A model generated the notes under the pieces. That model was given only the letters and a program-made list of their open reading frames with translations, made no database searches and had not been told where the DNA came from. A program made the translations under genes and the position numbers. Of a stretch of 64,000 bases of DNA, positions 1 to 64,000 are shown piece by piece. Source of the DNA: Cloeon dipterum (Eukaryota; Arthropoda; Insecta; Ephemeroptera; Baetidae); contig NC_088786.1 of NCBI RefSeq assembly GCF_949628265.1, forward strand, positions 6,510,001 to 6,574,000, read 5' to 3'. How positions within the stretch are numbered: position 1 is the first letter of the stretch; each line of letters starts with the position of its first letter.

Positions 1-354
1 TGAAAACTATTATATACCTATGAAAAGTTGATGCAGCGTAGTTTTTCTCAACCCAGTAGCTGACTGAGCACTGATGGCAAACTTTGAAGCTCAGAAAGAA
101 TTTTAAACAAAAATGTGTCTACAATGTTATTTATTTATAAGCAAAAGCCTGATCTTTGGACTTAGTAAAATCTTTTATAGACTACATGTATATAAACATT
201 AAAGCAGCTCATTGGTTCGCATTTTGGTTTGGCTTTGCATTCTTCAGAGTGTGTCAAAAGCAGTGGGAGATGGTTGAGAATTTCTGGGATCTATTGGCTG
301 CCCAAATGTGAGAGAAGGCATAAAGGCGAATAATTTTAAGTGACTCGCGATTAT

Positions 355-520
355 GCTCAAGTAGCTCAATGGGCTGGGTTTCGCACCTTTCCGGCGGCTT
401 TAGGGACACATCTCTGGCGTTTCAATAAAAAAACTTCGAGGCGAGGATGCGAAAAGATAGCCACATAGGGCTTAAGTCCCTCTGCGGCCACTCGGGCCCC
501 ATGTTTTCCTCTCAGAAAAA
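355..520 (+). repeat. Dispersed repeat R1, copy 1
   Basis: This segment matches three others in the window: 26985-27112 (minus), 44640-44790 (plus) and 48955-49150 (minus). Shared landmarks, in order, are a GGCGTTTCAAT motif, GATGCGAAAAGAT, and a GCGGCCACTCG block. An A-box-like TAGCTCAATGG at 362-372 hints at a tRNA-derived SINE, but I see no clean B box or poly-A end, so the class is open. Confidence 0.6.
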
Positions 521-3500
521 ATAGCGCGTTCACAGGTATCAATGCTATATTAATTTTGATAAAGCGTAATTTCTGATATAGTTAAAAATAAATGTTTTAG
601 CTAAGTTTCATTTGAAATTAAATTTTGGGAAACGATCCACCTTTATATTAATTTAGATGCATATAAACTTTATTGTTCAACTCTCTCATATCATATCTGA
701 AATATCTAAATCATCGCGTTCTAATTTGTGATGCTTCTCCCATTTTTCACTAGGATTTATTAGCTTTTGAATCAATATTGTTTACCCTAAACCGAGTTCA
801 AGGAGACAAAAATGAACAGTTTATTGAATCGAGCCCTTCTGCCGAGACACAACACATATTTGCGTCCCATCATAAAGGGTAAAAAATGGCAAGCGCACCC
901 CAAAACAGTGTTTGCCATTTCGACACTCGAGATGCGCATCTCCGCGGTGCACCAGAAGCGTGTTATCAGCAAACGCGATCAACACTTTCTTGTTTACGCA
1001 GCATCCCCTCGCAGCTGAATTTACAGTACACGCATGTATCGAGCTGCTGCTGGCAACCCCCACTGCAACAAAAATGCAAAATATGCTGCTTGAAAAATGG
1101 TGTTTCGCCTGCCTAAACTATCTTTACAGCGTGTAAATCGATGCGATTTGTTAATCTTGAATGTTCGATTTGTCCCTATTTGAAATTCATTGATCAAAAA
1201 CTGGAAAAATGAACTCTAGGGTGCTTATATAACGAGATAATTTTATTTCGCTGAGCCAAATTTGATTTTGTAAAAATGAACCTCAAATTTTGTCAATGTA
1301 CTGCCGTTAAAGTATGTATTTTAAATAAAAATACTGTCTTACAACTTAATTTATAAAGAATAAAAATTGGATTTAAATTGTTTTTATTGTGGATTAGCAG
1401 AGCAACTGTTCCCCATACATCCTAAACGACACTAAAATACTTGATATCATTTGGTTCAGAGGGAAAAATCAGTCTAAAAATAATTAAAACTTGATCGATT
1501 TTATCCAAAAATTTAAATTTTTAAAAAGTACAGCGCTTGTACATATTTTCATGGCAGATTTTGATTCCTCTCGTCGAGATCGTTCAAAGAGAGTAACTAT
1601 GGTAATCTTTGGGGAAACTTTTGATGTGAAATAAAATTGAATTTCAATTAAGTAGGGACGCAAAATCCTCAACGTTTGAAAATCATGCTAACTTTGAAGC
1701 CGCGCACTTTCTAAAACAAAATTCAATTTTGGCTTGAACTAATTCATTGTAAGGATAAGTTTATGTATTAATTGGTAACAAAGAACTATATGGACTTTCA
1801 CATTATCAATCCTCTTAAATATTTAATCGGCCTGTTGTTTGAATTTTCATCATTAATTTTCATCAAATTATACTTTGGCTGATGACTCTTTCCGATTTGT
1901 GGAACCAAACCTAATTTGCCCCAAGTAAATTTAAGCTTGTCATCAAAGTCTTAATGAGACCAAATTAGGACAGGGCTAAAAGGATTGCTGTGAAACCTAT
2001 TTTTAATTTGCAGTAAAGAGTACTTTGATCACGCAGCAACCGTCTTTTTGCCTTTAGCATGTCGGGAGAGCTTTTCCCTGTTTCTCGCAAGAAAAAAAGT
2101 CCTAATGAAGCACTTTAACGCTGAGTACGCTTTCGCACTCCGCAAAATTTGCGTCAGTTTAATTAGGGCAGAGAGAGTCAAATCCAATGGAGTCCTTTTC
2201 CCGGCCGTTTGCTGACCGGCAATAAGCAGTAAAATTTCACGACGCTCACTCGCTTTTAACAGTGTCGATTCAATTAAAATATTTCGAGGCCGGAATAATC
2301 TTTGGGGCGAGCGGCGCCATTAGGGCCGAGCAGCTTTCTTTAATGGCGTCGACAATCAAGTTAAATGAAAGGTTTCGCCCCGGCCGGCCGACTCTCGCAC
2401 ACAGCAGGTAATTTCGGTAATGGCGCTGTTCTTTTTTTCCCAACCGCAAAAGCGAGCAGCTTCACGCGTGACTGCTCCCTCCGCCTTTTTGCCACACCGC
2501 AGGCGATGCGCTTTTCCGAAAATCCAACTTTTCACCTGAGAAAGCGCAATCGTCCTCTCACTGTTTGAAGTTGACATGCTTTGTTTGCAAAGGCACGAGA
2601 GGGCTCGCTGTTCCCTGCACGCGCCCTCAGGGATGAATGTGCTGCTGCTTGTTTATTGACTTTCACTTGTACACAGAGATCAGCCAGACCATCTTTTTGG
2701 TCAACTCGGAGGGAAATTGCCGCTCCTTCCTGTTCCTTCCCTCTCAGAAGGAAATGGAATAAATCCACCGGGTGAATCACCTAAACAAACAGCAAGACTG
2801 TCGAATGTGAGAGCTAAGAGATAGGTTCAAGCTTTTTTATATTAATTGCAATTCATTGAAAAATGTTAGCAATAAATAACAAATATATAATGATTTGAAG
2901 AAAAATATTACATGAATTTATCTCTTAAAAAATTAATTAAAAAGTCTTTTTAGAGAGGATTGAAAACTGAAAAATCCTGTAAAATGCTTGTTGCAAATGC
3001 ATGAACTCATCCCGTAGAATTCAGTTGAAGCCAAAATTGATCTAATTAGCACTGTAAATTTTTTAGAAAAGCAGCTGCAAAAAAGTTGGCAAGCTTAGGG
3101 AGTGTCTCCTTCCTTAAAATCTTATTTTATTTCACAACAAAGAGTTTTCCCTAAAAGGTTTCAGAGGAATCGAAATCTTCCAAGAAAATGTGATCAAGCG
3201 CTAGAAATTTTGGTGAAAATTTGGAATTTTTAATGTAGCAAAAAGTCCGTACTTGGTTATTGAAAATTGTAGCAGAACTGGTTTTATCGATTAATTCCAT
3301 CCAACAATTGAAATAATTCTCAACTGTCATCCTAAATTGATTTCCCTTTAAATATAATAGAAATGATTTTAAGTATTTAAAAATTAATCATACACTTTTA
3401 ATCAGATTAAATTTGCTGAAAGAAGAAAAATATTGGATTTTGCACAGTTTTTGCTCATAAAACGGAGAAAGACAGGCTTGGAAAGAAGTTTGAGCTAGAA

Positions 3501-5479
3501 CAGAGAGAACAGGCGGAATAATCATAACCGTAAAAAGCTCGGAGCGAGAGGAAGCTCAACGATAAAATTCGCGCAGCCATTATAATTATTTTGGCCGAGG
3601 GAGCAGCAAAAAGTGGCTGCGGCGGCGGCGGTCTGGCTGCTTTTTGCTGCTTCTTTATGCAAGCAGCGGTGCGCGGGTGAATATCTTTAATTACACTTCC
3701 ATCTTGAGCTGCTGCAGCCGAGCGCGAGCGAGCAGCGCTACAGCCCGCGGAGAGTAAAGAAAGAAATCTGGCTCCTTTGTGCTCGGCAATAAAATTTTAA
3801 GCCCGTGAAATTAAGCAAGCTGCATGCTTCGTACTTTCGCCTCGTCGGCGCTGGCAAAAAGGCAAACGCGTACGTACGCGTCTCGTAAATCTGCCGCTCA
3901 GCACGGCGGCGGCGGCTGCGAAAAAACACACACAATCCCGCCACACCTAAGTTAATTATACGCACACAGCCGCGCCGCTGCTCGATTTATGCCTGTGCTA
4001 TGCGCGAAAAGCGGCCAAGAATGGTGAAAGGGCCGCTAAATTTCCCGTCACGCACCTCCAAAACCAATTTGAGGTTCCCTTTTTCCTTTTCCGCCTTCTG
4101 AAGCAAATTAGTCTGATGGACGCGTCCTTTATTTTCCTCTTCTAAATCCGGCAGGCGCTTTCTGCTCAGCGTGCTGTGCCTAAAATAAACATTATTCCTC
4201 CCATTTGGTGAAATTTTAATGCTTTTCTTTGCAAGTCTGGCTGTTTCATTACGATGCCTTCAAGGAACAGCCAAAATTATCCTTGGGAAAAATAATAGAG
4301 GGACTAAAAATTGTTGCTTGATTTTTACATTTTGAACAGGGAAAACTATTCTCAGGTGTATTGAAATGAAAGAAATTTTAAATTGAGCGTGGAATTTCAT
4401 ATAAAAGCTATTCTCTTCTTGCGATATGGTAAAACTTAGATCTTTTACTGTCAGCAGACTGAATAATAATAATCGACATATCAACCATCTTAAGTTTAAT
4501 TTTTAATTACTCACCACGAGCCGTATGCGCGTTGAAATTATCTCCAATATTGGTATCGATATTTGGGCAACGCAGTGAGCTTTCTCCTGCTTTCGCGAGT
4601 GTTTTTTGCATAGTTGATCAGATTGCTATTTTTAATAACAACCTCAACAGTGTGATATAACGAAATTAGGACTAAAATTAACAGTTAAATTTGAAATTTT
4701 GCTATTATTTTGTTTTAGAGACGGGTTTTCAATATTGATTTTAATTTCTCTCATCGCGATCTATCTAACAATGAGCTAGAATTAACTTTCTGGTGATGTA
4801 AAGCATGATTATCAATAAGGAGACAATGCGCTCTCATGCCAGCTTTGGACTCCAAAAGTTTAAAAGTTTGGAGCTGATTTTCTCAGAAATTTAACGACAT
4901 CCTGGAAAAATGTAAGCTCAAATCCCAATTTTTAGAAAGCCTTTAAAAATGAGGAAAAATATTTTTTTCAAAATCTAGTGGGGTATATATACACCAATTT
5001 TTGAAACTCCAAAAAATAATTCTACCTATCTTTGAAAGAGAAGAAAATTTATTTAAATTTGCTGCTTCGCTTCAAAAATACTAAAAAAATCCTTTATCAA
5101 GGTTTATTTTTAAATCAATGTTCCTCAATGCCCAGTATTTTGATAAGCATGAATTTCAGAGGCTGCCGATATGTCACCACAGAGATGAGGTGGCAAACAT
5201 GAGAGCGTGCGTGCTAATTCACGATTTCGCAAATGCACCGGTGGCAAACACTATTGTTTTTCAGCTAATGCGTGTTGGCAAACACACAGGGTGAGTTTGC
5301 GTGCGCGCGATAATGTTGGCGGATGGCTCTAAATCACCCCCCGCCGGAGCTAATTTAACGCCGCCGACCGCATTTACACACGCGGACGCACCTATGTGGC
5401 AGAGGCGGCGGGCAGGTACATAAAGGGTCCGCACAAACACCTACAGTCTTCGTGCGTAGGTGCTAACGTGTGGTGTTTC

Positions 5480-5533
5480 TGTGTGTGTGTGTGTGCGGGC
5501 CTGCACTACACACTTTTCCACACAAAAGAATCA

Positions 5534-5607
<74 letters not shown>
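5480..5607. repeat. (GT)n and (GA)n microsatellites
   Basis: A (GT)n run at about 5480-5495 is followed by an uninterrupted (GA)n run of about 71 bp at 5537-5607. Open frames across it that read Arg-Glu on one strand and Ser-Leu on the other come from the dinucleotide repeat and are not genes. Uninterrupted GA tracts often act as GAGA-factor or nucleosome-free sites in insects, but that is only a possibility here. Confidence 0.95.
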
Positions 5608-5610
<3 letters not shown>

Positions 5611-8600
5611 TTTCATTTGCAGCCGAAAAGAGACAACGAAACGCACGATCGAGGTCGTGTGCCCAGCCAGCCAATGGCTTCTTTTTCCCTCTTTAAAGAG
5701 GAGCGATTGCCAAGCAAACGGCGTGCTTTTCACGCTACCGTAGCTTGCAATTGCCTCATCTGGAGCAGCCACATTTCATGCCCTTTGAATAAAAGAAACA
5801 CCGTAAGATTAGGTAGTAGCTTAAATAAATAAATAAGGATTTCTTATTTACAATTTGAAACGATGAAATTTTAGATTTATTTATTTTATTTTTCATTTTG
5901 AGGATCGGAGGACAAATATTAGTAAGAGTCAAGCAAATTCAAAGAGATTTACACCAAAAATAAATCTTAACTAGAAGATTGCATTCTAAAAAATTTGACT
6001 TTTAATTTATTTTTACGGGGTTTACTGGACAAATTTTGAAATATTTTAATCTCAGTGTATCTCCGATCTAAAACAATATATTTCCACAAAAAAATCTCAT
6101 AAGAAATTTGTTAAACTAGGAAAAATATGATTTAACAAAAATAAAGTATTTTTAAATTCGTTTTATTTGTTCACGATGTGCACAATTTGTGGTTCAAATT
6201 TAGATACTCTCCTGCCAATAAATCGTAAAATCGCGTCAAAGAATGGACGACAGACAAATATTGCACTGGCAAGTGCGCAGTAAAATATTCATCGCACAAG
6301 TTTTAGAGGGAAAAAGTGGAACCGCAAGCTCCTTTTTGTGCTGCTGAGTGCAGATTTTGACTCTCTCGCTTTCTCTCTTTCTCTCTTGCTCGCTTATTTA
6401 TATTTGCTGCTTCGTGTGTCGGGTTGCGCAAGAGGAAGAGGCGAACGGAAATTTGCATCAAAGAAAGCAGGGAGAACAGAAGCGGCCGCAACTCTTTCTC
6501 CTCCTCCACACTCGAGATTTTTCATATTGTCAAAGGGAGCAGTGGTCAACGCACAGAGGAAAGAACCCTTTCTTTTTTACTCAACGCCATCTCTTTCTCC
6601 CCGACACATCACAATTTTAGCACGCGCCTCGACGTGACGCAAAAAATAAAAAGTAGGCCGTCTGGACAGCGAAAACATATTTTTCGGGTTGCATACTTTA
6701 GAGCTTGAGAAAGGGGGATATTTTAAACCAAATTTTCGCCTTGTTTGTGGACAATACCGCGATAAATACACAGGAAAGGAAATACATAGCGATAATTCAA
6801 ACCTTCTGTTGCAATAACAAGGATTTTTTTAGATATATGATTGTTATTAAGATCAAAGAACCGAGAAAAATGCTCAAAAGCATAAAGGCACACGATTTTC
6901 CGATGTTTACTTTTCTTTTTTAAACGCTTCCCAGTACCAATATGTATATTTGCGAGGATTTCCCCCTTTTTCTGAATAACAGTTCTTGGTACTTGGAAAT
7001 GTATTACTGTTGTCAACAGATCAATTTGTTTGCATGTGCAATGGGTTTATTAACAAATATTTTGCAGGGAAAAAATGGAAAAAATAGCTTTGATATAATT
7101 GTTAGAAATTTTTTAATGACGATATCAAGATATATTTTAATTTATGGTATTCCCTACATTTATATTATAGAACAACAAGAACTGTCTGAAATTCTTTACC
7201 CGGTTCCCAGGGCTGTATGTCCAGGTTGGCGATTCACAAACGCACATTCAATAATACAAATCGAGAATCAATAGGAAATTCTCCTTTTTCTCTTTCATGC
7301 AGCAGAGTCATTTCGAGCCCGTGTCGCCGGCGCCTTTCAAATGCTGCTCTTTTATATACATATGCGCCGCGCGGAGTATACACACAGACGCACTTTTGAT
7401 ACATCCGGCGAGGGAGATTCTTTTACGTGCTGATATTACAGCCCTTTCGCCGAAATACCATGCTAGCGTTTCTATTACACCGCCACCGCCACCGCCATGG
7501 CTGCTGCTGGGCGCATTATACGAGAGGATGCGCGTATTTCATATTGAATCTGTAATGTCTTCTTCTCGCGCTCATCCGCCTGCTTTTTATTATTTCGCTC
7601 TCGCAAATGGCTTTTTTCCACAGCCCAAAAAACTAAAAGGTGGCCAGCGTTGCGAGATGAAAAAGAGTCTCATGCTCGGATTGTGCGTCCGGAATACTTG
7701 CTCTGTCATGGGAAAAACGCTTTCACAGCTTCGACGCTTGTCGCTTTCCACTAAAGTGCATTTTTGAGATGACTTTGATGCGAGGATGAATCCGCCTCGT
7801 TGTCGTGAATGTGCGAGCAAATCAACATCTCTTCCAAACACAATATATCGCCCTTTGTTTTGGATTTTTTGATATTGTTCCAACAAAAGCAGGCAACCTA
7901 AACAAGAAGATACATGTATAAGTATTTAGTTTTCTTAAAAAATATATCATTTAAGAATTTGTAACTACGCACATAGAAAAACAATTTATCGTATTTTTTT
8001 TCTGCTGTTTTTACGCCTGATTTTTCTTTATAAATATTGAAGGCAATATGAGATTAAGAGTTTAATTTTAATTAATTAAAATAATATGATCATTGATTGA
8101 CAACATAAAATTTGTTTGAAGTTCCGGAATTTCCAGATTTGTAAAGAGAAGTCCAACGTTGAACGTACAGTAACCGATACTTACGGAGAGATTTTAAAAA
8201 TCAGTTTTGAAGTACATTTTCTCGAAAGTGAAAGGTGAACTCTTGTTGGCATTTTGAAGTTTGAAAACGCTAGTTTGGTGTTAATGTGGATTGCTAAAGG
8301 GCATCAATTGAAAAATATTTAAATTGTTGGATGCAGCCGATGCAACAAAAAAATTTGCTGGAGGAGTCTAATTTTTTTGCTTAATTTTGATTCCTCATAG
8401 CGCGATATGTTTCCAAATGTGTGTGAAAAATGAGTTATAAATTTCCTTAGTGGTAAATGAAATCACAATTTTCAATAAGGAGATAGTGTTCGCCGTTTGG
8501 TAAGTGCGTATAAATACATCGAAGCCGGTTTTATCGATTTTCTCAATGATTGCTGACTCTGAAGCGTTCAAAATCTTTCTCGAATTTTTCGTCAGGAAGA

Positions 8601-9150
8601 CGCCTCCGCCTGCCCTAGATATGAAATCGATCGAAACAATCACACCGGCAATAATTAGTGCGTGCTGTGCGGAGGCAGCATCATTGTGTCACCTGATCTG
8701 TGTTTTGACTGGGACGCATTATCATTAATAATAATAACAGTATAAGAACATAAATGATGAGCTATCAGCTGATCAAGAGAGAATCGTTCTCCCTCTAACA
8801 GCAACATTTTGGGAGAGAGAGAGAGCAGCGCAATCGTTTTGACAGAGACGGAGGTGAATTGGTTCTTGTTCTAGCCGGTGCGTACACACATTGGTTAGGA
8901 AATAATAATGCACCGCAGCACACGATTCGGCTTCAGAGAGCACAAAAGCCGGCGGAACGACAGGCGAACGCGTAGATTCATTCATCAGCTAGGCAGCCAG
9001 TGCCGACCTGCAAACGCGATTAATATGCATGAATAGTGGCACTCACGCACCTGATGCTGTTTGTCGTATTGTCAAATCTGCCTCTGATCCGGGATACGAG
9101 CGAATTAAATTACTCCTGTGCGTTCGTGTCTTATCGTCGGAGCTCTGACG

Positions 9151-10059
9151 CAAATGCCCTATTGTTGAAATAAATCATTGAACTTAATTATAAAGCTCTA
9201 GGAATTCCAGATGTTTTTATGATACAATCTTGATTAAAATAAAAGCGTTTTGTGTAAAATAAAATTATCCTTATATATATTTCAGCAGGAGCAGAATTCT
9301 AAACGCAAAATTTTTTAATTTATGGTTTGGACTATAGCCTATTTAAAATAATTAGCTCATAATTTTAACGAAATTATACATTAAATACTGTTAAATTAAT
9401 TGTGACCATATTTGTTCAACAATTATTTAAGGCTTACAATTAGTCACTTGCGTAATGTATTTACTCTGCATGTTTTTCTTTGACGTCTTTGATTTGCATG
9501 GTTTTCAAATTAACTTTTGATATTCAAACAAAGCCATTGCGTTTATAAGAAGCTTATAGATTTTCTGATCATCTCTGTACTTCAAAGCATCACTATAATT
9601 ACACTCGGCAATCATTCCCGTTGGCAATATAATGAATCAAAGCCACAGAAGCAAATCATTTGAGCAAAATGCATAATTGACAACTGCCTATTTATATAGG
9701 AGCTCTCGCTTCCCCAATGATTGAACTCCCCGTTCACGACCGCATATAGCATAATATTCGTTGAGACGCTCTAGAGGCAAAACAAATACACTTCTCACAA
9801 TATTCAATCGCGTGTTCTACTTGCGTGTTTGATAATTTTCTACTCCGTACTTTCCTCAGCGCCTTTGGATAAAAAAAATCAACGAAATTTAATTTGTGAA
9901 GACTGCATCTAAATAGATTGCTTGTATTTTCTTCTGAATGAGATAAACAGCTAGTATTATTATAGTGAAACTGAAAACAATTGACCTAATAAATTAAAAA
10001 TATATTGAAGTAAGTAAGCCAGACACTGCCATTTTTTTAAATTACTCATCCGACTAGAC
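9151..10059. other. AT-rich intergenic DNA
   Basis: I see no gene, no recognisable repeat and no long open frame in this stretch. It marks the change from the GC-island flank to the protease-homologue array. Confidence 0.6.
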
Positions 10060-10375
10060 CACGCTGGGCATATCCTTTCGTTTTATTTTCGCCTACTTAA
10101 CTGCTTTTCATTTTGAGAAGTAAAAAATATCGAATATAAGCAAAGGAATACAAACTGGAGAGTGCGTTGCAATGCTACAGTTTGCTCAATTGAAAACGAG
10201 TATATATAAACTATAACTACTTTTGCCATTCGTCTCTCTCGTCTCAGCGATCGCACTTGCGTGGGCCGCGCTGCTGACGCGGGATATCCACTAATTTGAT
10301 TGCAATCTCTCATCGTCTGCGTCTTCAAACTTTTTAATTGTCACCGCATCCCTGCTCCCGTCGCTGATCATACCA
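10060..10375 (+). promoter_or_regulatory. Promoter-like module P, copy 1
   Basis: This is one of three related blocks (also 14215-14600 and 15080-15445). Each has a TATA-like element (GTATATATAAAC near 10200) followed about 27 bp later by a conserved TTTGCCATTCGTC, the spacing expected of a TATA/initiator core promoter. Copy 1 also has the GCTGCTGACGCG motif that lies upstream of the A and B genes. I find no coding gene directly downstream. The minus strand holds a short open frame in each copy, ending in similar Arg-Arg-Lys or Arg-Arg-Arg residues; I regard these as by-products of the duplication. Confidence 0.4.
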
Positions 10376-10574
10376 AGGGCTGACATCAATGTATTCAATA
10401 TTTAACTACTTTTCTCAATTTTTAAATGTTAGAACATTTTCAAAGATGCAATGACAAGAGGAATTTTAGGATATGGGCAAATAAATCATCCTCTATTCAA
10501 TTATTGCGTACATATGCATTGTCATTATGCTCTAGATTTTTCCCTAGATGGCTACGTTTTTCCTCGAGTCTGAT

Positions 10575-10712
10575 GAGCCCTCTCAGCCACACAAGGGCAG
10601 TTACCATGGCTGGCTTTCCTCGTTTCTGATTACGGTGATGTTTTTAGCGGATCCTTAATATCGGATCAGTGGATTCTCACTTCTACATACTACTGCTTAA
10701 TGTTAAATAATT
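10575..10712 (+). pseudogene. A0: exon-3 fragment of an A-type protease homologue
   Basis: Only the exon-3 part of an A-type gene is recognisable. It covers the GQLPWLAFLVSDYGDV region through SGSLISDQWILTSTYYC and the splice-donor area, close to exon 3 of A6. No exon 1 or 2 precedes it and no exon 4 follows; repeat R2 begins about 80 bp downstream. It is a relic of a lost array copy at the left edge of the array. Confidence 0.8.
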
Positions 10713-10792
10713 TTAAAGCCATAAGATTTTTTGATTTTTTATTATAAATATTTTCATACTTTTAAACGATTTTAAAGTTGTTAAGATAACTG

Positions 10793-11375
10793 AGCTTTTT
10801 CATGCAATGAAGGGGATGCGATGGCGTTGAACGGTCAGCGAAAACGAACACCATGGCCTCATCCGGCCTCGCAGGTTCTGTTAATATTGCTTCTCATATC
10901 CGAAAGTAAAATGCCAAAAATAGAAACGATACTAAAATCATATTATTTTGAAGCTACTGAAATTTAAACTAAAACTCAATCAGGTTTCTAGGTAATAAGA
11001 TATTGAACATATAATTCAATACACTATTCCTATTATATGCAGCAAAATTTTGAAATGAACAGCAAAAGCGGTTCAAAAGCCCATTTCCTGTTATCACCGG
11101 TGCTGCGAGCTGCGAGGACAGTGCGCACTGTGTCTGCCTATGTGGATCCATTTCAAGGTTAAATCAGAAAATCGTCAGAAACTGACCTCCAAAACGTGGG
11201 CTTGATGGCAATCTTTTACTACTGATGCGAAATTTGCAGAGCGAAATTTTATGGCTGCTATCACGTGATGTGAAACTGTGCACTGCGCGATGTCCTTCAT
11301 GGCGCACATCCTGTTGAAAACTAGTGTGAACTGAACACTGGGAACCACTACTATAAACAGTTTTATGTAAAAAGG
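10793..11375 (+). repeat. Dispersed repeat R2, near full-length copy
   Basis: R2 is about 580 bp. It starts near GAGCTTTTTCATGCAATGAA and ends near GGAACCACTTTAAACAGTTTT in the best copies. Landmarks are a TCCTGTTATCACCGGTGCTG block and a GCGCACATCCTGTTG block. Other copies lie at 23566-23830, 32035-32215, 38830-39260, 45190-45490 and, inverted, 54355-54935. I see no coding capacity and no clear terminal inverted repeats, so it is an unclassified interspersed repeat, partly spread by the array duplications. Confidence 0.75.
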
Positions 11376-12150
11376 CTATGAAGCTTAACATTATTATTTA
11401 GTCTTAACCATCTTTTTACTTGTATCACATCTATGCTCTGATTGTTTTCGTTCTTTAGTCTTATCAGCAGTAAATTATGACCGGAGCTGAATGAATATGC
11501 TGATTTCTTACACTATCATATTATGTAACAACATCACAACAGTATAGCAACTATTTACTATTCTAGGACATGAATATGACTGAACATAACAGAAATAATC
11601 ATAAAAAAGTGTATTTGCTGCCTTCAAAATAATATTTGCTTATACACATCATATTCCTGCAACTTTCAAACTCTTAATGAATTAAATTGAGGTTTCTCTA
11701 TTGGTAAGATTTTGCATAAATTAACTAATTTAAATCATCATCTGGCTCTATTAATATCAGATCTGTATTGAAGTATCTTAAAGAAGATCGAGGATTAATT
11801 ACAAAACATATGAAGTTAAATAAAATTGGAAATTTCTATCTTCTATGTATGGGCTAATAAGTCCCCGTAATAAACTCTAATAAATTTTAGGAAAACAAAT
11901 TAAGTGATTATTAACACTAAGCATTGCAAATCGATAATATAGTTATCACTGCTTATACGTAATTATTTTCAGTGACAGCGAAAGCAGCAACCAGAGTGCG
12001 TGATACAGATAGATATAGTGTGCGAGTCACTAAATCATTTTCATGGACGCAGAAAAATAGACAGGTGTGCTACTGACGTGGAGGTCGTTTTGGATCGCAT
12101 ATAAAAACCTCGCAGCCAGGTTATCCAGTCACTTCTAGCGTAGATGCAAA
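11376..12150 (+). promoter_or_regulatory. Upstream region and core promoter of A1
   Basis: This holds a diverged copy of the upstream module shared by the A genes. A GAACATAACAGAA at about 11581 is a decayed form of the heat-shock-like element that is perfect in A2, A3 and A4. The proximal part carries CAGGTGTGCTACTGACGTGG, then TATAAAA at 12100-12106 and an initiator-like TCCAGTCACTTCTAG about 30 bp downstream. Confidence 0.7.
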
Positions 12151-13852
12151 ATGTTACGGTTCAGAAAGATGCTGGTTCTGCTGTTTATGCTAACATCAAC
12201 TCAGGTGAATATTTTTTTTTAAATTTTATTTGAACATTTAGAGCAAAAAGCAATTTTGAAGTTGGTATTCGCGGTGGAAACTACTATATCAGATGCTCAA
12301 TTAAAAACGGATAATACGCAAACTGCTGGAAGCAAGGTCCAAAACGTTCTTAATGCTTTTGACGTCTCTCAGCGTATGAAAGTCAATTTCTTTTAAACTA
12401 TGAAATATAAAATATTTTAAATATTGCAAGAGCAGCCTATTTTAAAGGACTCACTGATAAGAATCTTTATCGACTCTTTGGTATTCCCACTGCAACACCA
12501 GGGCAGTTCCCATGGATGGCTCTCATCGTTGCTGCCTATATGGTGAAGTTTTTAGCGGATCCTTAATATCAGATCAGTGGATTCTCACTTCTGCATACTA
12601 CTGCTCAATGTAAAAATAATATGTACATCATTCACAACCATATGGTTTTTTGTAAAAAAAATTATTTTACTGATATTCTTTTTATGAGAAAAATGTAATC
12701 TTAATTTTAAATTTTTTCCCCTAAAAAGGTATAACTTGAGCTCTATAATCTTGGGAGTTGTCGACCATACCTACATATTGGAAAAAACAATTAAAATTGA
12801 TTATAATTTCATTTGCTACGTGCACGAGCTTTACGACCCAAATAATATGACAAATGAATACAACATAGCTCTGATCAAGATGCTGCGACCTGTCACTTTT
12901 ACAGGTATTAAAAATTGGCAGTAACAGTTAACATCAGATGTTCTAATATTTTTTCTTTAGTCAACATAGCGCCCATAAAACTTCCTTCTGTAAATGATGC
13001 CACGAAGGATTTTACTAAAGTTCCGATGACAGTTAGTGGATTTATGCCAGTGAGCTCTTGTTATAATTGTATGTATTTCATAGAATTTAGCTTGTTCAAG
13101 TCTAATAGTTTTTATTTCTTTTAAAAGATGAAAAAGACCAAAATTCAGCAACTTTCTCTCTGAAGTACGACAAACTGCAGGGGGTTAACTATACTAAGTG
13201 CTCTGCAACGCTCAGTGCAGAATATGGGATTACTTTGCCTGGATCCGCAATCTGCACAGGCAACACCAAAGTCGGACCCTGTGGTGTAAGTTGCAGTCTT
13301 AATCTTACTTTAATTTGGACGTAACCCAGATTAATTAAATTAAATCGATCAAAATAACTTTTATCATTCATCGTGCTTTCATTGAGATAAATATTTTAAT
13401 GGTAATTAACTCAAACAGGGTGTTCAAGGCGCTCCTTTATTCTACAAAAACCAAGATGGATCTTGGGTTATTGCGGGCACTATTGCATTTAGTCCCTATT
13501 ACTATTGCAACAATCCGACAGTTTTTACCCGTGTTAGCTCAAATCTTGATTGGATTTTTTCAAAAACTGGAATGGGTAGGCTCTAATAAATATTATTTTT
13601 GATAAATCTTTCAATTTGTACCAAAATCGTTCCCAGGAGCATAAACCAGCACTCCAAAAGCAACTACTGGAAAGCCCTAAACTACCACAATTACTTAACC
13701 AACCTCTAGCTCTACTGGAAAAACCACCACCACCTCTTAATCTTCAAATAAGAAGACCACCACCAAGACCACCACAAAAACCTCTGAAACTAAGAAATCT
13801 AGCAGCACCACTAAAAAACCTCTGTCTAAAATATGCTTTGATTTCATGCTTT
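12151..13852 (+). pseudogene. A1: degraded secreted serine-protease homologue
   Basis: The full A-type layout is present: signal exon 12151-12204, then exons 12262-12373, 12448-12609, 12729-12904, 12961-13068, 13128-13285 and 13419-13575, and a tail exon from about 13639. The splice sites look usable. Two defects mark it as non-functional. Exon 3 is 2 nt too long, so the frame shifts just before the FSGSL strand, and the tail exon meets a stop three codons in and has further stops. Exons 4-7 still read cleanly, with NIALIKM at the Asp102 site and GVQGAP at the Ser195 site. Decay is therefore recent. A shortened product from an internal start cannot be excluded. Confidence 0.85.
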
Positions 13853-14214
13853 GACATCTGATAATGTTTGATACACGATCTTACTGGCAAAATAACCACT
13901 TTGACGAAAAGAGCAAGAATTTATTTTACTATTGCATCTGTTTTGAAATAATTCGAAGGAAATGTCAGAAAATTATTTGATTCAATTGTCTTGAAGGGAT
14001 TCATGCAAAAATATATTATAAATAGTTTGTGTTTGGATTCAATAAAACTTTAAAATATATAAAAAACTTGTTTTTAAGAGCGGTCCAATAGTTCAATCTG
14101 CGGGAAAATCGTCAAATTAGATCATGTAATTAATTTGCTGTAGTTGAATTCCATGAAAAATTATTGTTAGTAGTTTTAAAAATAAACTAGAAATCAATCA
14201 CATGTCACATTCGA
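13853..14214. other. 3' flank of A1
   Basis: The 3' flank typical of A genes is seen, including a poly-A signal AATAAA near 14041 in the TTGGATTCAATAAAAC context shared with A2 and A8. No gene is present. Confidence 0.6.
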
Positions 14215-15445
14215 TAGGGCCATTCTGGGCATCTCCTGCAATTTTTTCACCTTCTACGGAAGAAAAAAGATCGAAAAAGCATCGGGAGTAAACTGAAAAC
14301 TGACATCCGAGCAATGCTACACGGACATGTTTTGTTCAATCCGAAACGATGAACTGCTGCATGTATATATACAGTAATTTTGTATTTTGCCATTCGTCTT
14401 ACTTTTGATTTTGGAATAATGCTTATCTGTGAGCGATCATCGCACATATATTATGAGTGCTGAAAATCGCTGCTGACTGAGCTAATTTAATTGCCATCTC
14501 TCGTTGTCTGTATTATATCTTCAAACTTTTTAACTTTCGCCGCGCCCCGCCCGCTCCTGATAATATCATGGCGGCTGACGTTATGTGTATTCAATAAAAG
14601 CTATTTTAAGCTAATCTCGGTTTGAAAGAAATGATATAGACAGAAAATTTTATTTTCTTCTCCTCTGTAAGAAAATCCGTCACATAAAACTGGTGTGTGG
14701 CATCGTGGACGGCCGTATAGATCCTACGTTATGCTCTACTAATTTTTACAGGAAATAAATTAAGCGATTAAGCGTCGCAAATTAATAATTCATTTCTCAC
14801 TGCTTACATAGGTAATATATGTATTTTAAGAGACAGCCAGAATCTGCGATACAGATATAATCTAATGAATGAGTCTGTAAATTATTTCCATTTATATATT
14901 AATTCGTATATGTATCAGTTTTGAAATAATTCGAAGGAAAAGCTAAAAATGATTTGATTGTATTTTCAAAATAACATATTTTAAAAGTTTTTCAGTTTGA
15001 ATTGAATAAAATGTTTAAAAAAGTTTAGAGGAGTAAATAATTGTTTCTGCAGGAAAATCATCTAATTAGAACTCTTATTTGATTGGGCAGAGACGCTGTA
15101 CATCTCCTCTGTCATTCTATTTTCGCCTGCTACGCGGCTTTCCACTTTCAGACCAAACACAGATGTAAAAAAAGATCAAAAAGAGAAACGGAATAAACTG
15201 GAAAATGCTCTGGCAACTCCACACGGACATGTTTTGTTCAATTCGAAACGAGTAACTGCTATAATATAAATTAACTCTGTACTTTGCCATTCGTCTCTCT
15301 TGTCTCAGCGATCGCACTTGATGATGCGAGACATCCGCTAATTTGATTGCAATCTCTCGTTATCTGCATCTTCAAGCTTTTATAACTTTTGCTGCGTCTC
15401 CCCCGTTGCTGACCATGCCAAGGTGGCTGCGTGACGTCAAATCTA
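14215..15445 (+). promoter_or_regulatory. Promoter-like module P, copies 2 and 3
   Basis: Two further copies of the module seen at 10060-10375 lie at about 14215-14600 and 15080-15445, each with the conserved TTTGCCATTCGTC about 27 bp after an AT-rich TATA-like run. Between them is AT-rich sequence without a gene. Three copies keeping the same core spacing suggest descent from a real promoter whose gene is gone, or that drives a non-coding transcript. Confidence 0.35.
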
Positions 15446-17674
15446 TTCAATAATTACTTGTCTAAATTTTGAAATGTTTGAACATCCTCAAAGATTGCAG
15501 GTGACTAGGAACAAGGTTTTACAGTTTGGGAAAGCTTTTCATGATCCACTATTCAATTATTGCTTAGAATAGAGTGCTCCAACTCTACATTTTTAATTTT
15601 ATTTGCCAAATATTTGAATTTCAGCTGTTGATGGCGGTGTCTATCCTCGAAATATGCGTTTCATATTTTACTTAATTTATATGAAGTGTCATCATAGCAA
15701 AACACCGAATATACTCTAGTTTTTTCCTTCGTCGGTTCTCTTTCCTATTGCAACGCATGGATTCTGTCATGAAATATGAAAGCTCTAACGTAATTTAATT
15801 TCGCAATGACGGTAGTGTTAAGAATTATTGCTGCCAAGCGTAACTTCATTTTGAGAGCATCACGTGAGCCATATTTCAAACAACTTTTAACTTTATATTA
15901 TATTTTTCGTATTTTTAAAAAACCAGAATTTACTTTTCAACACATATGTTGCAAGAAGTATATGGTAGCAGCAATAAATTTCAAACTGACTTAAGTCAAC
16001 CAATTTTCCCTGAAGGAAAAAATGGATGATATGAGAGAAAATGCAGATAATTCCTTACAACCAAAATCTTCCCTTTCACATATAGAGCCAATAGATAGAT
16101 ATTATGGTGCGAGTAAATTTTATTTTTTTAAATTAGCACCATCGCTAGAATAAATTGGTTAGAAATGTTAAAAAATTTTATTTTCACAATCGGGAATAGT
16201 TTACACTTATCGTGGAATGAAACAAAGAGAACAGCTCTTTTATACCTACTCAAAGAAAATTGTGCATCATTGCTTCCAAATAGTCTGAATAAAACGGAAC
16301 CAGCAAAAATTGACATTAAAGAAACAGCCCCAAGTCTTGATAACCCAAAATGCAATGGAAATATCGAACAACGCAAGAAAAACCTTTGTTCGAAATTTGA
16401 TTTGATGATGATTCAATTTTTTAATCTTTTAACGCTGGAGAAAACTATAGCAAATAACTAACTAATCATTGGCAGATCAAATGCAACTCATGGCCAATTT
16501 CTGTGGTAATAGCCCCTCCTCCTTGACTCCATTTGCATTTGAAGTGGCCCTTTGATTTTGCCAATGTAAATATATAAAAACAAAAAATAACCAAGTCATG
16601 CCATTTAAAAAGCAAAACTTTGTGCAGGTAAAGTTGCCACGGAACAGATTACGTGCACCAGGAATGAGGCCACATGCAGTCACATGAGTTTTGCAACGAT
16701 CTATGTACTTTCGTAAAATCTAGATATAGCTTGAAAATTATAGCTGCTACGTTTTCTCTGGCTTTCGCACGTAGTCATGTCATATTTTGCAACACCACAG
16801 CGGTGGCAATAATTCTCAGAGATGACTGTGACTGAACGTTCCAGAAAAAAATCACAAATTAAAAATGTTAATTTGCTGCATCCAAAATAACATTTGTTAA
16901 ATAATATCACGTCCCTTCAACTTTCAAACGATAGCCGAAAAAAATTGTCACGATGTCGTCTCTATTAAGTCAAACCTCTCGTCACTAAACTAAATCCCAC
17001 AATCTAGCTCGATTAATTTCAAATCCTTTTGAAATTATTGAGGGAACTGAAAGAAAAAGGATTGAAAAAAAAACGTTTGAAGAATAATAAAATTAGAAAT
17101 TTCCATCTACATGCGCTAAAATCAGCAATTTTTGTTTTGGATACATGTTAATTACGTCTGGTGAAGGCTTAAATTGCATTTTAACAACTGTACGGTATGA
17201 GCGCGTGTGATATTAAATTTATAATAAAAAATTTCGACCTTTTTACCCTTCCATACCTGATTTTTGTTTCTGGGAGTTGTCATTGCAAAATCAGTAGAAT
17301 CAGCAGCTCAGGAAAGACGGGAATTTTATGATCATCTCTCCTGAAAGAAAATCCGTCACGTAAAACTAGTGTGTGGCATCGCTGACGTAGACCCCACGTT
17401 AAGCTCTAATAATTTTTGCGAGAAATAAATTAAGTGATGAGGCATCGCTAACTAATAATTCAGCTCTCTCTGCTTAGGTAATATATTTTCAGAGACAGCA
17501 CCAGCAACAACCAGATTCCGTCAAATAGATATAATCTAATAAACGTGTCTGTAAATCATTTTCATGGAATGTAGAAAAGTAGCCAGCCAGTTCTGCTGAC
17601 GCGGAGGATGCTTTGGCTCGCATATAAAACCTCGCAGCCGCAGGTTGTCCAGTCACTTCTAGCGTAGAAGCAAA
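15446..17674 (+). promoter_or_regulatory. Upstream region of A2, with heat-shock-like element
   Basis: From about 15620 this carries the upstream module found before most A genes, marked by ATGAAATATGAAAGCTC near 15772. A perfect three-unit element GAACGTTCCAGAA lies at 16834-16846. It fits the nGAAnnTTCnnGAAn consensus of insect heat-shock factor, which is established; use here is inference. The proximal promoter has TTCTGCTGACGCGGAGGATG, TATAAAA at 17623-17629, and a TCCAGTCACTTC initiator about 30 bp later. Open frames around 15806-16910 are on both strands, lack family resemblance and look like chance. Confidence 0.6.
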
Positions 17675-19492
17675 ATGTTACGATTCAGAAAGATGCTGGT
17701 TCTGCTGTTTATGCTAACATCAACCAAGGTGAATATATATATTTTTTAGTTAATTATTGGTACATTTTGTGCAAAAATATATTTGGATAAGTTGGTGGTC
17801 GCGGTGGAAACTACTAGTTCAGGTGCTGAGTTACAAGCGGACACTAAGAAAATTGCTGCAAACAAATTCCAAAATGTTCTTTTAGACGTCTCTCAGCGTA
17901 TGAAAGTTAATTTCATTTAAACAAGTAAATTTCATTTAAATATTGCAAGAAAAGGACTTGCTAATATGCAAGTTAATCGAGTCTTTGAAGATCCCACTGC
18001 AACACCAGGGCAGTTCCCATGGATGGCTTTCATCATGGCTGAATATGGTCAGGTTTTTAGCGGATCCTTAATATCGGATCAGTGGATTCTCACTTCTGCA
18101 TACTACTGCTCAGGGTAAGAAAATATATGTATCACTTTCTCATACATAAGATTTTTGTACAATTTTTATAATCAGATAGAAACGTTTTATATGAGAAAAT
18201 CGTTTATAATTTTTTTATTTGTTTCCCCTGAATAGGTATAACCTGAGCTCTGTAATCTTGGGTGTCGTCGACTATACCTTCATTGAGCAATATCCAACGA
18301 TAATAGACAATATCAATTACACTTGCTACGTGCACAAGCTTTACGACCCATATAATGTGACAAATGAACACAACATAGCTCTGATCAACTTACTACAACC
18401 TGTCTCTTTTACAGGTATCAACTACTATAAACTTGCATTTTAACATTTCCTAATATTCGTACTTTAGTCAACATTATGCCCATAAAACTTCCTTCTGCAA
18501 ATGATGCCACGAAGGATTTTACCAATGTTTCGATGACAGTTAGTGGATATATTCTAGTGAACTATTGTTATGGTTGTACGTATTTCCTATAATTTTGCTG
18601 CTTCTGGTCTAATATTTTAATTTTCTTTGATAAGATGAGAAATACCAATCTTCAGTAACCTACTCTCTGAAGTACGAAGAATTGCAGGGGATTAGCTACA
18701 CGGAGTGCGCTGCAAACCTCAGTGCAGTATATGAGATTACTTTGCCTGAATCCGCAATCTGTACAGGCAACACCAGCCTTGGATCCTGTGGGGTAAGTGC
18801 AGTTTCAACCTTATTTTGATTTTGACGTATTGCAGTTTAATTAAATTAAATCGATCAAAATAACTTTTATCCTTGGTGCTGTCATGGAATAAATATTTTA
18901 AAATTAACTAACTCATCCAGGGTGCTCAAGGCGCTCCTTTATTCTACAAGAACCAAGATGGATCTTGGGTTATAGCGGGCATTTCCACTAGTTCCTATTA
19001 CTATTGCTATTATGAAGGCACTCCGACAGTATTTACCCGTGTTAGCTCTAATCTTGATTGGATATCTGCGATAACTGGAATGGGTATAAATTATTTTTCG
19101 CAAATCTTACAATTAGATTAATTCCAAAACCGCTCCCAGGAGGATCAACTAGCACACCAAAAGCAACCACTGGAATGCCCTCAACTACCACAAGTACTAC
19201 TAAACCAACCACAACCACTAAACCTTCAACCACGACGACCACTAAACCTTCAACCACGACGACAACTAAACCTTCAACCACGACGACCGCTAAACCTTCA
19301 ACTACGACGACATTTAAACCGTCAAGTACTACGACCACCACAAAGACGACTACTAAGACCACAACTAAGACCACCACTATGACGACCACCAAGACCACAA
19401 CCAAGACTAGCACTAAGACCACCACTAAAACCACCCCAAAAACCTCAACCACTACCAAATCTAGCAGCACCACTAAAAAAGCTTCTGGCTAA
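17675..19492 (+). CDS. A2: secreted, catalytically dead serine-protease homologue with mucin-like tail
   Basis: Exons: 17675-17728, 17792-17897, 17955-18114, 18236-18414, 18468-18575, 18635-18792, 18921-19083 and 19140-19492. They read without a stop into 426 aa. Exon 1 gives MLRFRKMLVLLFMLTST, and the signal peptide probably ends in exon 2 after LVVA. The chymotrypsin-fold domain starts around NRVFEDPTATPGQFPWMAF. All three catalytic sites are lost: WILTSAYYC replaces W-x-L-T-A-A-H-C, HNIALIN has Asn at Asp102, and GAQGAP replaces GDSGGP. Cysteines matching C168/C182 and C191/C220 are kept; C42 is lost. Exon 4 has an NYTC glycosylation sequon. The tail of about 117 residues is Thr-Thr-Lys rich and ends STTKKASG. 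It is likely secreted and non-enzymatic; its ligand is unknown. Confidence 0.9.
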
Positions 19493-20684
19493 ATTTTACT
19501 TTGATATTTCGTGCTTTTTGACATCTGATTGGTTGTTTGCAATACGTTTTAAATATTGGCAAAATGTCCACTTTGGCAAAAAAGATTTACTTTATTACAT
19601 ATTTATTAGTAGCATCAGTTTTGAAACAATTCGAATGACATAAATGACTGCATACGTCTTTTCAAAATAATGTTTTAAATAGCTTTTGTTTGGATTGAAT
19701 AAAAATTTGGAAAAAAAACTTAAGAAGTGCAAGTTCATTCTGCAAGAAAATCATTAAAATAGATCCGCACTTCTCTCGTGCCATAGATTTTCCGTAGTTG
19801 CATTGTATGAAAAATTATTGAGAATCATCAGATCTTATGCACTCCGAATCAAAGGTTTGATTTTATTTTAATGTTGCTACACGCGTACACGTGAGAAAAC
19901 TATCTTACGGACAGTGCAGCGATATTGTAAAATGATGGCAGCGGCCATAATTTCAATCTTCCTCGAGGCTATGTGCTATCAGATATGTATTTAATATCGA
20001 GCTCATCTATAGCTGAAATCATTTAAAGTGAGTCACTTCAGAAGTTGGGTTTATGCAGCAACTCAAATTTAAATTGATGGCAGTGCATCAGTCAATTTAC
20101 TGACAGCTGATAAAAAGATTCAAAGTGAGACTCAAATATGTTTGAAATGTGTACGACTTATGTTTTGTTACAGTAGATTGAAAAGCTTAAGATTTATATC
20201 TAATGTTGCCATTTCAATCGTGTTTCGCACCGATGTCGATCTTAAAAGCCGCAGAAATAAGATGTAATTTAAAAGTGAATTGAAAACGCTAAGAACATTC
20301 TTTCTTTATTTAATAAGTAAGACCATTCCTGCTTCTCTATGTTTTAGAATTGATTGAATTTTTGCAGTTGTCCGTAATTCGAACCTTTGTGCATTTAAAT
20401 TTATTTATGATTAATCTCAAATAACATTCATAATATATGACACAATCAACAACATGCTTAAAAATGAGAAAATCTACTTAAAATTTAATTTCTACTTAAT
20501 CTACTTAATTTTTTCGAATTTAATCTAAATGAAAGAAGCTGAAAAATTGGATGTATGTTTGCTGGAGTTTGTCCCACAGGAAGAGAAAACTAATAGCGCT
20601 GCTGACGTGCAGAGCGGATGTGGACTGGTATATAAAAACATTTGGTTTGGCCAACACCGTCATTTCCAGCGTATCGCACCATAT
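19493..20684 (+). promoter_or_regulatory. A2 3' flank and gene B promoter
   Basis: A2 ends with a poly-A signal in a GGATTGAATAAAAAT context near 19697. The gene B promoter has AGCGCTGCTGACGTGCAGAG, then TATATAAAAA at 20629-20638, and a CCGTCATTTCCAGCG initiator-like site about 30 bp later. The GCTGCTGACG motif is shared with A promoters, which suggests common control of A and B. I see no gene in the AT-rich middle part. Confidence 0.65.
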
Positions 20685-22613
20685 ATGCCAACGTTTGGGA
20701 AGATGAGGATTTTACTATTAATGCTGGTTTCAACCAAGGTGACACCTAGAAACACTATTTTGATTTTACCTAAATGCAATTTCGAAGTTGGTGTTCATGG
20801 TAGAATTTAATTCAAGAGTAGTTGAGTGGCAAAAGTTGGCCGAAGGAACACAAGGTTCTTAACGAATATTTAATAGAATGCCTTTTCACAAATTTTTATT
20901 TAATTAATTATGTTTGAACAGCAACCAACGTTGACATGGGTTTAAATTTGCCTGATAAGCGTGTTTTTGGCGGACCTTATGCAAACCTAGGGCAGTTTCC
21001 GTGGCACGCTCTCATCATAATTGACGGCAGCATGTTTTGCAGTGGATCTTTGATATCATCTGAGTGGATTTTAACATCTGGACATTGCACAGAGTATATT
21101 TTAAATCCACAAAACGTGTTATTTACACGAAGAAACGTTCTTAAATAATCTAGCCAGTTTTTGTTTATGCTATAAGTGAATACAGATTGCTTCTAAATTT
21201 TGTATAGTAATAATATTTAGCTTTACTTTAATGATATTGCTTCCTTTGTAGGTTTTACACGTACTATATCAGCATTGGCACTGTTCATTTCACCGTAGGC
21301 TCAGAATATCCAAATTACATGAACGAAGAGTACTTTGGCATTGTTCACGAGTTGTATGTTCCATTCGATCCGGCCCAACAGTCTCACAATATCGGTCTCT
21401 TCAAATTGCCCACACCTATCACGTTCACTGGTATCTATATGTTTTAAAATATATAAGTTAAAAAACAGCTATTCTACAAAATTTACCTCTAGATACAATT
21501 AAGCCCATCAAACTGCCATCCGTCTATGACTCCAATAGGGATTTTTCTGGTTCTTTGATGACAGTTTGCGGGTTTGGGTCATCATCAGCAGAGTATTCTA
21601 ATATGCCATGTATGTAAATCCCAAATTAGTATTTTTTGATCGCCGCTGGTAATTTTATTTCTCACTTCAGATGATAACAATCAATACTCCAGCAACTTCT
21701 CTCTGAAATACGTGCAATTGCCGGTGATCAACTACACCGAGTGTGCCTTGATCTATAGCACTAATTTTGCGTTGCCCAACTCCGCCATTTGCACTTACAT
21801 TAAAGGCGTCGCACCGTGTGACGTAAGTTTTAAAGTTAAAGTCTAAAATTCATTTTTTTTTAAAGATATTTAATATATTAAAAATGTATAATATTTTATA
21901 TTATGCTGAATTTTATAAAGCCATAAAATATTCCTAAAAATTCATAAAAAAAATAAATTCCATTCAACCTCATTTGTTAATTTTTAGGGCGACGAAGGTG
22001 CCCCTTTAATCTATAAGGACCAGAATGACGACTGGGTTTTGGTGGGTGTTGTTTCTTACATCCCTTCGGATGATTGTTTGGCCGGTCCGACAGTCTACAC
22101 CCGTGTTAGCTCTTACCTTGACTGGATTTCAGCAACAACTGGACTTGGTGAGACCTTTTTCGAAAAAAATCATCTCTCTTTAAAAATGATGTTAAAGATT
22201 TCTTGGGAACAACAACTACCACGCCGACAACCGCCACTCGTACCATATCCAACGCTAAAACAAGCACAATTAAACCGACCATCACTACAACAACTAAATT
22301 AAGCTTAACCAGTACCAAATTAATCTCAACCACACCAAGACCAACTACAACCACCACCAAAAAATTTACAACAATAACAATCAAATTGACATCAACTTCA
22401 ACTAAAAAAACCACAACTGTAGCAAAATCAACAACAACTAAGCCAACCACGACAGCAAGACCTACAACTACAAAGACAACAACTAAACCGAACACCACCA
22501 GAACCTCAACAAAACCTACAACTACCAGAACCACGACAAAGCCAGCCACTTCCAAGACCACAACAACAAAGAAAATTGTCACCACTACTACTAGAAAGAT
22601 TAAATCTGGTTGA
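20685..22613 (+). CDS. B: secreted serine-protease homologue that keeps His57
   Basis: Exons: 20685-20738, 20788-20854, 20922-21093, 21252-21430, 21493-21609, 21671-21822, 21988-22147 and 22198-22613, giving 438 aa with the same intron phases as A genes. The start at 20685 gives MPTFGKMRILLLMLVSTK, which aligns residue for residue with the A signal exon. An activation-type junction is seen at DKR-VFGG. WILTSGHC keeps His57 and its cysteine, and FCSGSL keeps C42. Asp102 is Asn (HNIGLFKL) and Ser195 is Glu (GDEGAP), while Asp194 is kept. The tail is a long Thr-rich mucin-like region of about 135 residues ending KIKSG. It is secreted and almost certainly not an active protease. It is the only complete B-type copy; relics lie behind A3, A7, A8 and A9. 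Confidence 0.9.
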
Positions 22614-23565
22614 CAATTTATATGATAATATCTGTTAACGTTTTTCTTTTATAATAAATAATGATTTATAATGAAATTATATTCATTAAATACCATCAAT
22701 TCTATCGTGTCTTTTCTTACTTGCGAACAAAATGCTTGGGTCTGCGTTTCTCTAATTCTTACAAGCAGCAAAAGCAAATTTTTAAAAATCCTCAAAAATA
22801 TCAAATCTAGAATCATTACTGACCATAGTGATAACTATATATTGTGACTAAACAGAAAACTAGTGCACAGCAAATTTGTTATGATGACATAAAAATTTTG
22901 CTGTCAAGTTGATGCAGAAACTGGAGCATGGCGTTATAAATTTGAACGATAGTTGCAGCTATAAATTTCAGTTGATAAAGATCTATTCATCATCATCATG
23001 GTGCACCAGTTGGCCACATCTAATGATACAAACTGCGTACGTGATAGAAGTTAAGCAACAAACAGCATGACGTGCAAAATTATTCAACTGTTGTAGAAAT
23101 AAAAAGAATGTGAGTGTTATTTTTAAATATTTTGATCTACTAGTTTCAAGATGTTGTATTGGATGTTAATGTTAGAATTTTGACGGATATCGCACTACGA
23201 GAACTAGTTATGGAATTTTGCTTTGGCCGATTTAGAAAGAAAACGATTTTATTATTTTAAACTCCCATTCTTGCTAGATTTACTGTCATTAACACAAGCT
23301 TCTGCCTCAAGGTGGATAAAGGTTCGATAATGATTGTTGTATTTGAGAATAAAAAAATGAGAAAAACAAAAATAATAAATAATAACAAAGTAGCAATCCT
23401 ATAGTTTGCAATTAATGTATGTTAAAAATACACGCAGGACAATGTGATTTAAAAATTTATATTCGGAAACAATAAAGCAAACTTATATTCTTTTTAGCGT
23501 TGGCCGCTGCTTGTGTAAATGCTCTAGGAGCCTAATTTTCGTCCGCGTTGAGTATACTGCATCTC
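22614..23565. repeat. Gene B 3' flank, duplicated after A4 (R3)
   Basis: No gene is seen. The stretch from about 22830 to 23520 matches 31165-31830 behind A4. Shared blocks include AATTTGTTATGATG, TTGCTGTCAAGTTGATGCAG and GCGTACGTGATAGAAG. Because the second copy lies directly after an A gene with no B gene between, it indicates that the A4 unit once had a B gene that was deleted. Confidence 0.7.
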
Positions 23566-23830
23566 ATTTCTGAAAGTAAAATGTAAAAAATATAAACAAT
23601 GAAAATCATATATTTTAGAAGATACTGAAATTTAAAACATCATTGTTTTAAAGTAATCATAAATTGAAAAATATCTTGAAGGTACGAGAAAATATTTTAA
23701 GTTTATGAACTATTCCTAGCTAGTATGCAGATAAATTTTGAAACAATCATCAAAAGCTGTTCAAAAGCTCATTTCCTGTTATCACCGGTGCTGCGAGCTA
23801 CGTGGAAAAATCACTCTGCTTCTGCCTAGA
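23566..23830 (+). repeat. Partial R2 repeat
   Basis: This matches the middle of R2 (10860-11110 in the first copy), including TCCTGTTATCACCGGTGCTGCGAG. It ends abruptly where the A3 upstream module starts. The same right-hand junction is present at 28070-28140 because the block was duplicated. Confidence 0.65.
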
Positions 23831-24720
23831 ATCATTGCAAAATATTATATGCTCTAGATTTTTACTTCGTCATCTCTTTCGTATTGCAACACATGGACTC
23901 TGCCCTAAAATATGAAAGCTCCAACGTAGGCATAATTTCGCAGTGATGGAAGTTGCATGAATGAATTCGGCCAAGCGATGTTTTGTTTTGCGAGAATCAC
24001 GTGAATAAATTAAGAAACAAATTTCCAATTTTGTGTCCTAGATTTTATGGGTTGAACGATTACATATTTTGCAACAATGAATGAAATTTTTAGCATGTTG
24101 CGACATGTATGACAGCTGCCATAATTTTTCAACTGATATAAATCAAACTGATGATTTCTGACGTCGAACACAGATGAAGAAGAATATGCAGATTAATTCT
24201 TACACTATATCGTAAGTTGCAGCACCACAGCAGATTATTACTAATGACAATCATACTCAGGGGATGACTTTGACTGAACGTTCCAGAAAAAATTGAATAA
24301 TATGTTGATTGCTGCATTCAAAATAATATTTGAGCTATGAACAACATATTCCTTCTACTTTCTAACTTTTGACGGAATACATTTTCATGAGGTTTCTCTA
24401 TTGGTTCTCACTGCCTAGATAATTTATCTTCAGTGACCGCGACAGAAGCAACCAGAATGCGAGATACAGATACAATCTAGTGAATGACGAGTCAGTAAAT
24501 AATTGTCATGGGACGCAGAAAAATATACAGGTGTGCTGCTGACACGGAGGATACTCTGATTCGCATATAAAACCTCGCTGCCGCTGGTTGTCCACTCACT
24601 TTTAGCGTACAAGTAAAATGTTACGGTTCAGAAAGATGCTGGTTCTGCTGTTCATGCTGACATCAACTCAGGTGAATATTTATTTTTAATTTATGATGTA
24701 AATTTAAAGCAAAAATCAAT
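23762..24720 (+). repeat. Near-identical duplication of 28069-29030
   Basis: By eye, about 950 bp upstream of and including A3 exon 1 match the A4 upstream region with only scattered differences. The left edge lies inside the partial R2 repeat. The match weakens within exon 2 and the protein-coding parts downstream are clearly more different. It is either a recent conversion or duplication limited to the promoter, or the coding region has changed faster. Confidence 0.85.
24129..24617 (+). promoter_or_regulatory. A3 promoter with heat-shock-like element
   Basis: GAACGTTCCAGAA at 24276-24288 is a perfect three-unit nGAAnnTTCnnGAA element about 340 bp before the start codon. Proximal elements are CAGGTGTGCTGCTGACACGG, TATAAAA at 24566-24572, and a TCCACTCACTTTTAGCG initiator region. 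The short open frame on the opposite strand here also occurs in the A4 copy, which simply reflects the duplication. Confidence 0.65.
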
Positions 24721-26381
24721 TTTGAAGTTGGTAGTCACGGTGGAAACCACTAGTTCAGATGCTAAATTACAAGTGGATAATAAGCAAATGGCCGGATACA
24801 AATTCCGGAACGTTCTCAATACTTTTGACGTCGCTGAGCGTATAATAGAAAATTTCTTTTACACAAAAAAATTGATAATGTATTTTCCATTTTAAAGGAC
24901 TTACTGATATGAACCAACGTAATCGAGTCGTTGGTAATTCCACTGCAACACCAGGGCAGTTCCCATGGATGGCTTTCATCATTGCTGACCCTGCTCAATT
25001 TTTAAGCGGAGCCTTAATATCGGACCAGTGGATTCTCACTTCTGCATACCTCTGCTCAATGTAAAAATATTTATAATATCTTTCACAAACAAAAGATTTC
25101 TGTAAAAAATTTTAATCAGACAAATACGTTTTTTATCACAGAATAATTGATAATTATAATGTTTCCCCTGTATAGGTTTAAACTGAGCTTTATAATTTTG
25201 GGTGTCGCCGACTTTACCTACTATTTAGAAAATTATCTAACGATAAATTACAATTATACTTGCTACGTGCACGAGCTTTACGATGAAATGGATTTGGCAA
25301 CTGATCATAACATAGCTCTGATCAAGATGCTGCAACCTGTAACCTTTACAGGTATAAACTACTATAAACTTTCATTTAACATCAAATTTTCTAACATTCG
25401 TACTTTAGTCAACATTATGCCCATACAACTTCCTTCTGTAAATGATGCCACGAAGGATTTTACTAAAGTTTCGATGACAGTTAGTGGATTTAGGCAAGAT
25501 AGCGCTTGTTATGAAAGTATGTATATTCTAGAAATTTGTTGCTTCAATTTTAATATTTTTATTTAATTTGATAAGTTGAGAAAAAACGCGATTCATCAAT
25601 CTTCTCACTGGTGTACGAAGAATTGCAAGGGATTAACTACATGGAGTGCTCTGCAAACTTCAGTGCAAATTCTGCGACGTCTTATTTGCCTGAATCCGCA
25701 ATCTGTACAGACTCCAACAGCGTTGGAATCTGTGGTTTTGTAAGTTGTCTCAATCTTATTTTTATTTTGACGTAACAGTTTAATTAAATGAAAACGGTCT
25801 AAATTACTTTAATCTTTAATGCTTTCATGGATATATATATATATACTGTATATTAATTAAATCTTCTAGGGTGTTGAAGGCGCTCCTTTATTCTACAAGA
25901 ATTTAAATGGATATTGGGTTATTGAGGGCATTATCGCATCTTATCCCTTCAACCTTTGCTATGACAGGCATCCATCAGTCTTTACCCGTGTTAGCTCTAA
26001 TCTTGATTGGATATCTGCGATAACTGGAATGGGTATAAATTATTTTTCGCAAATCTTACAATTAGATTAATGCCGAAACCGCTCCCAGGAGGATCAACTA
26101 GCACACCAAAAGCAACCACTGGAAAGCCTTTAACTACCACAATTACTACTAAACCAACCTCTAGCTTTACTGCAAAAACCACCACGACAACTAAACCTAC
26201 AAGCACGACAACCTTTAAACCATCAAGTCTGAAGACCACCACAAAGACAACCACCAAGACGACAACTAAGACCACAACCAAAACCACCACGAAGACCACC
26301 ACTAAGACCACCACAAAAACCAACCCGAAAACCTCAACAATTAAGAAATCTAGCAGTACCACCAAAAAAGCTTCTGGCTAA
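24618..26381 (+). CDS. A3: secreted, catalytically dead serine-protease homologue with mucin-like tail
   Basis: Exons: 24618-24671, 24728-24839, 24898-25060, 25176-25351, 25409-25516, 25576-25739, 25870-26032 and 26089-26381, giving 410 aa with no stop. The signal peptide is MLRFRKMLVLLFMLTST plus the start of exon 2. The domain begins NRVVGNSTATPGQFPWM, the most trypsin-like junction in the A set. Triad sites are SAYLC for His57, HNIALIKM for Asp102 and GVEGAP for Ser195. C42 is lost because the strand reads FLSGAL. An NYTC sequon lies in exon 4. The loop before C220 reads IASYPFNLC, different from every sibling. The tail is about 97 residues of Thr/Lys repeats ending STTKKASG. A decayed B relic follows about 500 bp downstream. 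Confidence 0.9.
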
Positions 26382-26879
26382 AATTAACTTTGATTTTATG
26401 ATTTGACATCTGATAATTTTTGAAATACGATCTATCTTGGTAAAATGTCCACTTTGGCGAAAACAAAGAGGATTTACTTTATTATATATGCATTAAAATA
26501 AGTATCAGTGTACAAATAATTCGAAGGAATAGTCCAAAATTGATTTAATATTGTTTTCATGAACTAAAATTTGAAAATAAAAATATAAAAGAGTATGGTG
26601 CATATTAATATTTTCTGCAGGGAAGTCATTAAATTAGAACCTCGCTTCTTTCGTGCAATAGATTTGCTATTGTAGAACATTTTAAAATTATTGAAAATCG
26701 TCAGATTTTATGCACCCTGAATCAAAGGTTTTATTTTTTTACTGTAGTGGCAGCAGTCAGGATATACCACGCTGCAAAATAATTCGAGGAGAAATCTAAT
26801 GGGGCTGCTCACGAGCATATCGGATATGGACTCGTATATATAAAACTCTCATGCTGGCCAACTCCATCATTTCCAGCAA
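26382..26879. promoter_or_regulatory. A3 3' flank and remains of a B-type promoter
   Basis: AT-rich A-type 3' flank is followed by a recognisable B-type promoter: GGGGCTGCTCACGAGCATAT, then a TATATATAAAAC run near 26837, then TCCATCATTTCCAGC. This matches the gene B promoter and leads into the relic B gene. Confidence 0.6.
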
Positions 26880-27655
26880 TGCGGCATATTATGCCAACGT
26901 TTGAAAAGATGAGGATTTCACCTCCAATACTGGTTTCAGCCAAGTTGAGAAAATAACAAAATTGAATTTTTTAACTTTTGCTCCACACTTCACGTGAGCG
27001 TAATGGGTCCCAGGTCCCAATAACACCGCCAAATGGATAACATGGTGCCTGAGTGGCCGTAGAGGAGCTTGGTCCCAATCGTGGCCATCTTTTCGCCAAC
27101 CCGCACCGAGGTTTTTACGTTTACTATAACAACATTTCCACTGTCAATTTAACCAATTTATTTGAACGAAAAGTACCTTGTCATTGTGCACGAGTTGTAT
27201 AATGTTCCATTCAATCCAACCCAGAATCTAACAATATCGGTCTCTTCAAATTTCCCGCGCCTATCACGTTCACTGGTATAAATGCTTTAAAATTGAGCTG
27301 AAAGACAGCACCATTCTAAAATTTACCTCTAGATACAGTCAAGCCCATCAAACTCTCCTCCGTCTATGACTCCAATAAGGATTTTACTGGTTCTTTGATG
27401 ACAGTTTGCGCATTCTGATGTACTATGTATGAAAAACCCAAATTAGCATTATTTGCTCGCCTTTAATAGTTTTTTATTTCTCACTTCAGATGATAATGAT
27501 AATCAATACTCTAGCAACTTCTTTTTAATTACTCAGAATTGCTGGTGATCAACTATTAACATCGAGTGCACCTTGAATTAAAGAACCACTTATATGTTGT
27601 TCAATTCCACTATTTCCACCTATATTAAAGAGAACGCACCGTTTGACGTAAGAAG
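26880..27655 (+). pseudogene. B3: relic of a B-type protease homologue
   Basis: B-type exon 1 is recognisable (ATGCCAACGTTTGAAAAGAT at 26891), though its splice-donor GT is gone. Repeat R1 follows in place of exons 2 and 3. Parts of exon 4 (about 27115-27275), exon 5 (27333-27420) and exon 6 (27490-27650) remain, with stops and frame losses in each. Exons 7 and 8 and the Thr-rich tail are absent. The unit clearly once carried the same gene as 20685-22613. Confidence 0.85.
26985..27112 (-). repeat. Dispersed repeat R1 inside relic B3
   Basis: The reverse complement matches R1 at 355-520 and the other copies. It lies directly after B-type exon 1. The R1 copy at 48955-49150 sits at the equivalent place behind relic B9, so the two relics may descend from one already disrupted B gene. 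Confidence 0.75.
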
Positions 27656-28068
27656 AAAAGTTAAAATCTAAATAAATTAAAATTCAATTTTTTCCAAAAT
27701 GTTATTTTTTACTTTTATGCTTGATTTTATTAGTCCTTAAATTGTTCCAATACGTTATAAAAACACATAAATAAGAAATGCTGTGTATGAATTCCACTCG
27801 GCCTCATTCACGCCGCTAACCACACCGTTTCATGTATAAAATTTGCCTCTCTTTATGTATCCTTATATGCGAGCACTGTCAAACTTAAATAATTTTGGCG
27901 CATTATTCGCCCCCACACTGTATTTTTCCAATCACTGACTGGCACGTGAAACCCCCAAGTAGCGTCCCCCCCTCCCCGAGCTTCGAGGGTTCGAGGCGGT
28001 TTTCGCCGGCTCGGACCGCAGACAACGGTTTCATGACATCTGCCGAGCAACATCAATGCCGAGCCATC
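27656..28068. other. Unassigned sequence with GC-rich insert
   Basis: Part of a former B intron is followed by a GC-rich block at about 27895-28065 that has no match elsewhere in the window and no recognisable gene. It ends exactly where the block duplicated from 23762 begins, so it probably marks a rearrangement breakpoint. Confidence 0.5.
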
Positions 28069-28930
28069 AAAAGCTCATTTCCTGTTATCACCGGTGCTGC
28101 GAGCTACGTGGAAAAATCACTCTGCTTCTGCCTAGAATCATTGCAAAATGTTATATGCTCTAGATTTTTACTTCGTCATCTCTTTCCTATTGCAACATAT
28201 GGACTCTGCCCTAAAATATGAAAGCTCCAACGTAGGCATAATTTCGCAGTGATGGAAGTTGCATGAATGAATTCGGCCAAGCGTTGTTTTGTTTTGCGAG
28301 AATCACGTGAATAAATTAAGAAACAAATTTCCAATTTTGTGTCCTAGATTTTATGGGTTGAACGATTACATGTTTTGCAACAATGAATGAAATTTTTAGC
28401 ATGTTGCGACATGTATGACAGCTGCCATAATTTTTCAACTGATATAAATCAAACTGATGATTTCTGACGTCGAACACAGATGAAGGAGAATATGCAGATT
28501 AATTCTTACACTATATCGTAAGTTGCAGCACCACAGCAGATTATTACTAACGACAATCATACTCAGGGGATGACTTTGACTGAACGTTCCAGAAAAAAGC
28601 ATAAATTAAATACTATGTTCATTGCTGCATTCAAAATAATATTTGAGCTATAAACAACATATTCCTTCTACTTTCTAACTTTTGACGGAATACATTTTCA
28701 TGAGGTTTCTCTATTGGTTCTCACTGCCTAGATAATTTATCTTCAGTGACCGCGACAGAAGCAACCAGAATGCGAGATACAGATACAATCTAGTGAATGA
28801 CGAGTCAGTAAATAATTGTCATGGGACGCAGAAAAATATACAGGTGTGCTGCTGACACGGAGGATACTCTGATTCGCATATAAAACCTCGCTGCCGCTGG
28901 TTGTCCACTCACTTTTAGCGTACAAGTAAA
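28069..28930 (+). promoter_or_regulatory. A4 promoter, near copy of the A3 promoter
   Basis: The perfect element GAACGTTCCAGAA is at 28582-28594 and TATAAAA at 28879-28885, both at the same distances from the start codon as in A3. The whole block is the second copy of the 23762-24720 duplication. Confidence 0.65.
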
Positions 28931-30771
28931 ATGTTACGGTTCAGAAAGATGCTGGTTCTGCTGTTCATGCTGACATCAACTCAGGTGAATATTTATTTTT
29001 AATTTATGTTGTAAATTTAAAGCAAAAATCAATTTTGAAGTTGGTAGTCACGGTGGAAACTACTAGTTCAGATGCTAAATTACAAGCGGATAATACGCAA
29101 ACTGCTGGAAGCAAGTTCCAAAACGTTCTCAATACTTTTGACGTTGCTGAGCGTATGAAAGAAAATTTCATTTACACAAAAAATTTTGATTTATATATTT
29201 TCCATTTTAAAGGACTTACTGATATGAACCAACTCAATCGAGTCTTTGGTAAGCTCACTGCAACACCAGGGCAGTTCCCATGGATGGTTTTCATCGTTGC
29301 TGACCACAATGAAGTTTTTAGCGGAACCTTAATATCGGATCAGTGGATTCTCACTTCTGCATTCTTCTGCTCAAAGTAAAATAATATGTATTTCATTCAC
29401 AACCCTACAATTTTTATTAATAATTTTACCGATTAGATTTCTATAAGCAAATCATTCATAATTTTTATTTTTCCCCTTAAAAGGTACAACCTGAGCACTA
29501 TAATCTTGGGTGTCGTCGGCGACTATACCTACTATGTGGAAAATCCAACTATTATAGACAATTATAATTACACTTGCTACGTGCACGAGCTATACGAACC
29601 ATATAATGATACGAAAGGACACAACATAGCTCTGATTAAGATGCTAAAGCCTGTTACTTTTACAAGTATCAACTATTATAAATATGCATTTCAAATTTTC
29701 TAATATTCATTCTTTAGCCAATATTATGCCCATACAACTACCTTCTGTAAATGATGCCACGAAGGATTTTACTAATATTTCGATGACAGTTAGTGGATAT
29801 AGGAAAGAGAGCTATTGTTATGTTTGTATGTATGCTATAGAATTTAGCTGCTTCAAGTCTAATTTATATTTATATCTTTAATAAGTAAATACATACAGCA
29901 CGTCATATTCCTTCTCTCTGAATTACGAAGAATTGCAGGGGGTTACCTACGCGGAGTGCTCTGCAAACCTCATGGCAAATTATGCGCTTTCTTTGACTGA
30001 ATCCGCAATCTGCACAGGCCACTCCAGCTTCGGACTCTGTAGTGTTGTAAGTTGCAGTGTCAATCTGCTGATGCTAATTTTGACTCACATAGTTTCTAAT
30101 TAAATTAAATTGAACAAAATAATTTATATATTTATTGCTTTCATATCAATTAACTCATCCAGGGTGCTCAAGGCGCTCCTTTATTCTACAAGAACCAAAA
30201 TGGATATTGGGTTATTGCGGGCATTATTGCATCTTACCCCTACAACTATTGCAAGGACGGCATTCCGACAGTCTTTACCCGCGTTAGCTCTAATCTTGAT
30301 TGGATTTATACGAAAACTGGAATGTGTAGGACAAAATAAAAAATTATTTTCTTAAATCTTACACTTAGATTTATGTCAAAAGCACTCCCAGGAGTATCAA
30401 CTAGCACACCAATAGCAACCACTTTCTCAGAAGTGCCCGAAGGATCAACTTCAGGGACTCATTCTGGTAATACCTCGACCACAGGTGGCTCACCATCGAC
30501 CACTTCTAATCAGTCGACCACTGGAAAGCCCTCAACTACCACAATTACTACTAAACCAACCTCTACCTCTACTGAAAAAACAACCACGACCACGAAACCA
30601 TCAAGCACGATGACCTTTAAACCATCAAGTCTGAAGACCACCACAAAGACAACCACCAAAACAACCACTAAGAGGACCACCAAGACCACAACCAAGACCA
30701 CCACTAAAACCACCCCGAAAACCTCAACATCTAAGAAATCTAGCAGCACCACTAAAAAAGCTTCTGGCTAA
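28931..30771 (+). CDS. A4: secreted serine-protease homologue; tail depends on an alternative splice acceptor
   Basis: Exons: 28931-28984, 29041-29152, 29213-29375, 29484-29665, 29718-29825, 29886-30046, 30163-30325, then the tail exon. Triad sites are SAFFC, HNIALIKM and GAQGAP. Tail splicing is odd. At the acceptor used by most siblings (30392) the junction codon becomes TGA, which would end the protein without its tail. An AG nine bases earlier (exon from 30383) keeps the frame and gives 443 aa. The tail carries an extra Ser/Gly/Thr segment (about FSEVPEGSTSGTHSGNTST) before the Thr-Thr-Lys repeats, a feature shared only with A6. Exon 6 ends LCSV rather than LCG. The gene is probably functional; the tailed or tailless form needs transcript data. 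Confidence 0.82.
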
Positions 30772-32034
30772 AATTTACTTTGATTTCATGCTTTGATATC
30801 TGTTAATCTTTGAAATACGATCGATCTTGGCAAAATTTCCCCTTTAGCAATAAAAAGAGGATTTACCTTAATACCGTATCACTTAAAGAGGCATCTCAGT
30901 ATTGAAATAATTCGAAGGACGCATGTCAAAAAATGATTTAACTGTGTTTTAAAAATAATATTTTAAATAAATTTGTGTCTGGATTGGAATAAAATTTTTA
31001 AAAGTATTAGAAATGCTTAGTTTATTCCGCAAGAAAGTCATCACATTAGATTCTCACTTCTCTCTTTGAATCAATTTGCCTTTGTTGAATATTTTGAAAA
31101 ATTATTGAAGATCGAAAGAATGTATACACCCTAAATCCAAAAGGTTTCATTTTATTTGAAATCACCCACCATAGTGATAACTATTGGGACTAAAGAGAAA
31201 ACTAGCGCACATCAAATTTGTTATGATGTCATGTAATTTTGCTGTCAAGTTGATGCAGAAAGTGGAGCATGACGTTTTAAATTTGAACGACAGTTGCAGC
31301 TATAAATTTCCGTTGATAAAGATCTATTCATCACCATGCTGCACGAGTTGGCCACATCATGTTACAGATTGCGTACGTGATAGAAGTTAAGCAACGAACA
31401 GTATGACGTGCAAAATGATTCAATTGTTGTAGAAATAAAAAATAATATTTTTAAAAATACATTGAACTTCTTGTTTTAAGATATTAAATTTGATTTTTGA
31501 GTTTAAATTTGGCCTATTTATTACCAGAGAGCAAGCTATGAAATTTTTCCTACACCAGTCAAGAATGAAAACTATTTTTCCAATTTCAGAATCCTTTTCA
31601 CGCTAGATTTACTGTCATTTAACAACCCAAGCTTCTGCCTAAAGATGGATATAAGTGCGATCCAATGATTGTATTATTCGACAATTGTGAGAGTAAACAA
31701 TAATAATAATAAAGTAAAGCAATCCCATAATTTTCAATTTAAGTTAAAAATACACAGAGAACAATGTGATTTAAAAATTTCAATTCCGAAGCAATCAAGA
31801 AAAACTGATTTTTAACGTTATTGGCTGCACTGCGTAATGTAACTGCTCTCAGAGTAAAATTTTCGTCAGCGCCTGCAGCTAGAGAAGTTAGGCAACGTGC
31901 TTGCTGCCGCTGAGAGACACGTTGCAGAATATTATATCTCAGAAATTTTTTGGCCTGATCAGATAATCTGATAAAAATAAACACAAATCTTGATAGAAAG
32001 AATAAACTGAAGGATATATCCCCACGATAGCTTA
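30772..32034. other. A4 3' flank, R3 copy and AT-rich DNA
   Basis: A poly-A signal lies near 30989 in GGATTGGAATAAAAT context. From about 31165 to 31830 the sequence matches the 3' flank of gene B, so a B gene has been lost here. A block at about 31855-31925 (GCAACGTGCTTGCTGCCGCTG) matches 49270-49345 but has a weaker hairpin. No gene is seen. Confidence 0.6.
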
Positions 32035-32215
32035 GGAGCTTTTTCATGCAATGAAGAGGATGAGATGGCGTTGAACGGCCAGTGAAAACGAGCGTCATGG
32101 CTTAAGGCATCATCCGGTCACTCAGTTTCAGTATACAGCTTCTCATTTCCAATAGTAAAATTTCAAAATTATAAACTACAAATATCAAAATATTTAGAAC
32201 TTCTAAAATTATAGT
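32035..32215 (+). repeat. 5' part of repeat R2
   Basis: This matches the first 180 bp of R2 (GGAGCTTTTTCATGCAATGA onward). It is cut off and joined directly to the A5 exon-4 fragment, which marks a rearrangement junction. Confidence 0.7.
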
Positions 32216-32525
32216 ATGACAAATGAACACAACATAGCTCCGATTAAGATGCTACAACCGGTCACTTTTACGTGTATTGACTATTATTAACTTGTTTTTA
32301 ACAAATTTTTTATAATATTCGTACTTTAGTCAACATTATGCCCGTACAACTTCCTTGTATAAATGATGCCACGAAGGATTTTACTAATGTTCCGCTGAAA
32401 GTTAGTGGATCTAGGCAAGTGAGCTATTATTATGAAAGTATGTATATCCTTGCATTTTGCTGCTTTAAGTTTAATATTTTTACCAATTTGAATAAGTTGA
32501 GAAAAACGCTCCTCATCAATCTTCT
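32216..32525 (+). pseudogene. A5: exon 4-6 fragment of an A-type homologue
   Basis: The end of exon 4 (MTNEHNIAPIKMLQPVTFT), all of exon 5 (from about 32332, NIMPVQLPCINDATKDFTNV) and the first bases of exon 6 are present in the right order with introns between. The exon-4 donor is damaged. The fragment stops in a GT-rich microsatellite. It lies next to the inverted copy A6, so it may be the left-over of the event that inverted that part of the array. Confidence 0.85.
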
Positions 32526-32558
32526 GTGTGTGTGTGTGCGTGTGCGTGTGTGAGTGTG
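32525..32558. repeat. GT-rich microsatellite at a breakpoint
   Basis: Imperfect (GT)n of about 34 bp begins exactly where the A5 fragment loses homology to its siblings. Confidence 0.85.
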
Positions 32559-33329
32559 ACAGCCTACGATTGAGAATTTTTCAAAATTTAAAATCAGAGA
32601 ATTTTCTAGTTTATGATAATTTACCAGCTTGCCGAGTTTTGAGATATAAAAAAATCGATACACCTCTATCATATTTAACCCCAAAGATATGCTTAATATA
32701 AAAACCGTTGATTGAAAAGTCATTTAGTAGAAATGTTTATGTCAGCACCACAATATCAAAAGCACGAAAATATATATCACCAACTAGATTAATAATTGTT
32801 TTGAGAGACTCTGCATTCCAAAGTAACAGCTTTAGTTCACTTAGCTTAACTGGTGCTGCGAAGGGGTTACTTAATTTTAAGCTGTCTTCCTGGGGCGCAG
32901 ATTTTTCTTCGAGTAACTTTCCTCGGCAGGATCATCACCCTCTCTGTCGTCAACGAAATTCGAATCAGGCTTTGCCGCAAAAAGTTGAGTACATCCATTC
33001 CATCCTAGACGCGCGTTACATTTCAAATCTATTGCACGAGAGGATCTAATTTGATGAATTTTCTGGAGAACAAACAAAGAACTCTGCATACCTTATAATA
33101 CGTATTTCAAATTTTATAACAATCCAAACTCAAAATATGTAAAATATTAATTTAAATGGACAACTTAATCATTTTTGACATTTCCTAGCAAGCTTCTTAA
33201 TACGCTTAATACATGTATGTGATAGAATAAAATACTCTTCTTTTGATAAAAAGTGGTCATTTTGCCAATAGATATAGATCGTATTTAAAAAACATTAACA
33301 GATGTCAAAGCATGAAATCAAAGTAAATT
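32559..33329. other. Unassigned sequence beside the inverted copy
   Basis: The segment 32800-33055 has a higher GC content and an open frame on each strand. The minus-strand frame ends in an acidic then basic stretch (VDDREGDDPAEESY, KKNLRPRK). I recognise no family; it could be a fragment of a mobile element or host exon. From about 33180 the sequence is the 3' flank of A6, with a poly-A signal in the minus direction near 33228. Confidence 0.4.
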
Positions 33330-35170
33330 TTAGCCAGAAGCTTTTTTGGTGGTGGTGCTAGATTTTTTAGTTGTAGAGTTTTTCAGGGTGGTCTTGGTGC
33401 TAGTCTTGGTTGTGGTCTTGGTGGTCGTCTTGGTAGTTGTCTTTGTTGTAGTCTTTGTGGTGGTCTTCGCGCTTGAAGGTTTAGTGGTCGTGGTAGTTTT
33501 TCTTGTAGAGCTAGAGGTCGGTTTAGTATTAATTGTGGTATTTGAGGGCTTTCCAGTGGTCGACTGGTTAGAAGTTGTGCTTCTTAGAGTTGATGGAGTA
33601 CCGGTCGATGGTGGTGCTCCTGTGGTCGAGCTATTACCAAAAGGAATCCTTGAAGTCAACTTTGAAGATGTGGTTGCTTTTGGTATGTTAGTTGATACTC
33701 CCGGAAGCGCTTTTGGCATAACTATAGAGATTTGTCAAAAATGGTTTTCATAGTGGCCTACCCATTCCAGTTATCGAAGATATCCAATCCAGATTAGAAC
33801 TTACACGGGTAAAGATTTGGCTTTTGCAACCGTAGTAGGAACTATATGAGATAATGCCCGCCAAAATCAAAGATCCATTTTTGTTCTTGTAGAATAAAGG
33901 ATTGCCTTCAGCACCCTGGATAAGTTAATTAAAATCATACTAAATATTTATCTCCATAAAAGCATTAAGGATGAAAGATATTTTGATTGATTTAATTTAA
34001 TTAAACTGTGTTACGTCAAAAAATATGATAGAGACTACAACTTACATCACAGAGTCCAAAGCTGGCCTTACTTGTGCAGATTACGGATTCAGGCAAATTA
34101 ACCCCATATTCTACACTGTAGTTTGCAGAGCAATCCGTGTAGCTAACCCCCTGCAATTCTTCGTACTTCAGAGAGATGATTGCTGATGTGCGGTCTTTCT
34201 TATCTTATTAAAATAATTAAAAATATAAGACTTGAAGCAGCATATTTCTAGGAAATACATACAATCATAACAACTGTTCACTTTCATAAATCCAAGAGTT
34301 GTCATCGAAACATTAGTATAATCCTTCGTTGCATCATATATAGAAGGAAGTTGTATGGGCATTATGTTGACTAAAGTACGATAATTATAATAGCTATACG
34401 TTAAATGCAAGTTAATTTTAGGTTATACCTGTAAAAATGACAGGTTGCAGCATCTTGATCAGAGCTATGCCGTGTTCATTTATTATATTTTGTGGTTCGT
34501 AGAGCTCATGCACGTAGCAACCGTTATTATAATTTTTTATTGTCGATGGATTTTGCCTAATGTAGGTATAGTCTGCGACACCCAAGATTATAGAGCTCAG
34601 GTTATACCTTTTTGGAGGAAACAAATTTAAATGATGAATAATTTTCTCATAAATAAGTTTCGATCAAATTGTAAAAATATTACGGAAAGCTTAATATGGT
34701 TGTAAAAGATATACATATTATTTAACGTTGAGCAGTAGTATGCAATAGTGAGAATCCACTGATCCGATATTAAGGATCCGCTTAAAACATCGCCATAGTC
34801 AGAAACGAGGAAAGCCATCCATGGGAACTGTCCTAGTGTTGCAGTTGACTCACCAGAGACTCGATTAAGATGACCCTTATTAATAAGTCCTATAAAATAG
34901 GTAACATTGAGATGAAATTTTATAGTTTAAATGAAATTGACTTTCATACGCTGAGAAACGTCAAAAGCATTAGGTACGTTTTGGAATTTGCTTCCAACAA
35001 TTTGCTTTCTATCTGCTTGTAATTTAGCGTCTGAAATAGTAGTTTTCACCGTGACTACCAGCTTCAAAAATGATTTTAGCTTGAAATGTACAAATTAATT
35101 TAAAAAAAATATTCACCAGAGTTGATGTCAGCATTAACAGCAGAACAAGCATATTTCTGAACCGTAACAT
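33330..35170 (-). CDS. A6: inverted copy of the secreted dead protease homologue
   Basis: Minus-strand exons: 35170-35117, 35061-34950, 34889-34727, 34607-34429, 34370-34263, 34203-34046, 33915-33762 and 33697-33330, giving about 431 aa without a stop. The tail exon could instead begin at 33709, also in frame. The signal peptide is MLRFRNMLVLLLMLTST. Triad sites are IAYYC, HGIALIKM (Gly at the Asp102 site) and GAEGNP (Glu at the Ser195 site). The glycosylation sequon kept in other copies reads NNGC and is lost. The tail has the extra Ser/Gly/Pro segment also found in A4, then Thr/Lys repeats ending TTKKASG. It lies head to head with A7 with 660 bp between the start codons. Confidence 0.9.
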
Positions 35171-35830
35171 TTTGCTAGTACGCTAGAAGTGACTAAACAA
35201 CCAGCGGCTGCGAGGTTTTATATGCGAGCCAAAGCATCCTCCGCGTCAGCAGCACACCTGTCTATTTTTCTGCGGTCCATAAAAATGATTCACTGCGCCT
35301 CGTCATTCATTAATAATTTTTTATTTTCCCAAATATTTGAATTGCAGTGGTGTGTGGCATGTCATTCCTCGAAATATGCGCTTCATATTTTACTTATTGT
35401 TGATTTACAGGAGGTATCATCATATCAAAATTTTATAATGCTCTAGATTTTTCCGTTGTCCTCTCTCTCCTATTGCAACACATTGAATCTGTCATGGAAT
35501 ATGAAAGCTCCAACGTAGCATAATTTCGCAGTGATGGAAATTGCATGAATTATTGATGTCACGTGTCATTTTGTTTGGCAAGCATCGCGTGAATAAATTT
35601 TGAAACAAATTTCAAATTTTTGGTCTTTAAATGTAAGGGATTTGATAGACTAATGATTTTTTCAAAACTAGAATGAAATTTTCGGCATGTTCCAACATGA
35701 CAGCAGCAATAAATTTTCAACTGTTACAGCAGAAAAATAGACAGGTGTGCTGCTGACGCGGAGGATGCTTTGGCTCGCATATAAACCTCGCAGCCGCTGG
35801 TTGTTCAGTCACTTCTGGCGTACAAGCATA
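35171..35830. promoter_or_regulatory. Divergent promoter region between A6 and A7
   Basis: The A6 TATA box (TTTTATA on the plus strand) is at 35216-35222. The A7 promoter has CAGGTGTGCTGCTGACGCGG and TATAAA at 35780-35785. The middle contains one upstream module (ATGAAAGCTCCAACGTAGC near 35501) oriented toward A7. The perfect heat-shock-like element of A2-A4 is missing here. Confidence 0.65.
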
Positions 35831-37569
35831 ATGTTACGGTTCAGAAAGATGCTGGTTCTGCTGTTTATGCTGACATCAACTCTGGTGAATATTTTTTCAA
35901 ATGATTTTTTCACTTTTCAAGCAAAAGCATATTTTAAGGTGGTAGTCGCGGTGGAAAATACTAGTTCAGATGCTAAATTACAAGCAAATTCTAAGCGAAT
36001 TGCTGGAAACGAATTCCAACACGTCTTCAATGCTTTTGACAAATCTCAAGGTATGAAAGTTAAAATCTTTTAAACTATAAAATTCAATTTTTATATTGCA
36101 AGAAAAGGACTGCCCAAAATACATCTTAATCGAGTCTTTGATGATCCCACTGCGACACCAGGGCAGTTCCCATGGATGGCTTTCCTCGTTTCTGACATGG
36201 GTCAAGATTTTAGCGGAACGTTAATATCGGATCAGTGGATTCTCACTTCTGCATTTTACTGCTCATTGTAAAGAAAACATGTATACATAAAACTTTCATA
36301 AGATTTTTGTATTATTTTTACGATTTTTATAATTTGACTCTTTTTTTGAGAAAAATATTAATAATTTTAATTTGTTTCTAATGAAAAGGTATAACGTGAG
36401 CTTAATAATTTTGGGTGTCATCGACTATACCTACATAATTGATTATCCAACGATAATAGACAATTATAATTACACTTGCCATGAGCACGAGCTATACAAG
36501 CCATATGATATGAGTAATGAGCACAACATAGCTCTGATCAAGATGCTACAACCGGTCACTTTTACAGGTTTCAACTATTACAAACTTGCATTTCACATAG
36601 ATTTTCTAATATTCGTTATTTAGTTAATATTATGCCCATACAACTTCCTTCTGTAAATGATGCCACGAAGGATTTTACAAATGTTCCTATGACAGTTGGT
36701 GGATTTATGCCACTGAGCAATTGTTATGATTGTATGTATTTCTAGAATGTCGCTGCTCAAGTCTAATATTTTTTTACAAGATGAGAAAGCCCGCTCTACA
36801 ACAAACCTCTCTCTGAATTTCGAAGAATTGCAGGGGGTTAGCTACACTAAGTGCTCTGCAACGCTCAGTGCAGAATATGGGATTACTTTGCCTGAATCCG
36901 CAATCTGCACAGGCAACACCAGCCTTGGACTCTGTGGTGTAAGTTGCAGTCTCAATCCTATTTTAATTTTGACGTTACACAGTTTAATTAAATTAAATTG
37001 ATCAAAATAACTTATATTTTTATATTTGCATTCTCGGAGATAAAAATTTTAATATCAATTAACTCATCCAGAATGATCAAGGCGCTTCTTTATTCTACAA
37101 GGACCAAAATGGATCTTGGGTTATTGCAGGCATTCTCGCATATAATCGCTATCAGTATTGCTACGACGTCAATCCGACAGTCTTTATCAGAGTTAGCTCA
37201 AATCTTGATTGGATATCTACGATAACTGGAATGGGTAGGCCCCTCTGAAAATTATTTTTCACAAATCTTACACTTAGTTTTTTGTTAACATCGTTCCCAG
37301 GACTATCAACTAGCACACCAATAGTAACCACTGGAAAGACCTCAACTACCTCAAGTACTACTAAACCAACCTCTAGCTCTACTGGAAAAACCACCTCGTC
37401 CACTAAATCTCCAAGCACGACGACCACTAAACCTTCAAGCACGAAGACCGCCACAAAGACAACCACCAAAACGACCACCAAGACCACAACCAAGACCACC
37501 ACAAAAACCACCCCGAAAACTTCAACAACTAAGAAATCTAGCAGCACCACCAAAAAAGCTTCTGGATAA
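35831..37569 (+). CDS. A7: secreted, catalytically dead serine-protease homologue with mucin-like tail
   Basis: Exons: 35831-35884, 35939-36050, 36108-36267, 36389-36567, 36624-36731, 36781-36938, 37072-37234 and 37301-37569, giving 400 aa with no stop. The domain begins NRVFDDPTATPGQFPWM. Triad sites are SAFYC, HNIALIKM and NDQGAS, so the GDSGGP motif is barely recognisable. The loop before C220 reads LAYNRYQYC. Exon 4 has NYTC and NVS/NMS-like polar surface residues. The tail is about 88 residues ending STTKKASG. Exons 1 and 2 and intron 1 are nearly the same as in A8, whereas later exons differ, a mosaic pattern that suggests gene conversion. Confidence 0.9.
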
Positions 37570-38084
37570 AATTTACTTTGATATCATGCTCAGACATCTG
37601 TTTATGTTTGAAATACGATCTATATCTACTGGCAAAATTGCCATTTTAGCAAAAAGGAGTATTTAAATTTTCTCATATGTATTGCGTAGCATCAGTTTAG
37701 GAAATGGGTCGTAGAAAATGTCGAAAAATGATCAAATTGTCAATTTTCAATAATTTCTGTTTGGATTGTATTAAAATTTGAGAAAAAAATCAAAAGTAGT
37801 GCTTACGTTTATTCAGCTGGAAAATGATAAAAAATCCTCACTTCTCTCGTGCAATAGATTTGCCGTAGTTGAATTCTATATGAAATAAACATTGAAAATT
37901 ATCAAATTTTATGCAATTCCGAGTACAAGGTTTCATTTTATTTGACTGTTGCATTAGCCAGGATGTATCACGCTGCAAAAATATTTCGAGGAGAAATCTA
38001 ATGACGCTGCCTACGCGCAAAGTAGATACATGGACTTGTATATATACAACTTGTAGGCAGGCCAACTCCGATATTACCAGCGCA
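37570..38084. promoter_or_regulatory. A7 3' flank and decayed B-type promoter
   Basis: A-type 3' flank is followed by a B-type promoter relic: GACGCTGCCTACGCGCAAAG, a TATATATAC run near 38038, then CCAACTCCGATATTACCAGC. No gene is seen. Confidence 0.55.
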
Positions 38085-38370
38085 GCGGCATAATACCAAC
38101 GTTAGAAAAGACGATTTGGCTATTGATTCATTTCAACCAAGATGACACCCTAAAAATCTGGTTTTACCTAATTGAAATTTGGAAGATGTTGTTTACGTTA
38201 AAATATAATTCTAGAGTAGTTGAATGGAAAAAGTTGACTAACGGAACACAAGATACTAAAAAAATATATTATCAAACATCTTTTCACCATTTTTTAAAAT
38301 TAATTAAACAGCAACCAACAACGCTGACAGGGGTTTGAATTTGCCTGATAAGTGTGTACGCGGTTATCTC
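38085..38370 (+). pseudogene. B7: relic of a B-type protease homologue
   Basis: B-type exon 1 (about 38090-38140, start codon lost), exon 2 (about 38180-38260, matching VVEWQKLAEGTQ with changes) and the first part of exon 3 (38311-38368, matching ATNVDMGLNLPDKRV) are recognisable but out of frame with each other. Nothing of exons 4-8 remains. An unrelated sequence follows. Confidence 0.8.
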
Positions 38371-38399
38371 CTTAATAGCAATACATTTCCCGATCATTC

Positions 38400-38829
38400 G
38401 AAGAGATCCTCAGACATGCCAATTGTAACAAATTCACACTTTTCAACGATGTTTTAAATTTTCAAGCAATGAAATTTCAAATTGAATATTGCTGCTGTGC
38501 ATTCTTGGTGTAAAATGTTTTTGGTGTGGTTAAATTAAAAAAAAAATCAAGCGTGGGCAAGATTCGTGTGACGCGCAGATATGGCGTCTGGTGGAGTATG
38601 GCGCGAAAAACGGTCACGTGAAAATGCGCGAATAAAACCAATTTTTCGTCACCATTGTGACTTAATTTGCAATTCTTGTACTTAAATTGTGTCTCTTTGG
38701 ATCGTAAAAACAAGCTCTTGACACTAGCCGTACAGGAATCCAAAGAGAGCTTTTTGTTTCCCACATTCAGACACCATCTTGAATCTGCGCAGTGGGAACC
38801 AATTTAATCACACGTCTGGCCCCCCGGAA
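38400..38829. other. Unassigned insertion before R2
   Basis: This is GC-richer than its surroundings and has no match in the array. It holds a weak open frame on the minus strand (38477-38764) with no family resemblance. Its right end joins R2 in mid-element, so it probably inserted into or deleted part of R2. Confidence 0.4.
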
Positions 38830-39260
38830 AAATCATATTATTTAGAAGATAGTAAAATATAAAAAATAATTGTTTTTCACGTAATCGTAAATTGATTTTT
38901 TTTAAGTATTCGAGAATATACAAGGATTATAAACTATTTTACTAGCTAGCATGCAGCAAAATTTTGTTCAAAATAAGCTGATATCCTGTTATCACCGGTG
39001 CTGTGAGCTACGTGAACAGTGCGCTCTGTGTCTGCCTATGTGACTTCATTTCAAGGTAAAATCAGAAACTGACTACCAACGCGGGCTTGATAACAATCTT
39101 TCACTACTGATGCGAAATTTTCAGTGCAAAATTTTATGGCTGCAATCACGTCATGTGAAATGCGCGCTACGTGATGTCCTCCGTGGCGCACATCCTATTG
39201 CAAAATAACGTGAACTGAACGCTGGGAACCACTTTGAACTGAAAACAAACTCGACGGTAA
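38830..39260 (+). repeat. R2 repeat, 5'-truncated copy
   Basis: This matches R2 from the TATTTAGAAGATA region to GGGAACCACTTTGAACTG and includes ATCCTGTTATCACCGGTGCTG and GCGCACATCCTATTG. Confidence 0.75.
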
Positions 39261-39419
39261 ATTTAAAGGTAATATTATGTTAAAATGAAAATATGCAAAC
39301 AAGTTTCTTTAGCAGCAATTTTATCCTCAAAGCTTGGAAGTTTTTTTAGCTTAATTCAGTCTAATAAAACTTTCTGAGTCAGCAAATTTTATCTCTATTT
39401 TAATTTAAACGGATCATAC

Positions 39420-40500
39420 CTAGAGGTCTTAGCGAGCCGTGCCAAGCCGAGCCGCACCGCCTTTTTTGCTCAAATTTTGAGTCCGCCGCAGCCGCCAGTT
39501 TATGCGAGCCGCGCCAGCCAGCCGGGTACTATTTTAAAAACTGCGATGACCATTGCAAAAATGCAGTTGTGAAGGTTTCCATGTGCCGATTACTTTGCAG
39601 GAAAATTCATTAAGATGGATTTTTTCAAGAAAAGCCATATGCTCTTAAAGTCGAAAAATTAGGAAATTTTGTAATTTTTGCAACTCGAAATCTCGGGCTC
39701 CAACCACTAGAATTGCAAAAAATACCCAACTTTGAACTCGTCTCGACCTCCTCTAACCAGCTGAAGGGTTTATGGGTGCTTACCCTCCACCCCTAAAGTT
39801 TCTAAACCATAACTCCCTCGAAAAAGTAAATCATTTTATACCTCTCTGGATTTTTATATTAATTTGCATTTCATTTAAAAAAATTTATGTTTTTGGGACG
39901 AGATATAGTGTTGACATAAAGGAGTTTTTAGGATAAAATATTTTTAGGCTCACAGAGGAGGCATGATAAAAATTTACTATCAAAATTGTAGCAATTGGGT
40001 TGAAAGGAGATGGGGGTATAAGCACCCTCTAAACACTTAAGCTGCTTAGTGGTGGTCGAGACAAGTCTAACGGTGGGTATTTTTTTTTTTGCAATTTTAA
40101 TGGTTAGAACCCGAGATTTCGAGTTTCATAAACAACAAAATTTAAACAATTCCTATATATTTTTTGCACCTCCAAATCTCGGGTTCTAAGCATCACAATT
40201 ACAAAAACTACCCACTACTGTTGGACTCGTCTCGACCTCCTCTGAGCAGCTGAAGGGTTTAGGAGTGTTTGCTCTCCACCCCAAAGTTGACATAATACAG
40301 CTTAAAAGATGCTTCAGTGCATTGCACCCCATTCTGAAATGAGGTGCAGTGAATTTTGCACCCGATTCCAGAACTCTGAAATGGGGTGCAGAGCCGCGCC
40401 ATCATGCACTTTTAAGAAAGGTGCATAATATATTTAACGCATATAGTGTCTTACATTTGATTTTTGTAATTTCCATTATATTTAAACATGTACCCCATAT
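39420..40500. repeat. Fold-back repeat element
   Basis: A block of about 120 bp appears three times: direct at about 39685-39800, inverted at about 40010-40125, and direct again at about 40165-40290. Shared landmarks are AATCTCGGG, CTCGTCTCGACCTCCTCT and AGCTGAAGGGTTTA, with CACCACT/GGTCGAGAC in the inverted one. Together the first two would fold into a long hairpin with about 200 bp of loop. A compound GC-rich repeat of CCGAGCCG type precedes it (39435-39530) and a GGGGTGCAG/CTGCACCCC-type repeat follows (40320-40410). It is likely a non-coding mobile element; I cannot name the family. Confidence 0.65.
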
Positions 40501-41988
40501 AAGCCGGGATTCCGCAGAGCAATCTATGTGAACGAAATTACTCGTGATGAGGTGTTGACCATTGACCAGGAGAAATAATATTTGGCCAGAGAAGCATACA
40601 TCAAATTTTCACCCTGTCGTAATTTTCATTGATTAATGAATTAACATCTGAGACACGATTGATCGTGAGAGACAGCCACCGCGACGATGAGTTAGAGGGA
40701 TGGCTCGGCGGACCCAAGAAGTCGCTCCAGTTCAGCGGGCTGTAAGCTAAGGGGTCGGAGGTGACTAATCACGTATTTTGGTATATAGCTGTGTTGCAGA
40801 CATCCGCAACAGAGCTTCATATTCAACTTAATTTATAGGACGTGTCATTAAAGCAAAATGTCATATATGCTCTAGATTTTCCCTCGTCATCTCTCATATT
40901 GCAACACATTGACTATGTCATGAAATATGAAAGCTCCAGCGTAGCATTATTTCGCAACGATGGAAGTGGCATGAATTATTGCTGTCAAGCGTTATTTTAT
41001 TTTGTGAGCATCATGTCTGTAAATTTTGAAACAAATTTCAAATTTTGTGTTCTAAAAATTTTATGCTGAAATAAGACTAAATGTTTTTGTCAAAACTAGA
41101 ATGAAATTTTCACAATGTTTCAGCAGCCTTGAATTTTCAACTGATACAAATCAACCTATTTTTCCAGACGTAAAAAAACAGATGAAGGGAGAATATGCAG
41201 ATGAATTCTTACAGTATCATATGTTGCAACCCCACAGCAGTAGCAATTATTCTCGGAGTTGATTTTGACTGAGCGCTCCAGAAAAAGCTTAAATTAAATA
41301 TGTTCGTTTGCTGCATTCAAAATATTATTTGCTATAATAAAAAATCAAATAATCCTTCAACTTTCAAACTCTTGAAAAAATAAATTTCCCAGCGGTTTCT
41401 CTATTGGTAAAAATTATGAGTTATGTAAACCTAACTTAACTAAATCAAATAAACTGGCTCTTCAGATCTGTATTGAGTAATGATTAAAATATTTAAAATA
41501 AGAAAAAGGGTTAATTACAATTTTAACTTTGTTATAGCCTTCTCTACCTGATTTTTGTTTGCGGTGGTAGGTGGTAGCCATTGTAAAATCATTAGAATCT
41601 TTGCAATGAGAAGCTCAAGAAAGCGTAATTTTAGTTTCTTCAATTATGTTAGAACATTTTTCACATACAACTATGGTGTGTGTGCAATAGCATCGCTGAT
41701 GTAGACCCGTACGTTAAGCTCTAATAATTTTTAGTATAAATAAATTATGCATCATACATTAATAATTCAGTTCTCACTGCTAAGGTAATTGATCTGCAGT
41801 GATAGCAACAGCAGCAAACAGAATGTATAAGACGGGTATGAAGTAATGAATTAAAGTATATAGTCACTACATCATTTTCATGGACCGCAGAAAAATAGAC
41901 AGGTGTGCTGCTGACGCGGAGGATGCTTCGGCTCGCATATAAAACCTCGCAGCCGTTGGTTGTTCATTCATTTCTAGCGTAGAACCAA
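40501..41988 (+). promoter_or_regulatory. Upstream region and promoter of A8
   Basis: From about 40830 this carries the A-gene upstream module (ATGAAAGCTCCAGCGTAGC near 40929). The heat-shock-like element is degraded to GAGCGCTCCAGAA at about 41271. Proximal elements are CAGGTGTGCTGCTGACGCGG, TATAAAA at 41938-41944 and TTCATTCATTTCTAGCG. Before 40830 is unassigned sequence with a GC-rich patch at about 40660-40790. Confidence 0.6.
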
Positions 41989-43724
41989 ATGCTACAGTTC
42001 AGAAAGATGCTGGTTCTGCTGTTTATGCTGACATCAACTCTGGTGAATATTTTTTCAAATGATTTTTTTTTACTTTTCAAGCAAAAATGATATTTTAAGG
42101 TGGTAGTCGCGGTTGAAAATACTAGTTCAGATGCTACATTACAAGCAAATTCTAAGCGAATTGCTGGAAACGAATTCCAACACGTCCTCAATGCTTATGA
42201 CGTCTCTCAGCGTATGAAAGTTATAATTTCATTTAAACCAAATTATTTAATTTAAATATTGCCTATTTTGTAGGACTCCATCGAGTCTTTGGTGACCCCA
42301 TAGCAACACAAGGGCAGTTCCCATGGATGGCTCTCATCGTTGCTTACCGTGGTCAGCACGTTTTAATCGCATCGAGCGGATCCTTAATATCGGATCGGTG
42401 GATTCTCACTTCCGCACTCTCCTGCGTAATGTAAAATAATATTATGTATATCATTCACAATCATACAATTTTTATAAATATTTTAGAATTTGACTAATAC
42501 GTTTTATATGAGAGGAATATTCAAAATGTTAATTTATTTACTCTGAAAAGGACCGACCTGAACTTTATAATCTTTGGTGTCGTCGACTATTCCTACATTT
42601 GGGGAGATCCAGTGACATCAGCTAATTACACTTGCTACGTGCACGATCTTTACGACCCATATAATGTGACAAATGAACACGACATGGCTCTGATCAAGAT
42701 GCTACATCCTGTCACTTTTACAGGTATCAACTAATATTAATTTGCATTTGACACATATTTTCTAATATTATTTCTTTAGTCAACCTCATGCCCATAAAAC
42801 TTCCTTCTTTAAATGATGCCACGAAGGATTTTACTAATGTTTCGATGACAGTTTGCGGATTTAGGCAAGTGAGCTCTTGTTATGATTGTATGTATTTTTT
42901 CTAGAATGTTGCTGCTCACGTTTAATATTTTTTAATTCCTTAACAAGATGAGAAAGACCAAAGTTTAGCACCCTTCTCTCTGAGGTACGAAGAATTGCTG
43001 GGGATTAGCTTCGCGGAGTGCAATGCAAAGCTCACTGTAAATTATTTGATTACTACTTTGCCTGAATCCGCAATCTGTACCGGCTACAACAGCGTTGGAC
43101 TCTGTGATGTAAGTTGCAGTCTCACTCTTAATTTAATTTGGACGTAGCACAGTTTAATTTAATTGAATTCAATAAAACTACTTCTATCTTTAACGCTTTG
43201 ATGGATATTTTTTTTAATATTAATTAACTCATCTAGGGTGTTTTAGGCGCTCCTATATTCTACAAGAACCAAAATGGATCTTGGGTTATTGCGGGCATTT
43301 TGAGACATGTTCCCTACAACCGATGCGGCTTTAGCGAAGGTCCGTCAGTCTATACCCGTGTTAGCACAAATCTTGATTGGATATCTTCGATAACTGGAAT
43401 GGGTAAAATAATTTGAATAATCTTACACTTAAATTTATGCCAAAAGCGCTTCCAGGAGTATCAACTAGCACACCAAAAGCAACCACTGGAAAGCCTTCAA
43501 CTACCACAGGTACTACCAAACCAACCTCTAGATCTACTGGAAAAACAACCACGACCACAAAACCATCAAGTACCAAGACCACCACAAAGACAACCACCAA
43601 AACGACAACTAAGACCACAACCAAAACCACCACCACGACCACCCCTAAGACCACCACAAAAACCACCCCGAAAACCTCAACAACTAAGAAATCTAGCAGC
43701 ACCACCAAAAAGGCTTCTGGCTAA
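41989..43724 (+). CDS. A8: secreted dead protease homologue that keeps Asp102
   Basis: Exons: 41989-42042, 42100-42211, 42274-42430, 42551-42723, 42780-42887, 42948-43108, 43237-43402 and 43456-43724, giving 399 aa without a stop. Signal exon is MLQFRKMLVLLFMLTSTL. The protease domain starts LHRVFGDPIATQGQFPWM; exon 3 has an unusual insertion (RGQHVLIASSGSL). The triad reads SALSC for His57, HDMALIKM with Asp102 kept, and GVLGAP with Leu for Ser195. An extra Cys is present in exon 5 (TVCGFRQ). The tail is about 89 residues ending STTKKASG. A B relic and then a BTB exon fragment follow. Confidence 0.9.
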
Positions 43725-44204
43725 AACTTACTTTGATTTCATGCTTTGGCTTCTGATGTTTGAATTACGATATATTCATTGGCATAAAATGTCCACTTTG
43801 ACAAAAATAAAGAGGATTTACCCAATCACATATGTTTTAAGCTGCATAATTTTTTAAATTATTCGTGGGAATATTCAAAAGGTATTTATTTTTTCTTTTT
43901 GAAAAAATATTTTTAATTTAAACGATAATTGCAGCTATAAATTTCAGTTGCAATAATGTTTTAAAAACTATGTATCTGGATTGAAATAAAATTTGAAAAG
44001 GGGTCATTAGTTTATTTTCCAGGAAAATCATCAAATTTGATACTCGCTTCTCTCGTGCATTACATTAATTTGCCGTAGTTGAATTCTATGAATAATTATT
44101 GAAAATCATCCAGATTTTATGCACTCGGAATCCAAAGTTTCATTTTAATTGGCTGCTGGTGCTTGGGCACCAGTCAGGTTGTACCACGCTAAAAAATATT
44201 TCGA
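43725..44204. other. A8 3' flank
   Basis: AT-rich sequence with a poly-A signal near 43986 in GGATTGAAATAAAAT context, as in the sibling copies. No gene is seen. Confidence 0.55.
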
Positions 44205-44630
44205 GGAGAAAACTAATGGCGCTGCCGATGCACAGAGTGGCGATATGGACTCGTATAGGCTGGCCAACTTAGGCATTTCCAGCGTAGCAGCATATGCCAA
44301 CTTTTGAAAAAACGTGGTTTTTGCGATTAATGCTGGTTTCATTTGATGTGAGAATCAACAAAATCAATTATGGCTTTACCTAGAATTGCAATTTTGAAGT
44401 TGGTGTTCGCGCTAGAATTTGATTAAATGTATAGATGAGAGGCAAAAGTTGGCCGATTGAACACAAGGTTCTTAATGAAATAGACAATCGAATATCTTTT
44501 AACATATTTTTATAATAAATTATGTCCAAATAGCAACAAATGCTGACAGCAGGGGGGGTGAATTGGCCCGATAAGCGTATTTTTGATGGACCCTATGGTA
44601 ATTTAGGGCAGAGTCCGTATCACTCTGCAA
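44205..44630 (+). pseudogene. B8: relic of a B-type protease homologue
   Basis: A B-type promoter relic (TGGCGCTGCCGATGCACAGA, 44217) is followed by exon 1 (ATGCCAACTTTTGAAAAAAC at 44293), exon 2 (about 44392-44470) and the start of exon 3 (about 44530-44630, matching PDKRVFGGPYANLGQFPWH). Stops and frame changes occur in each. Exon 3 is broken off where an R1 repeat begins, in the opposite orientation to the R1 in B3 and B9. Confidence 0.85.
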
Positions 44631-44639
44631 CTACCCACC

Positions 44640-44790
44640 ATGCATGATTTGGCATCACGGGACGAATATCTAGCGTTTCAATACAGTCCTCGGTGCCGAG
44701 GCAAGTGGCCCTTCAGTGGGCTGGGTCCCTGTGCGGCCTGATGCGGCCATGATATCCGTTCGCGGTGTTATTGGGACCCGGGTACAGCAT
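44640..44790 (+). repeat. Dispersed repeat R1 inside relic B8
   Basis: Landmarks GCGTTTCAATACAGTCCTCGG, GCGGCCATGATATCC and GGTGTTATTGGGACC match the other R1 copies. It cuts exon 3 of the B8 relic, so this insertion is separate from the R1 that follows exon 1 in B3 and B9. Confidence 0.7.
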
Positions 44791-44899
44791 TCGTGCTAGT
44801 GCAGTGCGCGCCATTCCCGGTCCTCGGACAGGGATAAAATGAGCAAAAAACTGCTAGTAAAACTTTTTCCCAATAAATATTATTTAAAAATATACATAT

Positions 44900-45095
44900 T
44901 TTATTCAACTGTTTTATCTTATTCAAGTTAGCCTCCAAATTGCTCATTTCCATTCCTGCCATTTGAACTTGCTCTGCAGACTCTCTTTTCATTTTATTAG
45001 ACCCAGAAATATTTTGAAATGGACCAGATCGTGCATTGCCTGGCAGCCAAAAAACTAAAAGCTCTGAAAAATAGTGCAGGCTGCAAAATTGATAT
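44900..45095 (+). pseudogene. Fragment of BTB gene: 5' flank and start of exon 1
   Basis: This matches 49560-49735 at the start of the BTB/BACK gene. The shared 5' flank includes CATTTCCATTC and CCATTTGAACT, and a start codon at 45019 opens MDQIVHCLAAKKLKALKNS, against MDQIMHSLAAKKLKALKSG in the intact gene. The match ends after about 25 codons and no other BTB exon follows. It lies after A8 and B8 in the same order as A9, B9 and the intact BTB gene. Confidence 0.9.
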
Positions 45096-45189
45096 GCTTC
45101 TTTACTTGTTGTTTTTTAAGAAATCATGAATTTAAGCAACTGTTTGAATAAGTGCAATACACAAAAGAAATAAATTATTCCTATTTATG

Positions 45190-45490
45190 TAGCAAAATTT
45201 TGAAACGAACAGCAAAAGCTGTGAGCTACGTGGACAGTCGCTCTGTGTCTGCCTGTGTGGCTTCATTTCCAGCTAAAATCAGCAAACCGTCAGAAACTGA
45301 CTACCAACGCGGGCTTGATAACAATCTTTCACTTCTCATGCGAAAATTTAAGTGCAAAATTTAATGGCTGCTCTAACACGTCATGTGAAACTGTGCGCTA
45401 CGTGATTTCCTCCATGGCGCACATCCTATTGCAAAATAACGTGAACTGAACGCTGATGGGAACCACTTTAAACAGTTTAATTGAAAAACT
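45190..45490 (+). repeat. R2 repeat, partial copy
   Basis: This matches the right half of R2 (GAAACGAACAGCAAAAGCTG to GGGAACCACTTTAAACAG), lacking the ATCACCGGTG block. Confidence 0.7.
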
Positions 45491-46618
45491 ATTGGGCTAA
45501 AAAACATTTTTAGTGTATACAATCATTTTACTTGTACCATAATATATGATCTGATATTTGTGTTTTTGTTCATTATTTTTATCAGCAGTAAATTGACAAG
45601 AGCTAAACGCCGCCATTGGTCGCGTCGAATTTGAATCGCAGCGGTTGGTGGCATATGTCTTTCCTCGAAATATAGGTGCTTTTTATTGTTCTTAATTTAT
45701 AGGAGGTGTCATCATAGCAAAATGTCAGCATATGCTCTAGATTTTTCCCTCGTCATCTCTTTTCTATTGCAATAGATGGACTCTGTCATGAATTATGAAA
45801 GATCCAGCGTAGCAATATTTCGCAACGATGGAAGTGGCATAAATTATTGCTGTCAAACGTTATTTTATCCTTTGAGCATCACGTGAGTAAATTTTGAAAC
45901 AACTTTCAAATTTTGTGTCCTTTTGGGGTTGAAGGACTCCAATATTTTTCAATACTAGAATAAAATCTTCTAGATGCATCAGCAGCCTTGAATTTTCAAC
46001 CTAATTTTCTGACGTAAATGGATCCAGGGATAATACATATGTAGATGAATTCTTACACTATCATATGTTGCAAATCTATACCAGTGGCAATTTTTCTCGG
46101 GATGACTACGACTATGATCGTGCCAGAAAAATCATAAATTAAATATGTTCGCTTGACGCATTCAAAATAATAGTTTTACAATTTTTGACTTATTAGCTTT
46201 CTATACCTGATTTTATCTTGCGGGAAAAGACATTGTAAAATCAGTTGAGTCCAAAATGCAGCTCGAGAAAGGATAATTTTCTTCCATTCCATAAGAAAAT
46301 TTGTCACATAAAACTGGTTTGTGCGCAATGGCATCGCTAACGATGACCCCACGTTAAACTCTAATAGTTTGTAGAAGAAATAAATTAAGCAATGCTAATT
46401 TTAATTTAGTTCTCACTGCCTATGTAATTTATTTTCATTGACAGTGACATCATCAGCCAGAATTCGTGATAAAGGTATAATCTAATGAATGAGTCAGTAA
46501 ATCATTTTCATGGACCGCAGAAAAATAGACAGGTGTGCTGCTGACGCGGAGGATGCTTTGGCTCGCATATAAAACCTCGCAGCCGCTGGTTGCTCATTCA
46601 TTTCTAGCGTAGAACCAA
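45491..46618 (+). promoter_or_regulatory. Upstream region and promoter of A9
   Basis: The upstream module starts at about 45640 (ATGAAAGATCCAGCGTAGC near 45799). The heat-shock-like element is degraded (GATCGTGCCAGAA near 46116). Proximal elements are CAGGTGTGCTGCTGACGCGG, TATAAAA at 46568-46574 and a CTCATTCATTTCTAGCG initiator region, all close to those of A8. Confidence 0.65.
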
Positions 46619-48355
46619 ATGCTACAGTTCAGAAAGATGCTAGTTCTGCTGTTTATGCTGACATCAACTCAGGTAAATATATTTTTTAATAAATTTGTAC
46701 ATTTAGAGCAAATAACCATTTTGAAGTTGGTAGTCGCGGTGGAAACTACTAGTTCAAAAGCTAAATTACAAGCGGATAATTCGAAAATGGCTATAAGCAA
46801 CTACCAAAACATTATCAATGTTTTTGATGGCTCTAACCGTATGAAAGTAAATTTCTTCTTAACTATGTATTTTAGTTTAAATATTGCAAGTGCAGCCAAC
46901 TTTAAAAGACTTGCTGACAAGCATCATCTTAATAAACGAGCCTTTGATTTGTCCACTGCAACACCTAGGCAGTTCCCATGGATGGCTCTCATCATTGCTG
47001 AAAATGGTCAAGTTTTTAGCGGATCCTTAATATCGGATCAGTGGATTCTCACTTCTGCGTTCTACTGCTCATTGAAAAATAATATAATGTATTACTTTAA
47101 CAATGATATAGGATTTTTGTAAAAATTCATAATTTGTCTGATTTGTTTTGAGAGAAATATTTATACTTTTAATTTGATTTCCTTGAAAAGGAAAAACATA
47201 AGCTCTATAATCTTGGGTGCCGTCGACTATTCCTTCATTCAGCAATATACAGCGATAACAGAAACATCTAATTACACTTGCTACGTACACGAGCTTTACG
47301 ACCCATATAATGTGACAAACGTCCACACCTTAGCTCTGATCAAAATGCTACAACCGGTCACTTTTACAGGTATCAACTATTATAAAATTACATTTAAAAT
47401 AGATTTTCTAATATTCTTACTTTAGTCAACATAATGCCCATAAAACTTCCTTCTGTAAATGATGCCACGAAGGATTTTACTAATGTTTTGATGACACTTT
47501 GTGCATTTAGGCAAATGAGCTCTTGTTATACTTGTATGCATTTCTTTGAATTTTGTTGCTCAAATCTAATATTTTTTCTTTAATAAGTTGACACATACAG
47601 CGATTCATTAACCTTCTCTCTGAAGTACAAAGAATGGCTGGGGGTTAGCCACGTAGAGTGCTCTACAAACTTGCAAAACGTTGCAATTCATTTGGTTACT
47701 ACTCTGCCTGACGCCAAAATCTGTGCACTAGACAACACCGATGTAATCTGTGATGTAAGTTGCAGTCTTACACTTTATTTAATTTTGACTTAACACAGTT
47801 TAATTAAATTAAATCATTCCAAAAAACTTTTATATTTAGTGTTTTCATGGAGATATATATTTTAATATTAATTAACTCATCCAGGGTGTTGAAGGTGGTC
47901 CTTTAGTCTACAAGAACCAAGATGGATCTTGGGTTATTGCGGGCATTAACACATTAGCAATTCTCAACTGTGATTACCTTGACGGCAACCTGACAGTCTT
48001 TACCCGTGTTAGCTCAAATCTTGATTGGATATCTTCGATAACTGGAATGGGTGGGCCCCTATATAAATTATTTTTTGCAATTATTATACGTAGATTAATG
48101 CCAACAGCGCTCCCAGTAGGATCAACTAGCACACCAAAAGCAACCACTGGAAAGCCCTCAACTACCACAAGTACTACTAAACCGACCTCTACTGGAAAAA
48201 CCACCACGACCACTAAACCATCGAGTACAAAGAAAACCACCAAGACCACAACCAAGACTAGCACCAAAACCACCACAAAAACCACCACTAAAACCTCCCC
48301 GAAAACCTCAACAACTAAGAAATCTAGCAGCACCACCAAAAAAGCGTCTGGCTAA
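46619..48355 (+). CDS. A9: secreted dead protease homologue with shifted splice donor
   Basis: Exons: 46619-46672, 46727-46838, 46896-47088, 47191-47369, 47426-47533, 47588-47754, 47885-48050 and 48117-48355, giving 405 aa. Exon 3 differs at both ends. The acceptor used by siblings is out of frame here, but a nearby AG at 46894-46895 keeps the frame. The usual donor after TGCTCATT has lost its GT, and a GT 21 bp further on (47089) keeps phase 2 and adds LKNNI. Triad sites are SAFYC, HTLALIKM (Thr at Asp102) and GVEGGP (Glu at Ser195). The junction before the domain reads NKRAFDLSTATP. The tail, about 79 residues, is the shortest of the set and ends STTKKASG. B9 and then the intact BTB gene follow. 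Confidence 0.85.
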
Positions 48356-48729
48356 AATTTACTTTGATTTCATGCTTTGACATCTGGTAATGTTTGAAAT
48401 ATACGATCTATAAATTGGCAAAATTTCAACTTTGACAAAAAAAGAGAATTTTTTTATCACATATATGTAATACACGTTGCAAAGTTTTGAAATAATTCTA
48501 AAGAAAAATTTCAATCAATGGTTGAATTGAATTTTGAATAAATTAATTAAATAGTTTGGGTTTAGATCGAAATAGGTTTTGAAAAAAAATACAAGTTTAT
48601 TCTGCAAGGAAATCATCAAATTAGATGCGCGTGTCTTTCGTGCAATAGATTTGCAGTTGTTGAATGTTTTGAAGAATTATTGAAAATCCTCAGATTATAT
48701 GCACTCTGAATTGAAGGTTTCATTTTATT
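48356..48729. other. A9 3' flank
   Basis: AT-rich A-type 3' flank; no gene and no strong feature. Confidence 0.5.
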
Positions 48730-48930
48730 TGACTGCTGGATATGCTACGCTACAAAATCGAGGAGAAAATTAATGGCGCTGCTGACGCGCCGAGTGGATA
48801 TGGAGTCGTATATAAAACATTTCGGCTGGCCAACTCCGTCATTTGTAGCGTTGCGGCACATTTTGCCAACGTTAGAAGAGATGAGGATTTTACTATCAAT
48901 GCTGGTTTCACCAAGGTGTGAAACCAAACA
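48730..48930 (+). pseudogene. B9: promoter and exon 1 of a B-type relic
   Basis: The B-type promoter is well kept: TGGCGCTGCTGACGCGCCGA, TATATAAAA at 48809-48817 and CTCCGTCATTTGTAGCG. Exon 1 follows, but its first start codon is changed; a downstream ATG (48881) opens MRILLSML before a frame change. Repeat R1 follows instead of exons 2-8. Because the promoter looks intact, transcription without a B protein is possible. Confidence 0.8.
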
Positions 48931-48954
48931 AATCTTTTTATTATCCTCTGCTCA

Positions 48955-49150
48955 GCACTTCCCGAAGGCTATGAGCTCACTTTGTCCCAATAACACCACC
49001 GAGCGGATAACATATTGGGGCACGAGTGGCCGCAGAGTAGCTTGGGCCTAATCGTGGCCATCTTTTCGCATCCACACACCGAGGTTTTTGATTGAAACGC
49101 CAGAAATTTGTCCCTAAAGCCACTGGAAAGGTACGGAAACCAGCAATTGG
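48955..49150 (-). repeat. Dispersed repeat R1 behind relic B9
   Basis: The reverse complement matches R1 at 355-520 over its whole length, including GTACCTTTCCAGTGGCTTTA against CACCTTTCCGGCGGCTTTAG. Confidence 0.75.
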
Positions 49151-49670
49151 CGAGTCGGTGCCGGTGCGCTTCCCAACCCGTTCAGATTTTTGATCATTTC
49201 TAGTCACTTAACTAACCACCTTATGCCATCTCAGACATGAGCCGCTGCGTGTTACTGCTTTTCGAAGCGTAATTTTCGTCAACGCCTGCAGATAGAGAAG
49301 TTAGGCAACGTGCGTGCTGCCGCTGACACGCACGTTGCAGAAAACTTCCTTTTTACTGATGAAATAAAAACAAATTCCTACCATTTCTTTTACAAATAAC
49401 GATCTGGATCGTGGAAGAATAAGCTGCAGGATGCAAGGAAAGAAATAATTCCTGCTCTGCATTGCTACAAATGCTGTCATACCAAAGGAAATATACTGGC
49501 CAAGGAGACTCGCTGGCGGGATTTCTGGGCCAGGGGGATTCTATACGTGCTATTCAACTAGTTCATCTTCATGTTAGCCTTCAAATTCTTCATTTCCATT
49601 CTTGCCATTTGAACTAGCTCTGCTGCCTCTTCAAGATCTTCTCGCTTTATAGACCCGGAAAGATTTTAAA
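49151..49670. other. BTB 5' flank with short hairpin
   Basis: A perfect 12-bp inverted repeat, GCAACGTGCGTG and CACGCACGTTGC, lies at 49305-49316 and 49327-49338 with a 10-base loop. A diverged copy of the surrounding block is at about 31855-31925. The rest is the upstream region of the BTB gene; I see no clear TATA box. Confidence 0.6.
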
Positions 49671-52475
49671 ATGGACCAAATCATGCATAGCCTGGCAGCC
49701 AAAAAGCTAAAAGCTTTGAAAAGTGGTGAAGCTGCAGACCTGAGTATTATCACCAAAGGTATCGCATCGCCAAAAAAAGAAGGAGCAAGTCACATTAAGG
49801 CAAGTTTCATAGAAAATTCCTGAAATTTAGTTTGATTGAATTTGGAGCAGGTGTACGCATCAAAAGCGGATCTGATTGCTGCTAGTGATTATTTCAAATC
49901 GAAATTGCAAGGAGAACCACAAAAAGATTCAATTGAATTGGAAGGGTTTGACTCCGAAATCGTAACGCTAGTTGTTGAGTAAGTGTCCTGCGGTTATAAG
50001 TTTTGGTCCAAAATTGATTTGCCACTCTTCTTGTTCCAGGTTTACGTTTCTCAGCGGCTGGCTGATGACCGAAGTGAAAGACCTGAATCAATGTTTGATG
50101 CTTGCTCGAGCTGCCCAGGAATTCAAAATCGACTCACTCGGAGAGCTGTGTGGTTGTCTCCTTTCGAACAAATTCCTCGAACTGAACCAAATTTGGAGAG
50201 TCTACGACGGACAATTCGGCAAAGCTGCTCAGGTCAAAGTCGTGTTGGAATCTGCCCGAAAAGTAATATATAAATATTGTTTTTTAATGTTAATATAATT
50301 TCCATTGTGTATTTAGTTTGTGTCCGAGAAGGTGAAGGAATGCATGCTCCAGCCAGGATTTATCGACATCAAGCATGCTACACTGGTGGACCTTCTTAAC
50401 GTGCATTGCTTGCGTGTTGAGTCAGAAGCCATCCTTGTACAATACTCTCAAAAGCTTGCTAAGGAAATCGCAAGATTGGGTCTTAAAACGTAATCGAAAT
50501 TATTTTTTCTGCAAAATTTCTTTATAGGCGTATTCTTAATTCGTCATTTGGAAAGTCTTTCTAGTGTTAAAAGCCGTCAGTAAATGACACCATTATTTCA
50601 TTCAAGGTAAGCGCACGCGAGAATTCACCAGTTGCGTAAGTCCTTTTAGTGTTCTAATCCGCACCAATAGATGGCGCCAGTAGTTTCTTTTATGCTATGG
50701 TTTAAGACTCAATCCTGCTGCTGTGCATTCTGCTTCTAGAATTTTTTCTCTAGACGAGCTGATGACAAAAATCAGCCATTCACCGTAAAAACTTCGGAAA
50801 ATATTTTTCATTTTAAAAAAAATAGTTTTTCACGATTCTACGGCGATTTGCTTGACCAAATTTGGTTTTCAACACGTCTCAAAGGAAAATATAATAAGTG
50901 AAGAATGCACAGTTGCAGGATTTAGTCTGAAATCGCGGTGGAAGTGCCTTAAAACTAAATTTTTAAGAACGTATAAGGTGGCGCCATCTGTTGACAGCTT
51001 CGAACAATAAGGGTTTATGCAACTGGTCAGTTATATTTCGTTTCCGTTCGCGCTTAGTGGTCACCAATCAAAGGAGTCAACCAACTTGTCCCTCCATAGC
51101 TGGATGGAATAGCGATGCACGACGAAAGCGGAGAATGTGCGCAGTTTGTGGCGCTGCTAGTGGAGGGGGATGAGTGCGTGTTCATTTTCCCACACTCTCC
51201 CCCCTCCATTGCCCGCAAATATCACCACGAGGCTGTTGAATCCCCACTCCTCCGAGTCACATGACTGGCCGCAGAATTCCGCCATGTTTTAATATACAAT
51301 TATTTAAATCCTGCCGCTACTGTGAATTCTATTTAACAGAAAATCATATGTCAATTTAGAATCCTAAAAGAAATTCTTTTTGACATAAAATCTTTTCTGC
51401 TGTTTTTATACCGCGATTGGCTGAGCCTTAAGACTGCTTCAAAAACTACAGTGACACTGTTCCAATTGGTGAAATTAAATTTACAATTTCTACGCTTCTG
51501 ACCCGTAAAAGAACAAATAACTTATCAAAATAATATTGCAGCCTCGCCAAAGAAGTCTTCCGCGAATACTTTCTTCCTCATCTGCGGCTGCTGACCTTAA
51601 AAGCCGAAGAGATGGGCCCGGTGTTGAGCATGATCGAATCGGAAGAAGCTATCCACTTTGCCCGTGTGCAGGCGCCACCGTGTCTGAAAATGTTGCTGCC
51701 AAATAAATCCGAGTCGTTTCGGTGCGGCTTTAGCACAATTGTGTCTCCGAGATACAGGAGACTCGAGAGAAGAATTGGATTTTTGGCAAGAGAAAACCAC
51801 TTGGGCCTTCACAGGACTGAAAATGATTTCATCTGGAAGAACTACTTTTTCCTCAGCGAGAAAGAGCAGAAGTTTGTACTGAGCTTCGTGGCACCATTTA
51901 AAATGACCGTTACCAAACTGGAAGTCGTCCTGCCTCTGCGCAAGAGCCATTACAATGCAATTGATGTCTTCAAATGGTACAAAAAATTTAATTAAAATAT
52001 TTTGATTTAAATGCCTATGGAAATGAGCCATATTGGCGATCACGATAAAACAATTTTGAATTATAATTCGAAAAAAAACTTTAAGAGTAAAAGGAGTAAA
52101 AGTAACAAATATTTTTAATGTTTCAGTCTGGCATTTGATCCATTGACTTGCTTTGAATTGCCGTCAAAAGCCACAATCACTACTAGCTTAATTGCCGACG
52201 ACGACCTGAGCCTCTACTCCAAGGGGGATTTCGAGAATCCCTGGTCCACATGGAAAACGTTCAATTTTGTTGAAAAGGGCAGTCAGGTGTCGATTGAGTT
52301 TTGCTTCAACGCACCATGCTTCTATAAAAGGGCAGCCTTGGACTGCGAAATCTCCGTCGATATTCCTTTCACATTCAAGCTGTTCGATAGGAGCGAGGAG
52401 AGTTCTTGGATGGAAGTTCAGAACCAGGGCACCAACCTTTTCCACAGCCTGTCCTATGAGACCTTTGAAATCTGA
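49671..52475 (+). CDS. BTB/BACK-domain protein
   Basis: Exons: 49671-49799, 49851-49978, 50040-50262, 50317-50489, 51542-51976 and 52127-52475, giving 478 aa. A BTB/POZ-like region spans about residues 22-130 (LSIITKG, VYASKADLIAASDYFKSKL, VVEFTFLSGWL). A BACK-like helical region follows, from about LNQCLMLARAAQEFKI through SLAKEVFREYFLPHLR, then a beta-rich C-terminal part of unknown type. Such proteins often act as Cullin-3 adaptors or transcription cofactors in the cell; no substrate can be named. Intron 1 uses a GC donor (AAG-GCAAGT) with a normal AG acceptor. Intron 4 is about 1 kb and holds a terminal-inverted-repeat element. A poly-A signal AATAAA is at 52667-52672. The gene is unrelated to the protease homologues but took part in the array duplication. 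Confidence 0.85.
50608..51056. mobile_element. MITE-like element in BTB intron 4
   Basis: The element has imperfect terminal inverted repeats of about 75 bp. The left end is TAAGCGCACGCGAG with CACCAGTTGCGTAA and AGATGGCGCC further in. The right end, read in reverse, is TAAGCGCGAACGG with GACCAGTTGCATAA and AGATGGCGCC. The inside has no coding capacity. It looks like a non-autonomous DNA transposon. It lies wholly within the intron, so it should not affect the protein. Confidence 0.75.
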
Positions 52476-54354
52476 ATTTCATACACCACTTTGGAAAAAG
52501 AAGTTTTTAAAGAGAAAATTTTGTTTTGTCTGAACATAAAGAAAACTGTTCTCTAATTGTAACTTAAAAATTCTGAAAAATATTCTGCTGTATTCAAGTT
52601 AAATTTTGTTTATAAAAGGCGTTAAATAACAGCCTCTTTTGTATGTTTTAAAACGGTAAAATCTGAAATAAATTGTACTTCATCATTAAAATAGTTCTGT
52701 CTCATTTTTCTAGAAAGTTATTGCAGAAATTTTGCATCAATTTAAACAAACCTAAAACTGTTCTAAATTAAATAATGAAGCACATCTTTTCTTCTGCTCT
52801 CAAATAGCTTCCATGATATTTTCTTCTCCGATTTCTTATTAATTTCTATATAACATTTTTCATTATTTTCTAATCAAAAATATTTTCCGTCTAAAATTTG
52901 ACCAAAATAAAGAACTTAAATTATTTTGGCCATATCTTTCTTAATCGATGTTGTTGTGTCATTCATACCATAAAAAAGTTACTTTTTTTTAAATTGACTC
53001 CCAAAAGTGATACCTATTATACCCGATTTTTACTTACAAATAGTTGAGGAGTTAAAACTTAACTGTTGATGGGTTATGCGTTCGAATTTTTAAAATTAAA
53101 ATTTGAAATTTTAATTTATTTTTTATTCTGCCTTAAATTATTTATTTTGAGCGTTTAGTCGATTGTCTTCATATAGGACACCACACAAATCTGCGCGTAG
53201 ATCGATTTCACATCACCGACAATTTTTTGTATCCCATTATAACTGTATAATATCAAAGATTGATTCTGGAAAACCGTTGGTGATTTGTTGCGGTAATTGA
53301 CTTCAAGCAAACTGGAACAGTGAAACAGTGTAACTTCTTTGCAACATCAGTAAACATCTCACTGCGCTTCTGTTCGCCATCTCGTAATAATCAGAGCCGC
53401 AAAAAATGCAAGAGTGCCTGAAAATTTCGATTCTCATTTTGTTTTTCGCAACACATGCAATAGCAAATATCATCGAAGATATTTTAAAAATATTTGACAG
53501 CAAAGATGGGTTTGAATTACAAATAAAATATGTGTATTACTGGTAATAATTAAATAAATGTCTGATGCAACAGCTTGCTCCTGAAAATTACGTGGATGAA
53601 ATTTTTTGTACATGCTTATTTGGCCACTAGTATTTTCTCCTGGTCCATTTCAAATCCCCATAACGAGTAATTACGTTCGAACGGAGTGCACTGCATGGAA
53701 TCTCGACTTACGGAGGTAAAAGATTAAATAAAATTTTATCTTTTAGTCTTACAAAAATTAATTTATGTACACCACATACGTTACAGATTACCTTTCTAGT
53801 GTGACAAACATGTACGGACAAAGGTGAATGATCGCACCATTCAGAGCGTTGAGATGCATTAAAGGGTCGATGCTTTTGGTAATGAAATCCACAGTCAAAA
53901 GCTGCTCGTTCATCACTCAAAATTACTTATACAACAATTGTCTTGGTCTCACTCAAAGTATGTTAATCGAAACATTTTAAGGAAACTTCTTTGAGGAATG
54001 CTTATTGATTTTCAAAATTTAGACCAGCAGTGCGCCTTGATAAAGCAAACCTTTGCAAATGTGTCGTGTATTCTGTGAATTAAATAATCATTTTTTTTAT
54101 TTCCTTCTCGCTACTCATTAAAAGTTATTAAAATTACGATTAAAATAAATTTATTTGGAGAATGAAAAAGCTAATAATAACTTTTAAATCACATATTAAC
54201 ATAAAATTTTTACCAAACGTTTTACTGTCATATAATTATTTCCAGTCAAATTACTGCTGATAAAACTTGAGATAAAAATATTAGAGCATTATTTACAAGT
54301 AAAAAGAAGGTTAAGATTACAAAAATATTTTTTAAGCTTTCGTTTTCCACGTAA
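52476..54354. other. Intergenic region between BTB and the R2 repeat
   Basis: Mostly AT-rich. It contains one candidate small secreted peptide (53406-53546, listed separately). A minus-strand frame at 53708-53920 has several Cys and His residues (CHTRKVICNVCGVH) but no start context or family match, so I do not call it a gene. Confidence 0.5.
53406..53546 (+). CDS. Candidate small secreted peptide or signal exon
   Basis: The 46-aa frame begins MQECLKISILILFFATHAIA, a textbook signal peptide with likely cleavage after AIA, then about 26 polar residues (NIIEDILKIFDSKDG...). A GT donor lies right at its end (TACTG-GTAATA), so it could be the first exon of a longer secreted gene; a possible AG acceptor lies near 53572. 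An initiator-like ATCAGTAAAC lies about 60 bp upstream, but no TATA box is clear. I recognise no family. It could be chance in AT-rich DNA. Confidence 0.35.
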   Translation: MQECLKISILILFFATHAIANIIEDILKIFDSKDGFELQIKYVYYW

Positions 54355-54935
54355 AACTGTTTAAAGTGGTTCCCAGCGTTCAGTTAACGCTATTTTGCAA
54401 CGGGATGTGCGCCATGGAGGAAATCACGTAGCGCACAGTTTCACATCACGTGATAGCAGCCATAAAATTTTGCACTGAAAATTTCACATCAGTAGTGACA
54501 GATTGTTATCAAGCCTGTTGGTAGTCAGTTTCTAACGTTTTTCTGATTTTAACTTGAAATGGAGCCACGCAGGCAGAAACAGAGCACACTGTCCACGCAG
54601 CTCGCAGCTCGCAGCAGCAGTGAAAACAGGAAATTAGCGTTTGAACAGCTTTTGCTGTTCGTTTAAAAATTTTGATATACATTATATATAAGAATATTTT
54701 CTTACTTTTGCACATTTTATGCATCTTCAAATATTTTTTTCAATTTGTGATTACTTAAAAAAATTTTGTTTTAAATTTCAGTATCTTCTAAATAATATGA
54801 TTATTTTATGATTGACATTTTACTTTCGGAAAATAGAAGCTGTAGATACTGAAACTGAGAGACCGGATGAGGCAATGATTGCTCGTTTTCGCTGGCCGTC
54901 CAACGCCATTGTTTCATTGCATGAAAAAGCTCCTA
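54355..54935 (-). repeat. R2 repeat, inverted, abutting gene C
   Basis: This is a near full-length R2 in reverse orientation (GTGGTTCCCAGCGTTCAGTT at the left, CATTGCATGAAAAAGCTCC at the right). It ends about 18 bp before the start codon of gene C, so the gene's proximal promoter and any 5' leader must lie within R2 sequence or be extremely short. Confidence 0.8.
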
Positions 54936-54952
54936 ACCTCTCGTTTGGATAT

Positions 54953-56844
54953 ATGAAGGGCTTGCTGTTGCTAGTAGTTGTAGTAAAGGTAGCTCTTTGA
55001 AAATTTATCCATTTTCATTTCTTATGTCAAAAGTTTTTAAGTTGGTGCTAACTGAGGAAACTTTGCAAAGAACCGAGGATGATTTGCAGAAATTGACCGT
55101 AAATGATCGACTGAAGCGAGAAATTCCTGCTGAAACTAACCAACGTAAATTGCATTGTTTTATAGTAAAATATTTTTCAAAAACAAACTTTCTATTTAAA
55201 ACAGCTAGCACCCCATCAATTGGCAAGCGAATTATCAACAATAACCCTCAATGGGGAAGCTTTAAATGGCACGCGATCATCGGTAGAACAACTCTTCCCT
55301 TTTATTGTGGTGGCTCCTTAATATTGCCTCAGTGGGTCTTGACAGCTGCTTCTTGCTCTGCGTGAGTTTCTTTTTTCAATTTTTAGCAGGTTCTACCACT
55401 GTGATTGTAGATTAAAACTTGCTCATGTTATTGAAATTTTACATGTAACGTTCCAAGCATTAAAATCAGTTCAGCCAATCAAAGTATAAAAGCCTGAAAA
55501 ACTACTTTTCAAAAATAAAAATCTTTGTTATTTGCTTCTACCGTGTTTCGCTACACCATTTTTTATTTTATTAAGAACACCAAAATATTTGACGCCGAGA
55601 ATGCACGGCAGCAAGATTAAATAGTAAATTTTGAAAAATAACGTTGAAAAAAATTTGATGTACAAAATTACTAACATTAAAAGCATAATAATACAAAATT
55701 AGAAAAATATATAGATTTAAACTTTTAGGCCACGCTATGAAATTCGATTGGGTGAAATTGTCATCACTACTCAGCCTCCTGATCCTGGATCTGGCCGCTA
55801 TCTGTTAATAGCAACCTATACGATCGTTCATGAGCTATACGACAGCACATCTCACGCCAATGACATCGCTCTGATTAAGCTCCCAACGGCCGTCAACTAC
55901 ACAGGTTTTTTCAACGAAGACAAGAATTCAGAGCTTTTATATCTATTAATACTTAAAATGTTTTACGACAGATTCTGTCCAACCTATTCGACTGCCATTT
56001 ATGACAGATGCATATGATGATTCATTTGGTGAATCGGCGAGAGTCACTGGTAACGGCCAATATGATGACGGTATAAAGTTTGCCAAAAAGTACGTCTATG
56101 ATGCTATAACATTCATCGCAATTTATAGCTTTTCTTGGAATAAGGCTTAACCTCATGAATACTGAAGTGACAGTTATCAACAACACACAATGTGCGTCTT
56201 ACTACGGCAGTGACATCATTACTCAATCAATCATCTGCACTTTCCAAAATGGCACAGCGCCGTGCACAGTATGATTCTTAATAATTTGAACTATTTTGTA
56301 TAGTTCATAGGGAGTTATAAAATGCAGCATTATTTATTTTCTTAAAGGGTGACGAAGGAGGCCCGTTGGTCTACACAGGCCCTCGCAACGACCAGGTCCA
56401 GATTGGCATTGTCTCGTTTTATCCATTCGGAAGCTGCTTAGCCGGCCCGACAGGCTACACCCGCGTCTCGTCCTATCTTGATTGGATTTCAAAAATGACT
56501 GGACAAGGTTTGCACTCAACCACTCGTCATTTGTCAGGAAGCTATTATTTATAAAATAATTTTCAGATTTTTCGGGTACAACCACAGCTTTTCCGCCCAG
56601 TAAAACAACTACGAAAAAAACCACAACAATTAAAACAACCACTACAAAAAAGCCGACAACCACAAAAACTACAACTACCACTACCAAGAAACCTACAACA
56701 ACAAAAACTACTACCACCAAGAAACCTACAACAACAAAAACTACAACCACCAAGAAACCTACGACGACAACTACCAAAAAACCGACAACTACAAAAACCA
56801 CTACATTGAAAACTACAACTACGAAGAAAGTGCTATCAGGTTGA
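54953..56844 (+). CDS. C: divergent secreted serine-protease homologue with mucin-like tail
   Basis: Exons: 54953-54988, 55042-55144, 55205-55361, 55729-55904, 55972-56070, 56129-56268, 56348-56507 and 56567-56844, giving 382 aa with the same intron phases as A and B. The signal peptide is MKGLLLLVVVVKLVLT. The domain junction is SIGKRIINNNPQWGSFKWH. It is the most protease-like member: C42 and C58 are kept (FYCGGSL, WVLTAASC), Asp102 is kept (NDIALIKLP), and Asp194 is kept in GDEGGP. His57 is Ser and Ser195 is Glu, so it cannot work as a serine protease. The tail of about 90 residues has TTTKKPTTT repeats and ends KVLSG. Another start upstream (54812) would add residues encoded by the R2 repeat and is less likely. 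Confidence 0.9.
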
Positions 56845-57719
56845 AATAATCGTCAATATTAATCATTTCTGAAGCAATTTCTCTTTTATGTGATTCCTAT
56901 TTGGTTATTATTGAATAAAATTTCATATGAAATAATCAGGTCTTACAAATTATTGCGCCATAGGGAAGATGTTTACAATTTCAGCTGATTAAAATAATTT
57001 CCCATTTGAAATTAGAAGCAGATTTCTTGGTGTAATTTGTTGCAGTAATTTATTAAAATACATGTCACGCACTATTATCAACACTATATACTTATATAAT
57101 GCTCTATTTTCATGAATGGTGTTTAAGATTAGATTGATAGACTTGAATTTAAAAAATTGATTGGTATTAAACACAAAGAGGAAATTATTTTAGGTGTCGA
57201 GACTCAGCAAAAAGGAAATTTTGTGCTATAAAGCATTAAATTTATGAATAAAGAAAACTTTAAAGCACCTATAACTCTAAGTAAATGAATAATATAAGCA
57301 CATTTTTATTAAAATCTCTATTTTAAAATTTGATATGAGACCAGAAAAGAGCTGCATTCGATTTTTCGCATACGGATATAACCGCAAATATCAAACGAGA
57401 AATTTTAAAATATCCAGTTCCAAGCTGCTCTCCATTTCAACAATTTCACAACAGCTTTTAACTATCACGCAGCATACGTGCATCAGATAGGAGAGGACGT
57501 TAGCTTGGTTTTGCAATTTCATACGAGAACTATAAATTTTCATCTGACATGAATGACAGGCAAAATTTTCTCATGGAAAATATTGAAATGATGTGTATCA
57601 CTTATGCCTGCGTGGCGCAGACCGGATGAATATACAATTATAAATGGACGGCCTGCACTACAGAATATTCTCTTACAAAGATGCTGTCATTTGAAACCAT
57701 GCAGGTTTTACTTTTGCTG
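56845..57719. other. Intergenic DNA between gene C and the LTR element
   Basis: A poly-A signal for gene C lies near 56914 (TTGAATAAAATTTC). The rest is AT-rich with no gene or repeat that I can identify. Confidence 0.6.
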
Positions 57720-58162
57720 TGTCAGGGTTTTACCTGACGATATTACGATCGCATTAATAATTGTTCAGCACCGATATGTAATTGACGTGAACTTTCGGGC
57801 GCCCACAAGGGAGAGCGGAGGGAGAAACTCAGGTATCAATAAAGGCAACGCAAGAACCTCCCCCTCACGAGCACACGACCCGCTCGCACCAACGCACTCG
57901 CTCTCCTGACGGCACACGAGCAAGAGGGTAACTCTCTCGCTCCCCCGCTCGTCCCTCTGGGTAGCCACGCTGTGTACTGTCGCTGCTATCTACAATAAAC
58001 TGGTATGGTATAGTAACTGGGCATTTTCCCTTCTTGTCCACCCTGCACCCTGTAAAGTCTACTTTGGCCACAGAAGAAAAGACTCTGACCTCGTGATAGG
58101 GAGAAGGCGCGCCGGCAGGGCCGACTGCACCCATTCGGCGGCCCTGCCCCGCGTCGCTGACA
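57720..58162 (+). mobile_element. 5' long terminal repeat of an LTR retrotransposon
   Basis: The 443-bp segment begins TGTCAGGG and ends GCTGACA, so its ends form the short inverted repeat TGTCAG/CTGACA typical of LTRs. A poly-A signal AATAAA is at 57994-57999. Two bases after the end, a TGGAGGCACCGGCGAGATTA stretch at 58165-58184 has the form of a tRNA primer-binding site: TGG, then stem-like and T-arm-like sequence with a G before ATT. The matching 3' LTR is not in this window, so target-site duplication and age cannot be judged. Confidence 0.8.
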
Positions 58163-58446
58163 TGTGGAGGCACCGGCGAGATTACCCGTAAAAAGTATTT
58201 GTCAGCCCTCACGAGCGAAGAGTTTTTTTTCTGTTGCCAAAGTGCCCTCCCAAACCCAGCCCTCCAAATTTTTTTGGACCCGAAACCCCCCCAACAAGCG
58301 CGTAATTTCCTCCTAAAGGACATGTAAAATCGAACTTACGTACGCGTCATGCAAATTTTGTAAATATTGTATAATTTAAAATATGTCAGGTGCATATTAG
58401 GCGATCTAATTTTTTCTTTGCACGCTGAGACATACGTAAATTTAAA

Positions 58447-60381
58447 ATGGACGGTAAATCTTTGAAAATCGGACGCCGGTTGCTCGATGAATTTTTCGGT
58501 GAAAGTACAGAGGACGTTGAATTATTCCTACAGGACTTACACGTAATTAGGAAACTCTCTGGAATGACAGAAGATGAAACGTTTAATGTTCTTGAAAGCA
58601 AATTACAAGGACACGCGAAAAACTGGCTTTTGCAGTGGGAATGTGACCCATTAAATGTAAATAAGGGACTTGATGAACTTTTGAACGATTTGAAAAATTG
58701 GCACAATGATTTCGCACACTCGTACTACGTTAAAACCCCGAGAAAACATAGCGAACCGCGAGATTCTTCCTCTTTCTCAGATAGCGATCAATCTACCGAT
58801 AATTTTGAGACAGATTACACCTTTAGAGTCAGCCGAGACCGTAAGAAAAAATCAAAAACACAAAAGGAGGAAAAAGATGAACTAATTTTACTCCTCCTCA
58901 AACAGTTGCAACAAAAAGAAGAGCAATTGCGCACTCTTCAAGTGGCACCTTGCACCGCACAAAACACATACGCGTTAACTTCACCTCATACTAATTATGT
59001 ACTCATGAAAACCCCGCTACCTATACAACAACAGTTCGTGGAAATTCTTCCTCAGCCGCAACCACAGCATGTTTTCCCAATTTACCAATACCCAGCCGAG
59101 TACCCGTCGTACCAAATGCACCCACCACCAGATTTCGCACCTGCCTACCAAACGGCACCCCAGTCAGAACAACAGCAATTTTTCTCATACCGAGTCCCCA
59201 AAATTTGTTTCAAATGCAACCGCAGTGGACACATTAGAAAACAATGCAGATCACGCGTAGGAGATGCGCATCGCGGAAATAGGAGACAAAATTACTCTTC
59301 GCGCACGCACGGCCATATAACATCTCAGCTGGCAACGACATGCGGCAATCCACCAAACGCTATTTTTCCCCAGAACGCGCACTCGGCTCAAACGCGAAAG
59401 GTACTCCGTAACGTGCCGGTTTATGCACCCAAATCAGCAGCAAACCCAGAAAAGAAGAATCAAAAAGGGGTATCGTCAATCACACAAAATCAAAGCCTCG
59501 CCAGGGAACGTGCTCATGTAAATACTGTAAATTCAATTTCCTCCAAAGAAGCCGAGTCTTCAGTTCCCTCGGAAAAGGGTAATTCGCAACAACAAAAGCA
59601 CGCGATTAACCAAATACCGTTCTCATCAGTGCCAAAATCAAGTTCAACCGAGTATTTTGATTTGTCATATTTTCAAGACGAAAACCAAAAGCCAGTAGTG
59701 AATTTGCACGAACAAAAGAGAGAAGTTTCGCACACAACCGGATTTGTAGCTCAAAGTGAATTAATATCCGAAAAAAGAGCTCCAGAACATGCATGTACAT
59801 TGGCGGAAACCAAAAATGCCGGAATAACTGGACAAATAGAGTCATTCCAATCAGGTCAGGTGAAAAATGAGATTGGAAGATCTAACGTTAAGAAAAAGAA
59901 AACTCCAAAGAAGATCAATTCACAAGGGAAAATTGTACGTACAAAATTAGAAAATGCGCAAAAGGCTGAAATTCAAATTGCAAAAGACACTGCTATAGAA
60001 AATGACGTAGTTGTAAATAAGTTCGAACCGCAGAAAAAAACGTTAATCAGTACAGCAGAAAATAACATCACATTGCCCGGAAAATGTGTAGTAGATACTG
60101 TAGCAGCAGTTAAGCAAGAAACTAATAACTTGAATGAGCGCGAAAATCACGTTGACAACGGTGATACGACTATTCCCAGTGACAGGATTAAGGAAAAACT
60201 TGAAATTCCTTTGAAACTAAAACCCATTATCAAGAACACAGTAGATTTTTTACGAAATCTTGGGAACTTTAGTAGCAAGTGGCGCATTAACCGAACCCGC
60301 GAACAAGACGACACAAAAAACTTCGAAATGGTCAAAATACCGAAAAGCGAGGTATTGCCGAACAAACCACAGAACGGTTGA
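58447..60381 (+). CDS. Gag-like protein of the LTR retrotransposon
   Basis: The open frame of 644 residues follows the LTR and primer site by about 280 bp. The N-terminal 100 residues resemble a retrotransposon capsid region (FLQDLHVIRKLSGM, KLQGHAKNWLLQW). A single CX2CX4HX4C zinc knuckle (CFKCNRSGHIRKQC) lies at about residues 254-267 after a Gln/Pro-rich linker. The long C-terminal part is polar, Lys/Glu-rich and probably disordered. This order is usual for Gag of LTR elements; Ty3/gypsy is my first guess, without proof. The frame looks whole. No protease, reverse transcriptase or integrase follows in the window. Confidence 0.85.
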   Translation: MDGKSLKIGRRLLDEFFGESTEDVELFLQDLHVIRKLSGMTEDETFNVLESKLQGHAKNWLLQWECDPLNVNKGLDELLNDLKNWHNDFAHSYYVKTPRKHSEPRDSSSFSDSDQSTDNFETDYTFRVSRDRKKKSKTQKEEKDELILLLLKQLQQKEEQLRTLQVAPCTAQNTYALTSPHTNYVLMKTPLPIQQQFVEILPQPQPQHVFPIYQYPAEYPSYQMHPPPDFAPAYQTAPQSEQQQFFSYRVPKICFKCNRSGHIRKQCRSRVGDAHRGNRRQNYSSRTHGHITSQLATTCGNPPNAIFPQNAHSAQTRKVLRNVPVYAPKSAANPEKKNQKGVSSITQNQSLARERAHVNTVNSISSKEAESSVPSEKGNSQQQKHAINQIPFSSVPKSSSTEYFDLSYFQDENQKPVVNLHEQKREVSHTTGFVAQSELISEKRAPEHACTLAETKNAGITGQIESFQSGQVKNEIGRSNVKKKKTPKKINSQGKIVRTKLENAQKAEIQIAKDTAIENDVVVNKFEPQKKTLISTAENNITLPGKCVVDTVAAVKQETNNLNERENHVDNGDTTIPSDRIKEKLEIPLKLKPIIKNTVDFLRNLGNFSSKWRINRTREQDDTKNFEMVKIPKSEVLPNKPQNG

Positions 60382-63300
60382 GATTTAAAGTTGCATATAT
60401 AAAATATTCTTGTAAAGTAATTTTAGCATTTCGATTTGTAAAATTTACATTCAATAATTTGAACGTCAAACGCTTTTCTTCGAAAAATGTGCATGATTTT
60501 CCAAATAAATAAATTAGGTACGATTTACTTTCAAGAAAGAACATGAAAGAAATTTGAAAAGACGGAATACAAAATATTCCTAAAAGCATTGATTGATAAA
60601 TTGTCCTCTACGCGCAGAAAAAATATAAAGAAGAACGGAATGATGCGTTTATGAAATCCAGATTGTCGCAAGGTTATCGAATTTTTAAGGTCCCGATCGC
60701 ATATTTTTTTAAAAAAGTAAATTAACGTCCACAAAAGAAAAAACGACGGTATATATTCCTTTTCTTCTTCCTTCACACTGATTTCTTAAGGTCAGGTCTC
60801 TAGATCTCTCTACATGAATGTGTATTATATTAATCCAGGTCAATGAACCAAGTCAATGCCAAGTAACCCCCCGTCCCTTAACTTTTCACTCGCCAGCACA
60901 AAGAGTAATATAAAGCTTCAAACGTTAGCAAACAATAGCACACAGCATGAAAACCTTTACTTCACAAATTCTCATTACAGGCGGCGCAATTTTTATTCAA
61001 AAAATATTACAATAAAATCCTATTCCCCTAAAGGTCACCAAAAACCACCAATGTCAATCAATTTTCCTTAAATTCATTTCCCATGAATTACAAAAATAAC
61101 ATTTCCTTAAAAAATACCCTCACATCTAAATAGTTCTCACGAAGCAGCAAGACATTAAAGCTTTAAGTTCATACAGGTCAAAGAACCCTATTTTAAGAGG
61201 ATCAAAGCAGCACAAGAGACATTGTATCGCAGTAATCTTTTGTCGTAAAAAAAGGACAAATTTCCCCCCCCCCCCCCTTTAAAGAATTAGACCGACCGCC
61301 CACTAAAGAAAATCTCACGCTCGCCCTCTGACAAACGAAACACATCTGTTTTAGAAGGTCAAGCGAACAATTAACCATGAGATACCTTTGTGCTTGGTTC
61401 TATACAAAAAATGTTATTGTCAAGTTCTTACAAAGCTAAAAAATTCCTATCTTTTTATGAAGCATTGATACATTCTGCTCTTTCATCTATTATTACGATT
61501 TCTTAATGTATTTAATTTATGTCACATTCTTATTTCTCTGTTTTAATATGAACACAATACTCAATACCCATACATTAAGTTTTAAGTAATGAATTAATAT
61601 GGCAGGAACACGCAATTAGGTTTAATAATAATAAAGTGCAGAAAGCTTTCCCGTGATTCAGAACCAAGAAGGAGATAAATCCAATTGTTAGTTTTTACTC
61701 CTATTAGTGCAACACAAATATTAGTCGCGGTTTTATTTAATTTTTCATTACGCGACACACACTTGGTCAAGATTTGAGGCTAACAATACCTCAATCTTCC
61801 AACGTGGGCAGAAAATTCCGGCCAATCGGGCAGTTGACTCAAATTCGATTTTTTTATCTTAATTTTAAGAGCGCGCAAATTTTTTTATATTAGTTTTAAA
61901 GAGGTCAACTGTTTCATTTCTTTAATAATTAGTGGTTGCAATTGACGGTTACAGGACAGAAGCGAGATAGTATGTCACAAAATTGAATTTTTTTATATCT
62001 TGGTTACATTTCGGAAACACACGGTTTTTGGATAATGATTGAAGAGAAATGACAAGTAAAGAATGAGTTATCACTGCGTTAAACCCTGCATAGGAAATTA
62101 AGAGTTATGGAAATTTCACAGAATTTCGTGAAAATAAAAAGAAAATAATGAGTATGTATGTTGCGATAAAAGCAGCGGCTTATTTGCACCATCAAGGTGA
62201 ACATAATATGTGTTTCGAAACTCTAATTTTTTGGTATACTTTTCCAATATACCTCAACGGTACGTGTGAGCATGGTAGACACAAAACGAGACGAACTTCT
62301 AGATATTCACGATATTAAAGGAAAAAAGGTTCAAAACAAAGTGGCGATAATTTATAAAAGTTATGCATATGATACTCAACGAGTAAAGATATTTCTCGAG
62401 TCTAGTTTTCTCAAAGCGATCAAAGGGACACTTTTGTAGAATGTAAAGTCAAAGCATTAAGCGCGACAAGGAGGAAAAAGAGAAATTGAGCGTAAAATAT
62501 CCACCTCGAACCACCAGGAAACTCACCAATATAACAAGGCGTATACATACGTGACTAAACCTTAAGGTCTGAAGCAAAGAACTGTTTATTTTGTTGGAAT
62601 AGAAAGAATACATGAAGCCAAAAAAAAAAAGAAGGCAATTCTAAAAGTATTTATCCCTCTGATAAATGGCGAATCCCATTAAATCGCTTCTCTGATGAGT
62701 TCTATTGATTTAGCATTAAAGACAAGGTACTTCAATTAAACATGGAATGTGTATATATATTTTAGTTATTAATAGAGTATTGACATGACACCCTTCTCAC
62801 TGCTCAAATCAAGAAATTATAATGAATATGCAATCAGATATTCATTTAATAGCAAAAAGAGAGTTAAACAAAAAGCGCCTAACCCCCCCCCCATTCCCGC
62901 GCGCCAGCCAGCCATAAGAAAATTTAATTTATTTTATTAAAATTCTCAACGAAACCCCAATGCTAACGTAACTTTTAATTCAAATCAATTCCGGGATTGG
63001 AAGCCTTTTAGCATAATTTAATAGAATCACTTCGATATTTCAATAAACCATATCACTCAAATCAATTTTAAAATTCGAACAACTCACGATCCTTTATCTT
63101 TTTTTTTCATTTAATAAATTAAAAGATATTAAATTTTCAAAAAAAAAAAAATATTAATTATTCAATCATTTTGCAATTTTCATAGTTTGATAAATTTTGG
63201 GAGACTGGACTTTATTAACGTTTGGAAGTCACTTGGCAAATCTAGTCCTGTGTTTTTGCATGGCCAGCAAAACACAGATCTTAGCCTGAGGATTTCTGAC

Positions 63301-64000
63301 TGCTAATATAGGCAGAAGGCAAATAAATATTACTAACATCTCATAAGTATTTCAACTTACTGCAACGCGTGAGCAGCCAAGTTAGTAATAATTATGACTG
63401 ATTGTTGGTCTTATTCTTTAGCCGAGTTGAATAATAGTCCAGTGAACCGCAGTTAAAGAAAAATTAATTTCATTGGAAACATAATTAGAGAAAAAGATAG
63501 TTATTAGCAAAGCAGATTTTGTAATCTTGAGAGATTTTTGAGCATAGCATGACATAAGTGACAGAGACATAGAAATAGAAACAGACACGCGGCGGCGGCG
63601 GCGGTAGCGTTGGTTTAACATAATAGAAAATTACTCCCGGTTAGGCATGCAACAGCAATAATGTACGCAGAGGCAGAGTGTAGCAAACATAAAACATTTT
63701 GTGACATTATACAAAAAATTCACCACACATTTCTAATACAATTTACGGTTACAATTTTTTTTCAAAAAAATAAAGGGTATCAACATTGTCAATGTCAATA
63801 CTTGTAAATATAAACAATTAGTCTCGACGATTACTACAAGAAAAGTCGTGCATCTCCCCTAACTCCCTGTTCTGTTCTAATTAAATTTTATTTTCAGTTT
63901 AATTTCGTATTCTTTTCAGATTCTTTGAAATGCTCATGTTAAAGCAATAATCAGGTAGAGAATTAATTTTGAGTAGCCTTGAGTTTAAAGAGTTTTGAGA
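60382..64000. other. Long region after gag without long ORFs
   Basis: I see no reading frame longer than about 85 codons and no pol-like motif. Features are a 14-base poly-C run at 61264-61277, a second near 62884, a (CGG)n run at 63589-63604 and polypyrimidine-AG sites near 63896 and 63920. No second LTR (TGTCAGGG...GCTGACA) is found, so the element either runs past the window end or has lost its 3' part. Internal sequence of a non-autonomous, gag-only element is one possibility. Confidence 0.45.

Follow-up and report, generated by a model that had tools for sequence, protein, structure and literature searches.

What does an array of genes do whose products keep the fold of a serine protease, lack its catalytic residues and carry a mucin-like tail? 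The best explanation – one on which we judge the balance to be about even – is that the array is a family evolving by birth and death and encoding secreted, catalytically dead binders of chymotrypsin fold, in which the former cleft would be a variable binding face borne on a cationic mucin-like tail. The argument is based on nine gene models (A3, A4, A5, A7-A10, B and C) rebuilt in the window, that is, in the whole 64-kb stretch of DNA that was analysed. The A models were read off an eight-way DNA alignment of the A copies, B and C were modelled by inspection, and all nine are predicted from genomic DNA alone.

Organization of the array

In each of the nine models a putative signal peptide (called by eye on a short hydrophobic start) is followed by a short pro-region that lacks cysteine and by a domain of the chymotrypsin fold. 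All nine have introns in phases 0, 1, 2, 1, 1, 0 and 1, confirming the array of eight-exon genes with identical phases described by an earlier, sequence-only reading. Of the 63 introns, 62 are between 49 and 165 nt long; the exception is an intron of 367 nt in C.

Copies lie on the plus strand unless stated. A1 (10564-10715), recognized by tblastn and blastn matches and belonging to direct repeat family D12, is an exon-3 fragment with stops; A2 (12151-13860, 3' end approximate) is a pseudogene in which TATAAA is kept, a 2-nt insertion disrupts exon 3 and stop codons interrupt the tail exon. Then come A3 (17675-19492, tail exon 19140-19492; 426 aa), B (20685-22613, tail exon 22198-22613; 438 aa) and A4 (24618-26381, tail exon 26089-26381; 410 aa), each of eight exons, and a B-like remnant with stops (26786-27772). 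A5 (28931-30325; 314 aa) has an open protease domain and loses its tail because a TGA arises across the exon 7/8 junction; the tail exon behind it stays open in frame to 30771. A long, young duplication precedes both A4 and A5. A6 (32210-32525) is a fragment of exons 4-5, while A7 (33330-35170, minus strand; eight exons, 431 aa) uses a shifted exon-8 acceptor. The eight-exon genes A8 (35831-37569; 400 aa), A9 (41989-43724; 399 aa) and A10 (46619-48355; 405 aa) are each followed by a B-like remnant, extending from the upstream region to exon 3 in the first two cases (37988-38400 and 44203-44626) and comprising the upstream region and exon 1 in the third (48760-48918). The model of A10 requires a shifted exon-3 donor and an exon-3 acceptor unlike that of the other copies. 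C (54953-56844, tail exon 56567-56844; 382 aa) also has eight exons; matches to its upstream region are found on the minus strand. Neither a tRNA nor an Rfam match at gathering score was found within the 64-kb window. Intron sizes, the layout of the promoters and the invertebrate nature of the nearest relatives suggest that the host is an animal and probably an arthropod.

Core promoters are retained in the A and B genes. TATAAA stands at -51 or -52 in all eight A copies scanned, and B has TATATA at -56. Three of the eight A copies (A8, A9 and A10), and also B, match a strict initiator pattern at about -25. In A10 (46566-46600, plus strand) the start codon is preceded by TATAAA at a distance of 51 nt and by an initiator-like TCATTC at 25 nt. 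The first exon, like the promoter, is conserved; between A9 and A10 a stretch of 205 nt made up of upstream DNA and exon 1 is 94% identical (repeat family D9). C has no TATA or initiator match within 160 nt upstream of its start codon.

The state of the copies bears on one alternative: that copies simply drift once catalysis is lost, the array being a graveyard in progress. The broken copies (A1, A2, A6 and the B-like remnants) and the tailless A5 are what this predicts. That six of the ten A copies are complete, whereas one of the six A-B units has an intact B, fits a family evolving by birth and death. The seven readable A genes reported earlier are thus six complete genes plus A5, with its stop at the tail junction. 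Against drift, the reading frames of these six A genes, B and C are open through 382-438 codons and their splice sites are preserved, and A and B retain their TATA boxes. Together with the codon analyses below, this makes decay an improbable account of the array.

Dead heads and Thr/Lys tails

The Pfam Trypsin family (PF00089) was matched in all three models scanned of the nine (A3, 5.1e-23; B, 8.5e-33; C, 2.9e-38), and a profile built from the nine models hits 555 distinct PDB sequences with E values up to 0.001, the best being plasma kallikrein (2.6e-36) followed by Hypoderma collagenase 1hyl (3.6e-36). A complete His57-Asp102-Ser195 triad is found in none of the nine rebuilt and spliced models, in agreement with the earlier claim. 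Position 57 is Y, F, L or S (plus a one-residue insertion) in the A genes, H in B and S in C; position 102 is N in A3, A4, A5, A8 and B, G in A7, T in A10, and D in A9 and C; position 195 is Q, E or L in the A genes and E in B and C. Asp102 is the sole triad residue kept by A9. Asp194, which in activated proteases pairs with the new N-terminus, is lost from six of the seven A genes, A8 being the only A copy to retain it. The Arg at the zymogen-cleavage position is invariant in all nine models, and B, like five of the seven A heads, has an odd number of cysteines.

CLIP domains are N-terminal and cysteine-knotted. Their absence, also part of the sequence-only reading, is upheld: there is no Pfam match to CLIP in the three of nine models scanned, and no cysteine in the pro-region of any of the nine. 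This bears on the possibility that the proteins are cofactors of an immune cascade, resembling the CLIP-domain serine-protease homologues (SPHs) of phenoloxidase activation. A dead S1 fold in which the cleavage-site Arg never varies is what such a cofactor would have; the lack of CLIP is not, and a constant cofactor has no need of a variable front, which leaves this role very improbable. As predicted from the models, the proteins have the plan of single-domain insect SPHs, with a dead S1A domain behind signal and pro-region and no regulatory domain in the propeptide. The C-terminal tail is extra to that plan.

A Thr/Lys tail of 79-138 residues (39-55% Thr, 14-23% Lys) is present in eight of the nine models, A5 being the exception to the earlier statement that all readable genes share it. 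In composition these eight tails have the Thr-rich repeats of secreted and glue mucins, and "mucin-like" is to that extent an apt description. Tail-exon lengths share one phase in all seven A genes (a count that leaves out A2, whose end was set by hand); for the six open A genes this is a consequence of their being open. The heads of the eight tailed models have a pI of 4.4-6.3, versus 11-12 for the tails, and KPTTT repeats are present in the tails of B and C.

Such a charge contrast would suit a structural adhesive – a glue, silk, egg coat or mating plug – in which acidic heads and basic KPTTT/TTTK tails self-associate and the head is mainly a cross-linking block. The Thr content of the tails and the KPTTT motifs of B and C (compare the approximately 31 KPTTT repeats of Drosophila melanogaster Sgs3; PMC6352337) point the same way, and the odd cysteines of most A heads and of B would permit inter-chain bonds. 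An adhesive gives no reason, however, to expect diversifying selection to be concentrated at the former cleft, nor that the head of A5 should remain open though tailless; we consider it unlikely.

Estimates of selection on the tail differ with method: dN/dS is 0.23 by NG86 and 0.97 by maximum likelihood with F3x4 (M2a-M1a, 9.8). Strong purifying selection on the tail was dropped as a firm claim in view of this conflict, and the contrast of a variable head with a constant tail is ambiguous for the same reason.

Selection on the A protease domains

Codon site models were fitted, with custom code rather than a standard codon program, to the seven A protease domains, gap-trimmed to 219 codons. Models that allow positive selection were strongly preferred (2dlnL 73.1 for M1a-M2a; 73.3 for M8a-M8), with about 27% of codons at a dN/dS of 4, a result that, being obtained from paralogues, fits equally an arms race and copies diverging toward different fixed ligands. 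In 60 simulations under null M1a (40 with block recombination and 20 without) 2dlnL never exceeded 7.1. The observed value remained at 68.5 for the six complete A genes, 45.8 without A5 and A10, and 44.4 without exon 6. A test of the segment spanning columns 211-285 was chosen post hoc and is kept out of the evidence. Together these data provide strong signs of diversifying selection on the A protease domains.

Rates averaged over larger units are lower. The one-ratio dN/dS of the domain is 1.25 when trimmed, which is not significantly above 1 (P = 0.063), and 1.30 untrimmed (P = 0.020). Among seven exons, exon 6 alone is significantly above 1 (3.05; P = 1.1e-4, uncorrected for seven tests): its dN (0.367) is greater than its dS (0.170) and greater than the divergence of the flanking introns (0.286 and 0.249), the ratio being inflated by the low dS. 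A whole-domain dN above the neutral rate was rejected, mean dN (0.252) being lower than mean intron divergence (0.303): fast evolution is limited to a class of sites. A mean domain ratio close to 1 is also what drift would give; relaxation predicts a ratio of 1, though, and not the class at 4 that the null simulations failed to produce, nor the strong conservation evident in 44 of the 219 columns.

Fast and conserved sites are differently placed. Of 29 selected columns, 25 fall within the canonical recognition loops, which make up 60 of the 219 columns tested (hypergeometric P = 1e-12, an optimistic value since loop borders were set by landmark, not by structure model, after the alignment had been seen). 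Only two of the 44 strongly conserved columns lie inside the cleft loops, and a conserved segment is found at about residues 112-137. This pattern suggests that the fast-changing former cutting face has become a binding surface. The putative recognition or decoy role first proposed for the array thereby gains independent support from diversifying selection around the former active site.

The selected sites include 195, 213-217, 225 and 226. Those of the S1 pocket and substrate strand (213-217, 225 and 226) speak for a decoy in which dead heads would absorb dietary or self canonical protease inhibitors via the old substrate cleft. This decoy is a special case of the explanation that we prefer, and has in itself a small chance of being correct: with Asp194 lost from six of seven A genes a normal cleft may not form, and a varied pocket suits many ligands, of which inhibitors are only one kind.

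Returning to the variable binding face, a more specific version – tentative, and one we would sooner doubt than accept – is that the dead substrate cleft has become a hypervariable recognition face, the paralogous heads serving as a repertoire, encoded in the germ line, of secreted binders or decoys. Its layout would combine a constant promoter and signal with a variable front, the rest being conserved and the tail mucin-like. Under the broader explanation that we prefer, the proteins are presumably secreted, and the binding face would comprise the former cleft together with loops 99, autolysis, 170, 186 and 213-226. Partners would be fast-changing or form a varied set, and may be microbial, host, mate or protease-inhibitor ligands. 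The conserved segment at approximately 112-137 may keep the fold or dock a constant partner, while the basic Thr-rich tail, if O-glycosylated, would be an extended stalk holding the heads in mucus, matrix or secretion. New heads would be supplied through block duplication and sequence exchange among copies. Since sequence alone indicates which surface is under selection and sets it apart from both tail and conserved segment, binding by way of the old cleft is directly testable.

Comparison with known systems

Among 24 candidate stretches in viral contigs there were no confirmed relatives; in bacterial and archaeal genomes, 90 stretches yielded 38 loci that are 22-34% identical, all with bacterial titles. 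No CLIP-less dead protease with a Thr/Lys tail was found among the literature titles and abstract openings listed.

Dead proteases are numerous in insects, with 125 in Tenebrio molitor alone, and their role, according to the authors of that survey, remains poorly understood (PMC11172050). The earlier view that insect SPHs usually carry CLIP domains fails as a generalization: 102 of the 125 Tenebrio SPHs are reported to have no regulatory domain (PMC11172050), and the clip domain is listed for six of 13 in the honey bee (PMC1761132), so that its absence here is ordinary. The unusual features are the Thr/Lys tail and the pattern of selection, not the missing CLIP. The array proteins resemble the CLIP-less Tenebrio SPHs in their S1A fold, broken triad, lack of a regulatory domain, mostly acidic character and duplication-driven expansion (PMC11172050). 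They differ from these, as reported, in the Thr/Lys tail and in selection that rings the dead cleft; the terms "threonine", "Thr-rich" and "mucin" occur 0 times in the main text of that paper (PMC11172050).

Two further systems share features with the array. The female-tract serine proteases of Anopheles gambiae likewise form a small gene cluster, but in structural models they are proteases possessing a catalytic triad (PMC3068966), whereas the array proteins have lost the triad and bear a mucin-like tail. The Sgs glue mucins of Drosophila have Thr-rich repeats of KPTTT type in variable number, with no protease fold in their published description (PMC6352337); the array proteins, in contrast, are mostly folded head.

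A parallel can also be drawn with the SMIPP-S of the scabies mite, also a large family of dead chymotrypsin-fold paralogues, whose conserved surface lies away from the dead active site (PMC4031079). SMIPP-S D1 and I1 are described as acting via a site distinct from what remains of the active site, the S1 site being blocked by a conserved Tyr (PMC4031079). When the corresponding surface was compared, conserved sites of the array avoided the cleft loops (two of 44 inside), and the fast sites were the cleft loops themselves. Unlike in SMIPP-S, the side of the dead cleft is the side under diversifying selection, and the array proteins bear a Thr/Lys tail, which the abstract and introduction of the mite study do not mention (PMC4031079). 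If our explanation is true, a pseudoenzyme family would have been turned into a set of variable binders, using the fold in a manner different from that of the scabies-mite paralogues.

Gene models and loss of the catalytic triad

The window is eukaryotic DNA bearing spliceosomal introns. Models of the A genes, the repeated copies of the array, were based on an alignment of eight A copies, with splice sites chosen where they recurred across copies. Nine gene models (A3, A4, A5, A7-A10, and the related single genes B and C) have intron phases 0,1,2,1,1,0,1 in common, in agreement with the shared eight-exon layout and identical phases described in the sequence-only reading. Exon 1 opens with a hydrophobic stretch that looks like a signal peptide: four of the seven A genes share MLRFRKMLVLLFMLTST, the other three differ by one or two changes, and B has MPTFGKMRILLLMLVST. 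Exons 2-3 encode a pro-region, exons 3-7 the protease fold and exon 8 the tail. The array of dead-protease genes proposed in that reading stands as an observation, and individual copies require correction. Eight genes are complete at 382-438 aa (A3, A4, A7, A8, A9, A10, B and C); A2 counts as a pseudogene, of A1 and A6 only fragments are present, and the frame of A5 (28931-30771), open through exon 7, ends at a TGA codon spanning the exon 7/8 junction. Loss of the A5 tail looks recent, because the tail exon remains open and in frame behind this stop.

A3, B and C, the three of nine models that were scanned, match Pfam Trypsin; DUF1986, above cut-off in B and near it in A3, covers part of the Trypsin-matched domain in both. 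The best solved relatives of a nine-model profile are plasma kallikrein and Hypoderma collagenase. With residue positions assigned by alignment landmark, a full His57-Asp102-Ser195 triad is found in none of the nine proteins, as had been claimed. Position 57 in the A genes is Y, F, L or S, accompanied by an adjacent extra residue; at position 102, N occurs in B and in four A genes, A7 has G, A10 has T, and both A9 and C have D; at 195 the A genes have Q, E or L, and B and C have E. Asp194 is missing from six of seven A genes, and the Arg preceding the mature N-terminus is invariant (9/9). All seven A genes lack the canonical Cys42 and retain Cys58, and two of their cysteines (alignment columns 158 and 222) are not found in B or C. 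The head (the protease domain) carries eight cysteines in A9 and A10, six in C, and seven in B and the remaining five A genes, so that in these last one would in principle be unpaired. The exon 8 tail (eight models) varies in length among copies (79-138 residues; 39-55% Thr, 14-23% Lys), and its pI is 11-12 versus 4.4-6.3 for the head (eight tailed models, A5 left out).

Signs of selection on the A protease domains

Over 21 A pairs, NG86 dN/dS is 0.25 for the signal, 0.69 for the pro-region and 1.09 for the protease domain, where it exceeds 1 in 13 pairs. Codon likelihoods were computed with our own code, the site models taking branch lengths from the one-ratio fit with a common scale. Repeated on 219 gap-trimmed codons of the A genes, they gave 2dlnL of 73.1 (M1a-M2a) and 73.3 (M8a-M8), where a dN/dS of 4 applies to about 27% of codons and 0.19 to 32%. 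Simulations under M1a reached maxima of 7.14 (40 sets, six recombining blocks) and 6.99 (20 sets without recombination), one set of each kind exceeding 5.99; a preliminary single set gave 0.04. The signal persists, with 2dlnL at 68.5 for the six complete genes, 45.8 without A5 and A10, and 44.4 without exon 6. Among the seven exons tested, exon 6 alone has a one-ratio dN/dS that significantly exceeds 1 (3.05, p 1.1e-4, uncorrected). Counting against selection are the whole-domain one-ratio dN/dS (trimmed 1.25, p 0.063; untrimmed 1.30, p 0.020), a mean domain dN (0.252) below mean intron divergence (0.303), and the low dS of exon 6 (0.170); dN of exon 6 (0.367) is above both flanking introns (0.286 and 0.249). 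On the same side of the balance, the tail too gives an M2a-M1a 2dlnL of 9.8, with 4% of codons. Tail dN/dS is 0.23 by NG86 (15 pairs) versus 0.97 by ML with F3x4 (78 codons, six genes).

Selected columns (posterior >0.9) number 29, and 25 lie inside the loops that ring the substrate cleft of active family members, which make up 60 of the 219 tested columns (hypergeometric p 1e-12, with borders set by landmark after the alignment had been inspected). These 25 fall in loops 37, 75, 99, autolysis, 170 and 186, at position 195, and in 213-220 and 225-226; the 60 loop, with one column tested, has none. Only two of 44 strongly conserved columns are inside cleft loops, and 13 are held by columns 185-211 (about residues 112-137), a segment that we take to link the two barrels on the side of the molecule opposite the cleft. 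Since the selected sites map round the former cleft, the recognition or decoy role suggested earlier is strengthened, though short of proof.

History and surroundings of the array

Searches of the window by tblastn and blastn located B-like remnants after A4 (26786-27772), A8 (37988-38400), A9 (44203-44626) and A10 (48760-48918). After A5, 31168-31254 matches the 3' flank of B, and on the minus strand the C upstream region is matched at five places (10792-10974, 23555-23752, 32014-32199, 38828-38895, 45112-45214). These remnants and matches lead us to infer that an old unit made up of A, B and some C-like sequence was duplicated several times, and that B and the C-like part mostly decayed and A was more often retained. 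The five minus-strand matches could represent either a dispersed repeat or the promoter that once served a reverse-oriented gene, since lost.

In each of ten 100-nt windows between 23782 and about 24775, which take in upstream DNA, exon 1 and intron 1, A4 and A5 show 96-100% identity; beyond this point identity is 69-94% per window, in exons and introns alike. This pattern points to sequence exchange between copies. Segments 23761-24060 and 28067-28366, upstream of A4 and A5, are 99%-identical duplications, much younger than the gene bodies that follow.

All eight A copies scanned retain TATAAA 51 or 52 nt ahead of the start codon, and B has TATATA at -56; no TATA match was found in the 160 nt scanned upstream of C. 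Near -25, only A8, A9, A10 and B show a strict initiator pattern.

Between A10 and C, pieces of a BTB/BACK-type gene lie on the plus strand (49653-52475): a BTB match (E 0.00024, 49836-49979), a BACK-like piece under the Pfam cut-off (50317-50490), and pieces at 51534-52475 that gave no match and whose assignment to this gene is a guess. A Gag-like plus-strand open frame of 650 codons (58429-60378), in which a CCHC zinc knuckle is weakly matched (E 0.00085, under the Pfam cut-off), could be a retroelement or a retroelement-derived gene. Minus-strand open frames at about 10086-10340, 14250-14450 and 15120-15359, two containing the peptide RSLR-ERRMAK and the third a shorter similar stretch, are probably a dispersed repeat.

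Comparison with known systems

Among the titles and abstract openings listed by the literature searches, none described a dead protease that lacks a CLIP domain and bears a Thr/Lys tail. The nearest idea is that of the scabies mite SMIPP-S, dead paralogues reported to form a family; two members are described as inhibiting the complement lectin pathway via a site distinct from the residual active site, with a conserved Tyr blocking the S1 site (PMC4031079). In an Anopheles female-tract protease cluster, two of three proteins are reported to have selected residues surrounding the active site (PMC3068966). Sgs3 of Drosophila melanogaster is reported to have about 31 KPTTT repeats (PMC6352337). 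Among 125 Tenebrio serine-protease homologues, 102 are listed as being without regulatory domains, and most of these as anionic (PMC11172050). The array family belongs with such single-domain serine-protease homologues, as a variant of that kind.
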